Program-made: the position numbers and the translations under genes
From: Ulota crispa
Lineage: Eukaryota > Streptophyta > Bryopsida > Orthotrichales > Orthotrichaceae
Reading direction: 5' to 3'
DNA: 64,000 nt
NCBI GenBank assembly: GCA_963920765.1
Contig: OY987245.1
Location: forward strand, 2,682,727 to 2,746,726
The notes under the pieces: model-generated
Seen by the model: only the letters and a program-made list of their open reading frames with translations
Told to the model about the DNA's origin: nothing
Databases searched by the model: none
In this document: piece by piece, positions 1 to 64,000 of the stretch
Layout of the letters: every line of letters begins with the position of its first letter
How positions within the stretch are numbered: position 1 is the first letter of the stretch

Positions 1-1
1 T

Positions 2-1948
2 CAGCAGCTGCTTACTGATTGTGAGGTGCGATAACTGGTCAAATACATGAAGATAATGCGCTTTAGATGGAAATAGTAGGGCACAGTCAAGGACATGTCC
101 AGAGCAAGGATAAAGAAGAAATTTTGGCTGTATAAAAATTTAGTTAATTATCGATTACGATTTTGATTTGATTTGATTTGATTTTTAAATTTTTGCCTTT
201 TCCTTGATTGGGATCGAGGTCAGTGGAAGTTTGGGAACCCGGATATTTTCTGAAAATGTGGGTCTGGTTGTGGCAGCCTAAAGATCTCGTGGAGTTCATA
301 CAACTGATAAACCAGCTTATCAACAAGTTCAAAACTGGGATGAAGGATATTCTTCAAGAGATATTTCCTTCTGTTGTAGGCCGAGTCTTTGCCCTTCTTC
401 CCCAAGATGGTTTTCCTGAAGGACCTGGGAGTCTCACTGAGGTAAGCATACATGTGCCCACTGTTGCATATGGCAGTTCTGTTATATAAATGTCTAAGCA
501 TTAGTCACTTTAACGACGATTTTCCTGTCCAAATTCTTGCTGCGGGGTGGTTTTTGAAGATTTGGTATGGATTGTATTTAATGCCAACAGATATCTTCAG
601 ACCCTTGTGGCGAATTGTTGGAGTATTTGATTGATTTGTAGCACAACCCACTTTGCAATAATGAGTAGTATTTCCTAAAATCAGTTCATCTGTACCTGAA
701 ATTGGGAGAAAGGTGTTTCATGTACTAGATACTTATCGTTTTTCCCTCTTAATCATTTCAGGAAGTGCGAGAGTTACTTGAACTACAAAGAAACTACTTC
801 CTTCTGTTACATGCAATGACAACTCAGGAACTTTCTTCGGTGATGCTATCTCAACAGAGTAGTCCATTGCTTCAAAACATCATTGGTCTTCTATTGGATG
901 CCGCATGCAATCATAGAGATGTGCTTGTAAGAAAGGTAAGTCCTTAGTTATGCTACTCCCATACCTAGGCATGAGGGATTTCATTATCACAGTGATAGGC
1001 ACTATGTTCTTGCGAATAACATTGAGTGCCTTCTCTTGAGTTGTCTAATATTCTCTCTGTTGGAATGCAAACTGCTATGCAGGTTTGCGTTCAGGTTTTC
1101 AACAAACTTATTAGTGATTGGTGCGGGGCTAGCCCAGAAGAGGAGAAGGTTTGTTAATGACCAGTTGCTTAATATCTTATAAATGCAATTCGAGATCTCT
1201 TCCTATGTGCAACCGGCATTAGTTAAACGTTAGTGAATAGCTGCGATTATTTGGCTGCAGATTGTAATAGATGTTTGGCTTTTGTGCACATTTTTCTTTT
1301 AAGCTATTCTAACATCCGATTACCTGCCTTCAGGTGCCTGGTTTTCGGCAATTTTTGGTGGAGAGATTTGCGGCAGATTGCTGCATCTATAAAGTTTTGG
1401 AACCTTCGTTCAATTTTCGGGATGCATATACTGTAAGTTTTTAATGATTTGATGCCTCACTAAGCACAGTTAAAAAGTTTCTAATGGCTATATATCTGCA
1501 TTGTTTTGATGTATGTTTTATTTAAAGCCACTATATTGACCCTTACTTTCCTGGTGCAGGTCTCTCTCTTTGGTGAAATTGTAACAGCTCAAAAGCTTTT
1601 GTATGAGAAGTGCGGGAATGATTTACTTATACATTTGGCAACAAAAGTGTTACCGGCTGTACATTGTCCTCCAAATTTAGCTGAACAATTTTGCCTACAT
1701 ATTCAGGTATGACAAAGTAAAATTGAGTTTGATGTATCACCTTTTGTCTACCCTAATTCACTTTTCTTGTGCAGCTACTGCCTTTTTTAATTTATGGTAA
1801 CTTGTCTTTCGAGATATTCTGCTTCTAATAATCAATTTTTTTGTCATTGCAGAGATCTGACGCAAAGGAGCTTAAAGCATTATATAAGTCTTTCATAGAA
1901 AAGCTAAGGCCACTTCAACAACAGAACGGTAATGCTTGGAGCAGATAG
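2..1948 (+). CDS. PSD: Exportin-T (tRNA export receptor), C-terminal part, partial
   Basis: This is the 3' end of a gene for exportin-T, the importin-beta-family receptor that carries mature tRNA out of the nucleus with Ran-GTP (plant PAUSED). I read coding exons 2-25, 277-441, 762-935, 1083-1148, 1334-1432, 1560-1706 and 1853-1948, each flanked by GT and AG and all in phase 0. The protein reads on through PKDLVEFIQLINQLINKF, ELLELQ, ACNHRDVLVRK, WCGASPEEEKVPGF, FGEIVTAQKLLYEK and LAEQFCLHIQ, ending NAWSR-stop. These agree in order and spacing with the plant exportin-T C-terminus as I remember it. The last exon encodes the usual short helical tail. The N-terminal RanGTP-binding half lies upstream of the window. 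Introns are about 125-320 bp. Identification is from recalled family similarity; exon boundaries come from the sequence. Confidence 0.93.
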
Positions 1949-4837
1949 CAACACAATTCTGACTCTTATATATGGCGTGAAAGAAATAGTTTACGGTGGA
2001 GCACTGAAGGCAACCATGCTGTTCATCATCTCACAGATTGCTTATACAACATTATCCAATCTTATGAAAGCGATGATTGTTGTCCGCTGCATAGTTTTCC
2101 CATGGTTTCAATGAGAGCGTGGTGCCTTTTGAAGCAGGACCTACTTGAGCACTGCTGAGAACGTGCTGCAGAAAGCTCGACATGGATTGGAGGTATGAAA
2201 CTAATTTTAGAGTTTGTGGAAATTTAAGGATCGTCATCTTTTTATCAGAAGCCTTTCAAATTCTTCGTTCAAAGTTTTGTGTACTTGTCGGCAGCGTAAG
2301 ATGCTAGCTTGTTGATGACGTGAGCACCTAAAAGCTCTAAGCATATCCTCTCTACTGCTATTTTGCAGAGCCTTACAACTGGTGGAGAATTAAAAAAGTG
2401 AGTATATTCGTGAGTGACTCTGGGAAGACAAGTTTTGCTTTTTTGGTATTTTTCCCGCTATTGATAGTTTGTTGGCTTGTGTGCTGCATGAACATTTGCA
2501 GTTTTCAAAGGCTCACATAATTCATAGGCGGTAACTGTTAGCCAGGATGTGCACCGCAACTATGCTGTGAGTAGTGAAGTTTTGAAGAGTTTCCTATCAC
2601 AAGGCGGTCATTAGGTGAGTTGCTTGGGATTGAATTGGAATTTTTGAATGTAGGCTCATATCGGTGTAGATGTTCATAGAGATCATTAATGAAAATTGCT
2701 AATACAAAGGTGGTCGGCGTATTTGGAAGTTGATAAATTAGACTTGATGGACCTCTGGTGTGTATGTTTTATCATTCAAAATCAAGAATAATTGAAAATA
2801 ACAGTGAATTTGAAGTACTAATGTCTTCCCTTGAAGCAACAAAAAAGACCACGAAATCCTAGATATTTAAAGGCTAAAAAAATTCACATGATAGCTTGTT
2901 ATATTATGCAGAAATGTCATGTTCAGTGTAAACACATGGTAAACAAATGTAGAAAATGATGTGAAAAATGTGAAAAAATGCATGATGATTAGAACATGTG
3001 TGTACGTTCACTGAGATGATTTGAATCATTGAAATATTTCTTTCCATTGCTCTAACCCTCAGGCTTGCAAAGTGAGTGCAATACGTGTCGTTTAAGGGTT
3101 AAAAATTATTGTATGGAATGAACGTCGTCGAAGCTGAAGTTCTTTCTTTCAAATTCGAAACATCTTTCAAATGAGAGAGTTCATTATAATATTAAATCTC
3201 ACAATCAAAAAACTAAAATGTACTCAGATTCTCGTGCTAACTTCATTAAGTGTTTCTAACTTGATTTCAACATGTCTTCTTTGTACACAATTCCAATTCA
3301 ATGTCTTTAATGATTTATTGTTAGAAGGCTAATAAAATCGAGATTCAAATATTACAATACTCTTTCTTATATTGAGATGACAACATTTGCTTAATTGAAG
3401 TACTGAACAAAATGTATACAAGTTGGACAAAGAATAACAATTTTTTTAATGTTTGTAAGGAATATCTTGTGCTCTACTTGTTCTCATTTTTTATTATTAA
3501 GATTTTCATTGGCTAAAGGATGTGAGTTGGTTAGAGTTTCAAGTGACATAAGCATTTGTTTTGGTTTACTAATTGAGTTGACTCTAAGGCAATGAATAAT
3601 TATATACAAGATCACTTTATAGAATTTTAACAACAAAATCTTACTAAACATGGAGCATTGTTGAATATTGATTGTTGGTATTTTTGGATTTGAATTATGA
3701 ATAGTTACACCATGGTGGTATCCACTATGGATCCTCAGTAATCAAATAAAATGCAAAGAGTCATACATGTAATTTGATGCTCCTGATATGGACACCTTTC
3801 CAGGTTTCAACATAATATGGCATGCTTGAAACACTTAGATTTTTTCAAAAACTGCATTGTTGTTTCCAACCTCCATCCATGTTTATTCTATTTAAACAAT
3901 TTCTCATACAATTTGCGATTTTCAATACCAAAGTCACATGTGTCGATCTCAAATTTCACAAAAAAAAATGCATAAAAACCAACACTCAATTAGTCAGTGT
4001 AATTATTCAGTTTTAGAAATTTAAATAGTTCTGCTCATAATGTAACTTTGAGTTTAATACATCATTAAAGACTTGAAAAAGTCTTGAAACAAATAATTGA
4101 AGGAGCCATCAATATCAACTCCAACTTTTCAAAATTGGAAATACGACTAACTAATGATTCACCTCATCATTGTACACAATGCAAAGGTTTCCTCTTTTAA
4201 AATGTTTACAAATCTAAAAACCGCTTAAGTATGACTTACAAATGTTAACTAATGTTTGTGACTTTTTGGTGTTATAATCACCATGACTATACTAATTTCA
4301 AATGTTAGTGACCTCGTAAAAGGATTACAAGAGTTCTTGTATTATTTTCATTTGTGATGGAAACACAAGTTATTTCATCTAGTGTAAGATTTGGATTGTG
4401 TGAGACCAATGCACATCAATTTGGGTGAATTGTATCAAATTAGTGCAAAGGTGTGGCATGCCTCTCCACCCTTATTTTTTAAGTAGGGGTTTGACCACAA
4501 TCTTTTGTCTTCTTGCGTGTAGCAACTCAAAAAGCTTCCCAAATACAACATCCTTCATATGTTCTCTAAGTGAGACATATACTTGCAAAGTCTCTTTGAA
4601 AATCTGATCATTTAAATGATACTACTTTTTTCTGTAATTAAATGACAAAACCCACAATATACAACACTAATCTAAACCACTATAAACCACTTTCTTGGTG
4701 CTCCACACAAATTCACTTATTTCTGTAATTAGTGGAGGTTAGTGTTGTAGGTCCTAGGCGCAATACTTAAAATAACTTGTGTTGAACAATATAAACTTTT
4801 TAAATACAATTTGTGAAATTCAAGGACTAGAATCTTC
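1949..4837. other. Exportin-T 3' flank and AT-rich intergenic DNA
   Basis: The first 600-700 bases after the exportin-T stop are moderately GC-rich and probably include its 3' UTR, possibly with spliced non-coding pieces (a GT donor follows GGATTGGAG near 2193). From about 2650 the DNA is AT-rich with no long ORF and no family I recognise. A lone GTTTAAGGGTTAA at about 3092-3104 resembles the right end of the TTAA elements described further on, but I see no matching left end. Confidence 0.5.
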
Positions 4838-5381
4838 TACTCCCTCTGTCCCAATAAAAATGTCCAGAAAGCATCCTTGCAAAGGATTAACTGTGTTTTT
4901 AATCTTTGTGCTAGTGACACATGCATTTTAGAATCAATGTATCATCTACCAAATGTATGCAAAATCCAATTTTGATGTCAGCATTTAGACACTCAAATTC
5001 TATGCAAAAGGTACCATATTTGTGCATAGTTTGTGAATGCCGCCACCTCCTCATTTAGAATTAATGTACCATTTACCAAATGTATGCAAAATTCCCAGCT
5101 TTGATGTTGCCGTTCGGGCACTCAAATTCCATACAAAAAAAAGTACCATATTTGTGCACGATGCCAGCTCCTCATTATTAATGATTTAAAGATTAGTAGC
5201 AACAATGGTACCTCATATGATCAAAGCCAAGCTTGCTAGGAGAGGAATGCTCCCTAAGCGCTTAACTTGCCCCAATGAGATCATTGAACAAACGCTTTCG
5301 TTCGAAATCAGCAAGAGGGAGCCTTTTAGTGGTGCAAAATATGTGTCTGATTTGGAGCTTTTTAGAGGGACAGAGGGAGTA
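4838..5381. mobile_element. Stowaway-like MITE with internal duplication
   Basis: The ends are a perfect 15-bp inverted repeat, TACTCCCTCTGTCCC at 4838-4852 and its complement at 5367-5381. Read as TA target duplications plus CTCCCTCTGTCCC, this matches the known Stowaway (Tc1/mariner-type) terminus of plant MITEs. The 544-bp body holds two diverged tandem copies of a unit of about 120 bp (about 4931-5056 and 5058-5177), both carrying ACCAAATGTATGCAAAAT and TACCATATTTGTGCA. There is no coding capacity, so it would need a transposase supplied elsewhere. Confidence 0.8.
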
Positions 5382-6558
5382 CTAATTTAATACGTATCGT
5401 GAATACTGCGACGAAATTAGTGTCACACCCACGTGACCCACCTGTTCCACCACGAGGAATAAATTCGCTTAATTGAAAGGAGGTGGAACGGATGAATCCG
5501 TATATTACTATGGATGAACTCTCTCATACATCCAGGTCAAGCTCGACAGAGTGCACGCAGCGTTTCCGCGAACATGACGAATTGCCGGCGACATCGTCGA
5601 CACTGGCACACTGGGGGCAGTGGCCACATTGGCGAGATACAACTCCGAGCGCGGGGCGATCGCTGACCAAGTCACGCCGATCGAGATCATCGGAGCGCAC
5701 GGCCCTTGCAGAGTCGCAGTCTGGCACTCGCCCAACTCCGACACCGCCCTGGCGCCCTGGATCGTACGAACCATACATCGCCCTTCTCTCGGATCATCAC
5801 GCGAGCTGGGCGCTAGCTGCTGCTGGGGTACGGTCACGTCCGCCGCGCGCCAGATTTGAAGCTGTTGGGGTGGCTGCTTGACGTCCTCTCGTATATTCTC
5901 AGGTACTGCAAAACCCTCGCTTCACTTCCTCTGACGCATGACATTGCTCTGCCGACTGCCGGGTTTGTCCATGAAGTGCTATCTATCTATGAGATCCCTT
6001 AATGTCCTTAGGTTGCCCGTTGCGAACCGGCGCTACGATTCTAACCCTTTCACTTAATCCCCGACGCTCACAGCCATAGTTTCAGTGAGACGCCGGGTGT
6101 CTGTTTGTAGTGGGTACATGGACACAGTAGGAGCCAATGCGTCTCACCAGCTGGGTGCAAAGACTGGTAGGTGTCCCATTTGAAGCTGCCGGTTTTGAAA
6201 ATTTCAGGGTTTGCGTTGTGTAGCAACTTTTTATGCTCATGCCCTAGAATCGAGAGAATGGGTGTCATTGAATCTTACTCTTGGAGTTCATTTGTCAAGA
6301 TTATCTGAGCGGACCTTTGTGATCAATCGATAATGTACCGCTCGTGGAAATATTAAATTTTCGGAACAGGTGGTCGTAGTTGACTGCAAACGATCTCTTT
6401 GAATGTGGATCAAGACGGGAATGTCGTTGTTGCTGGAATTCTGCCATGGGTTTAGGATTTTGGATCGAATGCACGTGGATACGAGAGAATAAGTGTGGTG
6501 GTGCGATTTTTTTCCCGTAGAGAGGCGAAGACGATCTGGGTAAGGATTAGACGTTGAG
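5382..6558 (+). promoter_or_regulatory. Upstream region and probable 5' leader of the first CDPK gene
   Basis: This 1.2-kb stretch is clearly richer in GC than the intergenic DNA before it, starting near 5400. That fits a promoter plus transcribed leader for the CDPK gene at 6559. A CAG/GTACTG sequence near 5900 could be the donor of a leader intron, but I cannot fix the acceptor. The open frames here overlap on both strands, lack any recognisable motif and have no supported start, so I do not call them genes. No TATA box is obvious. Confidence 0.45.
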
Positions 6559-8235
6559 ATGGGGAACAGCAGTGGACGGCCGCGGAAGACGAGGATGCAT
6601 CAGGGAGGACCGCAAGATGGGCGCCAGAAGTTTGAGAGCCAGCGCCAGCAGGACAGTGACAGCCATGGCAGGAGTACTAATCAGCCTAGTAAAGGCGCAG
6701 GCAGCGGCTATGGCGGGAATACTAATCAACCTAGTCACGATGCTAACAAATGGGCAGACAGCTTCACTGCGCCGGTGCCGGCGCCAGCACCGCGGCCCCG
6801 ACCAGCGCTGATAACCGTCACCTCAGGCCTTCTGGGGAAGCCCCTGTCGGACATTCGCCAGACGTACTCGCTGGGGCGGGAGCTTGGCCGCGGCCAGTTC
6901 GGCGTGACCTACTTGTGTACTCACAAGGAAACGGGTGAGGTTCTTGCCTGCAAGACCATTGCGAAGCGCAAGCTGACTTGCAAGGAGGACATTGAGGATG
7001 TCAAGCGAGAGGTGCAGATCATGCACCATTTATCTGGCACGCCCAACATCGTGGAATTAAAGTCCGTATTTGAGGACAAGCACTCCGTGCACCTGGTCAT
7101 GGAGCTGTGCGCGGGCGGGGAGCTCTTCGACCGCATCATTGCCAAGGGGCATTACAGCGAGCGGGCCGCGGCGGATTTGTGCAGGGTGATCGTGAACGTG
7201 GTGCACCGATGCCACTCTCTGGGCGTGTTCCACCGCGACTTGAAACCCGAGAACTTCTTGCTGGCCAACAAGGACGAGGACGCGCCTCTGAAAGCCACGG
7301 ACTTCGGGCTGTCGACGTTCTTCAAGCACGGGGAGTTGTTCCAGGACATCGTGGGCAGCGCGTACTACGTGGCACCCGAGGTCTTGCGGCGCAGCTACGG
7401 GCCGGAAGCCGATGTGTGGAGCGCAGGCGTGATTGTGTACATCCTGTTGTGCGGAGTGCCCCCTTTCTGGGCAGAAACGGAGCAGGGCATCTTCGACGCC
7501 GTGATGCGAGGGAGAATCGATTTCGAGGCGGATCCGTGGCCCAAAATCTCACGAGACGCCCAAGACCTAGTGAGAAAAATGCTGAGCTCCGATCCGAAGC
7601 GGCGTCTCACGGCCCAACAGGTATTGAACCATCCGTGGATGAGGGAGGACGGCGCGTCCGACGAGCCATTGGACAATGCGGTGCTGACAAGACTGAAGAA
7701 CTTCTCGGCGGCGAACAAGATGAAGAAGCTGGCGCTGAAGGTGATCGCCGAGAGCCTGTCCGAGGAAGAGATCGCGGGCTTGCGGGAGCTGTTCAAGGCC
7801 ATCGACACCGACAACAGCGGCACGGTGACCATTAACGAGCTTAAGGAGGGCTTGCTGAACCAGGGCTCCAAACTGACGGAATCCGACATCAAGAAGCTGA
7901 TGGCAGCCGCGGACCTCGACGGGAACGGGAACATCGACTTCAACGAGTTCATCTCGGCGACGATGCACATGAACAAGACGCAGAAAGAGGATCATTTGGT
8001 TGCCGCGTTCCAGCACTTCGACACAGATAACAGCGGCTACATCACGATATACGAGCTCCAGGAAGCCATGGCGAAGAACGGCATGGGCGACCCGGAATCC
8101 ATCAACGAGATCATTCGGGAAGTGGACACCGACAACGATGGCCGCATCGACTACGATGAATTCGTGGCCATGATGCGCAAAGGCAACCCAGGCACCGAAG
8201 ACGGCGACAAGCTCAACAAGCCCCGACACAGGTAG
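6559..8235 (+). CDS. Calcium-dependent protein kinase (CDPK/CPK), intronless, copy 1
   Basis: This encodes a complete 558-residue CDPK, a Ser/Thr kinase switched on directly by calcium through its own calmodulin-like domain. The protein starts MGNSSGR, a good N-myristoylation signal, but has no nearby Cys for palmitoylation. A variable region (1-102) precedes the kinase domain (about 103-361), with glycine loop GRGQFGV, catalytic Lys132, HRDLKP at 225-230, DFG at 248-250 and APE at 272-274. The autoinhibitory junction includes [17 protein letters not shown]. Four EF-hand loops begin at Asp416, 452, 488 and 523, and all have acidic residues at positions 1 and 12. Most plant CDPK genes have introns and this one has none, so it may descend from a retroposed copy. 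It faces its paralogue at 14763-16466. Which CPK subgroup it belongs to I cannot say. Confidence 0.97.
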
Positions 8236-8830
8236 CATCATAGTATTACCCAGCCCCCATCTCCAATATTATTGCAACCCTAGCCCAGTGAATGCAGCCC
8301 CAGCTTGTGATCTTCCAGTGGTGCATCATCTACACTTGCCATTCAATCCCTCCCTCGAGGCGTTCGCTTAGATTCAACAGTGGACGACAGACAAATTGTA
8401 GTGCATTGGATTGACGACGAGCTTTAATTGCAGGAATACCGGCATTGATTTAATTTTGTTTTCAGGCTCACTGTGGAGTCATGATTTCATACAAATGCTG
8501 CAATTTATACCAGTGTCAGGGTTTGGCCCTTTTCCACCGAAAGTATTATGCATTGATTGACAGATCCCTCTACACTAGTGGCTGTGTGTATTTACAATAG
8601 TATCTAATTGTCGTCATTGTCAAGCTGGGATACTCGGGATCATCAGCTACATATGCTAAATGATTCCCACGTATAAGTTGCTATTGCCGTTGGACCTCCT
8701 GCTTCCCTCGAACCTTGCAACGCTCGTAACGTCGTTGCAGATATCAATCGCGTTGGTGTTGTGAACCTCATATTTACACGGGAGTTAACAAACTAAACAA
8801 GCCAGTGTCAAAAGCTGCATTCTGGGCTCC
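8236..8830 (+). other. 3' flank of CDPK copy 1
   Basis: This non-coding stretch probably includes the 3' UTR. The next gene runs towards it, so the CDPK and the DC1-domain gene converge with their stop codons about 720 bp apart. I see no further gene in it. Confidence 0.5.
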
Positions 8831-8928
8831 AATGCGTTACCTCAAAATTAGGGTTCGTGTGAGATCGCTCCATTCGATGTTGCGTTACCCCAGAATTAGG
8901 GTTCGAGTGAGATCGCTCCATTCGATGT
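8831..8928. repeat. Tandem duplication of about 49 bp
   Basis: Two adjacent copies both run from TGCGTTACC to CTCCATTCGATGT (about 8832-8878 and 8882-8928) and share TTAGGGTTCG. They differ at only a few bases. They lie just beyond the stop codon of the minus-strand DC1-domain gene, so they probably fall in its 3' UTR. Confidence 0.85.
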
Positions 8929-8954
8929 ATGAATGCAGGGGATGAAGAAAGAGC

Positions 8955-9803
8955 TTAAGGAGCAGAATCACGAAGCTTTGAATCCGTATCGCGGGCGATG
9001 CGGACTCCGTAAGCTGTGACTTTGAACTTAGGCACATTGCCGTGCATGAATTTGGGGGAGCTAGACGATGAGGGTAAGAAGGAGGACTTGAGGCACTTGG
9101 GGTGGATGTCGAAGTCACACGCATCGCACCGGAAGCCGAGGTCACCACCGAATTCCAAACACACAGCGCACACGTAGCTTTTGCCGTGGTAAGTCTGGTA
9201 GTGCCACGTTCTGAGCCGGTGGGGGTGCACTGCGGAGCAGAGCGGGTCGCTGGGGAGCAGAGCGCACGCGGGGTGGAGATCGAACTTGCAATTCGAGCAA
9301 TGATAGACCCACGCATTCGTAGGCATACGCTCGTCACAAAGATCACACCGCAGGTGCCGCGGCGAGTACGGCGACTTCTGCAGGAGCTTCAAAGGCATCC
9401 CATGGAAGCTCGTCCGGATCTTGTTCCGGAGCTTGGCGCAGCCCGCGTGCACGACGAAGTCACAAGGCTCGCAGCGGTAGCTCCACTCGCTGTCGGTCAG
9501 CGCGTTTCTGCAAGCATCGCAGGATTTTTTCGTGGTGACGCTAGCTGTGGAGGCGTGGAGCGTGAGCGGGTGTGCATGCGCGCAGCTGCGGAGCTGGGGC
9601 TGCAAGGTGCAACATTGCGGGTGCAGATCGTACTTGCACGTCTTGCAGTGGTACGTGGGCCCTTCCCCGACCTTGTAGCAGAGGTCGCACATGAAGCTGC
9701 CGTTGCCGTAGGGCGCCGCGTTGTGCAGCACCAGAGGTATCGTCGGGTGCAATTGGCATGTCAACCTCGCCGCATCGCCGGTTGCATCGGCGCTTCTCGC
9801 CAT
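8955..9803 (-). CDS. DC1 (C1-like, Cys/His-rich) domain protein with four repeats
   Basis: This intronless gene encodes 282 residues from the ATG at 9803 (MARSADATG). The frame stays open further upstream, but only to a GTG. The protein is essentially four DC1 domains in a row. Each has a leading His, paired CxxC motifs, a G/W-Y-x-C centre, and FD(L/I)H-P-x-C or a variant: CDLCYKVGEGPTYHCKTCKY then DLHPQCC, CDACRNAL then FVVHAGC, CDLCDERM then FDLHPACA, and CAVCLEFGGDLGFRCDACDF then DIHPKC. DC1 domains are plant zinc-binding modules related to protein kinase C C1 domains. Members are linked to stress and hormone responses, but biochemical roles are mostly unknown. There is no signal peptide or membrane segment. 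The short C-terminal tail is unremarkable. Confidence 0.9.
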   Translation of the reverse strand: MARSADATGDAARLTCQLHPTIPLVLHNAAPYGNGSFMCDLCYKVGEGPTYHCKTCKYDLHPQCCTLQPQLRSCAHAHPLTLHASTASVTTKKSCDACRNALTDSEWSYRCEPCDFVVHAGCAKLRNKIRTSFHGMPLKLLQKSPYSPRHLRCDLCDERMPTNAWVYHCSNCKFDLHPACALLPSDPLCSAVHPHRLRTWHYQTYHGKSYVCAVCLEFGGDLGFRCDACDFDIHPKCLKSSFLPSSSSSPKFMHGNVPKFKVTAYGVRIARDTDSKLRDSAP

Positions 9804-12165
9804 CAATCCGCTCTCATCCACGCTTCGCCGTCTCCAAAACCCTAACACCACACTTCAACCCCACGTCCGAAATACTATTGCAACTCGATCCTCCAACTCC
9901 TAGATTGTCTAAACCCCTTGAATCTCAGCTGCACCAGCTTCACCTCCAACCTCCAACCTCCCGCTCGCGTCCCAAAATGCAAAGGTCCCAAACTCTTCAC
10001 TATTGCAACTTTGCAAGTCGCTCGTGTGATTCCTAGGTTGTCATAAGAAACTCCGCTGGTGCCAACTAGTGAGAATGCGCCCAACTTACTACTCCAGCTC
10101 TTCATATAACATTCCAACTCACCCGGAAGATTGCGTGGCAAGCAATTGCGACGTTATTTAGAATGCTCGAAAGTAACAGTAGCGCCATTGAATTCTACCA
10201 CCAAGCTGAAGGATCGCCGAAACCCGTGCGTGCTATCGAAACTCGAAAGCGTGTTGAGCACGTCGCCGACAACACGCGTCTGCTTTCCCAGGAAGCTACA
10301 GTGTCGCTAAGTTACAATAGTAGCGAGAGCTCTGCAGGAACAGCGAGTGATTGATTTTATACCAAAATGATTTGCCATTGACTTTGAAAACCTTCATTCA
10401 AAAATCCTAAGTGTAAAAAGGACCGTAACGGTAATAAATAAATATTTGCAATTCAGCCTGTAATTCTCGGCGGGGCATGTTCAAAACTCAACATGGTCGT
10501 CACGAGATGAGTAACGAAATCTAGACATGTCTTGGTAAATCCGTCTTAGCTTCAAAGGGCCGACTTGCAAGAGAGAGATGAGAATCTTGGTAGAAGAAGA
10601 CTAGAGTCGCCCTGAGAGCAAGGATATCCCCGAGTCCCCGACTCTGTCAAAGCAACGGCGGACTTCCCAAGGAAATTGAGCAATAATTGTGGATGTCCAG
10701 CCATTGCCTTTCCAGGAGGGAGGCATATTTTGGGAGGCTGCTTTGTTCTGTTTGAGAAGCTAATTCCATACAAGAAGGCCACAAACAAGTAGAGGTTTCA
10801 AAGCTTTGTCCTTTCCCATTCCCATTCCTTAGTTGAATTTGTTTTTTCCCTTTGAGCTTTTTCGCTGAACACAGAAGCTTGCTTGATTTTTCAGGGCTTA
10901 TTCTCTATTTCTAATCAGCACAAGAGAGCCCATCCTTGCAGTTCTCCTCACCTTGTTACATGCGCAAAAAAAAACTGGTGTCGCTTGAGAAAACTTGGAG
11001 TTTGCAAGTCATAGTATGATGTGGTGCAATATCTTACAGCTCATAATTAATTTGTCAAAATAATTATTTATATAATCCAAGACACCATAAACTAAAAATT
11101 ATTTGGTCAAAGATATCAAGTAGTTGCAAACTTTGAATGTCAATAAATTTTTTTTGACAAACTATAGCTCCAACATATTTTTGTAACTTTTATTCTAAGA
11201 ATTTTTTTACAATAATAAAGAGTTTCAACTTATTGAGGGGTGCTATGGCTCATATGGTTGTTATGTCTTCATTGCTTTATGCTTGTCTTGTATTGTAGTC
11301 AAAAACATTTGTTTTTAGAAAGGCAAAAACATGACATTTGGAGTTGAAACTTTGGAACTACAAAGTACCATGACATGAAAGATGTAACATGAAATGAGAG
11401 GTGTTGTACCATGTGGTTGGCTTGCTTTTAAAATTAACCAGTTTTCAAGAGGATTTTTATAAAACAGAGCACTTTTGTCTACTTGGTACATAATGTTTTT
11501 CCCCAATAATGAAAGCTGGCCACATAAAATTCTAAGACAAAATATTTTAGTTATGTAGCATTGAAACTTCCTATAAAAGGTCAAGAATGACAGATAAATC
11601 ACCACTCATAACATCCTTGCAACTAAGAAAAAATCAAAGAGGGGGTTATGACACCCCTTAACTACCTATGGGTTATTCATGTATAAATGGACTATGTATG
11701 TCCATGAACTTTTGAGATTTCTCATTATTTTGCATAAATTTTCTCAAAGTTTTGCATGTTTTTTGCATTAATAATATCTCTCAATGTTTTACAATGCAAA
11801 GAAATTTTTGTAATATCACTTACATTGGATAATCCATACTTAGTTAAATGTGGCATCATTTTTAGAGGGTTGAACAAGACCTTGCATTATACAATTACAA
11901 TTAGAGGATAGTCTTAATTTGATATTTCAATACTTAAATTGTTTTTCCCTAATGGAACCCAAGTTATAGATGCAAGAGACAAAAAAAAAAAACAAAGGAG
12001 AGGTACCTTATAATACATTATTTGTATTCTTTGAACAATTCACATTCTACACTATTGGTCCCTATTCAAGCAGCAAGAAAGAGGTACTTTACAAGTACAC
12101 TATACCCTAATTTCACCAAGTGATCCTCACAATATTATAGTGCGTGACACTTGTAACCAACAACT
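9804..12165. other. DC1 gene upstream region and AT-rich intergenic DNA
   Basis: The start of this stretch is the upstream side of the minus-strand DC1 gene. It holds an AAAACCCTAAC telo-box-like motif near 9836-9846, common in plant promoters. It stays moderately GC-rich to about 10800. A 63-codon plus-strand frame at 10163-10354 has no recognisable domain and I do not call it. Beyond 10950 the DNA is AT-rich and I see no gene or clear repeat boundary. Confidence 0.45.
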
Positions 12166-12542
12166 AAGGTAGGAGCACCCAAATGCCACACTAGTTGTTT
12201 AGCAACATTTAAAATTAAACCTAAAGTGGATACTCTTGCACCCAAACCAAACACGCAAGTTAACATAAGAGAACAAAAATTGCGTAGGTGGCAATTTATG
12301 ATTGGGTGTGACATGGTCTTTTTGCTGTTGCTCTTTTGGGGGTCTAGTGTCTACAATAGGTAAGTCTAGGGAGTTGTCTTCAACAATTCATAATTTATTC
12401 ATATGATTTCAAAAAATTTCAAAAACAATTTTCCTTACATTTGTACCCATTTCCTAACAAGCCCATGCCATTAGATTCTCAAAAGACCCTCCAAATTTCC
12501 ACATCTAAGGTAAAAATGTCGCATTTGGATACTTCTACCTAA
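12166..12542. mobile_element. MITE with AGGTAGGAGCACCC terminus (copy 1)
   Basis: The left end is AAGGTAGGAGCACCCAAA and the right end is GGATACTTCTACCT, a decayed mirror of it. The interior is the reverse complement of the element at 58760-59152. Both carry the stretch around GTGACATGGTCT, the CTAGTGTCTACAATAGGT block and the CCATTTCCTAACAAGCCCAT block. It is non-coding. The superfamily is not clear from the termini alone. Confidence 0.7.
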
Positions 12543-12961
12543 TTGGCCAAATAAGAAATACTAAAGCACAGCACATATACCCATTAGCTCAAAAGTAATT
12601 CTGCCACCAAATGAGACAAATCTGAATTTGTGATAACCTTTTATTTTTGACAAAGCCTTAGGCTAACCACTTGAATTGATTGATTATAAGTGTTGTGCAC
12701 CGTACCTATTCCAAAACATTTGTTCTACAACATCAACGTACTATTTTAACAAACCTACAACTTAGCAAACCATTATTCTGTTTCCAAAAAACGCAAACCC
12801 AAAGCTCCTTTCCCTCACAAAACTACAAACAAATATGTTGCAAATACTACGAAGAGGTTATCACTCATTATCAATTTAAAAGATGAAACACAAGTTCTGG
12901 GCAGTTTTCAATAACTTGGAGATATTAGGTGAATAGTAAGAAAAAGGGTTTCAAAGATCTA

Positions 12962-13899
12962 TTTACTAAAGGACCATTGTCCCTTTGGGAGACAGGTTGG
13001 ACTTCGGGCATGTATCTATGGCTAAATTATTTTGTGTGATTTTCTGAAACTTTTATTGAAGGTGGGGAATTCAAAAATCTATGTGGGCATCTGATTTTTT
13101 CTTCATTCCAACAATAAACGAAGAAGTTATGCATGAATTTATGAAAATTTGAGGAGGACTGCCCGTCTGGGCAGCCTAAAAATTTCTTTAATTTAATTTA
13201 ATTTTTAAATACAAATTTGAAACTGGTTCTTTAGATTTAGTTATTCATGAGAAGCTTTGAATCATTCAATTTCAATTAATGACATGAAAGATATGAGGAG
13301 TTTTTGTTTGCGGGCAATTATGGATTTCCCACCCAAAATAAACTTTGAAGTCCTTTATTTTACTCAATTTTCATTATTTTGGAAAAAAAATTAAACAATA
13401 GGAAGCAGATTGTTTATTACAACATTATAATTGTTGGGATTTGAATTTTTCATTTCAATAATCAAATTCTTAACAACTTAGTGTTTTGACTCATTCTCTA
13501 TTTCTTTTTACTTATTACTTTTTCCCATGTCTTGTATAGTTCCAATTGATTTGAAAATTCTCCCACACATACCTAACTTGATATTCTATATGGAAAAAAT
13601 AAAGCGCAACTTTGCATAGAGCAATTTTTTTGTTATAAGAGTGTTTAAAGGGTTCTGAAATTTTTGGACAACATGAAAAAAAACTTTTTTTTTCACTTTA
13701 GATGTAAATATCTCACCCCTCTCCATTTGGAATGAGCTGAATTTTTTCCCACAAGTGCCTCTTCTAGTATAGGGCAAGATCCTACGGTTGGATTTCCCAA
13801 AAACAAAACACAAAATCTTTTTTTCCAAACCTTTTAGAAGGGGCAGTTTTTAGTGATTTTGGCAGAAAAAAGGGCTTGGTCCGGTCCTTTAGGGGTTAA
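12962..13899. mobile_element. TTAA-ended MITE, class C, decayed left end
   Basis: The right end is GGTCCTTTAGGGGTTAA (TTAA at 13896-13899). The left end is a degraded mirror, CTAAAGGACC followed by ATTGTCCCTTTGGGAGACA. It shares subterminal sequence with the class C elements at 39572-40598 and 55350-56510, including the paired GTCCC...GGGAC block next to the end. No coding capacity. Confidence 0.65.
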
Positions 13900-14762
13900 A
13901 GTTAGGGTGTAAAAGGTATAGAATGCTCATGTAACAAAAATTTAAGAGTACAAAAATGTCACAAAAACATAACGAGAGGGACGGGAGGTCGGATGAAGGG
14001 AGCGCCAGGAGCAACCCCACAACCCACGAGCAACAACACAAAACCGGTACTCCGACAGACGATAAAATGCAGGAAAGTGGTGCAAATAGAAACCTCAGTC
14101 TACATTGAAGAAAAAGTTGGTCAAGTACCCAAGACATTATGAACATAACCTAAGAAATCCTGTCCAACATAAGAATCAATGAAGTCCATGTCTTTATGAA
14201 ACTTACCTTCACTAGAAAAAGGAAAAGAAAAGGAAAAAATACATCACAAAATCATAACATAAATCATGTGCCAGCAATACTTTCGTATTGTGCAGTCCCT
14301 TGAAAATACATCATTGTTGGTTTCAGAACATCAGTTGAAAAAAATGCACAGGAGCTATGTTCTGGAAACAACTCCCGAAGTGGTGCACATACATGCACCA
14401 TCCCAGGGTGCTTTTTCATTCTAGCCATACATAATGAAAAACAGCCAAGCCGCCCTTAACCCGTTTCTCGACATGATCCTCGGCAGCAAAATACTTCTGA
14501 AAACTTCATCTGCTACAAAAAGCACCAACAACTTATGTAGCGGCCATCTTGGAGCATCAAAAAACCTACAAATTATATACGTAGCGCTATCTGCCTGAGA
14601 ACCGAACCAGAACAAGAGATTTCTCATCAGGAGCGGCTACCGCAGCGAGCTCACCATTGCCTGTTACCTGAAAGGAGCATGCTTGCACTCCGATCTCATG
14701 CATTTGCTACAGGTGGAGTGCCGATCCAAGACGCTGGATCGTCGGGATCATCGTGTGTGCTA
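13900..14762. other. 3' flank of CDPK copy 2
   Basis: This non-coding stretch becomes GC-richer near 14400 and probably includes the 3' UTR of the minus-strand CDPK gene that ends at 14763. I see no other gene. Confidence 0.45.
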
Positions 14763-16466
14763 CTACCTGTGTCTAGGCTTGTGGATGTGGTCGCCGCCTT
14801 CGGTACCCGGGTTGCCTTTGCGCATCATGGCCACGAATTCGTCATAGTCGATGCGGCCGTCGTTGTCGGTGTCCACCTCGGTGATGATCTCCTGGATGGT
14901 GGCAGGATCGCCCATGCCGTTCTTCGCCATGGCTTCCTGGAGCTCGTCAATGGTGATGTAGCCGCTGCTATCCGTGTCGAAGTGCTGGAACGCCGCAAAC
15001 AAATGATCCTCCTTCTGCGTCTTGTTCATATGCATCGTCGCCGAGATGAACTCGTTGAAATCGATGTTCCCATTCCCGTCGACGTCCGCAGCTTCCATCA
15101 GCTTGCGGATGTCCGACTCTCTGAGTCTTGTGCCCTGCCTGATCAAGCCTTCCTTGAGCTCCTCGAAAGTGACAGTGCCGCTGTTGTCGGTGTCGATGGA
15201 CTTGAACAGCTCCCGCAAGCCCGCGATCTCTTCCTCGGACAGGCTCTCGGCGATCACCTTCAGCGCCAGCTTCTTCATCTTGTTCGCCGCCGAGAAGTTC
15301 TTCAGTCTTGTCAGCACCGCATTGTCCAATGGCTCGTCGGACGCGTCGCCGTTCTCTCTCATCCACGGATGGTTCAACACCTGGTAGGCAGTGAGACGCT
15401 GTCTGATGTCCGCCTTCAGCATGTTTGTCACCAGGTCTTTGGCCCCACCTGAGATTCTGGGCCACGGATCAGACTCAAAATCGATCTTCCCTCGCATCAC
15501 GGCGTCGAAGATGCCCTGCTCCGTTTCTGCCCAGAAAGGGGGCACTCCGCACAACAGGATGTACACAATCACGCCTGCGCTCCACACATCGGCTTCCGGC
15601 CCGTAGCTGCGCCGCAAGACCTCGGGTGCCACGTAGTACGCGCTGCCCACGATGTCCTGGAACAACTCCCCGTGCTTGAAGAACGTCGACAGCCCGAAGT
15701 CCGTGGCTTTCAGAGGCGCGTCCTCGTCCTTGTTGGCCAGCAAGAAGTTCTCGGGTTTCAAGTCGCGGTGGAACACGCCCAGAGAGTGGCATCGGTGCAC
15801 CACGTTCACGATCACCCTGCACAAATCCGCCGCAGCCCGCTCGCTGTAATGCCCCTTGGCAATGATGCGGTCGAAAAGCTCCCCGCCCGCGCACAGCTCC
15901 ATGACGAGGTGCACGGAGTGCTTGTCCTCGTACACACCCTTCAAATCCACGATGTTGGGTGTGCCAGATAAATGGTGCATGATCTGCACCTCCCGCTTGA
16001 CGTCTTCTACGTCCTCCTTCGAAATCAGCTTGCGCTTGGCGATACTCTTGCACGCGAACACCTCACCGGTCCCTTTGTGGGTACACAAGTAGGTCACGCC
16101 GAACTGGCCGCGGCCAAGCTCCCGCCCCAACGTGTACGTCTGGCGAATGTCCACCAGCGGCTTTCCCAAGACGCCAGCGCTCACAGAAGTCACCGCTGGG
16201 GGTCGCGGCTTCAGCGCAGGGGGGGTATATGGAGTGGCACCGCGCTCGGCCGTGCCGCTGCTAGGTTTAGCAACCTGGGTGCTTGCGGGACGCGTGCTCC
16301 CCACCTGACTGCTTCCAGTCGCATGACTGTTTGCAGTCGCATGACTACCTTTGCCCGGACTCATCAACGGCAGCCCACTCTCGTTCTTCTGCCGCGTATC
16401 GTGTGTGCTTCCCGTGCTCATCCCCCCTGCCCGCGTCTTCCTCACCCTTCCACTCGTATTCCCCAT
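14763..16466 (-). CDS. Calcium-dependent protein kinase (CDPK/CPK), intronless, copy 2
   Basis: This encodes a 567-residue paralogue of the CDPK at 6559-8235. The frame stays open to a GTG two codons upstream, but the ATG at 16466 gives [10 protein letters not shown], with the Gly2 needed for N-myristoylation, so I take that start. A Ser/Thr/Pro-rich variable region (1-110) precedes the kinase domain, with GRGQFGV, Lys140, HRDLKP from 233 and DFG at 256-258. The autoinhibitory junction is identical to copy 1. Four EF-hand loops begin at Asp425, 461, 497 and 532. The C-terminus (KPRHR) matches copy 1. The N-terminal region and the C-lobe around 339-361 differ most. Two internal stretches are base-for-base identical to copy 1. 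The genes converge, with the DC1-domain gene between them. Confidence 0.97.
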
Positions 16467-18667
16467 AACCACACTATCTCCCCAACACCGCGCAAGTCAC
16501 AACGCCTTCGAATTCACTCACCACACCCTGCAAATTCCAACATTCATGTTAGCGACTACAACCCCCGATTCCTTGATGGCGTTCTAGGCACGGACGGCCA
16601 AATTAGGGCACGGAATCGACACTAGTCAAACAACCGACACAAGGCCGGCACACATAGAGCGAATGCAGCCGATACGTCGCGAGCACAATCCCTGCATATA
16701 TGTGAGGTCCTCACTCAAAAAGATTAACAAGTACACATGCAAAGGGTTGCACCAGGTCAGGGTTAGGACGACCAGGGTAACTAGCTCGCTCTCACGGCCA
16801 GCTAAAGTTGCTCCTTAAAAACTCCAACAGCATGCTTCCCCCACACACCACCTTCACTTAAACGATAAACTATCTACACAGGGCTCTCCACCTGCAAGCC
16901 CCATCGACGAAAACCACAGACCTAGAAGTTTACTACACACAAGCTCCCACAACGTAGTATGAGAATTTGTTGTAACAAGCGTTGCATACTCCAAGCTCAC
17001 GAAGCAAACAGGAACATGTCAACGACGCGTGAATTAGGACGCCCGAGTCAACTGGCTCCCACCGATAATTCCATCAATGCGTGGTTAAAGTAACCATTGG
17101 TTACCAATTCCCGGCAGTTCACGGAGATACCAACAACCCTAGTGCCAGGGCTAGAACCCTAGAAGATAAAGTCATAAAAACTGACTGTAAAACAAGGACA
17201 TTTGCGAATCGCTTAAACGGACGACTGCAAATGAACTGAACTAAGCTTATGCCGGCATTTCGTTAAAAAGAGTGCATCATCTTCGCCGCTGCACCTGTTA
17301 CGATGCTCTGGAGCTTTTAGAAATGCTTCATCGAAACGACGAACGGACTAAGAGGTCGGCACGGGACGTCACGTTGTCACTCTATCGCAAGTCTGAAGAA
17401 GCCAAACAACGTACTTCGTCAGGCGCATTCGCAGCGGAGTTGGCTATGGTCGCATCAGTCCGGCCTCGGTCGGCATACTCCCGAGTGGCGCAAGTGCCGA
17501 CGTGAGATGCCAATATGGAAAAATTCCGCGCACGCATACCCGCAGAGCATCCCTCGTCCACAAAGAAGCGGCAAATCTAGAATCTCGAAGCACAAGGAAG
17601 GGGCTGCACAACTCTCAGCCGGCATAGTGCAGCGCACGCAAGACAAGCGGGCAAAGTTCCCCTGTTTGCAGACTGGATGAATGTTCGTTCGTCCTCAGCA
17701 GCATTCATCCACTATCTGCTGTTTGGTTTTCCCTATTGATTCGCGACGCTGAGCTGTCCGTTTTTCACTGGATTATGATGTTGCCAGGTGCCACTCTGGA
17801 AAATATCTCCAGTTTGTACGGAGCTGCGTTACCTGCTTTTCTACTAAGGTAGGAAGCTCATGAGTGAAGCATCTAAGGGCTGGAACTGAATTTTGGGGAG
17901 GTGGAACTTTTTAAAATATTTTTCAGCATATTTCCTATGAAAGACAAGAGGAATTGGCATCTAACTCAAGGCGTTTCATATTTTTTAGAGCTTTGTGGAT
18001 CTAGTTATGAAATTGTGAAGTTGAAATGGCATAGGGCTCTAAAATGGTGCACTTTATCAAATGTACATTGTTGAAGGGCTATGAAAAGTCACATGTACAA
18101 ACAAAATATATTTGAGGAGGTGCACCATTTCAGAGCATGCATGCTTTTAGAACCTCCTTAGTAATGTAGTGCTACTATAAAGGGTCCCCATAGAGACTAG
18201 CTTAGCATTTGTCGTTTAAAGCCCCCTTTATACTACATGTGATAAGTTGTGAAGAAAGTATCTCATGGGCCCATTCCTAATTCTTGAAAGGCCAACTTTT
18301 GGAGGTAAAGGTCTTTGGTTGTAATGCAAGGTGAGAAAGGCACAAAAATTTTGATTTTTTAGTAACAACTCCTAAACAAATGTTAAAAAAAATGATTGGT
18401 TTTAAGGATTTTGGCCAAATGGTCCCTTGGAATCTTAATCAAGCCTACTTCTTTTGATGAGCTTAATACAAATTTTGAGGGACTAAAAACTTGTGCACTT
18501 TTGTTGCCATAGAGAACATAATGTTGTCTAGCTACCTCATGTTTTCTTTTTCTTGTCCTTTGAAAAAAATTATAGTGTGAAATTAATCACTTGGTCTTCT
18601 CAAATTCTATAATTTTCATTGGATGAATTGTTGCTATTTGTGGCTTCTTGCCTCTAGTGTAAAGGGG
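16467..18667. other. CDPK copy 2 upstream region and intergenic DNA
   Basis: The first 1.2 kb is GC-rich and is the likely leader and promoter of the minus-strand CDPK gene. Telo-box-like AACCCTAG motifs lie near 17133 and 17155. From about 17850 the DNA becomes AT-rich. No gene is supported. Confidence 0.4.
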
Positions 18668-19073
18668 CTAAAACAAGGGAACAGCTAGGCAGGCAACCCC
18701 TAGTTGCTATGCAGACACCCCCTTTAGTCCAGCCTATTAAATTCAAGATTATTATTATGCTGAAATAAAACCAAAGAAAAACTTCAACATACATTTGAAT
18801 CTACAAGTGTTGCAAACCTACAACAAATATGCATCATTGTGACACGCTTAGAAGTTAAACCAATTGCTCCCTTCATATACTGGTTTAACTATTGACTGTG
18901 TCACAAATTAGACATATTTGTTGTATGTTTGCAACACTTGTAGATGCAAATGTACGCTAAAGTATTCCTTTGATTTTACTTTAGATTTTTGTGTAATAAT
19001 AATCTTAAATTTAATAGGTTGGATTGTGATTGTGTCTGCATCGAAACTAGGGGGTGTATGCCTTGTTGCTCTT
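18668..19073. repeat. Foldback (hairpin) repeat of about 400 bp
   Basis: The two halves are inverted copies. CCCCTAGTTGCTATGCAGAC near 18697-18716 pairs with GTCTGCATCGAAACTAGGGG near 19034-19053. Inside, CTACAAGTGTTGCAAAC pairs with GTTTGCAACACTTGTAG. A transcript would form a hairpin with arms of about 180 nt. It is probably a MITE; the boundaries are approximate. Confidence 0.75.
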
Positions 19074-19149
19074 TAAAACAACTCACCTCTAAATTGCTTC
19101 TATTGTGAGGCTAAAGGGTTCAAACTTTAAACCATGGTTGCTTCATTTA

Positions 19150-20064
19150 GGGCATTTCCACCGGTGGCTCAAACATGCTCAAAAGTGGATAAAAAAAGGT
19201 TGAGGCCCCTCTCAAAACACTCTCACAACACTTTGTCCTACCGTGTCTAGCAAGGGCCATTCAAGATACTATTCATCATAAGTTTAGTGAACTTTATTCT
19301 CTACTTTCCATGATAAGTGATCAACTGATTATTTATGGGGCGTGTTAGAGTGCAAGGCCACCTCTTTGAAGAGCATGGGTGGAGATCAAGAGACTTGAGG
19401 GCCAGGGTTTAATTTCTTGGCAAATTTTATGCCTAAATTTTACCTTGAAAGTGCTTTGGCTACCATTAAGGTAGTAGCACCCATAACCATCAAATTAAGG
19501 GTTTTGGACATGATGATTATTAGTAAACATCTAGCAAATTATAGGATCCTATTAGCAAGAGAAAAATGATGAGTTTGCACTTTTGAATGTATTATTTGAA
19601 TACTGTGAGAATAAGTTGTGAATTTTTAAAATGCTAATTGCAATTGCACCTTATGCCAACACTAAGGTTTCATGTTCACATGTTGTACATCCTTGTAATT
19701 ACATCTATTCACTTCCACAGTTTTTCCAAGATTTTAGAGGTGATGATTATGGGTATAGTGATGGTTATGGGTGTTGCTACCTTATACTCAAATTTAGGTG
19801 AAAAACAAGATGAAATTGCCATATCCTTCCTTGAACAAAAGACCAATTCACCACATTTTAGATGAAGATAGCTTAAATTAATAGTTTTTTTAGATGAACT
19901 TCCATGAATAATTCATTCTTTCCCATTTTAGCCAAATTTTCCTTACTTGTGAGCTTTTAGGGTGCAGGTTGCTCTACCTTGACAAAAACAAAAATTAAAC
20001 CTGCTGAGGGCCGCCCAGAATAGATGGAAAACTTTAAAAGAGCCCGGACCGGTGGAGATGCCTC
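19150..20064. mobile_element. PIF/Harbinger-like MITE with nested insertion
   Basis: TTA target duplications lie at 19147-19149 and 20065-20067. The ends are GGGCATTTCCACCGG and its decayed mirror CCGGTGGAGATGCCTC. The TTA duplication and GNGCATCTCCAC terminus fit Harbinger/Tourist-type MITEs. The first third is an inverted relative of the element at 59154-59489. A second element interrupts it at 19467-19784. Around it is a repeat that also occurs near 49310-49710, 51285-51570 and 58220-58560. Confidence 0.75.
19467..19784. mobile_element. Nested MITE with GGTAGTAGCACCCATAACCA terminus
   Basis: The left end GGTAGTAGCACCCATAACCA is mirrored by TGGTTATGGGTGTTGCTACC, a 20-bp inverted repeat with one mismatch. 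A second copy lies at 48111-48427. Both carry CTAGCAAATTATAGGATCCT and AACACTAAGGTTTCATGTTC inside. It sits within the Harbinger-like element at 19150-20064 and is therefore younger than it. Confidence 0.8.
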
Positions 20065-21747
20065 TTATAGAACAAACGAAGAAATAAAAGTAAAAATGAG
20101 CTAGGATCCTACAGTACAGGTGGAACCGTGTAAGTGGTCAAAGACAATGTCAAAAAGTAAGCAAGAAGTCCGCCTTGCTCCGGTAGATCAGAACCACTGT
20201 TCACCAAATCTCTTGAATCAAAATGTATACCAGTTTGTTTATTGCTACAAACAAGATAAAAGGTAGGTACCAAAGAATCAAATGCGAATCAATAAGGTAG
20301 ACGGCTCGGAAACCGTCCGTTTAAGGGTTTCGATTGATCTCTCGGGTAATCAGTGTTTAGGGGCAGTGAGGAATTATTTTTGGTGTGTAGGCAAAGAAAA
20401 GTCCGTTTCAGGGGTATATATATATTTTTTCTGAATTGGGACGAATAAAATATAAATTTCCTGCCAAAAGGGGCGTAGGGCGCTATTTCTATTTGTAGGG
20501 TGGTGCGGTTTTTGTGAAGTGGCAATTCAGAAATAATGGCGCATGGGTCCAAGAAACAATCCACATAGACCTAGTAATGCTGAAAGAGGGCTCTTAAATC
20601 GACCAGAGGGTGCCAAAAGGGGGCCCAGAGCATGTTCAGAAGCCGCTAACTTTAATGCTGACAGAAAGGAAAGTGGAAATCTTCAATGGTCCTGAAATGG
20701 TTTGCTAGAAAACTTGTTTTTATTCTGCTACAATCTGACACATAACTACTTACCATGAAAGTCATTTACTGAGACCCTACAAACCATTAAGCACCCTTAG
20801 TAGTGGCTATCTAAACACTGTTATGTTCCTTAAATCATCCCTAATCCAGCGCACGCTCAATCCTGACACCATGCACGCCATTTTAAAAGCCTTGAGAACG
20901 ATTTCTAAACCCCCTACTCTAGCAGTTCTAAATGACTAAACGGTTCTCGAGCCCTCTACCTTAGTACTTTCAGCAGAGTTTTTAGCCACTTGGTCTAATT
21001 TCGAGAGGGGCTGAAGTGCTGAACAATCCAGAGACTTCCTGACAGCTGGGAATTGGATGAACGGAGACATTGTGTGCAGATTTTTCATCCATCCGGGCAA
21101 ATCGTGGCTTTGAAGTCTTCACTCCGCACTCTTTTTACACTAACCCTAATTTTCGCAAGCAACAGTCCGTCAGTCTCGACTCTCGAAGGATTTAAATCAC
21201 AAGGCGGACTTCTTTCTGCGGGTTCAATGAATCCGCGGAGCTTGCATTCACAGCTCCACCGCTGCAAAATGAACACAATTTCCCCTTCACAGAGGTAGAC
21301 AGACAGTGGTTTCGATTTGAGCGACGTCAACACAAGTGCGGAATCTCGTGGTGCAGGATCTTCTCATGTATCTGACTTCGCAAATTGGCGGATGTTCTCA
21401 TGCCAGAGTGAGGTACGCACCTTTCTCCGGCAAACATTAGCTGCGCGGAGTTCGAAAGCAGCTTAACGATTGCACCGCGCAGTGGTGGCTTGGATGAACT
21501 TTTCTGTCTTTTCTACGATTATGAATGTGTTAGGTTTGTAAGGAGGAATACTCGGAATGGTCGAATCTTATTTTTCGAGGCTAAGTTACCTGGAAGGATT
21601 GCAAACCACATTGCATTGGTTGCTCTAGTTTGTGCTGTTATGCGCGTGAATCCCTAAATCCTAAACCCTTAAACCCTAATCGCTCTGTCACTCTCGTGTT
21701 GCAGTAGGGGCACACTATTGAAACATTAGGGACTTGGGAGAGAAAGC
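20065..21747. other. IMP1 upstream region
   Basis: This stretch is moderately GC-rich from about 20600. The last 150 bases before the IMP1 start contain a run of telo-box-like repeats (CCTAAATCCTAAACCC, then AAACCCTAATCG) at about 21652-21682. Such motifs are frequent just upstream of plant housekeeping genes, so this is probably the IMP1 promoter or leader. No gene is supported here. Confidence 0.5.
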
Positions 21748-23158
21748 ATGTCGTGGAGGGCTCTTCTGCAGGAGGCTTTTGAGAGGTCCGTTGTGTTCAC
21801 GCAGTTCATCTGCTTCTTGAACGTCTTCTCCAACCATGTTGCCGAAGTACACCAGGTATGAAACCCTAAACCGCAGCGATTTCTCGATAGAGTGCACCAA
21901 ATGAGGATTCGAAAAAAATAATGCACCGGTTTCAACTAAGCAGCAATTTTATCAGTACTTGTTGGAAAAAGGTTAGTTTAAGTGGATTGGAACAGCCTTC
22001 CAGGATGTGTTTGAAATTGGTTCAAATTCTAAAGGTTTAGTTCATGTGATCGACAGTGTCTAGGGCCAAGCATGCTCCCGACCTTCAATGTTTCTGGAGA
22101 CATTCTGCTGCTGGAGCATCTGTCTTCGAAGTTCGAGAAGATCAAGCCGGGCGATGTGGTCATGGCCCGATCCCCGGCAAATCCACGGCTTGTGGTCTGC
22201 AAGCGAGTTCTCGGATTGGAAGGGGATACTGTCACTGTCCTTCCCACTTCTAGCAGAGGTCACATTCGTCAAGCTATGGTACAAAAATATTATTTCTTCA
22301 TCAGTTCCTCATAACGTTAGTGTCTGATTTGTATTTTTAACAGAAAGATGAAAAGTAAAATAAATTCAGGCCTTTTGGAGGTCACTGCTCTGGGAACACA
22401 GTTCTAATCAGGTTGTCTGGTCGATTTGTGATTCGCTTCAGAGTGTTATTGGAAAGAAACAACATTCTAGTGCCATATATCGTTCTTGCTGGTAATCGTA
22501 AACTAACATTAAGCTTGACGTTATCTTAACATCTGTCTAACGTTCTATTAGACTTGTAATGATCTCCCATTAATAACTTAGTGAATTCAATAGGGGATCT
22601 TTTGATATGTGTTGTGTTCCTTGGTTTCTCTCTCCTTATTTTCGGTTCTGGAGTCTGTCATGATGATGTTCTTTCTTCGTTGTCTTTGAAGACGTCCTAT
22701 AACTTCCTTTTTTTCGAATATTTTGGTTTCGTTGGATGCAGGTGCCCAAAGGGCATGTGTGGTTGCAAGGTGACAATGCTTACAATTCTACCGACTCAAG
22801 GCATTATGGTCCCGTGCCATATGCTTTAATCCAAGGCAAAGTGTTCTATAGAGTAAGTACCTCCTTACAGGCGCATTTCACCATTTTTCTTACGTGGATA
22901 AATATTGCAAGTGAGCTCTTGGGTGCTTTATTTTGTTTTTTCTAGTTTAAAAGTCCATTTGTGACTTGCTAGCTTATCACGCTTAACTTCTATCGAATTC
23001 TCTCTTGAAACGTCATTCCTGTAAGGTATTGTACAAAGGGTTAAGAATTTGTTAAAAGCTGCAATGCCAAGTTTGTGTTCTGAGTGTTATGTATGTGATT
23101 TGTATTGCAGATTTGGCCGCCCGAGGGATGGGGTCCTATACTGAGTCACCCTCCTTAA
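21748..23158 (+). CDS. IMP1: Mitochondrial inner membrane protease subunit 1 (IMP1, S26 family)
   Basis: This is a complete four-exon gene: 21748-21855, 22057-22278, 22742-22852 and 23111-23158, all in phase with GT/AG introns, giving 162 residues. Imp1 is the type I signal peptidase-like serine protease on the intermembrane-space side of the inner membrane that trims sorting signals. An N-terminal hydrophobic segment (about 15-30) serves as membrane anchor. The catalytic Ser41 lies in GPSMLPT and the general-base Lys85 in [12 protein letters not shown], the Ser/Lys dyad of family S26. The third conserved box is [20 protein letters not shown] and YGPVP. The length and dyad positions suit IMP1. 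IMP2 is the alternative; GDN-x-x-x-STDSR and the short tail ending in WPPEGWGPI favour IMP1. Confidence 0.93.
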
Positions 23159-24615
23159 CGTGTTCAGACTGGACTTGGGCTCCTGGATCGGAGCCAGCCC
23201 TAGCGAAATACTCCTTACACCACACTGCATTGAGAAACTTGTTAAAAAGCTTTTGAATAGTCCAGAGTCTTTGATTTTCCTGGAACGTTGTTTGGGCTTT
23301 CCCAGTTGTTTTAGTTTCTTTCCATTGAGACTGCAATTGCAGACAGGAACTCTGGAATGTCCACTTTCCATGCTTGTATCCGCCATCTAAAATGGTTCTT
23401 TCATCTTATGGACTTTGTTGTTTATAGTGAATAGCATTTGAAATGAAGTAATCAGGTATTAAAAACGGGCTCTCATAGATCTACATTGGCAGGATTAGGA
23501 TGTTCATCATAGGCAACTCCTCATCGTTCGGCCTTTTTTTAGATCCTTCTGAAATTTAAATGCAAAAAGCAAAATCCGATTTGGGGGTGAACTCTTGTTC
23601 ATAGAGCCTGTGAAGCTTAAGTTACACTTTTGTTGTGTGTTCCTCTTGTGGACCTTGCTCCTGCAAATCGTTTTGGTTTCTCTGGTCTTCAGTTTATGGA
23701 GAAAATACAGATTCAGTTGTCAACCTTTCAGTGCCGTTAGTTCATCAAACAGTAGTTGGCACTGCATTTCCTCATCAGGAAACTTTCAAGTAGAAAACGA
23801 TTATGCCTGGAAGCTGTTTGGAACCAGAATATGTGCAGTATGAGCTTTGAGTTTGTACCGTTTTTGTGTTGAAACTGTGTTGGAAATCATAAGCATATGG
23901 GATTCACATTAATCACTTTACATGGGTTTTATTTAATGATATTTCGAAAGAAGACCACACTGGTTTTCATTCATTGTTTCAAGATTTAAACAATAGTTAA
24001 TCATGTGTATTAGCTGGCTCCATACAATTTTAGTATTGAATTATTTCTTTATAGTTTCTTAATGCTTCCATATCTACATCACGCCCTCCTTTTTGGTGAA
24101 GAACTTCCATATACTTTGACCTTTTAAGTATGATCTTTGCAGAGACATTTTGTAATCATATTATTGGAATCATGCTTACTTGCTTCATTATCATTTATAG
24201 TAAAACATTTGCTACATGTTCAAACTATGTTGTTTTTGGGAACTTTAGATAGCCATATTATCCCCTTGAGGACCAGGTGTCTAAATTTTGAACAATGAGG
24301 TTGATTTTTTATTACTTGTCCATATGTTATTAGATTCTTGTACTAGTTTTCTTGGTACTTTTACAGTTGCAGGCATCAACATTGAAACTCGTAAGAGAAT
24401 ATTGCACTCACGGGAACAGAACTTTGATGCCTATGTGTGTAAACTTGACTTTTTAAATATCTAAGGGGAGAGACTAAAGCCCTACAAAAAGAGATTACAA
24501 ACGGTTAGAAGATTCTAAAAATCCAACCATTTTCTTTGAATTTTTGGAAAACCTAAAATTTAATATTTTTGATGATGTGTTTTATGTTTTAGAAGTTTAA
24601 GCCTACTTTTTGAGT
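23159..24615. other. IMP1 3' flank and AT-rich intergenic DNA
   Basis: The first 700 bases or so are less AT-rich and probably include the IMP1 3' UTR. Short open frames on both strands here have no recognisable motifs. I see no other gene. Confidence 0.45.
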
Positions 24616-25043
24616 AAGATAGGAGCACCCCTTAATGTTAGTGTTCCCATCCTTGCTACCTACTTGTGTTAATGATGTCAATGACTGACAATTAAAAAAA
24701 AATTGGTTTTGGGTAACAAAGTGATGGTTATGGGTGACAAAGTGGTGGTTTTGGGTGACTACCATGATGATTATGAATAGCCCATCTCACATTTTTAAGA
24801 ACTCAAGTTAGTATTATGAGCATATGAGCACACTAAAGACATCTCCTACACACAACCATACATTTCAATGATTTAGGACTTTGGAAAATCTTTGTGAACA
24901 AATGCTTGCAATTGGAACTTTCAAATTGATGCCAATATTTTTGATTTCCTCTTCCTAACTTATAGCTATTTTTTCAAAGATTATCCTTTGATTTTCCTAC
25001 CCTAAAACCCTAAGTTTCATGCTTATGGGTGCTCCTACCTTAA
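24616..25043. mobile_element. MITE with AGGAGCACCC terminus (decayed)
   Basis: The left end AGATAGGAGCACCCC is mirrored by GGGTGCTCCTACCTT. This places it with the terminal family of 12166-12542, 19467-19784, 48111-48427 and 58760-59152, though the interior differs. It contains short imperfect repeats of GTGATGGTTATGGGTGAC around 24720-24770. Confidence 0.6.
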
Positions 25044-26410
25044 CAACTTTTGAGATTTTCATTGGAAGTGCCAATCTTGATGCCCCCTAATATCCATTTC
25101 TAAAAAAAATCTTAACAAATATTCTAAATTTCATAGATTATAAGTATAATTTACCTCTAAATATATATTTTCTAGATTAAAAAATGGTTTGTGATGTGTG
25201 GTTTAAAATAGTGCTTAAAATATTGATATTTTAAAATCACTTTAGTTTCAAATTTTATTGATAAATATTGGTGGGTGCAATGATAAATCCCCTTATATGA
25301 TATAACCCTAACACAAGGAAAATTGTTCAAAATGATAAAAATATGTCCAAATCAATGACCAAATCTACAGAAATTATCCAATTTGATAGTTTTTTGTCAT
25401 TTTGGACACATTTGGTCAATTTGGACATGTCAATCAGGGCATAATTTCTTATAGTTAAATCACAATCTTAAATTTGTTTTGGGTCAAATAATACAATTAT
25501 GAAGAAAATCTAAATGATAACTTTCATACCTTTATATTTTCAAAAAATTGGATGATTTGGTTCTTTAATAGTTAAAATTTTGATGAAACATACTTTTTAC
25601 TGTCTACACTACATTTTTAAATCTAAAATAAGATGTTGAAGAGTTGTCCTTGTTCCAAAAGTATTATGTACAATAATTATAGGAAGAACGCTCAAAAGAT
25701 TGTCCTTGTTTCTTTTTGGATTAGCCTAGAGTAGTGTTCAAGGAGAAATTCTAGCTTTGCTATCTAAATTCCAGTGTTTGGTGGATTCAATTAGTTAACA
25801 TTGGCCAAATTTAGCTTTTTATCTCTTAGTATCTTTCAATTATTTTCCTCTTAAATCATTTTTATAGGTGGCTGATTTCCTCTTTTTTAAAATGTTTATC
25901 GATCAAAGTTTGTCAATGTTAGAAAATAGTATGTTGATGATCAAATTACTTTTTATCTTTGGCAAGAATTGAACTTAGCACAATCCTTTACCATGTAAAG
26001 GCCAAAGATTCTCCTAACTTCAAAAAATAGAAATGGCTTTGAAAACAAAAAGTTTGTAACAAATCCATGTAAAACTTAAGTTTAGAGTTATCACTTTCAT
26101 CAAGTAAAAATACTACACCTCCTCCAAGATGTTTTTCAAGATTTGTAATCAAATATTGAGATTTTGTTGCACTTTTTTACAAAACAATCACATCAATTGA
26201 AACATTGTTGTGATCAATTGACAACCCCTTTATAGATACATGCTTTGCAATTTCTAAATGTGTGTTAATCATGCAATTGCATTACTTTGGTTTAATATTA
26301 TTTTGCACAAACAAAGTCCTTTCACACATAACTATACTCACAAATTGACATTTATTGGTTTCAAAAAGTACAAGCACATTAGGATACTTCAATTTCTAAC
26401 CCTTGTTATT
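25044..26410. other. AT-rich intergenic DNA
   Basis: There is no gene. A short internal inverted repeat (ATATGTCCAAAT... against ATTTGGACATG) sits at about 25330-25430. I see nothing else I can name. Confidence 0.4.
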
Positions 26411-27143
26411 AGTAACCTTTCAACGGCCCTTCACATGCATGTTTGAGGTATTGGATCTAATTTTTTGATCTTGCAATAAACTACAAGTATCAAAGTATTC
26501 AAGTGGCCCATGCAAGTGAAGTAATGGCAAGGTAAGCCAAATGTTATACAAGTGCCTCAAGAGTCTTAATTGGGTGAAACATCATACGGGGTGCGGTGGC
26601 AAGCAATGTCTTACAAGTTACACCTGATCATTACTCATTGCAAACTTCCTTGCATGTGCTTTGTGGTTTAGGGAAATTCACTAGCAAGGGTTCAAGCATG
26701 TTTTAAACCCTTGTCAAGGCAACCCTCGCCAATTGGGTTGGTCATCATTTTTTGCACAATAGCAAATTGAAGCCCTAAAAATTTACATACAAAGACGCAG
26801 AATCTTCAATAATTTGCAAGTATATGCATTCACATCTAATCTTGCTACTCAAAAAATTTAAGATGAATCACAAGCTTTTAGAATTTTATAAAAATCATTA
26901 AACAACTACCTGCCAAAAAATGAGATTTTGTCATCACATGTTGTTTGATCAAATGTTATAATCTCCCATCTCCCACAGTCAATTATTCCCAAAATTTGCA
27001 AGCCGTCCTCTAAGTACATGTTTCACTATTTTCAATGGTTACTTTTTGTTGATCATCCAGTTGATTGAGATACAATATATCAAAGTCATAGGTCCTCCAA
27101 AACCCTTATTTTGGTGAAAACAGCCTAGGCACTTAAGGGTTAA
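26411..27143. mobile_element. TTAA-ended MITE, class A (copy 1)
   Basis: The right end is CACTTAAGGGTTAA (TTAA at 27140-27143). The left end is decayed, GTAACCTTTCAACGGCCC. The body is collinear with 44109-44867 and 53098-53859: GAGGTATTGGATCTAA, GAAGTAATGGCAAGG, GGTTCAAGCAT and TGAGATTTTGTCATCACATG all occur in order. Its right TTAA is shared with the class B element that follows. Confidence 0.75.
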
Positions 27144-27504
27144 TCCTTAAATGTCCGGTGAGTGGCCATGACATGCCCATATAGTGTTTGTACTGTAACT
27201 TCAACAGTGTTTTGATTGATGGGCACCAATAGTATTGCTTCTAAAAGTTTCAAAAGTCAATAGTGCATGCTGACCTCTTGACAATTCCAATAAAGGTAGC
27301 TTGGGACCTACCACCGTAATTTTGAATTTTCTCACAATTAGAGTTACCTAAAAATTTGAGTATATTGGATAAGATTTTTATTTACCTTCTATGACGGATC
27401 ATGTGTTTATGGTTACTTGCGAAAAAAAACAGATGAAAAACAATTTTTTTTTGTTTTTCAAGGTCAAAGGACAGAAAACATCCTCATGAACGTTTAGGGA
27501 TTAA
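27140..27504. mobile_element. TTAA-ended MITE, class B (copy 1)
   Basis: The left end is TTAATCCTTAAATGTCCGG and the right end GAACGTTTAGGGATTAA. At 365 bp it is nearly the same length as class B copies at 43329-43698 and 60310-60679 (370 bp each). All three share CAAAAGTCAATAGTGCATG-like and TGTGAATTTTCTCACAATT-like blocks. It begins in the TTAA that closes the preceding class A element. Confidence 0.8.
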
Positions 27505-27895
27505 TCCAATTGTTTATTATCAAAACATCATATAGCCAATATTTTAGGGAATGGGCAAGCAAAGATCCAAAATCCACCCCTTCATATAACTAGACAGGTT
27601 TCCAATAGTTTTTGTCTTTCATCGATTGATGGTCTTTCAAGTTTGCTCTAGATTTACAACCTCCAACTTTGAAATCAAACCAATTATTTTGCCAAATCAG
27701 CCGGTTAACAATACGCTAACTGCCGGTTCTCCCTAATCGCTGACTATAATGATTAGTAATTACTGTATCTGATATGAAAATGCACAACTTGCCACGAGTT
27801 GATAATGAACATATCTTCTACTAGAGCCAACATAAATACTACACATTGTCCAAGTTTGCTGCATTTTCAAACCAACTCACAAAATTTAGATTATA

Positions 27896-28298
27896 TTTAT
27901 AAAGGGAATTGATATACGCACACCGGAGGGGGTTGATATTTGCAGGGGTAAATTTTAGATTTCTACCATCATAAAGCTGAATTTGAGAGATTTGAATTCA
28001 GATTTGGACTTAGAGACCATGATTTAGTCTAGAACCGCAAAAAAAGTTGCAATTCAAAATCATTCAATCAAAAAGTTTAACTAGGAAAAAAAGTGTTACT
28101 TTCACTTTTGATTGTAAAAAAAAATAAGTTTTTTCATTGAATGTTGTTGAATTGTAACTTTTTTTTGTACTTCTAGATTAAATCATGATCTCGAAGTCCA
28201 AATCTGAATCCAAAGAATTTAGCTTTATGATGGCAGATATCTAAAACTTACCCCGGGGGTGTGCAAATATCAACCTGCATATATCAATTCCCTTTATA
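27896..28298. repeat. Long hairpin repeat, family H (copy 1)
   Basis: This is a near-perfect foldback. TATAAAGGGAATTGATAT at the left pairs with ATATCAATTCCCTTTATA at the right. Inside, TTAGATTTCTACCATCATAA pairs with TTATGATGGCAGATATCTAA. Arms are about 190 bp around a short centre. A diverged copy with the same arm core lies at 43699-44108. It is non-coding; a transcript would be a long double-stranded stem. Confidence 0.85.
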
Positions 28299-28772
28299 AA
28301 ACCTCTAAACTTTACTTTCAAATCATACCCAAAAAGTAAACGAAATTAAATAACGACTGCCTTCAAGAAATTGGTTTTGCAACAACTGAATTACCTAGGG
28401 CCAGAATGGCTACTAGACTCCACTAAACGAATCAACCTAGGCACATTCTCAATTTGATCCATCGAAACATGATGTACAGTACCAGGCAAGCATGAATTAT
28501 CCGGTGCCTTGGTGCAGTTCAAATAACTTCCCATAATATATAGCAAAATTGAAATTTTGTTGTTTTGAATTATAAAAATTGATTCTTATGCAATCTCAAC
28601 CAAATATACTAAATTTTGATTCCAAAAAATCATAACTCTATTTTTGGTGAATTATTTTGTATTAAATTCATGATTTTACATGAAAATTGATCGAAGAAAA
28701 TTGGTGATGAATTTTTTAGATTTGATTACATGGATACATCCATACGCACATTTTCCCTTCTAAAAATAACCC

Positions 28773-29028
28773 CTTAAATAACAAAATTATGTTTGACAAA
28801 GAGTTCAATGTGCAGTGTGGTAAGACCAAAATTTGTAAAATAGATATTTCTTTATGATGATCAATTTATGTTATTTGATTCATACGATGTGACTAAATTT
28901 GTACCTTTGAACATGAAAATATGTTTACTTAGCCAAAAACTAGTTAAAAATTAGAAATATCTACTTTATAATTTTTGGTCTTACCACAACCCACTTTGAA
29001 CTCTTTGTCAATCATAATTTTGTAACTT
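28773..29028. repeat. Small hairpin inside the large foldback
   Basis: AACAAAATTATGTTTGACAA at about 28780-28800 pairs with TTGTCAATCATAATTTTGT near 29007-29025. GTGGTAAGACCAAAA pairs with TTTTGGTCTTACCAC. Arms are about 75 bp. It abuts the TTAA element on its right. Confidence 0.75.
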
Positions 29029-29941
29029 AACCCTTTAAAGACCACAAACATTTTCCCAAAATCCACTAGAAAGTGGGGCAATAAGATTAGATGTGCATTC
29101 GAAACATATATGGACCCAATTTGAATAATCCAACCGTACAAATGTGAAGGACACCTTGTTTGCTGCAATGCATCAAAATTTCAGCTAGATCTACCGTTGG
29201 AGGTGAAATATTATAATGATTGAGTGAGCCATATATGGGAAATCTCTAGTTTTTCATGCTTATGTGGTTTTAAATGGTAGCGCTCCATGCAAGCTTTGAT
29301 TGAGAAGAGTCTTACATTTCTAGAAAGTAGGGTTTTCCACCTTTCCAACAAGACTAGTTTCACTCAAAATAAATAAAAATAGCAATCACAAGGTGTAGCT
29401 AAGTGGACAAAAAGGGTCAAAAAACCCACTTTCTTTGCTACCCTAGAACGGTTCTACAAGAAATTTGATAATTATTCTAGAAAATCCAATTGGTGAAAGC
29501 AATCAAGAATTGGCCTTAAATGTAGGATGAACATTTTTTTAAATAAATTGATAGCATCATTTCAATGGATTCTCAAATAGTACAATTGTACTACTACCGT
29601 ATAGAGAAACAATACAAGCATATTTCTTGAGCAATTTGAAGTTTTTTAAGATTGCACAATTGAAATGTGGCATTCTTCTTGGATGTTTGATGTATTGTGT
29701 TGTTGCTTTGATCCATCTTTGACCAAATATGGATATATATTTTGAGGCCATGATGTATAAATACCATTATTTATCAACTCCCATATCTGATTCTATTGTC
29801 GTTTCTTGGGTTGGATGCAAAATTCTTGTGATCACAAGCGTTCTTCAAGATCATTTTCTAAATTGTTGAGCGGTTTTACTATATAGGCCAAAAACTACTC
29901 TCCCGAACCAAAATATGGTTTGGTGGTCTCTAAAGGGTTAA
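29027..29941. mobile_element. TTAA-ended MITE, 915 bp
   Basis: The left end TTAACCCTTTAAAGACCAC is mirrored by GTGGTCTCTAAAGGGTTAA at 29923-29941, a 19-bp inverted repeat with one mismatch. Its interior is not obviously shared with the other classes. It lies in the centre of the large foldback element. Confidence 0.8.
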
Positions 29942-30258
29942 GAGGGTCCTTTTCAAAAGGGAAAATGTGCATATGGATGTTTCCAACATATCCATGTAAT
30001 CAAATCTAAGAAATTCATCACCAATTTTCTTCAATCAAATTTCATGTAAAATCATGAATTTAATACAAAATAATTCACCAAAAATAGGATTTTGATTTTT
30101 TAGAATCAAATTTTGGTATGCTTGATTGGGATTGCATAAGAATCAATCTTTATAATTCAAAACAACAAAATTTCAATTTTGCTATGTATTATGGGAAGTT
30201 CTTTGAATGGCAGCAAGGCACCGGACAATTCATGCTTGCCTGGTACTGTACATGTTTG

Positions 30259-30590
30259 ACATTCGTACAATATTAAATTCTTCATAGAGCACAAATTACG
30301 TAAAAGTGATCAAGATCAAGTTCTGATCCATCGAGAACAAGTTCTGATCCATCAAAATACCAATATCTGCAGAGCCAAAATATTATTAGTTTAGGGATTT
30401 CCTAAAGATGTTCAATTTCGTAGATAAAGTTAACAATAAGTACGTAAATGAATTGCTTTTACACATTCTTGGTTTCTTGATCGTCGATTGGGAAATGAAT
30501 TTCTAAGAATTATGCCTTAAAAACATGAACCCAGCATTAAGTGCAGTATTAGAAAAACTGGAATCACTGTTAGGTCAAAATCACTGAGCT
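30259..30590. other. Short intergenic stretch
   Basis: I see no gene here. An imperfect direct repeat (CAAGTTCTGATCCATC, twice) lies at about 30318-30355. Confidence 0.4.
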
Positions 30591-30638
30591 ACAATTACTG
30601 AAGACTACAATTACTGGAGACTACAATTACTGGAGACT
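30591..30638. repeat. Minisatellite, three 16-bp units
   Basis: There are three head-to-tail copies of ACAATTACTGGAGACT; the first has A for G at one position. Confidence 0.95.
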
Positions 30639-31448
30639 ACAAAACCTTCGAACTCCAAAGGATTCCTTGCATATACTTAATTTTTGCAATGGAAATTAAT
30701 ATCACCCACATTGACTACAAAATTTGGTACACCAAACGACCCATATCATAATATACAAGAGCTGCAAATGTCAGTAAGGTTCAGAGTTTATCTACAATAT
30801 CCCAGCAACCTATGCTGCGAAGGCAAAAAATTTGAAATTTACACTGCAAAGGTTTTCATAGCAACGTTACGATAGCGGTTTGCACCATTTCTGCTTCGAG
30901 AGTGTGGAATAGCAACACTCAAGCACTCGTTGCTGAAGCAAACGAGGTTGAATGTTGCACTCGGATACATATCTGCTCAGAAATAAACGATAGAGCAGCA
31001 GAACTACCGAAGAAGCAAGCAGGCAACCGACCACTAGAAGTGAAAATGAAAAAACTGCAGACCATGAAGGGAAAATGATAAAGCCACAAATCCAAGGGTG
31101 CAGCGCAGCTTGAAGATAACAAAACCGAAAGAAATCCAGAGAGTCGCCTTGTTTTGGAATCTTGAAAAGGAGAAGGGGAGGGTTTGTAGCATCATCCAAC
31201 TTTGTCCACCTCCAGAAGCTTATAGACGATTAGTCCTGCAAACCCAACTCGCCTGGGAAACAATTGCAGTTTAAACTTCCTCCACGTCCCGTCGTCATCA
31301 ACTGATAATTCTTTTCCCAGAGCGATCGGTTCCTTCCTTCATTCCTCATTGAAGCCCTTTCATGTCGAAATGCTGATTCATTGGCGAGCTGTCAAAGAGC
31401 CCTCCTACAAAAGACTGACTTGGATCCAAACTGAAGAGAGTCTTCTTC
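30639..31448. other. Downstream region of the ABI3-like gene
   Basis: This non-coding stretch is GC-richer from about 30860 and lies beyond the stop codon of the minus-strand ABI3-like gene, so it probably includes its 3' UTR. The 110-codon minus-strand frame at 30867-31199 has no recognisable domain and is not called. Confidence 0.45.
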
Positions 31449-34400
31449 CTAGCCCTCAGGCTTTGTCTTTGTCCCTGTCATGATCTCCTCAAGATGGAAG
31501 TCCAAGTTCAAGCTTGGAAACCGTTCCAACGAATGAAGGCTACTGTCAGACCCCAACGAGGGGCCCATGCTCAGCATCATTTCCTTCAAAAATGGATCAT
31601 CGTCCAGAGCCGCTGGCTCCTCCTTTACGCATTTTTCGGGAGGTCCCCCTCCATACAGCCGTTGAACGAGCATGCCATTTTCCTTTGGAGAGGTCGGTTC
31701 CACGTGCGAACCGTCTGCCAAGCTGTGTGCAAATTTCATCTGTACCGGTTCTATGTCTGGTCTTGGAATTCTCTTCTTCTTTCCTCGCATAACCTGCAAA
31801 AACACAGCAAAAAGCTCAGTCATCATACCTCCTATAGGAAAAGCGGTTTCAAACTAAGCTTACATTTCAGTAATTCAACAATCACCCTTACAAAGATCCA
31901 CTGAGAAAGTTGCCTAACAAGAAAACGTCATCAACAACCTCAAATCCTCTCTTGTTAGGATGTCAAGACTCTAAGACGCTCAACTGTTCCGCTGACCATT
32001 GAAGTCGTCTCAAGAAATTTACTTACATAACCCCCTTGGTGACTCCTATAAAGTAAGAGTAGATCTCCTTCCACTAGGCGGTGAGATTTCACAAAGTCTC
32101 CTGCAAAGCTCGAAGACAGTAATTTTGATTGTAGTCAGAAACTGGATGTAAACAATTTGGACTTGTTTAAACGTAGACTATCCACCAATGTAAGTAGTAA
32201 TCAAGATATAGATACAGAAGAGAAAGCCTAGAACTGTTCAAATCCATATGAAGTACAATTCCAGAATACTCACCAGTATTCTCCAGTAGATACATTCGGC
32301 TTTTGTTATTTGGCCAGAACCTACTCACACAAAGCATTTCAATAAAAGATTACGGACTTCTCAAATGCAACGAGCATGGAGACCAACTATTTTAATGTTT
32401 GGATGGACCTAGAACACCCAGAAAAATGCATATGATCTTGAACATTAGGTTCATTAGCTTCAGCCATAGTTAAACGACCTAAAGTTTAATTTGTCTAGCA
32501 CCCCCATTACTAGCACCGGATCTTGTAGATGAAGCACACGCGAGCTGAGAAGAACCGTCAAAAAAAACAATATATCCACACTTACGATGAAGCACCCGAA
32601 GTAACTAAGGGTGACGACCCCATTTTAGGCGGAGGAGTTACACTGAAAGAAAACAACAAGCAACAACAACAGCAATTCAAGGATGGGCAAATTATAGAGA
32701 CACGAACCCAGAAATCCTCTTACGTCTCAAGAAAAATCTGAACATACTCGAGATGAAACCTCTACATAGTTCAAAAAACCAAAAGAGAAACTCCGTGGGT
32801 AAACTATCCAATAGTGAACTTTTTTCATCTCACCATTTTCTCAAAAAATCCCAAGGCAAGAAAAAACCAACGCAAAAAACACAGCAACACCAGGCTATGG
32901 AAAAGCACATGGTGCCGCTCGCCACTGATCAGGAAAAGGACAAAAACATAGATGACAGGAGTTACGGACAAGCTCCAGATTACTATTGCCCATAGTACTC
33001 ACTAGAAATAAAATAAAAAGACCAAGAAAATTCAGGAACTATAACAAACTGATCCATACCTGTATCTGAGATTCCAAATATGGCCTGAGTCATAATCTTC
33101 TATCTTTATGGACATACCTCCTCGCATCGCAAGAGAAGGCATGTGCTGCTCTGCTTCTTTCTGCAAGACGGGTAATGAGTGATGAATAGAAAGTTACTGT
33201 CCAAAAACTATTGTACACAAACTACAATGATTAGAGTGCCTGTACTCCCAGCAATCAAGTGGTTGAGAAGCAGCCAACTAACCTTCGGAAGTACTATACG
33301 CCCGAGATTGCCGACATCACTCGGTCGAAGTTCCTTCTGAAGGACCAAAGCAAGAGATTCCGTGTTCTGGCCCTGAAAGAACTTTTAAAAACATCCTTTA
33401 GAAGAAACGCAAGAATATGGAGCATCCTCAAAATCAGAAGATTCCCAAGTAATTATATCCGTAATAGTGGTGCGATTTTAGTAATTGTAGTTCAAGAACC
33501 CAATATTAAGTAAAAACCATAGCTTTGGAAGCTAATGCTCAAATGAAGTAACTTTAGATGCATATTTCTATGGTTTAAAGATTTACGGTATGATATTTTC
33601 TTTCTACTCAGACAATCTGTTAACCTTCCTTCAAGTTCCTAAACGATACGAACGAAGCCACTTTTGACCATTTGGAATTGAACCGGACGTACTTGTATAG
33701 CCAGGAAAGGCCACTTCTATATCAATAAGAATTGGAATTAGTCGTTTAAGAAGCTTCAAGGAAAATTAAAAATTGTACTAGTAGAAAAGAGAATGTCATA
33801 AATCTAACAAAAGGCCTAAGGAGTTCCTGTTGTTCGCTAAAAAAATCCAGTATCGGCATTCTACTTATAGTTCAAAAACTTCAGTGTTCCTCAATAATCC
33901 GTTGAAAGTCCCAATATTTCAGACATCTCAAGAACGGTAACGCTTACAATCAATGAAGATAATAATTTTTCAAAAAAACTCTCATTTTTGGTGTCACTAA
34001 TAATGAGAGGGACTCTCAAACATATTGCTGAACTCTAAAATTGAGTTGACGTCTACAATTTGTGCTGCAGATCATTACTGTAAAGTGCTCCAACGTACCT
34101 TCCGTCCAACAGTGGCAGAAGAATTTTGGAAAGTGGTTTGGGCACCAGACGACCCCGACTTCTTCAGTGTTGATGGTGCAGCACAATTATTCAACAATGT
34201 TCCACTGCCTACAGAAGCAGGGGTTGTTGCAGCATGACTAGCTGCTCGTGATTGACTGGATTGCCTCTGCCGGGCCATTCTGTGTCTTCGTGCTGCTCTT
34301 GTAGCCATGGCCGGAGTCTGCTCTACAGAAGGCATGCCAATATGTGCACTGGTGAAGGGCATAACTGGAGGCTGCAGCGGCATTCCATAACTCAGCTGAG

Positions 34401-35109
34401 GCATGCATGGGGCCATTATACCGGGACTCGCCATCTCAGGCTTGTAGGCTTCCGGAGTACTCACGAAACTGCTCGGACAAAACCCTGTGTCTACATTTTC
34501 TAGTCCAGCACTCATCTCTGGCTCCCCCATCATTAGCCTTCGGGATTTAAAGCGCTGAAAATGATGCACGTCTCGCTCTGAAACCTGCTTTGTCGAAGGG
34601 GGCTGCAGAATGCCATTGAGACACTGAAACGCATCAGAGTTCGACTGAAGAGTCACATCCCCTGAAGAGGATGAATTCAGCAGTGTATTGGAAGGTGGAA
34701 GTGGTTGTTGCGGAGACGATGATTTGCTCTCTCTTTGTTGCTTCACCCACAGCATAATATACCCCATCAAACCCTTGAGACCTTTCTCCCCACCGCCCAA
34801 GCTCTGCATAGCTTTGTTCAATACACTTTCGTTGACTGTCACCTTCTTCAGCATAGCACGCACGTCCTCATCCATCAGCATGGCACGTACTTCGTCATCC
34901 GTCAGCATAGCACCGATGTCGTCAGAACCGTTGGTAGTGCTTGTTGAATGGTTACGTTCAGAGGAGGTTGTGGAACAGGATGGCAGGGATCCATCCTGCG
35001 ATGAGTAATCTCCACTGCCTAGATTCTCCACGCCAGAAGAACCAGGTTGCAAAAAAGAAATGCTGGGCAGAGTGTGCGTGTCCTGCCATAAGTCCCCTTT
35101 GCTCTCCAT
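31449..35109 (-). CDS. ABI3: ABI3/VP1-like B3-domain transcription factor
   Basis: This is a complete six-exon gene on the minus strand: 35109-34099, 33372-33283, 33160-33060, 32320-32274, 32100-32027 and 31793-31449. It encodes 555 residues and every junction fits GT/AG and reading phase. I start at the ATG giving [10 protein letters not shown]; the frame stays open to a GTG three codons upstream. ABI3/VP1 factors control ABA-responsive and desiccation genes by binding RY elements. The B1-like region (about 81-123) includes [13 protein letters not shown], and the B2-like basic region has RRHRMARQR (about 274-282). The B3 DNA-binding domain (about 345-450) includes [48 protein letters not shown] and [17 protein letters not shown]. 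The acidic, Ser-rich C-terminus ends TKPEG. The N-terminus is short compared with seed-plant ABI3. Four of its five introns interrupt or closely border the B3 domain. Confidence 0.95.
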
Positions 35110-37495
35110 GCTTCGCACTGCTCTTCACCCTTCCTCAATGTTCGTGCGATCGGGTCCACCCAGAATATCAATCAAAAACTCCAATTCCAGGTGTTAGCAC
35201 TCTCCGCACCTGTAACGCATCAAAAAAGTATTTGAAACAAGCCTGCATGGTCCCTAAAAAATGGACCTTAACATCCCTCCGTACATGCCAAGAATAGAAG
35301 AAAAAGTTGACAGCAGAATCAGCTCAGAAACAATTCATCCTTAATGGTGCGTTTCCACACCATAACAGGTAGAAATTGTAAATGACTGGAAGCATCATCC
35401 CGTTCCCTTCTTGTGGCAGATTATAGTTTCAATCGGAAGCAAAACAAAGATTAACATGAAAGCATAACCACAAAGTAAAATCCAGAGTCTCGACGCCTAC
35501 TTGCATATGGTATTAGTCATAGTGCTATAAAGGGCATTAACAAGGTTTAAATAAATTCGCTTCTGAAACCTTTGCTTGCATCACTCCTAATACCAGTGCG
35601 AATGGACAATAATGTGGTCACACTTCCTGCTGCGGGTGTGAAATACACATATCCTTAGTTCCGCTTCTAACGGAGTGCTGCCAGAGAGACAAGTTCAAAT
35701 AGGAGGATGGGTGGCACCTGAAGAAGAAGGTTGCATGCCAGTATTCCCTCCACTACATGATTGCACAAAGTCTACCACATGCCAGCTCCCGACAGCGATC
35801 TCACAACGACATCTTATGAGCCTCCCATTTTGCACCACACCCGCACCTCGAACCACAAGCATAAATCCTTTCAAGCTGCCGATGGAATACAAATAGACAG
35901 CCCTTCTTCAGTTACTAAAAGCCTTCCTTTCCCTTCGCCCTGTAAAAATCTTCCGAGGATCCCTTCAGATTCAAGCCATGGCAAAACAGCCAGTTCGCTA
36001 TCCTCAACAGCGGTATGACTCACGGTATCTCCGTAACCTCACGTAGGGGCACTGGCAAGAAAACGGCACTTTTAAACGATACCGAATCTGTCGTGGTGAA
36101 GAAGATGCAACTCATGTCCCAGAGAGTTGAAGCTGCTGCTGCTAAATCGTATCCTCTGAAGCTGCCAACATCAATGTAGACCTCCACCACAGCCGTTACC
36201 TCTGTGATTCAATCCACGGCAGTGGCATGAGGAGCGATGCAGAGCAAAGTCAAAGAGCCCTAGACTACATGACTTCAAGCACAAGCCAGCCCCAACCCCC
36301 GAGCATCAAGTCCAGATTCCTCTCACTTCCACACAGCACTACACCATCACACCCTCCCACCTACTCCGCGACTCCAACGCTTCCAACATCACCAACACTC
36401 ACCGACCGTTCAAACCAGAAAATGTCCAACAACAACAACCGACGCCGAAAGAAAAATGCCAGCTTTGCAGTTTGTACCTAACAGGATACCTCTCGGAAAG
36501 CGATCATGGAAGGAGGGATCCTAAAAAGCACCAGCTTGAAAGCACGAGCAATAAGCACTAGGGAGCAGTCACGAACGGACGGCACGGCACGGGCGCAAGT
36601 GCCACAGTTAGTAAGCGAGGATGAGAAACAACAAGATGACGACGACGTTGATGGTGGAACCGGTCCAACGCAGAAACACGGAGAAACCGGATAGGGCTGT
36701 GGCTATGGCGGAGGGCGGAGTCACTTGCACTGCGGGCAGCGACAATGAGCAGCAAGAGTGGGGGGCTCGCAGCAGCAGCTCGGCCAGGCAAGAGAAGGCA
36801 TGTGGCAAGTGGGCTGATGTGGCCGAATCTTGGGGATTCGCTTCTATTCGCTCCTGCCACGTGCCGTGCATTTACTTGAGGAAGCGGGGTAAAGGTGACT
36901 TGGCGCCTCCCCGACCAGGGAGCTTTTGGGGAGCTCCTGGTAGCCTTGGGGGAAGCTGCGCAAACTTCAAATAGGATAAGGATGAATTTCATCCACCACG
37001 GCTGATGTTGTCGGCTTAATTAGGACGTGTGTGCGCAATGATCGGGGAGAACCGGCTGTCAATACATAGCTACAATGCAGCTGGTTGAAATGGCCAAAGT
37101 ACAGGTTGACATGGCAAAAGAACCGGTTGATTTTTGAAACTATTGGATGGTGATTTGGTCAACTTTTCTTTATTACAAATATCTATGAACTATCTGGTGC
37201 ATGCCGGTGGAGAACCGGTTGAAAGTGGAAAAGGCTGGATTTTGGCCGGTGAAGGTCCAAAATCTCCCCGGGGCGCTGCACAAAGTGTGGCATGAGCGCC
37301 GACGCCGTGCTCCTATCCCTGGTGCCTCCCTGCCCAAGTTTTCACTTTGTAAACTATTCACACTTAAGTTACTTGACTTACCCCCCTTCCCCCCTGAAAT
37401 CTCACGACCTGATTGGCGGACTCCTCACAACCCGAACTTAGGCTATTGTCCCCCATCCCAACTCTGCAAGACCCACCTCAACGTTACATCCCAAC
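35110..37495. promoter_or_regulatory. Upstream region of the ABI3-like gene
   Basis: From the ABI3 start to about 37000 the DNA is GC-richer than the surrounding repeats, consistent with a long leader and promoter for the minus-strand gene. Overlapping open frames on both strands (for example 36227-36481 + and 36558-36992 -) are low-complexity Ser/Pro/Arg-rich translations with no domain. Any leader exon or intron cannot be placed without transcript data. Confidence 0.4.
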
Positions 37496-37498
37496 TTA

Positions 37499-38576
37499 GG
37501 GTCGCTTCACACTATGGTCGACCAAGTCGAGAGGTTTTGGGATTGAGTGGCCAAAGAAATCTACCAAAAATAAGTTGTAAAATGTTGTTTTTTAACATCT
37601 TTGGTAGTTTTTAGTGTGAAGTGGCCTCCAAAAGCCAAGTTCAAAGGCCAAACTTTTGGCAATGAACATCTACGGCCTCTCAACTTGAAAGGTCATAGTG
37701 TGAAACCTCCAAATGCCAAGCCCAAATTTCAAACTCAAACTTTTTAGAAAAAAACTTGTATGCTGTATTTCTTGTGCAATTTTGGCAATACGTTGGAAAA
37801 TGGGTTTAAAGCATATATAAAAAAATTTGACCAAAAAAAATTTGGATTCATTTTTACAAAAATTGTAAAGTGAAAGGTATAGATGAATGAAAGATATAAC
37901 TAATATGCTAATAAGTTTTGGAAGACTTTAAAAATTGTTAATCCCAATGGCGAGAATGCTCTAACAGATAATTAATATCTTTAATTTTCATTTTCATTTG
38001 AAAATATTCAAAATTGAGAGTAGAAATAACTTTATATATTTTTTCTACCCTCTTCCTACCTTCATTGCCCGCAAAATAAAATTCCTTTGAACTCTTACCT
38101 CATTATTTGGAATTGAGTGATTCAACTTTTTTTTAGTAGGTATCAGTCTATACAATTTTATAAAAAATGAAAATAAATAATTTAGAATATATTTTTTGCT
38201 GCCCGATTTGACATTGAAATTGAAAAACCTTTATAACTTTTGCATTACTTATACGAATGACATGAAATAAAGCTTCACATGTAGATTATGATGAGTAGCA
38301 TCCATCCTAAAAATTTCATGAAAAATTTCCAAATTATGAAGTCAATAGAGCCTGCCTGAGTTCTCATAAAGCCCAAAGTGGGCTCCTTGGTCCTTTAGGG
38401 GTTAATCCAAAACTTTTCTTGAGAGGCCGTCATTTTGGATTAAAAGATGATGTCATAAGGGGTGATGGACTTTGGACTTTGGCCTCTAGTGTGAAGGGTC
38501 AAGAGGCCAAACCCTTGGTTTCTTGTTGGTGGAAATCCATAGTCTCTCAACCTTTGGCCATATTGTGAAGCAACCC
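37499..38576. mobile_element. Harbinger-like MITE with GGGTYGCTTCACA ends
   Basis: TTA duplications lie at 37496-37498 and 38577-38579. The inverted ends are GGGTCGCTTCACACTATGG and CCATATTGTGAAGCAACCC (17 of 19 match). Both subterminal parts repeat short blocks such as GTGTGAAG and GAGAGG. A right-end sequence TCCTTTAGGGGTTAA at 38391-38405 inside it shows a class C TTAA element nested here, whose left end I could not find. A related left end, with TTA just before GGGCGGCTTCACACTA, is at 53888-53906. Confidence 0.7.
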
Positions 38577-38579
38577 TTA

Positions 38580-39571
38580 AATGAGTTGAGTTGCAAAGGA
38601 CAAAATGCAACATTAAATGTAGCCTTTCATACATATATATATGGGAACACAAAGATCCATTCTTTATTCACGTTCCTCCCACACAAATAGTACTTCGCTA
38701 AATCTAAAATTTCTAAATCACATATCTTGAAAGCTTTGATATTAGATTGAGAATGTACTCGTTTTAGATTGATGGTGGACCTCTAGTGATTTTAAAAGAA
38801 TTTTAATCACAATTTGATGTTTTTTTTCAAATGTCTTGTATTAACACTTCTCCTAAATTGATTCATGTCAAATTTTAGTGCATTGAGTACTTCCTTCTAT
38901 CTACAAGAGGCAAGCTTGAGTTGAGGCAATTTAAAGCTTCAAAAGGTGGTTAAAAGCTTAAAATTTTGTTGGTGGAAGACTAGAAGTTGATGAATATAGC
39001 ATATTTGATAGTGCAAAATCGCACTTGGCATGGGTTAAAGGCATGGAGTTGGAATAGTTTACTCTTCAAGTGTTAATGCACATTATCCCCTTTATAGGCT
39101 TTTAAAATATGAAAGTGGTTTTAGATTTGGTGAATAATTGATTACATGGGAATGGTTTGAATGAGGAATGGATCTTTTTTCCACATCTCTCCATATTTAT
39201 ATAAGAGAAAGATTGTTGGGCCTTGGCTCCCAAATGGTGTTTCATTCTTGTTCCACTCAATTCTTGAACAAAATTTTAGTTTGTTGACAATAACAAAATT
39301 GAAAATGTGTTCACAAAAAGGTATTTCTAAGTGAATTAGGATTTGGGAGTACTTTGAAGCGGTTTGTAAAACTTCACAAGTAAGATTTTGAGATTTCAGT
39401 AGAACTTGGGATGTGGGATATAGTTTGCATTCCTTAAAGTTTCACAAAATGTCCCAAATCCACTTAGAAATGGTTACGTGGCAACACTTGTTAAAAAGTT
39501 TAGCATTAACTAAATTGGTGCTTTGCTTAGGAGTTGGGTGGAACGTATCCAAGTTCCACCAATTTGTTTGC
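38580..39571. other. AT-rich intergenic DNA
   Basis: I see no gene, RNA or clear repeat boundary in this stretch. Confidence 0.4.
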
Positions 39572-39696
39572 TTAACCCCTAAAGACTCAAGCACTGTTTT
39601 TAGGCAATATAGTGATTTTGGGCAGTTCATTACCTATGGATTTTTTTTATCTCTTTTCTTTTAAATTTTCACATATGATCTGTCTAAGGAGTAGCT

Positions 39697-40598
39697 TTAA
39701 CCCCTAATAGACTGTAGCTTTTATTTTGTCAAAAGACACTCAAAACTATTATATCTATGACAAAGAGTAAAGATGATTGTAAGTTGGTCTTTTGCATATT
39801 TAACCATAGGATCTTGTATTAGATTGGTATATGAATGTACAAAATAAAATAAAAAAACGTAGACCGCACAGATTGCAAGATATTTGCATCTAAAGTGTAA
39901 AAACAAACTTTTTTGATTAGATTATCTGACTTTGAATTTTTTGAATTTGAAAGTTTTGTACCATAGAGATTGGAAGTTTAAATCTTTATGCTCAAAATTT
40001 GAGTTGAGAATCTTTGGAAAAATGTTAAAAAAAAAAAACGTTTAATTTTCATTCTTAAAACAAATTAGGTAGAAGAAGGTATGAGATTGAACAAAAACTT
40101 AGATTGTGAATAAACCCTATAATGGAATTGAAACACAATAATGCCAATGGTGAGATTGTTTTAGCAAGCAAACTTCACCTTTTCCAACAATTTTTTTGAA
40201 ATAATGTTAAATTTGCATTCAAAAATAAATTTTGTAAGTTATTTTTTCAAAAAAAAAGCTCAAGTTGCCCAAAAAACTAGATTGTCCATAACTTTCTCAT
40301 AACTAGTCCAAATGGAATGAATCAAAGTTTCAAATGTAGACAAAAATATAATCTATAAGAAAGAAAGAAAATCTAGTTTTTGTAAAAAAACTGCTGTCAA
40401 AACTCCTCAAATTTTTGCTTATTGGAGCATAACTTTTACTCCCGAGCATAGATTGGAAGAAAATTTATATCTCGCAAAAGCCAATGTGTTTTTCTATCTT
40501 CAAAAAGAGTTTCAAAAATTAGGAAAAAAACTTAGGCGTAGGTACCTGCCTAAAATCCCATTTGTCCCCCAAAGGGACAATGGTCCTTTAGGGGTTAA
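39697..40598. mobile_element. TTAA-ended MITE, class C (inner copy)
   Basis: The left end is TTAACCCCTAATAGACTG and the right end AATGGTCCTTTAGGGGTTAA. The right subterminal block TTTGTCCCCCAAAGGGACAA is shared with the element ending at 56510. It is possible that the right end instead belongs with the outer left end at 39572. Confidence 0.55.
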
Positions 40599-41088
40599 GG
40601 TCCAACAATTTTCATGACTTTTGACTCCATGGTTCAAAAGTCATTGCATGATAAAAAAAAAATTTGAACTCCAAACAACTTGGGCAACTCAAATAACCTC
40701 TTTAAAAATATCATCATTATTATTATTATTTTTAAATTTTTTCTTTGAACTTATATATATGTGGGAAGCTTTGGATTATTCAATTTCTATAAATGAAATG
40801 AAAATTATGAGAAGTTTTAGTTTGCTCATAGGTATGGAGTCTTTCAAAACCATACCTACCCACAAACTAAAAATTCCTATAACTTTCATCTCATCAATCA
40901 AAATCAAACAATTTAAAGCTTCCCACATACATATAAGTCTAAAGAACCAATTCCAAAAATAAATAAATAAATAAATAATGTAATTTTTAAAGAAGTTTTG
41001 CGAGCTACCTAGAGTTCAAAAAATCTATGTATCATGCAATACCTTTTGAAATGTGTAGTCAAAAGTTATGAAAATTGTTGGACCTTAA
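40595..41088. repeat. Hairpin repeat abutting a TTAA element
   Basis: TTAAGGTCCAACAATTTTCA at the left pairs with TGAAAATTGTTGGACCTTAA at the right (41069-41088), and CATGACTTTTGACT pairs with AGTCAAAAGTTATG. Inside, GAAATGAAAATTATGAGAAG-type sequence pairs with a mirrored block near 40880-40900. The left TTAA is that of the preceding element. Confidence 0.8.
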
Positions 41089-41190
41089 AGCTACTCCTTG
41101 GGCACATCATATGCAAAGATTTCAAAGAAAAAAGATGAAAAATCCATTTGTAGTGAGCTCCCTCATAAGGACAATGGGCTTTTAGGGTGG

Positions 41191-43328
41191 GTTGATCATT
41201 TTTAAGACGGCCATTTATGAACTTAGGAATGTAAAAAGTCACTTGAACTTTGGCTCATTTGAAAGAGAAACAAGTTGGCTATGTAGTGTTGTTTTCAAAA
41301 TTAGAAAAAGAGTCACCATTGGATTTACATAAATTTTCAAACCATGGGTGGTCTTGGAGTTGTAGTGTTAAATTTTGGCCCTGGATTTGGGAAAATATTC
41401 TATTTTACTCACAACTTTTGAAATTTAAGGGTGAAGTGGTCACTATTGCAAGACCATTTTCTCATTCCTTTTATACCCTAAAAGTACAAGACTTGTTTCT
41501 ATGCGTGTGGAACTTGATTACCTTGAGAATGAGTGTAAATGCCAACTTTCTAAAATGTTGTGTGTCCAAAAGAGCCAATCAAAGCACAATTTCAACTACT
41601 CCAAAATATTAGTTTCCTTTGAGGTTTCCTTGTAGTATCCTTTACATTTTTGTTATAATCTTCCAATCTAACCCTTGGATTGAAACCAAACTTTATAAAG
41701 ATGATAAGGGCTTTCTACAAGATCTTATGGTTACTCTGGCCTAAAAATAACTCATCATACTTCAAGCTTCACCCTTTCATAACTTGCAAAATCAAGATCC
41801 AAAACACCTTCAAATGGCCAAAAAATTTAAGGGTTTAATTGCTGCCAAATGCAATCTCTTGCATAAAATTTCGAATGGCCAAAACGTCTTTTATCTACAT
41901 TTAGCTTTTTCAATTTCATTTCAAGTACAACAGACCATAAATCTGATCACACAGGTAACCATTTTTTTTTTCTTTTCCACTCATTGGTCTTGCAATTCTC
42001 ATGAATGTATTTCAAAAATCGAACCAACACATTCTCCAATTGTTTTTTTTTTTGTTTTTTTATAAGGTTTGACATATACTGCAAATCTTGAATATTCTAG
42101 AAAACTATATAAAAACATTTTTTATACATACAAAATAGTTGATAAATATGTTTTCTTACAACTTCGGCATCTGTTTTATTTAAAATTTCATATTAAGCTT
42201 ATCCTTGTATAGAATACACCAAAGAAGTTCAAATACAACAAATATTAGCAAAGATGTGAGTGGGCGATGGTAACAAGATATCATCTCAATGATTTATATT
42301 AGTTAATCAATCAATGGATCTTCAAAGCACTTTATCTCCAAATAACGTCATCAATTTACCAAATTTATTTTTATATTTTCTAAAATACACTCACGGACAA
42401 AGTTTCAGTAGATGGACAATCGTTGTAGAATATGTTTTTAAATAATGGTACCACTTAAGCTTAATACATGACAATTACACTTCATATCAATTAATTAACA
42501 TAATGTAGGAGGAAAATTTCCATTTTGTGTGTGTGGATAGTTTAGCGTATTTATAACAAAATCCATCCATGATGATTAAGTTTATCATGTGGTGTGGCAA
42601 CTTTGATTTAAGTTCAATAGATTATTCTTTGGCCATGTTTGTTTCATATCCACCAACCGATCAAAAACATCCACAAGATTAGAAAAGCTAGAAGGTGTTT
42701 ACTAAACAAGATTTGTTTTATTTGATGTTTGCTTGTAAGTTTTTATAAATAGAACCCCCTCCTAGCATTTTGATTGTATTAGGCATGCAAATCTAGTTCT
42801 ATGAATATTTTTCAATATCATTTTATTATTTTCTTCTTCTTGGAATGTAAACTCAAATGAGATGAAAATCACCCATTTGATGTAGTGAGTATATATGAAA
42901 TGCGCACATGTATTGTATATACTATTGTTGGTTTAGAGCATTTGTATTGGTACATGAAAAACACAAAAAAAAAATTTACAATTTCCTTCCAATGCCTACC
43001 TTCCAAAGCTTGGAAAGCTCTCAAATTTTTATCTGTTTTATGCAAATATATGACATTTAGATTTTTGTTGACTTTAGTAAGAGTTTTTTATTTTCTGGTT
43101 CTTTGTTTTGAGAATAAATGTTATTGAACTGGTAGGCTTAACATTGTAAATACAATATATGGAATATGGCTTTCAAGTTTTGTTTGAAAGTCACTTACAA
43201 TTCACCTAAATATTGCTTTACAGTACGTGTATTGAGTTTTAGAAAATTTGGACCACCCGTAATTCAGCAAATTAAAGTGGAGCCTACACAACCTTAGAGA
43301 ACTTTTGGTGAGAAAATAAAAGGAACCA
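41191..43328. other. AT-rich intergenic DNA
   Basis: About 2.1 kb with no supported gene. A 120-codon plus-strand frame at 41250-41612 has no recognisable domain. Poly-T/A runs are common around 41960-42060. I see no transposon termini. Confidence 0.4.
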
Positions 43329-43698
43329 TTAACCCTTGAACGTCGGATTGGTGGCAGTGCATACTTTCTACAGTGGTTTCTACAGTGATGTGGCAAGTGC
43401 TCACCCATTAAAATTTTGTTTCTTAAAGTTACAAAAGTCAATAGTGCATGGTGCCCTCATGAAAAGTGCAAGATGGGCAGCATGGGACCTAACAGCATGT
43501 TTGTGAATTTTCTCACAATTTAGGTTATTGAAAAATATGAGTGCATTTGTTGAGATCATTTTCTGCCTTCCACGATGCACCATGTGTCTATGATCACTTC
43601 TACAAAAAAGTTAGTTGAAAAACAACTTTTTCTATAACTCAACTTGTTTTTGGGTGGCCAGAGGACAATTTTTGTCCTTGTCAACGTTTAAGGGTTAA
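43329..43698. mobile_element. TTAA-ended MITE, class B (copy 2)
   Basis: The left end TTAACCCTTGAACGT is mirrored by AACGTTTAAGGGTTAA, in a 370-bp element. It is collinear with 27140-27504 and 60310-60679. It is followed immediately by a hairpin and then a class A element. Confidence 0.85.
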
Positions 43699-44108
43699 GA
43701 ATGGCATTGATATGTGTACCACACCTTTTGAACTACTGTACCACACCCCGGGGTAAATTTTAGATTTCTACCATCAAAAAGCTGAATTTGAGAAATTTGA
43801 ATTCAAATCTAGACTTAAAGACCATTATTTAGTATAGAGTCATAAAAAGTTGCAATTCAACAACACCCAATGAGAAAGTTTAGCTAGGGAGAAAAGTGTT
43901 ACTTTTACTTTTGTTTGTAAAAAAAGATAAGCTTTTTCATTGGGTATTGTTGGGTTGCAACTTTTTATGGTTCTAGGCTAAACATGGTCTATGATTCAAA
44001 TATGAATTCAAGTTTCTCAAATTCAGCTTTTTGATGGTAGAAATCTAAAATTTACCTCAGGGTGTGGTGTAGTAGTTCAAAGGGTGTGATACACATGTCA
44101 ATTCCCCA
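43699..44108. repeat. Long hairpin repeat, family H (copy 2), between two TTAA elements
   Basis: ATATGTGTACCACACCTTTT at the left pairs with AAAGGGTGTGATACACATGT at the right. TTTAGATTTCTACCATCAAA pairs with TTTGATGGTAGAAATCTAAA. Arms are about 195 bp. It fills exactly the space between the TTAA that ends one element (43695-43698) and the TTAA that starts the next (44109-44112). It shares its arm core with 27896-28298. Confidence 0.85.
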
Positions 44109-44867
44109 TTAACCCTTGAGCGCCCCAAAGACAGTATACTTCCTCTAGGGATTTCAAGAGCTTATTTGAGGAACCGGATCTAACTTTTTGGTATTACTTT
44201 ACATTACAATTATGAAGGTATTCAAGTTGTCCATGCCAATGGAGTAATGGCAAGGAAAGTCAAATGTTGTACAAGTGATGCACAAGATTTGATTGAGTGA
44301 AACACCATATAGGGCGTGGTGGCAAACAACGTTTTACAGGCTGCAACCGGTCATTATCCCTTGCAAGCTTCCTTCTATGTGCTTTGTGGTAGTGGGAAAG
44401 TTGTTGGCAAGGGTTCAAGCATATTCTAGACCCTTATTATAGCAACCATCACTGACTGTGCCGGTCATTGTTTTCTGTTTAATAGTGATTTGAAGCCCTA
44501 AAACTTGACATAAAAAGAAGTGCTATCTTCAATAATTTACAGGTGTGTGCATTCACATCTAATCTTGTTGCTCATAAAATTTAAGAAGAATCGGAGGCTT
44601 ATAGAATTTTGTAAAAATCATCAAATAGCAACTACCGACCAAAAATAAGATTTTGTCATCACATGTTGTTTGATCAAGTGTTATAATCTCCCATCTCCCA
44701 TGGTCAATTGTTCCCAAAATTTGCAAGCCATTTTCTAAGTAAGTGTTCCACTATTTTCAATGATTAGTTTTTGTGAATCATCTAATTGATTGAGATATGA
44801 TGCATTAAAGTTGTCGATCTCCAAAACCCCAATTTTGGTGAAAACAGCCTGGGCGCTCAGGGGTTAA
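44109..44867. mobile_element. TTAA-ended MITE, class A (copy 2)
   Basis: The left end TTAACCCTTGAGCGCCC is mirrored by GGGCGCTCAGGGGTTAA, a 17-bp inverted repeat with one mismatch. Length 759 bp. This is the best preserved of the three class A copies. Confidence 0.88.
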
Positions 44868-45062
44868 GAAATGTCTTGCTTATCTTGGGAAAATAAAGGT
44901 GATTATATCTACTCTAGGATTGAGACTAAAGTACCAAAATAAATATTTTTCTTATTGGAAGATACATGGGCGGCAATCTTCAGTTTGTTTTGAGTGAAAC
45001 AGTAAATTTTCTACATTTATCCATGTTAAGAGAAATATAAAATTTTCCCATATTCTTATATT

Positions 45063-45532
45063 TATATGAAGGGAAAATATAACAAATACCCCTCAAATAT
45101 CAAACACACCCTTGTATTATTTGAAGTATTATAAATACCCCTGATTTTGTGTAAGGATATCAATTATATCCCTAGTTATTTTTGAAAACATTTAACACTC
45201 TTAGTTTTCTTGTGCATCTTTACTAAGAAATTTGTAAGTCACATTTGCACCAAAGATATTGGTAAAAAAAAGCGTGTTGTTTAGTTAATGCAATGGCTTT
45301 GGCCACAATAAACTTAAATGCAAAAGTCCTGATAAAGCTTGAAGAGCTTCCCTTCAAGATTTGACTTACATTAAACTTGCATCTAGTTTATGCAAATTTC
45401 ATTGTCATTACAATACTTACAAAAAGTTGCACCTCTTCAAAACCAGGGGTATTTTTTATATTTCAAATAATAGAGGGACATATTTGACATTTTAAAAGAA
45501 TTGGGAGATGTTTTTTGTATTTTCCCTTATAT
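45063..45532. mobile_element. MITE-like foldback of 470 bp
   Basis: GGGAAAATATAACAAATACC at the left has a diverged mirror, TGTTTTTTGTATTTTCCC, at the right. Further in, TATAAATACCCCTGATTTT pairs with AAAACCAGGGGTATTTTTTA. It is non-coding. The family is not assigned. Confidence 0.65.
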
Positions 45533-46050
45533 AAATTATAAAATTTTTGTCATATTTGGTTGTAAAATCAATAAAAAATATAAACACCTTGCCAAAAACA
45601 ATTCTCTAGAACTATGAGTTTTTTTCTTTTCAAGAGTCCAATTCTTTTTAATGTTTATTAGCTTTTGGCAAAAAAAATATTTTCATGGATAACATATGTG
45701 TTTGTATTATGTTTCATATGTGAATCAAATTTAATGTGTATTGGATTGAAAACAGTAACTGTTGCCCTAAATTTTGTTCACTAGCATGTGTACCTAAAAT
45801 ATATTGTTGCAATGCATTTTTCATACAAGAACAATAGAATTGTTCCATTCATGCAAGGAGGTTGGAAAAGAACTTTTATTTATTTATTTATCTCTTCTTT
45901 CTTTTAAATTTTTTTGCAGCTTTTTAACTTTAAAAAAAGAAGGACAAGTAAGTGAAACTAATAATAAAAGTATCAATTAGACCCAATATTTCTCATGCCA
46001 GTGACTTAAGTTTTAGCAAATAGAACTAGCTAACTTTGATGCCCTATTTT

Positions 46051-46281
46051 TTAACCCCTGAGTGTCCAAAGTTGTTTTAGGGTTTAGGAGAAAATGGGGG
46101 TTTAATGGCCACCATAGCTTGGAAAATTACACCCAAAAAAAGTGACTAAAGGATTTGAAAAGGGACTACATTCTCTGCTGATGGGGACTAGCCACAACTA
46201 TTTTCACTGTACAAATCAAGAGTGAGATCAAGTTGTGGTCCCGAACGACAGGATCTTGTTGCTGGGGCACTCAAGGGTTAA
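46051..46281. mobile_element. TTAA-ended MITE, 231 bp
   Basis: The left end TTAACCCCTGAGTGTCC is mirrored by GGGGCACTCAAGGGTTAA. The interior is unlike the other classes, though one block (GGTTTAGGAGAAAATGGGGG) resembles the right end of class A. Confidence 0.75.
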
Positions 46282-48110
46282 AAGCAAACTCAAAAAATAC
46301 AATCAAGTGATTTGAAATATGAATCATTTTCAGTTTTTGATTGACACTAAAGAAAATCCAAATCCTTGATGCTCCCAATATTCTAAATGAAGGTGAACTT
46401 GTATACAAATATATAGGTATACAAATATATAGAATGGACAGAACATTGATGAGGGACACCATCTCATTGGTTCTTGTTATTTAATTAATCATTAGTATAC
46501 CACCAGTCCAAGTTTGAATCATGAGTCTTCCCAATGAATCATGAGTCTTCCCAATTTATTTTTAACATTTAAAATGAAAGTAATATAGTATTGAAAAGTT
46601 CCAAAAGAGAGGATCAATCCTAGTAGGAAGTTTCTCAAAAGAACTAAATCACCCAAGTCTAACTTGTGTCACTTTTCCAACTCAAACTAAATAACAAATC
46701 TATCACGATTCATGAGAAGGACTATATATTGAGATTACATTTTTTTCTTTCAAACTACAGTAAACGTGTACTTGATGAAGAATTTACTCAAATCCAGCCA
46801 ACGGAGGATCATGCTATTTGTGATGTTATTGTCAATTGAAGGTGAAATTTGTACTCAAGAGCCAAGGTTCAAACCAGTCACATTGAAAATGATTGTATTC
46901 TCGATTTTAAAAAAAAGCAACAAAAACAAAATGATGTGGACAGCATCAACAAATCATGACCTCATCCATGCATGCCTTAAATTAGTCAGTGACATTAGAT
47001 TTTAATAGATGTGACCACATTCACTCCAGGGTTTGTTTTTTCAGCATGTAACCAGCCATACAGGATACTCGAAAAAATATCACAACATGCACCGTGACTT
47101 TTATTTTAAGGTCAGCAATACCTACCGTAGAGATAATTACCACAGAGAGTAGGATTTGGATATTTACAAGCCAAGTTTTTCACTGTTATGTCGACAAACA
47201 GTTCCCAACCTTTTATTACTATTATTATTTTTATAAATCGTGAGCATTTCGTGTTTATCAAAAAATGTGACTAGTATAGTTTGAACCTAAAAATACTTAC
47301 AACCTTTTTGATAAGATCTGTGATATTTTTGTGATTATGGTGTTAATAATTTTCATCCATAAACCTGATATTTTGTTGAAGAGGGTTTGGTAATGTCAAC
47401 CCCTCAAGGTACGTTCAGATGGGAGAGTGAAATATGAAACTAATGAGGTTAAGATTTCAAATTTCATTCAGCGTTTGCTAATTTTGACTTTGATTCAATG
47501 TGGCTTATAACATAGCTCATGAGTTATTTCTAAACTTTTGAGGGTTATAGTTTTCTAGCACAAGATTACACCTCCCAAAATATTTAGATGGTGGAAGGAA
47601 ATAGTGTAGGAATTAAAAAGCCACATAGGATGTTTAGTTCTATGCTTATCCTTTGAGGGCTATATTTCTTCTTTTTATGAGAATGAGCTCTCATGTATAG
47701 GGGTCTTTTTTGATGCTCACATGGGCTACATTTTAAACTCCTTCAAAAATTGAAGATTGGGTTTCATACCTCATGTTTTCATCAGCCAAGGGTAGCCACA
47801 CTCTAAGTGTACCAAAAGGCAATATAGAAACAATGTTTTCATAAGCATTCCCTTGGTTGTGATGGGCCATCCTAGAGTATGCTATTTCCTAGCTAGAACA
47901 CTAATGCCACCTAGTCCACTTTAGTCACATTAGACAAGGAGTCTTGTGGCATAGAAGTTTTGAGGAGCAATAGACCCTACATGCTGCCTCCAAGGTATAG
48001 AATTCCCATGAGCCACCCATGCCTAGCTTTATGAGTTATCATTTGTTTTTAGGGTGTGCATACCAAGCTTCAAAAAATACTTAAATTTAGACATGTGGAA
48101 GAAGGTTGTG
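46282..48110. other. AT-rich intergenic DNA
   Basis: About 1.8 kb with no supported gene. It includes a perfect 20-bp tandem duplication listed separately. Confidence 0.4.
46516..46555. repeat. Perfect 20-bp tandem duplication
   Basis: GAATCATGAGTCTTCCCAAT occurs twice with no gap and no mismatch. Confidence 0.98.
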
Positions 48111-48427
48111 TAAGGTAGGAACACCTAGAAGCGTCAAACTAAGGGTTTGAACATGATGACTATTATTAAACACCTAGCAAATTATAGGATCCTGTTAGCA
48201 AGAGAAAAATGTTGAGTTTGAACATGCAAATGTATTATTTGGATACTGTGACAATAGGTGGTGAATTTTAAAAGAGCCGACTGCAATTGCACCTAATACC
48301 AACACTAAGGTTTCATGTTCACATGTTATACATCCTTGTAATAACATCTATTCACTTCCATAGATTTTCCAAAATTTTAGAGGTGATGATTATGGATGCA
48401 GTGATGATTATGGGTGCTGCTGCCTTA
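48111..48427. mobile_element. MITE, second copy of the 19467-19784 family
   Basis: The left end is TAAGGTAGGAACACC and the right end GGGTGCTGCTGCCTTA. The body matches 19467-19784 in order, including AGGATCCTGTTAGCAAGAGA and AACACTAAGGTTTCATGTTC. It is slightly more decayed at the left terminus. Confidence 0.78.
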
Positions 48428-48724
48428 TACAAGATCATGTTGGCTCAAATTTGAGCAATTGTTTATTCAATGGACTTATAGCATAATAAAAATACAACAC
48501 AATAAAGCGTGGTTAGACGTAGCAAAGTTTTTTTTAAAAAGGCAGCCCGCATTGTGCAACTAAATGCCTAGCCTCTAACGGCATGAGTTCATTCAATTCT
48601 TCTATGCGCAAACAATCCAGTGTAAACATTTTTCAAATGTAAAAACAACCATGGCGAAATACCTTCACACCTGCAAAATATAAATCAATTCCTTTGGTAT
48701 GCGAATTGAAAGTTACTATTTAAT

Positions 48725-48800
48725 ATCCACAGCATCCACGTCATCCACAGTTCCACACTGTCCACGCCATCCACTGTCATCTACACCATCCACATCATGG
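48725..48800. repeat. Degenerate CATCCAC tandem array
   Basis: About eight imperfect units of CATCCAC(A/G)N follow one another (CATCCACGTCATCCACAG, CCATCCACTGTCATCTACAC and so on). It is a low-complexity minisatellite with no coding sense. Confidence 0.8.
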
Positions 48801-48829
48801 ATGCTGGCACCATGGAGCCAAGGTCAAGT

Positions 48830-49290
48830 GGAGGGAAAGATTGATGCAAAAAGGGGCCGAGGAAGGAGGAGGTGCTTTCGTGGAGGCCATGTGGGCACAT
48901 CCAGAGAGGAAGGACATGATTGGAGCAATGAGCCCATGTCCAGGGCCTCCTATCGGGGGATGGCCAAAGCCAACTAAGCATATTATATCCAAAATTAGAT
49001 GGAAAAGGATAAAACCAGCGTTATTTTATAGAAAAGGGAAGGTCGCCAAACGAGTCTTGCATGGCTGGGTACGCTGCACATCCATATTTTTGGGACCAAG
49101 GTGGAAAAACTCTGATTTTTCACCAGCCAGAAAAAGTATGTTAGGGTTTAGATATTTACCATCAGGAGATGTGATTTTGGGAATCTTGAATTCACATTTA
49201 TAGTTAAAGACTCAGAGTTGAAGCTCGGAAGAGGATAAAACTGACCAACTCCGAATGAGGGGAGGATTTTCCAGCCTGGACCAATAGACA
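48830..49290. repeat. Interspersed repeat R, apparently empty copy
   Basis: Sequence here (GTTTAGATATTTACCATC, GATTTTGGGAATCTTGAATT, AAAACTGACCAACTCCGAAT) recurs at about 50475-50669 and 60120-60309. Those two copies are interrupted by TTAA elements after TCAAAG(A/T)CC. Here the corresponding point (about 49196-49215) carries no insertion, so it resembles an unoccupied target. Confidence 0.65.
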
Positions 49291-49309
49291 TGTATAATCA
49301 GCATGTTTT

Positions 49310-49507
49310 TTCTTGGCAAAATTTCTCCTAAATCTTACCTCAAACTAGTGGTGACAATTGTAACACAAAGAAATTGTGGTAAAAATTTGGATGAAATAGC
49401 CAACTCCCTCCTACAACAACCATCTAGTTCACCAAATTCTGGATGAAAGTAGCTTACATTAGTAAACTTATTGAATGACTGTGCTTACCTCATTCATTCT
49501 TCCAATA
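49310..49507. repeat. Interspersed repeat E, left part
   Basis: TCTTGGCAAAATTTCTCCTA, ACCTCAAACTAGTGGTGACA and the block ending in TTCTGGATGAAAGTAGCTTA are shared in order with sequence near 19415-19960, 51290-51560 and 58230-58490. It continues beyond the small MITE to about 49710 (TCGCTCCACTCTGACAAAAA). Family unknown. Confidence 0.65.
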
Positions 49508-49635
49508 TTAGGATATGTTCACACTTGATATTAGGAGGAGTATTAACAATATGAATGCAGTCCAAAAAATGTCCAAATGCATCTAATTTTCCTTTACTAA
49601 TATCCCTCCTAACACTAAGTGTGAACATATCCTAA
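49508..49635. mobile_element. Small palindromic MITE of 128 bp (copy 1)
   Basis: TTAGGATATGTTCACACTTG is mirrored by AAGTGTGAACATATCCTAA, and the mirrored arms run on through the AGGAGG/CCTCCT block, about 31 bp in all. The reverse complement of this element lies at 63715-63842. It interrupts repeat E. Confidence 0.85.
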
Positions 49636-50149
49636 GCCAATTTTTCCTTGCCTGTGTGCATTCTGGGGTGCCAGTCGCTCCACTCTGACAAAAACAAAAT
49701 AAAAACGCTGATGTAACTTATATGCAGTACACTGCACCGTCGTACATCTGACGAAGGTGAGGATGAGTAGCTTTCTAAGAAAAATTTGGTGTTAGAGTAT
49801 GTGGCTACATTACTGACAACTGTAGCCAGAGGATATATTTTTTTCCCTGAGCTTAATTTGCAGGAATCCTGTGATTGCTTTTGGAACTGTGCGCTTCTGG
49901 TTGGCAACATGGAACACTTCCAAAGAAACCAATCCAACCTGCATGCCTTCAATTCAGGGTTGAATCCTTGACGGATGGGATACAGAGGTGGCAAGCAGAC
50001 AAACTACATAACCATCAACGTATTCCTAAGCCAGTATCGTACGCAGAAAACGAGAAAAATAAGTGCATAAACGTGAACCTTACAACATAGCCATTGCAAA
50101 CGCAAGAATAGATGTAAACATCACTGTTGAGGGAAGGGAGAATTTTTGA

Positions 50150-50454
50150 ACTCCATCGCATCCACATCAAAGTTTTTTCAAATTTCTAAAACAACGCTAC
50201 AAGCTTCCGCTCATGCTACTCTCCAAGTTTTTTGCGTTCACATTACAACTCATAAGATGACTCAAATCCGTTGAGGGTTTGTTTGTGCTGGTTTCCTTTC
50301 TTGGTGCTAGAGAGAAGAAGCGACCAAGTATTGTGAGTGCGCAGTGGAAGTGCTGGTTCCCGGAAAGACGGAGCGAGTACATGAAGTGGCCAACATGGTA
50401 GCTCGTTAAATCTCTAGTTGCATTCAGTATTGTGGGAGAGTGGTGGCAATGCTC
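50150..50454. mobile_element. Decayed GCATCTCCACC-ended MITE
   Basis: The right end is GGTGGCAATGCTC and the left end is badly worn (CTCCATCGCATCCACATC). The body is an inverted relative of 62152-62518: both contain a GTTACAACTC-type block, AGGACTCAAAT-like sequence and GCTGGTTTCCTTTC. Confidence 0.6.
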
Positions 50455-50474
50455 TTAGAGGGGAAATGGCTAGG

Positions 50475-50669
50475 GTGAACTAAAACCCCTCATTGCCCCC
50501 TACCAAGATTGGGAGCCAAGGATGGGCTTTGTTTATTGCACATACGTCAATGTGGGGCTAGAGTGAAAAAACATTGTTTTTTTACCAGCCAAACAATACA
50601 AGAGTTTAGATATCTACCATTGAGAGATTGAATTTGGGATTTTTGAATTTAGATTTGGATTCAAAGACC
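50475..50669. repeat. Interspersed repeat R, left part before a TTAA insertion
   Basis: CCCCTCATTGCCCCC, GGGGCTAGAGTGAAA, GTTTAGATATCTACCATTG and GATTTGGATTCAAAGACC are shared in order with 60120-60309 and in part with 48830-49290. It stops at the TTAA of the element at 50670. Confidence 0.65.
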
Positions 50670-50907
50670 TTAACCCTTAAACGACCAACCGACCATAGTA
50701 CATAGTATGTACGGTGCTGTATAATTGGCATTTGCTACCAAAAAAAATTCATTTGGGATCTTTACTAGCTCTCTAGAACCGCATTGATCTATATTCTAAA
50801 TTCTTTATTAATCTCAAATATAGTTAAGGTGTGGATGCGTTCTAAATACAAGAAAAATATATTGTATTATATTGTATACTATGGTCAGTTGGTCATTTAA
50901 GGGTTAA
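50670..50907. mobile_element. TTAA-ended MITE, 238 bp, long terminal inverted repeat
   Basis: The left end TTAACCCTTAAACGACCAAC is mirrored by GTTGGTCATTTAAGGGTTAA. The pairing continues through the GACCATAGTA block to about 30 bp with two mismatches. This is the cleanest terminal repeat of the TTAA group, so it is probably among the youngest. Confidence 0.88.
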
Positions 50908-52138
50908 GCTTTTAACCCCGCAAGAAGATTCATTTAAACAAAAAAATAAAGGGAAAATTATTAATTTTACCCTTGTTTGGAAAAAACATGAGCTTTTCCA
51001 CCAAACCTCACATTGACATAAGCGCAACAAACTGCTGAGCCCCAAGGATGGCCACAACTCGTTGTCCTCACAATTTAGCATAGCCACTTGGCTTGGCCCG
51101 AGGTAAACTGACCCCTCATTGCCCCCCTGCTTGGATGAATGGGGCCCCAAGAATCTTTCCATTGCACGTTCATGTTTTTGGGACAAGGTGGAAATGACCT
51201 TTAATTTGCAGGCAAAGATAAAAAGAACTAATTTGCTCCTTATTTTTGTAGTGTTCAATATTATCCTCCTCTAGGGTTCTAGTAGAGTTTTTTTTCTTGG
51301 TAAATTTTTGCCTAAATCTTACCAGAAATTAACACTAACTCCCAATACACTAAGAAATTTCAGGGAAAAAGTGGATGAATTTGCCAAGCCCCTCTTTCCG
51401 CAAACACCAAATTTGCCAGATTTTAGATGAAAGTAGCTTATATTAGTAAACATATTGGATGAACATGCACACCTTGTTCATTCTTTCCAATTATAGATAA
51501 ATTTTCCTTACCTCCGTGCGGTCTAGGGTGCGGGTTGCTCTACCTTGGAAATACAAAAAAAAACACTAAGTTTTAAACTAAAGCAAGGTGTTTGAATCCA
51601 AATATGAAGTCAAAATTTTCAAAACCAATCTCCTGTTGGAAATAAAAAAACAGCCAAAAATTTTGAAAAGTGGAAAATGGGAGTTTTTTCATCCTGATCC
51701 CACAAACTCATGAAGCAATGGATTGAGCTCCCAATTGGCTGGCCCCATTCATACATGAAAAAGGGCAATGAGAGGTCATACCCCATTCTCACTGGCACAC
51801 TCACCAGCAGTTCGGTGAGCGTGAACAGTGTTTTACATGAGTCATAACCAAATCTCATTCTCATTGGCAACATGCGTAAAAGGAGTGTATATGAGTAAAA
51901 ATATACAAACAAAGACTAAAATCACAAGAAAGTTTCAAAACCCCACCACCAAGAAGGTCCCACATCATTACTACCACCTTTTGAGGTCATACATGGAACC
52001 TTCTCATTAGTTACTAGAAATGAGGGAATGCGTCATATGAGAGAATGTGATTTATTGATGCATTCTAAATACATTTGAGAGATTCATTTCAAGACCATGT
52101 TGGTGGACCCACGTTAGGGAAGAAGACAAAAAGATTCT
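50908..52138. other. Repeat-derived intergenic DNA
   Basis: This holds a further partial copy of repeat R (about 51090-51240, with CTGACCCCTCATTGCCCCC) and of repeat E (about 51290-51560, with CGGGTTGCTCTACCTTGG). There is no supported gene. Confidence 0.5.
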
Positions 52139-52141
52139 CAC

Positions 52142-52885
52142 CACTACAAGAAAAAGGGCCATTTTTTACTAAGGCATTAGAGAAAATATGAGCCTTCTAC
52201 AAGGCCCCTAAGAACCCCTTTCAAGGGGTCTCTTTTTTTTAAAAAATTTGTACTTTGTGGCAAGATAAATTCCTTACACCCTACTATGCCTTTGAGTACA
52301 ATCATGGCTCACTTTAGCATGTCCAATTTTCATTGGGCGTCACAATTACATGTACATATTATCATGGTCCTTTTTCTCTATATTAAAACCTTTAACCTAG
52401 TACTTGTGAGGGTAACATTAGTTATGATTGTGTACAATAGTAGGAGAATAATTAAGAAATTGTGACATCGTACTAGATTGCCATTTTTTATTCATGGTTT
52501 TAGGGATGTACGTCATACAAGGTAAAGACACTTCACACACGCTTTTAATGTACCCACTCTAGGCCCAATAAATGTTAGAGTGTCAACTCTTAAGGGCCTT
52601 GTGGAGGGTTCATATTTTTTCTAATGGATTTTGACTACCAAAACAGTATAACGACTAAGACTATTTGACTAGTCTAGTATTATTCAAGTGATTTAATTTA
52701 TGACTACATGTAATCATAAATTTAATTTAATAATGACTACATGCAACCATAAATTAAATTATTCATGACTAATTAAATTATTCATGGTTACATGTGGTCA
52801 TATTGATTAGTCAATTAGTCTTAGTTGTGTTAATCTTTTTTATAGTCAAAATCCTTAATAAAAAATGGCCTTTTTTCTTGTGGTG
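52142..52885. mobile_element. Non-autonomous CACTA transposon with intact target duplication
   Basis: The left end CACTACAAGAAAAAGGGCCA is the classic plant CACTA (En/Spm-type) terminus. The right end GGCCTTTTTTCTTGTGGTG mirrors it, and pairing extends about 33 bp through TTTTTTAYTAAGG. A 3-bp duplication CAC flanks it at 52139-52141 and 52886-52888, as expected. The 744-bp interior has a second inverted pair (GAGCCTTCTACAAGGCCCCT against GGGCCTTGTGGAGGGTTC) and a foldback at about 52627-52855. No transposase is present. Confidence 0.9.
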
Positions 52886-53097
52886 CACCTAAACACATCC
52901 AACTGTTCAATGGGAATGGGCCTTCAGTTCACCATGGCCCCTGGCTAGCCATCCAACAACTTAATTTAAATTTGCTAAAGGGGTAGCTGGAGCTTAAAGC
53001 AGGTGCTTCATCGCAAATTGGAGTGGATGATAATAAGAAATTACTCCTGCAATGGCGGCTCATTTGGCGAGATCGTGGGCAAATACAAGAAAGCAAC

Positions 53098-53859
53098 TTA
53101 ACTCTTGATCGCCCCATAGGACCGAAAGTGTCCTCGCATGATTTCAAAGGTTTGTTTGAGGTATTGGATCTAAATTTTTGATCTTGTTATAAACTACAAT
53201 TATGAAGGCATTCAAGTTGTTCATGCTAGTGAAGTAATGGCGAGGCAAGCCAAATGTTTTACAAGTGTCTTAAGAGATTTGATTGGGTGAAACACCATAC
53301 GGGGCGTGGTGGCAAGCAGCGTTTTACAAGCTGCAACTGGTCAGTATTCTTTGCAAGCTTCTTTGTGTGTGCTTTGTGGTAGCAAGAAAGTTGTTGGCAA
53401 GGGTTCAAGCATATTCTAGACCCTTATTGTGGCAACCCTCACAAATTTCCCGGTCATCGTTTTCCATGCAATAGTAGTTTGAAGCCCTAAAACATGACAT
53501 AAAAAGAAGTACAATCTTCAATAATTTACAAGTGTGTGTACTCACATCTAATCTTCCTACTCACAAAAATCCAAATGAATCAAGGGCTTATAGAATTTTG
53601 TAAAAATCATCAAATAGCAATTGCCCACCAAAAAGTGAGATTTTGTCATAACATGTTGTTTGATCAGATGTTATAATCTCTCATCTCCCACAAACAATTG
53701 TTCCCAAAATTTACACACCATTTTCTAAGTAATTGTTCCACTATTTTCAATGGTCACTTTTTGTGGATCATCCAATTGACTAAGATACAACGCATCAAAG
53801 TTGGAGAACTTCCAAAACCTTGGGTTTTGGTAAAAATGGCCTGGGGGCTCAAAGGTTAA
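53098..53859. mobile_element. TTAA-ended MITE, class A (copy 3)
   Basis: The left end TTAACTCTTGATCGCCCC has a right counterpart GGGGGCTCAAAGGTTAA. Length 762 bp, collinear with 44109-44867. Its right TTAA is also the start of the CCCCTCATTGC-ended element that follows. Confidence 0.85.
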
Positions 53860-56545
53860 CCCCTCATTGCTTGAGGTCTAATGAGACTTAGGGCGGCTTC
53901 ACACTAGTGGCCAAACTCCAAAGGCCTTCATCCTCCAAATGTCTACATGGTAGCACTTTATCATCCAAGGTTGACTGCTTCTCGGCAATAGTTTGGGTCA
54001 AGCAAAAATGAAGATCCAAACTATGGTTGAGAGGCCGTCACATTTTTGGCAAAAAAAACATATCATAATGTTTAAAAGTACAAACTCAATCACAATGTAT
54101 GAGTCAAATAACAAAAACTAATTTCCATGAAGAAATCTGTATTTTACTAAATTTGGTCATGATGACCCTAACATTAAAATCTCTATAGAAGGAATTTTTA
54201 AACTTTTTGGAAATGTTTGTTTGAAAGAAAGATGTGCGTATGGATGTCTCCTACATATCCATGCAATCAAATCTCAAAAATTCATCACCAATGTTTTTTA
54301 ATCAACTTTCTTGTAAAACCATGATTTTGACACAAAACCATTTACCACAAATAGAATTTTGGTTTTTAGTAACTGAAATTTGGTATGCTTGATCATGATT
54401 GCATGAGGATCATATACAAAAAATATGAGGATAAAATGCCAATTATATTCTTTGTTACACCAACTTTTTTGAATGCCATAAAAGGGTGGTACGTAGACTT
54501 GTTGGAGGGTACTATACAGTCTTGTAGAGTGCTAGTTGCAAATCATGTAGATAATAATTAAGATCATTCGACCACATACATTGAAAGGTTATAATGTCTT
54601 GGAGTTGAAAAAAGGTGTTAAAATTTTCCTAAAGACACATTTGGCACTGATTTTGATTCCTAAACTTGCTCACATGAAAAAAATTAAAATACAAAGTGCT
54701 TAAAAGTAATACATATACACATTGGTGAAAGAAAATATCATTCAATAGACTTATTGTGTTTGTAAAATCTATTTGAAATGTCAAAAAGCAGTGAAAAAAG
54801 TAGCCAAAATTTACATCTATGGCTAAACCTCCCTCTTCTAAAATGCTTCTCATTCAATCATAACTTTTTGGATTGATATGAAACTTTAACTACAATAACA
54901 AGACTATTATGCGCAAATTTTACAATAAAAAATAGTGAGGATAAAGTTTGTATGAAGAAGTTAAAAGCCACTGAAGTACAATGCAATACAAAAATGTGTG
55001 GGTTTTGAACTTTGAGTTGCACCAAAACATTCAAAATAGCTTGGATTGATATGGAAATTGTATTACAGTTACAAGATTTTAAGGGGAAAACATCCCACCA
55101 AATGTAATTGAAAAAAAAATTAATGAAAAAAATAGAAGCCCTTGAAGTTGCAGCCATCACAACCAATGTGGTGAACTCAAATTGACCTTGTGAACTTTGA
55201 ATGGCTTTCACAAACTCAATACATCTTAGATTGGTCTGAAAATTTTACTATAGAAAATAGATTTGTATGTTCAACTTTACCAACAAATTTTATCAAATTC
55301 AAACGATACATGCAAAAGTTACAGCAATTTAAATTTCACTGCTAGAGTGTTAACCCCTAAAGGACCAAGCACATTTTTTCTCAAAAAGCACTCAATACTG
55401 CCATTTCTAGTGTTTTGATCCCAAAAACAACTTTTTTTCACCAAACTTCATATCCAACCATAAAATCTTGTAGAAGATTTATTCAAGAACATACTCTGAA
55501 ATTTTTGTGAAGTTTGACCATATGGATTGAGAGATATACTCATCTGAAGTAAGTACATAAATTTTTTTTACCTATGCCCAAAATTTTCAGATGCCTTCGA
55601 CCACATATGGTGAACAATTTTCACACTAAGGGTGCTAAAGAGTTTTATCTAACATACTCTAAATCATGTCAAGCACATTTCCTCAATTTTCATGACTAAG
55701 AAAGACATGGAACATTCCTTTCTTGGCCTTGCATTGCAAATATGTGCCTGACATTCACACTACATTGGAGCTTTTTGCAAACCAAATTCCCAAAAGATTA
55801 TCTTGAAACAAAAAAAATCCAAACAATAGACTGAAAGAGTTTACCTTCATTGACAAGCACAAAAAAGTTGAATTTTTTAAAAAAAAAGCCCAAATTGGGC
55901 ATTGGGTAAACCACCCAAACAAATTAAAATAAAAAAAAAAGACCCAAACTGGGCCTTGGGTAAGCCACTCCGGGACCACCCCAGGGCCACCCCCACAGGG
56001 CCGGCCTTGCCAAGTTTTGTGGGACCGCCTCCACATGCCTTTTTTTTAATTCAATTTTTTGGTTTTTGTTTTTAAATTTTTTGTTGCAATTCATGCGGGC
56101 CACCACTCCACTTGGTCTTACAACTAAGGACCTTTTTCCATATGGTTTCCAAACTTAGATTTCAAGAGAATATTAGTTGTTCTTTTTTTGATTCCTATCC
56201 TACCAATAAAAGATCCCATTTTGCAACTCTTTGCCCCATTTTTGGCAAAGTTACCCACTTTGCTTGCCCCTCTTAAAAGTCAAAGAATTTTGGCATACCC
56301 AAGCTGCCCCTCAAACTAAAATTCACATGTTTACTCTTGTAACTTCTAAATCGTAAATCGGAATTCAACAAAATTTATTTTCCCAAGTAGCCCTTGCAAA
56401 ACTCTACCTTTGGAGAAAATATTATAGAATTTGGTGAAAATTTGTAGTAGCTTGACCCTACCCAAAACCCCATTTGTCCCCCATAGGAACAAGTGGCCTT
56501 TAGGGGTTAAAGGAGGACACTTTTTGTCCCCTTAGGCAATGAGGG
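53856..56545. mobile_element. CCCCTCATTGC-ended element, left copy of an inverted pair
   Basis: It starts TTAACCCCTCATTGC at 53856 and ends with GGCAATGAGGGGCTAAC at about 56529-56545. From about 54480 to 55345 it is an inverted relative of 56650-58140 (for example GAGAAGCATTTTAG-type sequence against CTAAAATGCTTCTC at 54839-54852). It carries nested insertions: a TTA-preceded GGGCGGCTTCACACTA end, a solo arm of the 28465 foldback (about 54230-54420) and the class C element at 55350-56510. Confidence 0.6.
55350..56510. mobile_element. TTAA-ended MITE, class C, 1161 bp
   Basis: The left end is TTAACCCCTAAAGGACCAAG and the right end AAGTGGCCTTTAGGGGTTAA, with CCCCATTTGTCCCCCATAGG just inside the right end as in the copy ending at 40598. 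It includes an unusual GC-rich patch at about 55970-56020 (GGACCACCCCAGGGCCACCC). No coding capacity. Confidence 0.88.
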
Positions 56546-56593
56546 GCTAACTGGCGCCACCACATAAGTTACTCTCCTCAACTTTACTTTACT

Positions 56594-58202
56594 TAATTAC
56601 CCCTCATTGCCTAAGGGGGTGGTTTCTATCCTCTAGCAATCCATCATTCCAACTTGAAGTGGTGTAACTTTTGCATTGATTGTCCAAATTCAATAAAATT
56701 TGTTGGCAAAATTACGCATACTAGTCTAGTTTCTATGATAGAATTTTTAAATCAATCTAAGACATATTTAGTTTGTGAAAGGGTAAGAATCCGTTTGGGG
56801 TATCACTTTTTGGACACACTAATTAGGTTATTTTTATTTAAAACCTCCAAAGTTTGTCTAATTTGTTCTTTTTGATTAAGTAAAAAGACCCTAAAATGAG
56901 AAAAAAAAAATCATGCACCTCGATGGAATCAAGATTTATGTGTCTAAAGATTTTTTATTAAATTTATTAAAAAATTGGATCCATTCATAGGTGTAAAAAA
57001 AATCCCAAATTTTGGGATTTGCAGGCATTATAGTGCACAATTTATTAAATTTTTACTGATAAAACAAATTATTTTGTACTCTACACAAGTAATTGTAGGT
57101 CATATTCAAAAAATATATTAAAATAAAATTGTTTGATATTTTAAATGCTTGATTTTGGGGATTCTAGGTAAGTGTGACAAAACTTATTTTTTCAACTAAA
57201 AAATCAAATAAAATTACTTAAAAATCTTTGGTTGTAATCAAACTTTTTTCTTGATACGCTCTAAGTGTAGAAAATTAAAACCTCATTTGTTGAAGTCTTA
57301 CTTTATTCTAATTAAAAACTGGATATGTTTGATACACCAACACATAGTGACATTGTAAGTTGGACAGCTTTTTTGGATACCCCAACCATAAACTTGCCCA
57401 AAAGCCATTCAAAGTTCATAGGGTCAATTTGGGTTCACTCACATTGCATTGTGATGGCTCCAAATGGTTGCAACTTTGGGGGTTTGTATCTTTTTCATCA
57501 AATATTTTTTCAATAAATTTTGTTGGGTATTGTTGCCCTTAAAATCTAGTAAATGTGGTAAAATTTTCATGTGAATCCAAGTTTTCTTGAATGTCTGGGA
57601 GCAATTCAAAGTTCAAAATCCACACATTTGTGCATTGCAGTGAACTTTGGTGGCTTATAACTTCTTTGTACAAACTGTTTTTACAATACGTGACATTGGA
57701 AAAGTTGCACATACTAGTCTAGTTGTTGTGGTTAAAATTTTGTATCAATCCAAGAAGTTTTGGGTGAATGAGAAGCATTTTAGTAGAGGGAAATTTAAAC
57801 ATAGATGTGATTTTTTGCTACTTTTTTCACTTTTTTTTTTTTTACATATCAAAACACAAACAAAATGAGTATATTGATTGATATTTTTTTTCACCAATGT
57901 GTTTTTATATTGGTTTGAATCACTTTATAGACTCAATTTTTTTCATTTGAGTAGGTTTAGAAAATCAAATTTCACCTCCAAATGTATTTTTAGGAATAAA
58001 AACATCTTCTTTCAACATTAAAACACTATAATCTTCCAATCTATGTGGTAAAATCACCCCAACTTTGATCCACATCATCTAAACATGCACACTACAAGAT
58101 AGTACAGTTGAGATTTTCATACTCCATTGGCATTGAGATATACAACACTTGAAAATCAAGGATGCTTTTAGGCCTCTTTGGACCTTAGGGGATGAGGGGT
58201 TA
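56594..58202. mobile_element. CCCCTCATTGC-ended element, right copy of an inverted pair
   Basis: It begins TTAATTACCCCTCATTGCC and ends GGGATGAGGGGTTAA. Read on the minus strand it is collinear with 53856-56545 once nested insertions are removed. The left copy lacks a stretch of about 600 bp at 56790-57390. There is no intact coding frame, although short frames on matching strands are more frequent here than elsewhere. Confidence 0.6.
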
Positions 58203-58219
58203 ATTGGCAAGGGAGCCAG

Positions 58220-58560
58220 CACTTGGCAGCAGGGAAAATTTCTTGACAAAAATTAGCCTAAATCTTACCTCAAATGCTACATGACCACTCCTACACTAGA
58301 AAAATTTGAGAAAAAAATGAATGAAATTGCTAAAGCCCTCCTCAAATAAGTATCACGTTTGCCAGATAATGAATGAAAGATGCTAATATTAATAGATATC
58401 ATGGATGAACGTGCACACATTGTTAATTCTGTCCAGTTCTGGCCAGTTTTTCCTTACCTGCTTTGCATTGTGGGGTGCGTGTCGCTCTACTAGCGAAACT
58501 ACAAAAGATGAACCCTGCTCGGCAGCAGGCAGAGTCCTGATTTTGGCTTTAATCCGCCAC
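58220..58560. repeat. Interspersed repeat E (copy)
   Basis: CTTGACAAAAATTAGCCTAA, TCTTACCTCAAATGCTACAT, TTTTTCCTTACCTGCTTTGC and GTGCGTGTCGCTCTACTAGC occur in the same order as in the other copies of repeat E. It starts right after the preceding element. Confidence 0.65.
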
Positions 58561-58759
58561 CGAAAAAGCGCTGGTAGCGTGTTTAAGTTAAGGGATGGAG
58601 GGCAGAAGTCCTCCCAGCCCTCCAAATGGCGGGCTCTGAAGTCATTCCAGGGCTAAAAGTACCGAAAGCATTTTTGCTTTTTTGCTTTATTGATGTTGCC
58701 ATGCACCTATTCTTATCTGGGCCATTTTCCAAATGTACAGTACTGGAGCAACTTGCCAG

Positions 58760-59152
58760 AAGGTAGAAGCACCCAAAAGTGACACTTACTTTAGATGTGG
58801 TAACTTGGAGGGTCTTTTGAGAATTTGTTGGTATGGGCTTGTTAGGAAATGGGTGTAGATGCATGCAAAATTGTTTTTGGAATTTTCTGAGATCGCATAA
58901 ATAAATTACAAATTGTTGAAGGTAATTCCCTAGATTGACCTATTGTAGACACTAGACCCTTGAAAAAGCAACAACAAAGAGACCATGTCACATCCAATAA
59001 TAAACCACCTATACAATTTCTATTCCCTTATGTTAACTTGCGTGTCTGGTTTGGGTGCATGAGGATCTTGTTTGGGTGCAAGAGCATTAAGCTGTAGGTT
59101 TATTTATAGATGTTACTAAACGGCTAGTGTCACTTTTGGGTGCTTCTACTTT
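58760..59152. mobile_element. MITE with GTAGAAGCACCC terminus (copy 2)
   Basis: GTAGAAGCACCCAAAAGTGA at the left is mirrored exactly by TCACTTTTGGGTGCTTCTAC at the right, with a 24-bp arm overall. The body is the reverse complement of 12166-12542. It lies directly against a Harbinger-like element on its right. Confidence 0.85.
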
Positions 59153-59153
59153 A

Positions 59154-59489
59154 GAGCATCTCCACTAGTCCAGACTTGCTCAAAGTTTTCCATCTGGTTT
59201 GGCAAGGCCTGAAGGCTCTTAATCTCCACCCATGCTCTTTGAAAAGGTGGCTTTACACTCCAACATACTCCATAAATAAGCAGTTGACCACTTATCTAGG
59301 GAAGTACAGAATAAAGCACACTAAACTTAGGGTGCATAGTGCATGAATAGTGGCTTAGAGAGTGGCTTGCTAGACTCGCCAAATAAGAGAGTTTGAGAAG
59401 GTTTTGAGAGGGTTTTGAGAGGGTTTTGAGAGGGGCCTGGCTACTTTTCATCCACTTTGAGCGAGCCAGAGCCACTAGTGGAGATGCTC
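59154..59489. mobile_element. Harbinger-like MITE with GAGCATCTCCAC ends (first of a pair)
   Basis: The ends GAGCATCTCCACTAGT and ACTAGTGGAGATGCTC mirror perfectly. TTA lies on both sides (59151-59153 and 59490-59492). A threefold repeat of GAGGGTTTTGA precedes the right end. It is an inverted relative of 19150-20064. Confidence 0.88.
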
Positions 59490-59492
59490 TTA

Positions 59493-59910
59493 GAGCATCT
59501 CCACCGGACCAGCCAAATTTTGACTCATGAGAACAGCTTGCCAGGGCCTCGGGAGGCTAATTTGACTAGGATTGCTTCTCAATCTCCACCAATGCACACT
59601 AGCTAGGGGCTGCATCCTTGATTTCTGCAGCTCTAATGTCATTTGATGGCATGCAAGCATGGGTCGTGGGGCCCAAAGCAAACCAAATTAAGGTCAATGG
59701 GCTCAAAGTAGGAATCCAGAAGCACAAAGCAGCGGGATTTCAGCTCGCTATATTCTCTTAGAACCTCGGAACCTCCCCAGGCCCGAACCCCCAATTGGTG
59801 AGGCCAATCAAGAAACTGACCGAGACCGGACATCAGTGGAGATCTAATTCTCCAAACTTACCTCCGACCCCGCTATCTACCCATGTTTGGAGTCACCAGT
59901 GGAGATGCTC
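59493..59910. mobile_element. Harbinger-like MITE with GAGCATCTCCAC ends (second of a pair)
   Basis: The ends GAGCATCTCCACCGG and CCAGTGGAGATGCTC mirror each other. TTA lies at 59490-59492 and 59911-59913. It shares only its termini, not its interior, with the element before it, and uses the same TTA as its left duplication. Confidence 0.85.
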
Positions 59911-60119
59911 TTATTACCACATTCTATGGAGGATCCAATTTCAGCGCAGGAGGTTGGGGAACTTGGGGGCAGCCCAAAGAACTGACGGCCAGTAGAATTC
60001 CCACACAATAGGGACATGAAACCACAAAACAAATGCCTCCTCCGGCACAGCTGTAAAGTAAATAAAAGTGCAGATTCAAAGGTCGACCTATAATCGCCGG
60101 AGCCAGGGTGAACTGGCCC

Positions 60120-60309
60120 CCTCATTGCCGGCCCTCCCCCTCATGAATGGATGAGGCCCTGGAGCTCGGTTTACTGCTTTGTGAGTAGTTTGTGGGGCTA
60201 GGGTGAAAGAGCTCCGCTTTTTCGCATTTCTAAAACTGTGAGGATTTTCAAATTTATCATCATGAGAATGAAATTGGGAATTTAAAATATGCATCTAGAA
60301 TCAAAGTCC
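60120..60309. repeat. Interspersed repeat R, left part before a TTAA insertion
   Basis: CCCCTCATTGCCGGCC, GGGGCTAGGGTGAAA, TCAAATTTATCATCATGAGA and GAATCAAAGTCC align with 50475-50669. After the TTAA element (60310-60679) the repeat resumes with TTAATTGACCAACTCCAAAA, matching AAAACTGACCAACTCCGAAT at about 49237-49256. Confidence 0.65.
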
Positions 60310-60679
60310 TTAACCCTTACACACTTGGGCTCATAGCTGTGCCCTGCCTTGCATTGTACAGCTACAATGCTTAGGCTGTGCCCAACTTGTAGTATTGTTG
60401 CAAAAAGTGGAAAAAGTCAATAATGCATGCTGTCCACATGAAACTTGTAAGAGGGCAAGAGAGGACTTATCAACCATGGTTGTGAATGTTCTCACAAATT
60501 TCAGTTTTGAAAAACATGAAGACTTTCAATCAATCCAATTTTGGCACTCAGTGGTGAAGAACCTTGCAATGACCACTTTTTTTTGAAAAAATTGAATAAT
60601 TTTTTTTTTTTTTCCAACCCCAGATTGTTTTTTTTGCACCAAAGGACAATAATTGTCCTCTTCGACCTTTAGGGGTTAA
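60310..60679. mobile_element. TTAA-ended MITE, class B (copy 3)
   Basis: The left end TTAACCCTTACACACTTGGG has a right counterpart TTCGACCTTTAGGGGTTAA. Length 370 bp, the same as 43329-43698. It is inserted in repeat R at the position used by the unrelated element at 50670. Confidence 0.82.
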
Positions 60680-61665
60680 TTATATCTCTGGACTCTGGTA
60701 GGAAACTTAATTGACCAACTCCAAAATAGGATATATTTTCAGTTTCACGCTTGTCAGTAAAAGAGTGGAGCTTTTCCACCACGGCATGAAAACGTGACTG
60801 TGGAGTAGAAAGAACCCCGATCTCGATTATCCACCGGACAATGAGGTGGTCAATTACTTGGTCCACTTTGGGCCCAACTCAACATTGTTCACCCGGGTTT
60901 ATTCCTCCCTGGGATATACCTCTCGATATACTTGCGAGAGATTTTAGTTATAAATTTTGAAAGTCGATTGGTCCTTAGCAAGAATTAGTGCTTGGCATTT
61001 GCTAGGATCCTCATATTTGGGGAGCAAAAGGGACCCCCCAATGAAGGTTGACAATGTTATGAACTACCGGGTCTATGACAAAACACAATGTACCCACCCT
61101 GCAAGTGCCATGCGCTAGGTTTTCCGGGGTAGATATAACATTTAGTAGCTTGAAGAGAGGCTGCCTTTCCCTCTCTTCAGGTATCATCCACGAACTTCAT
61201 CTTGACAAATTTTTTTTTTTTTAATAATAAATTTTTTGACATGGCTGGCCCACACATTGACGTATGTGCACTAAATTGAGCTCTCTTTCATAAACTCTCT
61301 AACAAATTCAGCCAAGTGTCCTCTTAGCTACTGATGGGTGTAGAATATTCCACACTCTTCAGTTGGAGGGAGGGCAGGCCTGCTGAGTGCTATTGAATGT
61401 TATGGATTAATTCCTAAGAAGAGTAATAGTAAAAATTTGCCCCCTATTTTCATGCCGGTCAATCATAATCTAATGTAGGGTTCTTGGGCTAAAGCATGGT
61501 TTCTAATTCCAAATCTGAATTTCAAATCTCCAAATCTGATCTCTAGATGACAAAACTTTGAAATTTGAGAATTATTGAAAATGTGAAAATTCACCCTAGT
61601 CCCACACCGCGAAGAAGGCAAATGGCACTCGCAGGGTGGGTTTATTGTCTTCTGTCTATGACCAC
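60680..61665. other. Intergenic DNA
   Basis: The first part continues repeat R. The rest is moderately GC-rich with no recognisable gene, apart from poly-T at about 61209-61221. Confidence 0.4.
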
Positions 61666-61668
61666 TTA

Positions 61669-62046
61669 GAGCTAGTTTCCATGGGCTTCGCTGGATAGTA
61701 TCTTGGACCTGTCCGTCATTTTCCATGGCACCTACTCTTCCATTGGAGGTCCAGGATCAGGGTCCAAGCTACGGACTTATAATTTCAACTTTGCAGGGTT
61801 GGAGGGCCTGGACCCCTATTCTAGACCCCCACTTTTTCCCCAATTTTCTAAGTTTTTAGAAAATTATCCATTTAAAGACCAACATGGATCAAATTTTGAA
61901 TACAAGTACTTTTTTTTCCCTAGAACGCTCGCCCGCCAGATCTCCCCATGGAAATCTCTGGAGGGTCTAGGCTCTCCGGCAGCCTCCGGACTGGGCTTTG
62001 ATACCCTCCGGAACCTGGACCTCCAGAAGCCCATGGAAACTGGCTC
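61669..62046. mobile_element. TTA-flanked MITE with GAGCYAGTTTCCATGGGCTT ends
   Basis: The left end GAGCTAGTTTCCATGGGCTT is mirrored by AAGCCCATGGAAACTGGCTC (19 of 20 match). TTA lies at 61666-61668 and 62047-62049. The 378-bp body is unusually GC-rich (CTCCGG and TGGACC blocks repeat). The TTA duplication suggests Harbinger-type mobilisation. An open frame spans it, but it is a by-product. Confidence 0.82.
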
Positions 62047-62151
62047 TTAGTTACGTATCAAACTTTCCCACTTTGTATGTTCCCATTTAGCAGCCATATA
62101 TAAAAGCAAGTCTTATATTATTTTTAGAGAAGTAATCATCTACTTTCTATA

Positions 62152-62518
62152 GGGCATCTCCACCACATTTCTGCAACATCAAACGCAACTAGAGAATTCA
62201 CAGGCTACCACACGGGCCACTTTACATACCGGCTCGATTCTTTCAGGAGCTCTTCCACAACGCACTCAAGCTACTTTGTCGTTTTTTCTCCCAGCATCGG
62301 GAAAGGAAACCAGCAGGAACGAGCCTCAACCTATTTGAGTCCTCCCTTGAGTTGTAACGTAAACACAAAAGACCTAGAGAGTGGCTGCGGAAGGGAGCTT
62401 GTAGTGTTGCCAAAGAGATTGGGAAAGGCTTTGGCGTTGATGCAGTGGAGCTCAAAAGTTCTCCCTTCCGGCTACAGTTGCGTTTATGTCTATTGTTGCA
62501 TTCGTGGTGGAGATGCTC
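62152..62518. mobile_element. MITE with GGGCATCTCCACCAC ends
   Basis: GGGCATCTCCACCAC is mirrored by GTGGTGGAGATGCTC. The interior is GC-richer than its surroundings and is an inverted relative of 50150-50454. The flanking duplication is worn (ATA against TAA). Confidence 0.75.
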
Positions 62519-63714
62519 TAAGACAAGAGAACATTCAAATTTGGGAATTTTTCAGATTTTCAAATTAGAGCAAAAAACTAGAATTCATGACCTTCATTTT
62601 ATTAGCTGGTCTTATATTTAAAAAAAATTGATTTTTTAAAATAAAATTCAAATCAAGAGCAAAAAAGATACAAGCTGCAACAATACACAAAGAACGAGAA
62701 TGACAATTTATTTTTACTCCTTTAAAGAATTTTCTTGTGTAGAAGAATCTGAAATACCTCAACAAGGCAATTTAAACTCCACCCAAACAAAATCTAAAGC
62801 AAGGATTGAATAAAAACTGTTGTGTAATTATAAGTGAGCACTATTTTAAAATCATCCAAATCCTACAAAATGGTGCTGCCTGCATTAAGGGATCAAAATA
62901 CCTAAACTTTGTGTATTTTTCTATTTTCCTTTTTTAAGTGAATTTTGGTGTTTCAAGAACCAACCCTTTCCAAAAAAAAAGTAAGCTATTTACATCCATG
63001 ATGGTCAGTATCATATTCAAAATATAGATAAAACTCATTTCTTTGTCAAAAACACCATATTTGTTAAAATGGGAAAAAAGTAGGTACCATTTTGTACTCC
63101 ACCTAAAACCCAAAAAGTCACCTTAAACCAAATTTGAAGGTATCAGATTCAGTCTGAGCCACTAAGATTTTTTCCCTCGCAATTTCCTCCTCTCAAGTGA
63201 GGGCAAGTGTACCAAAAAAAAAGTTGGAACTCAGTTTTAGGTGATCACCTAAAACCTTCAAAAGTTCCCAAAGGTACCCTTTTTCCCAAATTACCTAATA
63301 TGACATTCAAACCATTCCTCATTCGTCCAACATAGAAATATCATCTCAAGATCTTGGAGTAATTGAGCAATTACATCCATTGAAAAAGGAAGAACATAAT
63401 GCCAAAGATTCTCTCCAAAAAAAATGTATTGCATTTTGGTGAAGAGTTGCACAAAAAATAATCCTTGCCTCCATGTAATAGCCAATTAGCCATAGTTGGA
63501 CGGACTTACTAAACTAGCTTTGGTGCCTACAAAATTTGTTATATGATTCTTATCAACATTGATAGTTCAAGCTCAATCTTGCTTGATTTGATGAGGGAAA
63601 TGGAAAATCCCTTAATTCTTTAGGATGTTGCTATATATATATATACATAAATTAGATCACCATATTGGATCATGTTTAGGAGTTCCATAACCAGCTTGCC
63701 AAAACATATTGTGC
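62519..63714. other. AT-rich intergenic DNA
   Basis: I see no gene. There is a short TATATATATATATA microsatellite at about 63632-63645. Confidence 0.4.
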
Positions 63715-63842
63715 TTAGGATATGTTCACACTTGGTGTTAGGAGGGGTACTAGTAAAGAAAAATGAGATGCATTTGGACACACCTTTAGACTACATTCAT
63801 GGTGCTAATACCCCTCCTAATATCAAGTGTGAACATCCCTTT
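63715..63842. mobile_element. Small palindromic MITE of 128 bp (copy 2)
   Basis: TTAGGATATGTTCACACTTG is mirrored by AAGTGTGAACATCCC. This is the reverse complement of 49508-49635, including AAATGAGATGCATTTGGACA against TGTCCAAATGCATCTAATTT. The right end is slightly worn. Confidence 0.85.
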
Positions 63843-64000
63843 ACATATATGATTCATATCCCATAACATTGTCCACTCTCTGTTCTCTCACTTTCTTCCC
63901 TCTTTTATTCTCAAATTTGAAATTCCCATATTATCACTTCCTTAAAGGTTTTCATCATCATACACGATCATATTTTTTCATTTTCATCTTTGGACTTCTT

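Follow-up and report, generated by a model that had tools for sequence, protein, structure and literature searches.

The stretch of DNA analysed here (the window, 64 kb in full) encodes two CDPKs and a C1-domain protein, and is interspersed with short elements bounded by TTAA. One of the CDPK genes (14763-16496, minus strand) bears on the nature of the host. Among named proteins matched over the full length, the highest identities are to those of Physcomitrium (79%) and Ceratodon (75%), with the liverwort Calypogeia also reaching 75% over less of the query and unnamed sequences reaching 86-88%; the top score belongs to a longer Quercus protein that is 56% identical. The host is a land plant and, judged by this one protein, most like a moss, which agrees with the plant genome proposed in an earlier note on this DNA.

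That note had listed a dozen elements, all said to begin with TTAACCC or a close variant and to end in its mirror image. We found such ends in 10 of the 12, the exceptions being 12962-13899, with a degenerate left end, and 26411-27143, which has no recognisable left end and is about 26 bp short relative to its class. The combined length of the 12 is 7,744 bp, or 12% of the window. When the window was scanned with TTAA[CT]4T[AGT]A, 28 sites were found (13 on the plus and 15 on the minus strand), compared with 2 to 8 per shuffle in 15 second-order Markov shuffles. Three ends are absent from the earlier list: those at 3102 (TTAACCCTTAAACGAC) and 38405 (TTAACCCCTAAAGGACC), both on the minus strand and unpaired in the motif scan, and one at 39572 on the plus strand.

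Three collinear classes had been proposed, and comparison of the window with itself bears this out to different degrees. Class A, composed of 26411-27143, 44109-44867 (both ends intact) and 53098-53859, all on the plus strand, is collinear at 80-82% identity. Class B, composed of 27140-27504, 43329-43698 and 60310-60679 (its weakest member), again all on the plus strand, is alignable over parts only, at 72-77%. The first of these shares its left TTAA with the right end of the class A element at 26411-27143. As for the third class, 39697-40598 (plus), 55350-56510 (minus) and 12962-13899 have their ends and short internal blocks in common, but 29027-29941 (plus) gave no match to any of them and has an unrelated interior. 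We therefore dismissed "class C" as a single family, and refer to 29027-29941 as a member of a separate 915-bp family. Two plus-strand singletons complete the inventory: 46051-46281, with the same kind of ends, and 50670-50907, with terminal inverted repeats of about 39 bp that are 87% identical. A composite element spanning 44109-46281 was considered and dismissed, since the match to the flank of locus L014 goes only about 25 A-rich bases beyond the junction.

The additional end at 39572 (TTAACCCCTAAAG) is the left end of what looks, from its sequence, like a foldback element reaching to approximately 41197, where the right end is degenerate. The element at 39697-40598 is inserted in its left arm, the other arm (40901-41162, minus strand) representing the unoccupied version of the site.

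Genome-wide abundance and target sites

Collecting copies across the genome by their ends, as the earlier note had suggested, was productive. In the assembly searched (274.8 Mb, 157 contigs), the strict end TTAACCCYTRANNGNCC occurs 26,325 times (13,212 on one strand and 13,113 on the other), compared with 3 occurrences (1 + 2) of the same motif written backward. The looser TTAACCCYTNA, a count that decayed ends escape, occurs 65,422 times (32,705 + 32,717) against 3,454 (1,711 + 1,743) for its backward control. The excess of about 62,000 ends corresponds, if ends are paired, to about 31,000 element equivalents. The window contains 22 TTAACCCYTNA sites where the genome-wide count predicts 15, and it is thus ordinary for this genome.

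Searches with individual elements gave thousands of candidates at first look, from each of which 40 were scored. For class A, the 40 scored of 2115 candidates, the window's own copy aside, are 85-88% identical, mostly from end to end. For the 915-bp family, the 39 next best of the 40 scored copies (2399 candidates) are 92-94% identical to 29027-29941. These values indicate that the families differ in age. In copies of 55350-56510 (1428 candidates), a part of about 517 bp at one end and of 300 bp at the other is often preserved, with interiors that differ. Together with the shuffled and backward controls, the full-length copies of class A and the 915-bp family, with their fixed borders, refute the idea that the end motif is an effect of chance or of simple repeats; although TTAA is common in AT-rich DNA, with a density of 4.4 to 6.4 per kb, the probability that we attach to this explanation is negligible. 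Preferred insertion beside an existing element was also considered, there being 320 junctions of strict ends compared with the roughly 100-145 that we estimated by hand from the strict-end count and TTAA density, and was dismissed because clustering could yield a two- to threefold excess.

We then compared filled with empty sites, joining the flanks of each element with one TTAA and aligning the result with paralogues. The earlier note expected a single TTAA at empty sites. A target of 4 bp is compatible with all six usable comparisons, and the empty paralogue carries exactly TTAA in three, a variant being present in the other three. The clearest case is 39697-40598, for which the opposite foldback arm is continuous, gap-free at the site, with one TTAA at 41085-41088. 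The empty paralogue of 29027-29941 also lies in the window (28584-28851, minus strand) and has a single TTAA with a 1-base gap close by. When L060 is compared with L061, the empty version has TTAA, in an alignment that involves only 69 query bases and a 2-base gap adjoining the site. L068 is a copy of the 915-bp family inside another copy: one TTAA restores 915 gap-free columns, and the window copy carries TTGA at the insertion site. For L064, all five paralogues differ from TTAA (CTAA, CTAA, ATAA, ATAA and AAAA), and for 55350-56510 the paralogue has CTAG, with indels near. Small gaps near the site are thus seen in three comparisons (29027, L060 and 55350). The departures from TTAA in empty sites can be later mutations or imperfect targets. 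In 25 copies of two families, TTAA is intact at 22 left and 24 right ends, i.e., at 46 of 50. Left out of the six were 27140-27504, which matched its own junction; 44109-46281, whose ends come from two elements; 50670-50907, with three ambiguous paralogues; a weaker paralogue of 29027-29941 at L018, where the site reads TTTT; and L066, with two paralogues (70-71%) whose sites are unlike TTAA.

Transposase genes and their link to the short elements

The genome contains piggyBac transposase genes. PF13843 (DDE_Tnp_1_7) gave at least 120 match rows, with a best E value of 1.3e-73 (116 scored of 528 candidates), and no match in any of 14 control genomes, a set whose plant content is unstated. Only 10 of the 120 rows are free of stops; nearly all transposase copies are decayed. 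The catalytic aspartates of piggyBac are numbered D268, D346, D447 and D450. The L011 protein matches piggyBat (2.6e-24) and piggyBac (7.6e-20) in the PDB, and its motifs DE, DN and GVDxxD line up with the aspartate motifs of piggyBat; many other copies have lost at least one. A cysteine-rich motif of the C-x2-C...C-x2-C...C-x3-C-x4-H type is visible in L003 and in the T22 element, the L003 motif having no Pfam match at E values up to 1.

A search for DDE_Tnp_1_7 bounded by the same ends had been proposed, and it was successful. Four transposase loci could be extended to both ends, defining elements of 5027, 5026, 5102 and 5360 bp with TTAACCC at seven of the eight ends and TTCACCC at the remaining one. 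Two of these elements are 90.5% identical, and their similarity ends at the borders. More generally, 20 of 30 loci have TTAACCC on the expected strand at 1.3-2.2 kb beyond the transposase domain and 2 have it on the wrong strand, in a scan where the sequence reaches only 1.5 kb for 4 of the 30. The end lies farther out at two more loci (L004 and L014, the latter with TCAACCC), and TTAACCC is missing from the downstream sequence examined at 8. Three further, stop-free loci were read as candidates for a domesticated transposase, and a downstream TTAACCC end is present at two of the three.

For two window elements, the similarity to these transposase elements extends over long terminal stretches. 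The first 517 bp of 55350-56510, an element of the internal-deletion type, correspond to the terminal 516 bp at the 3' end of the L003 element (74.8% identity, E 4e-91), and the final 360 bp or so of 12962-13899 align with the ends of L017, L026 and L030 (74-77%), in both cases to the terminal base. Since short collinear blocks also connect the 3' end of L003 with those of L017, L026 and L030, these stretches are parts of transposase elements rather than chance neighbours. Interiors derived from a transposase element were thus found for 55350-56510 and 12962-13899. Moreover, related transposases bear related ends, as seen for L017, L018, L026 and L030, and likewise for L002, L021 and L024. None of the 30 transposase loci has a long match to class A, class B or the 915-bp family, only the outermost bases being alike. 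Matches to class B near L021, and to the 915-bp family near L016, are situated past the transposase element or at a distance from it, and they resemble independent insertions.

Might some or all of the MITEs belong to another superfamily, the piggyBac transposases being a separate set in the same genome? Sola3 is one superfamily that targets TTAA. Another is Kolobok, which also duplicates this tetranucleotide (described in the accessible text of PMC9587614), and the lack of a long match for classes A and B and the 915-bp family would fit such a scenario. However, Kolobok termini are given in that text as 5'-RR..YY-3', which contrasts with CCC..GGG here, ends of the same type flank the piggyBac transposases, and two window elements have long terminal stretches in common with those transposase elements. 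We consider this explanation very improbable.

Together, the ends, the 4-bp target, a transposase with aspartate motifs, and the terminal sequence common to two window elements and to transposase elements are established at the level of sequence. The piggyBac assignment, which the earlier note offered as an inference, is well supported: elements with the same ends carry DDE_Tnp_1_7. Almost certainly, the window elements, as MITEs and internal-deletion derivatives, are the non-autonomous side of several piggyBac families in a moss-like plant. Their full-size relatives in this genome measure 5.0-5.4 kb and carry a piggyBac transposase along with the same CCC(C/T)T-type ends. Such a transposase would bind the ends of short copies in trans. 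The short copies would be cut out by seamless excision and reinserted at TTAA, with one TTAA then present at either border. A transposase of this kind would also have moved classes A and B and the 915-bp family. The idea that a single transposase acted on many elements did not hold, as the genome has many families of transposases, which have their own end variants. This would explain why elements are alike in their ends but not in their interiors.

The coding region of the full-size elements has a second conserved part. Some 0.7-1.05 kb into the elements, after the 5' end and ahead of the transposase domain, three families encode a common segment of about 85 residues (27-39% identity), with no Pfam match above cut-off and no PDB match at E values up to 10. 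A genome search gave 44 matches to it. At least 25 of these are followed, on the same strand and at no more than 6 kb, by a PF13843 row, a lower bound given the incomplete PF13843 list. With strands flipped, there was none of 44, and the random mean was 0.06; the upstream domain is therefore part of these elements. We did not find it in the homologues that we retrieved, many of which are fragments. A role in recognising the ends would be speculation.

Origin of the elements and relation to known systems

The host transposases are highly diverse, with pairwise identities among 30 of them going down to 26-30%. Homologue searches returned 139 proteins (25 + 114), only five of which (2 and 3) bear species names, all of animals (Solenopsis, Galleria, Littorina, Ctenocephalides and Dysidea); most entries are nameless and plant annotations often omit transposons, so that absence from other plants is not implied. 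The unnamed relatives reach 78% identity across most of the query, and our guess is that they come from other mosses. A midpoint-rooted FastTree tree was built from 107 sequences (the 30 host transposases plus 77 database proteins with a length of 340 aa or more). It places all the host sequences in a single group of 54, alongside 24 unnamed proteins, with a support of 1.0.

The animal names would suit a late horizontal transfer of piggyBacs from an animal into this plant, followed by a burst. We find this improbable, if less so than the involvement of another superfamily. Within the group of 54, the host transposases are interleaved with the unnamed proteins and there is no named animal, and nearly all transposase copies are, as noted above, decayed. 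The divergence of the host families likewise counts against a late transfer, but not against an old one. We put at about even the chances of a broader proposal, in which mosses carry an old, plant-resident piggyBac branch with its own architecture (about 5 kb, with a conserved upstream coding domain of unknown fold), which radiated into many families and is the source of one of the commonest groups of DNA transposons in this genome. In this proposal, the upstream domain would serve as a second functional component, used for example in recognising ends or targets, that is missing in animal piggyBacs.

PiggyBac is known chiefly from animals. If plant pipelines ignore TTAA elements, a large class of moss repeats stays unclassified. 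The elements described here provide natural plant piggyBacs that can be compared with the animal enzyme employed in plant engineering, and they open the age of the superfamily among land plants to direct testing. In the literature searched, much of it in partial text, we found no paper describing piggyBac as abundant in a moss, an earlier description in subscription papers or Repbase being possible; one moss paper that came up (PMC10619864) deals with "expression piggybacking". The main text of a survey that covered 207 plant genomes, including four from bryophytes, has no occurrence of either piggyBac or TTAA as far as it was accessible (PMC12550479). Plant piggyBac MITEs have nevertheless been named before, since a MITE review lists PiggyBac, without detail in the portion available, among seven angiosperm superfamilies (PMC10004981). 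Repeat tables contain the label for Ceratopteris (1230 copies, 0.00%) and Stipa (1 copy, 75 bp), and in the available parts of these papers (PMC6890710, PMC8319324) the label is all that these entries have in common with the moss elements, the amounts being negligible and no transposase or end being given.

The kind of element is already known; the moss elements are set apart by their plant host, their scale and the extra domain. Like the MITEs of the 207-genome survey, the moss elements are short, non-autonomous, high-copy DNA transposons, but their targets and transposases differ from those in the available text of that survey (PMC12550479). The coral CMITEs, as described in the text accessible to us (PMC2872659), are similar in their TTAA duplications, CC(C/T)T ends, piggyBac-like relation, and nested and tandem copies. 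However, they are about 100 bp long with some 1600 copies, compared with 0.2-1.2 kb and tens of thousands of ends in a plant. The ends of piggyBac itself begin with CC(C/T)T according to the available text of two papers (PMC2872659, PMC10813416), to which the moss ends conform. As in piggyBac (PDB 6x67) and piggyBat (PDB 9c0f), there is a DDE_Tnp_1_7 domain with aligned aspartate motifs, a TTAA target and CCC(C/T)T ends, and a putative cysteine-rich motif is visible at the C-terminus. In contrast to the 2.47 kb given for piggyBac in the accessible part of PMC10813416, the moss elements are 5.0-5.4 kb long and reside in a plant, and, unlike both piggyBac and piggyBat, they have a conserved upstream coding domain and form host families whose identity to one another goes down to 26-30%.

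A conserved domain upstream of the transposase

Three families of the piggyBac elements contain a conserved coding domain of ~85 residues, located 5' of the transposase, as in the element sequences L031 (2703-2966), L033 (2692-2955), and L034 (2589-2807) extracted from the host genome. When the genome was searched with this domain, a transposase lay downstream in 25 of the 44 matches. Searches of Pfam and PDB returned no match.

Junctions, target sites, and a split copy

Genome-wide, there are 320 strict head-to-head junctions in which two elements have one TTAA in common, which is 2-3 times the hand-estimated number under random insertion. A single TTAA at 27140-27143 of the window is common to two elements adjoining head to head. 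The filled sites of L064 and L068, two fetched element copies, and of the element at 55350-56510 in the window are flanked by TTAA on both sides. Their empty-site relatives have CTAA, ATAA, TTGA, or CTAG instead. These variants may have arisen by mutation, or the targets may have been imperfect and then converted to TTAA by repair. Outside the window, a copy of the 55350-56510 type (G000:C9:6692254-6698305) is in two parts, with 4.9 kb between them and an overlap of ~5 bases. This may be a copy interrupted by an insertion or a larger member.

Other features of the window

The window also contains long foldback (inverted-repeat) elements from other families, with arms 75-92% complementary, at 28472-28772/29944-30253, 54783-55157/57464-57838, and 43703-44105. 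Two related CDPK genes on opposite strands (6544-8235, +; 14763-16496, -) flank a C1-domain gene (8955-9854, -).
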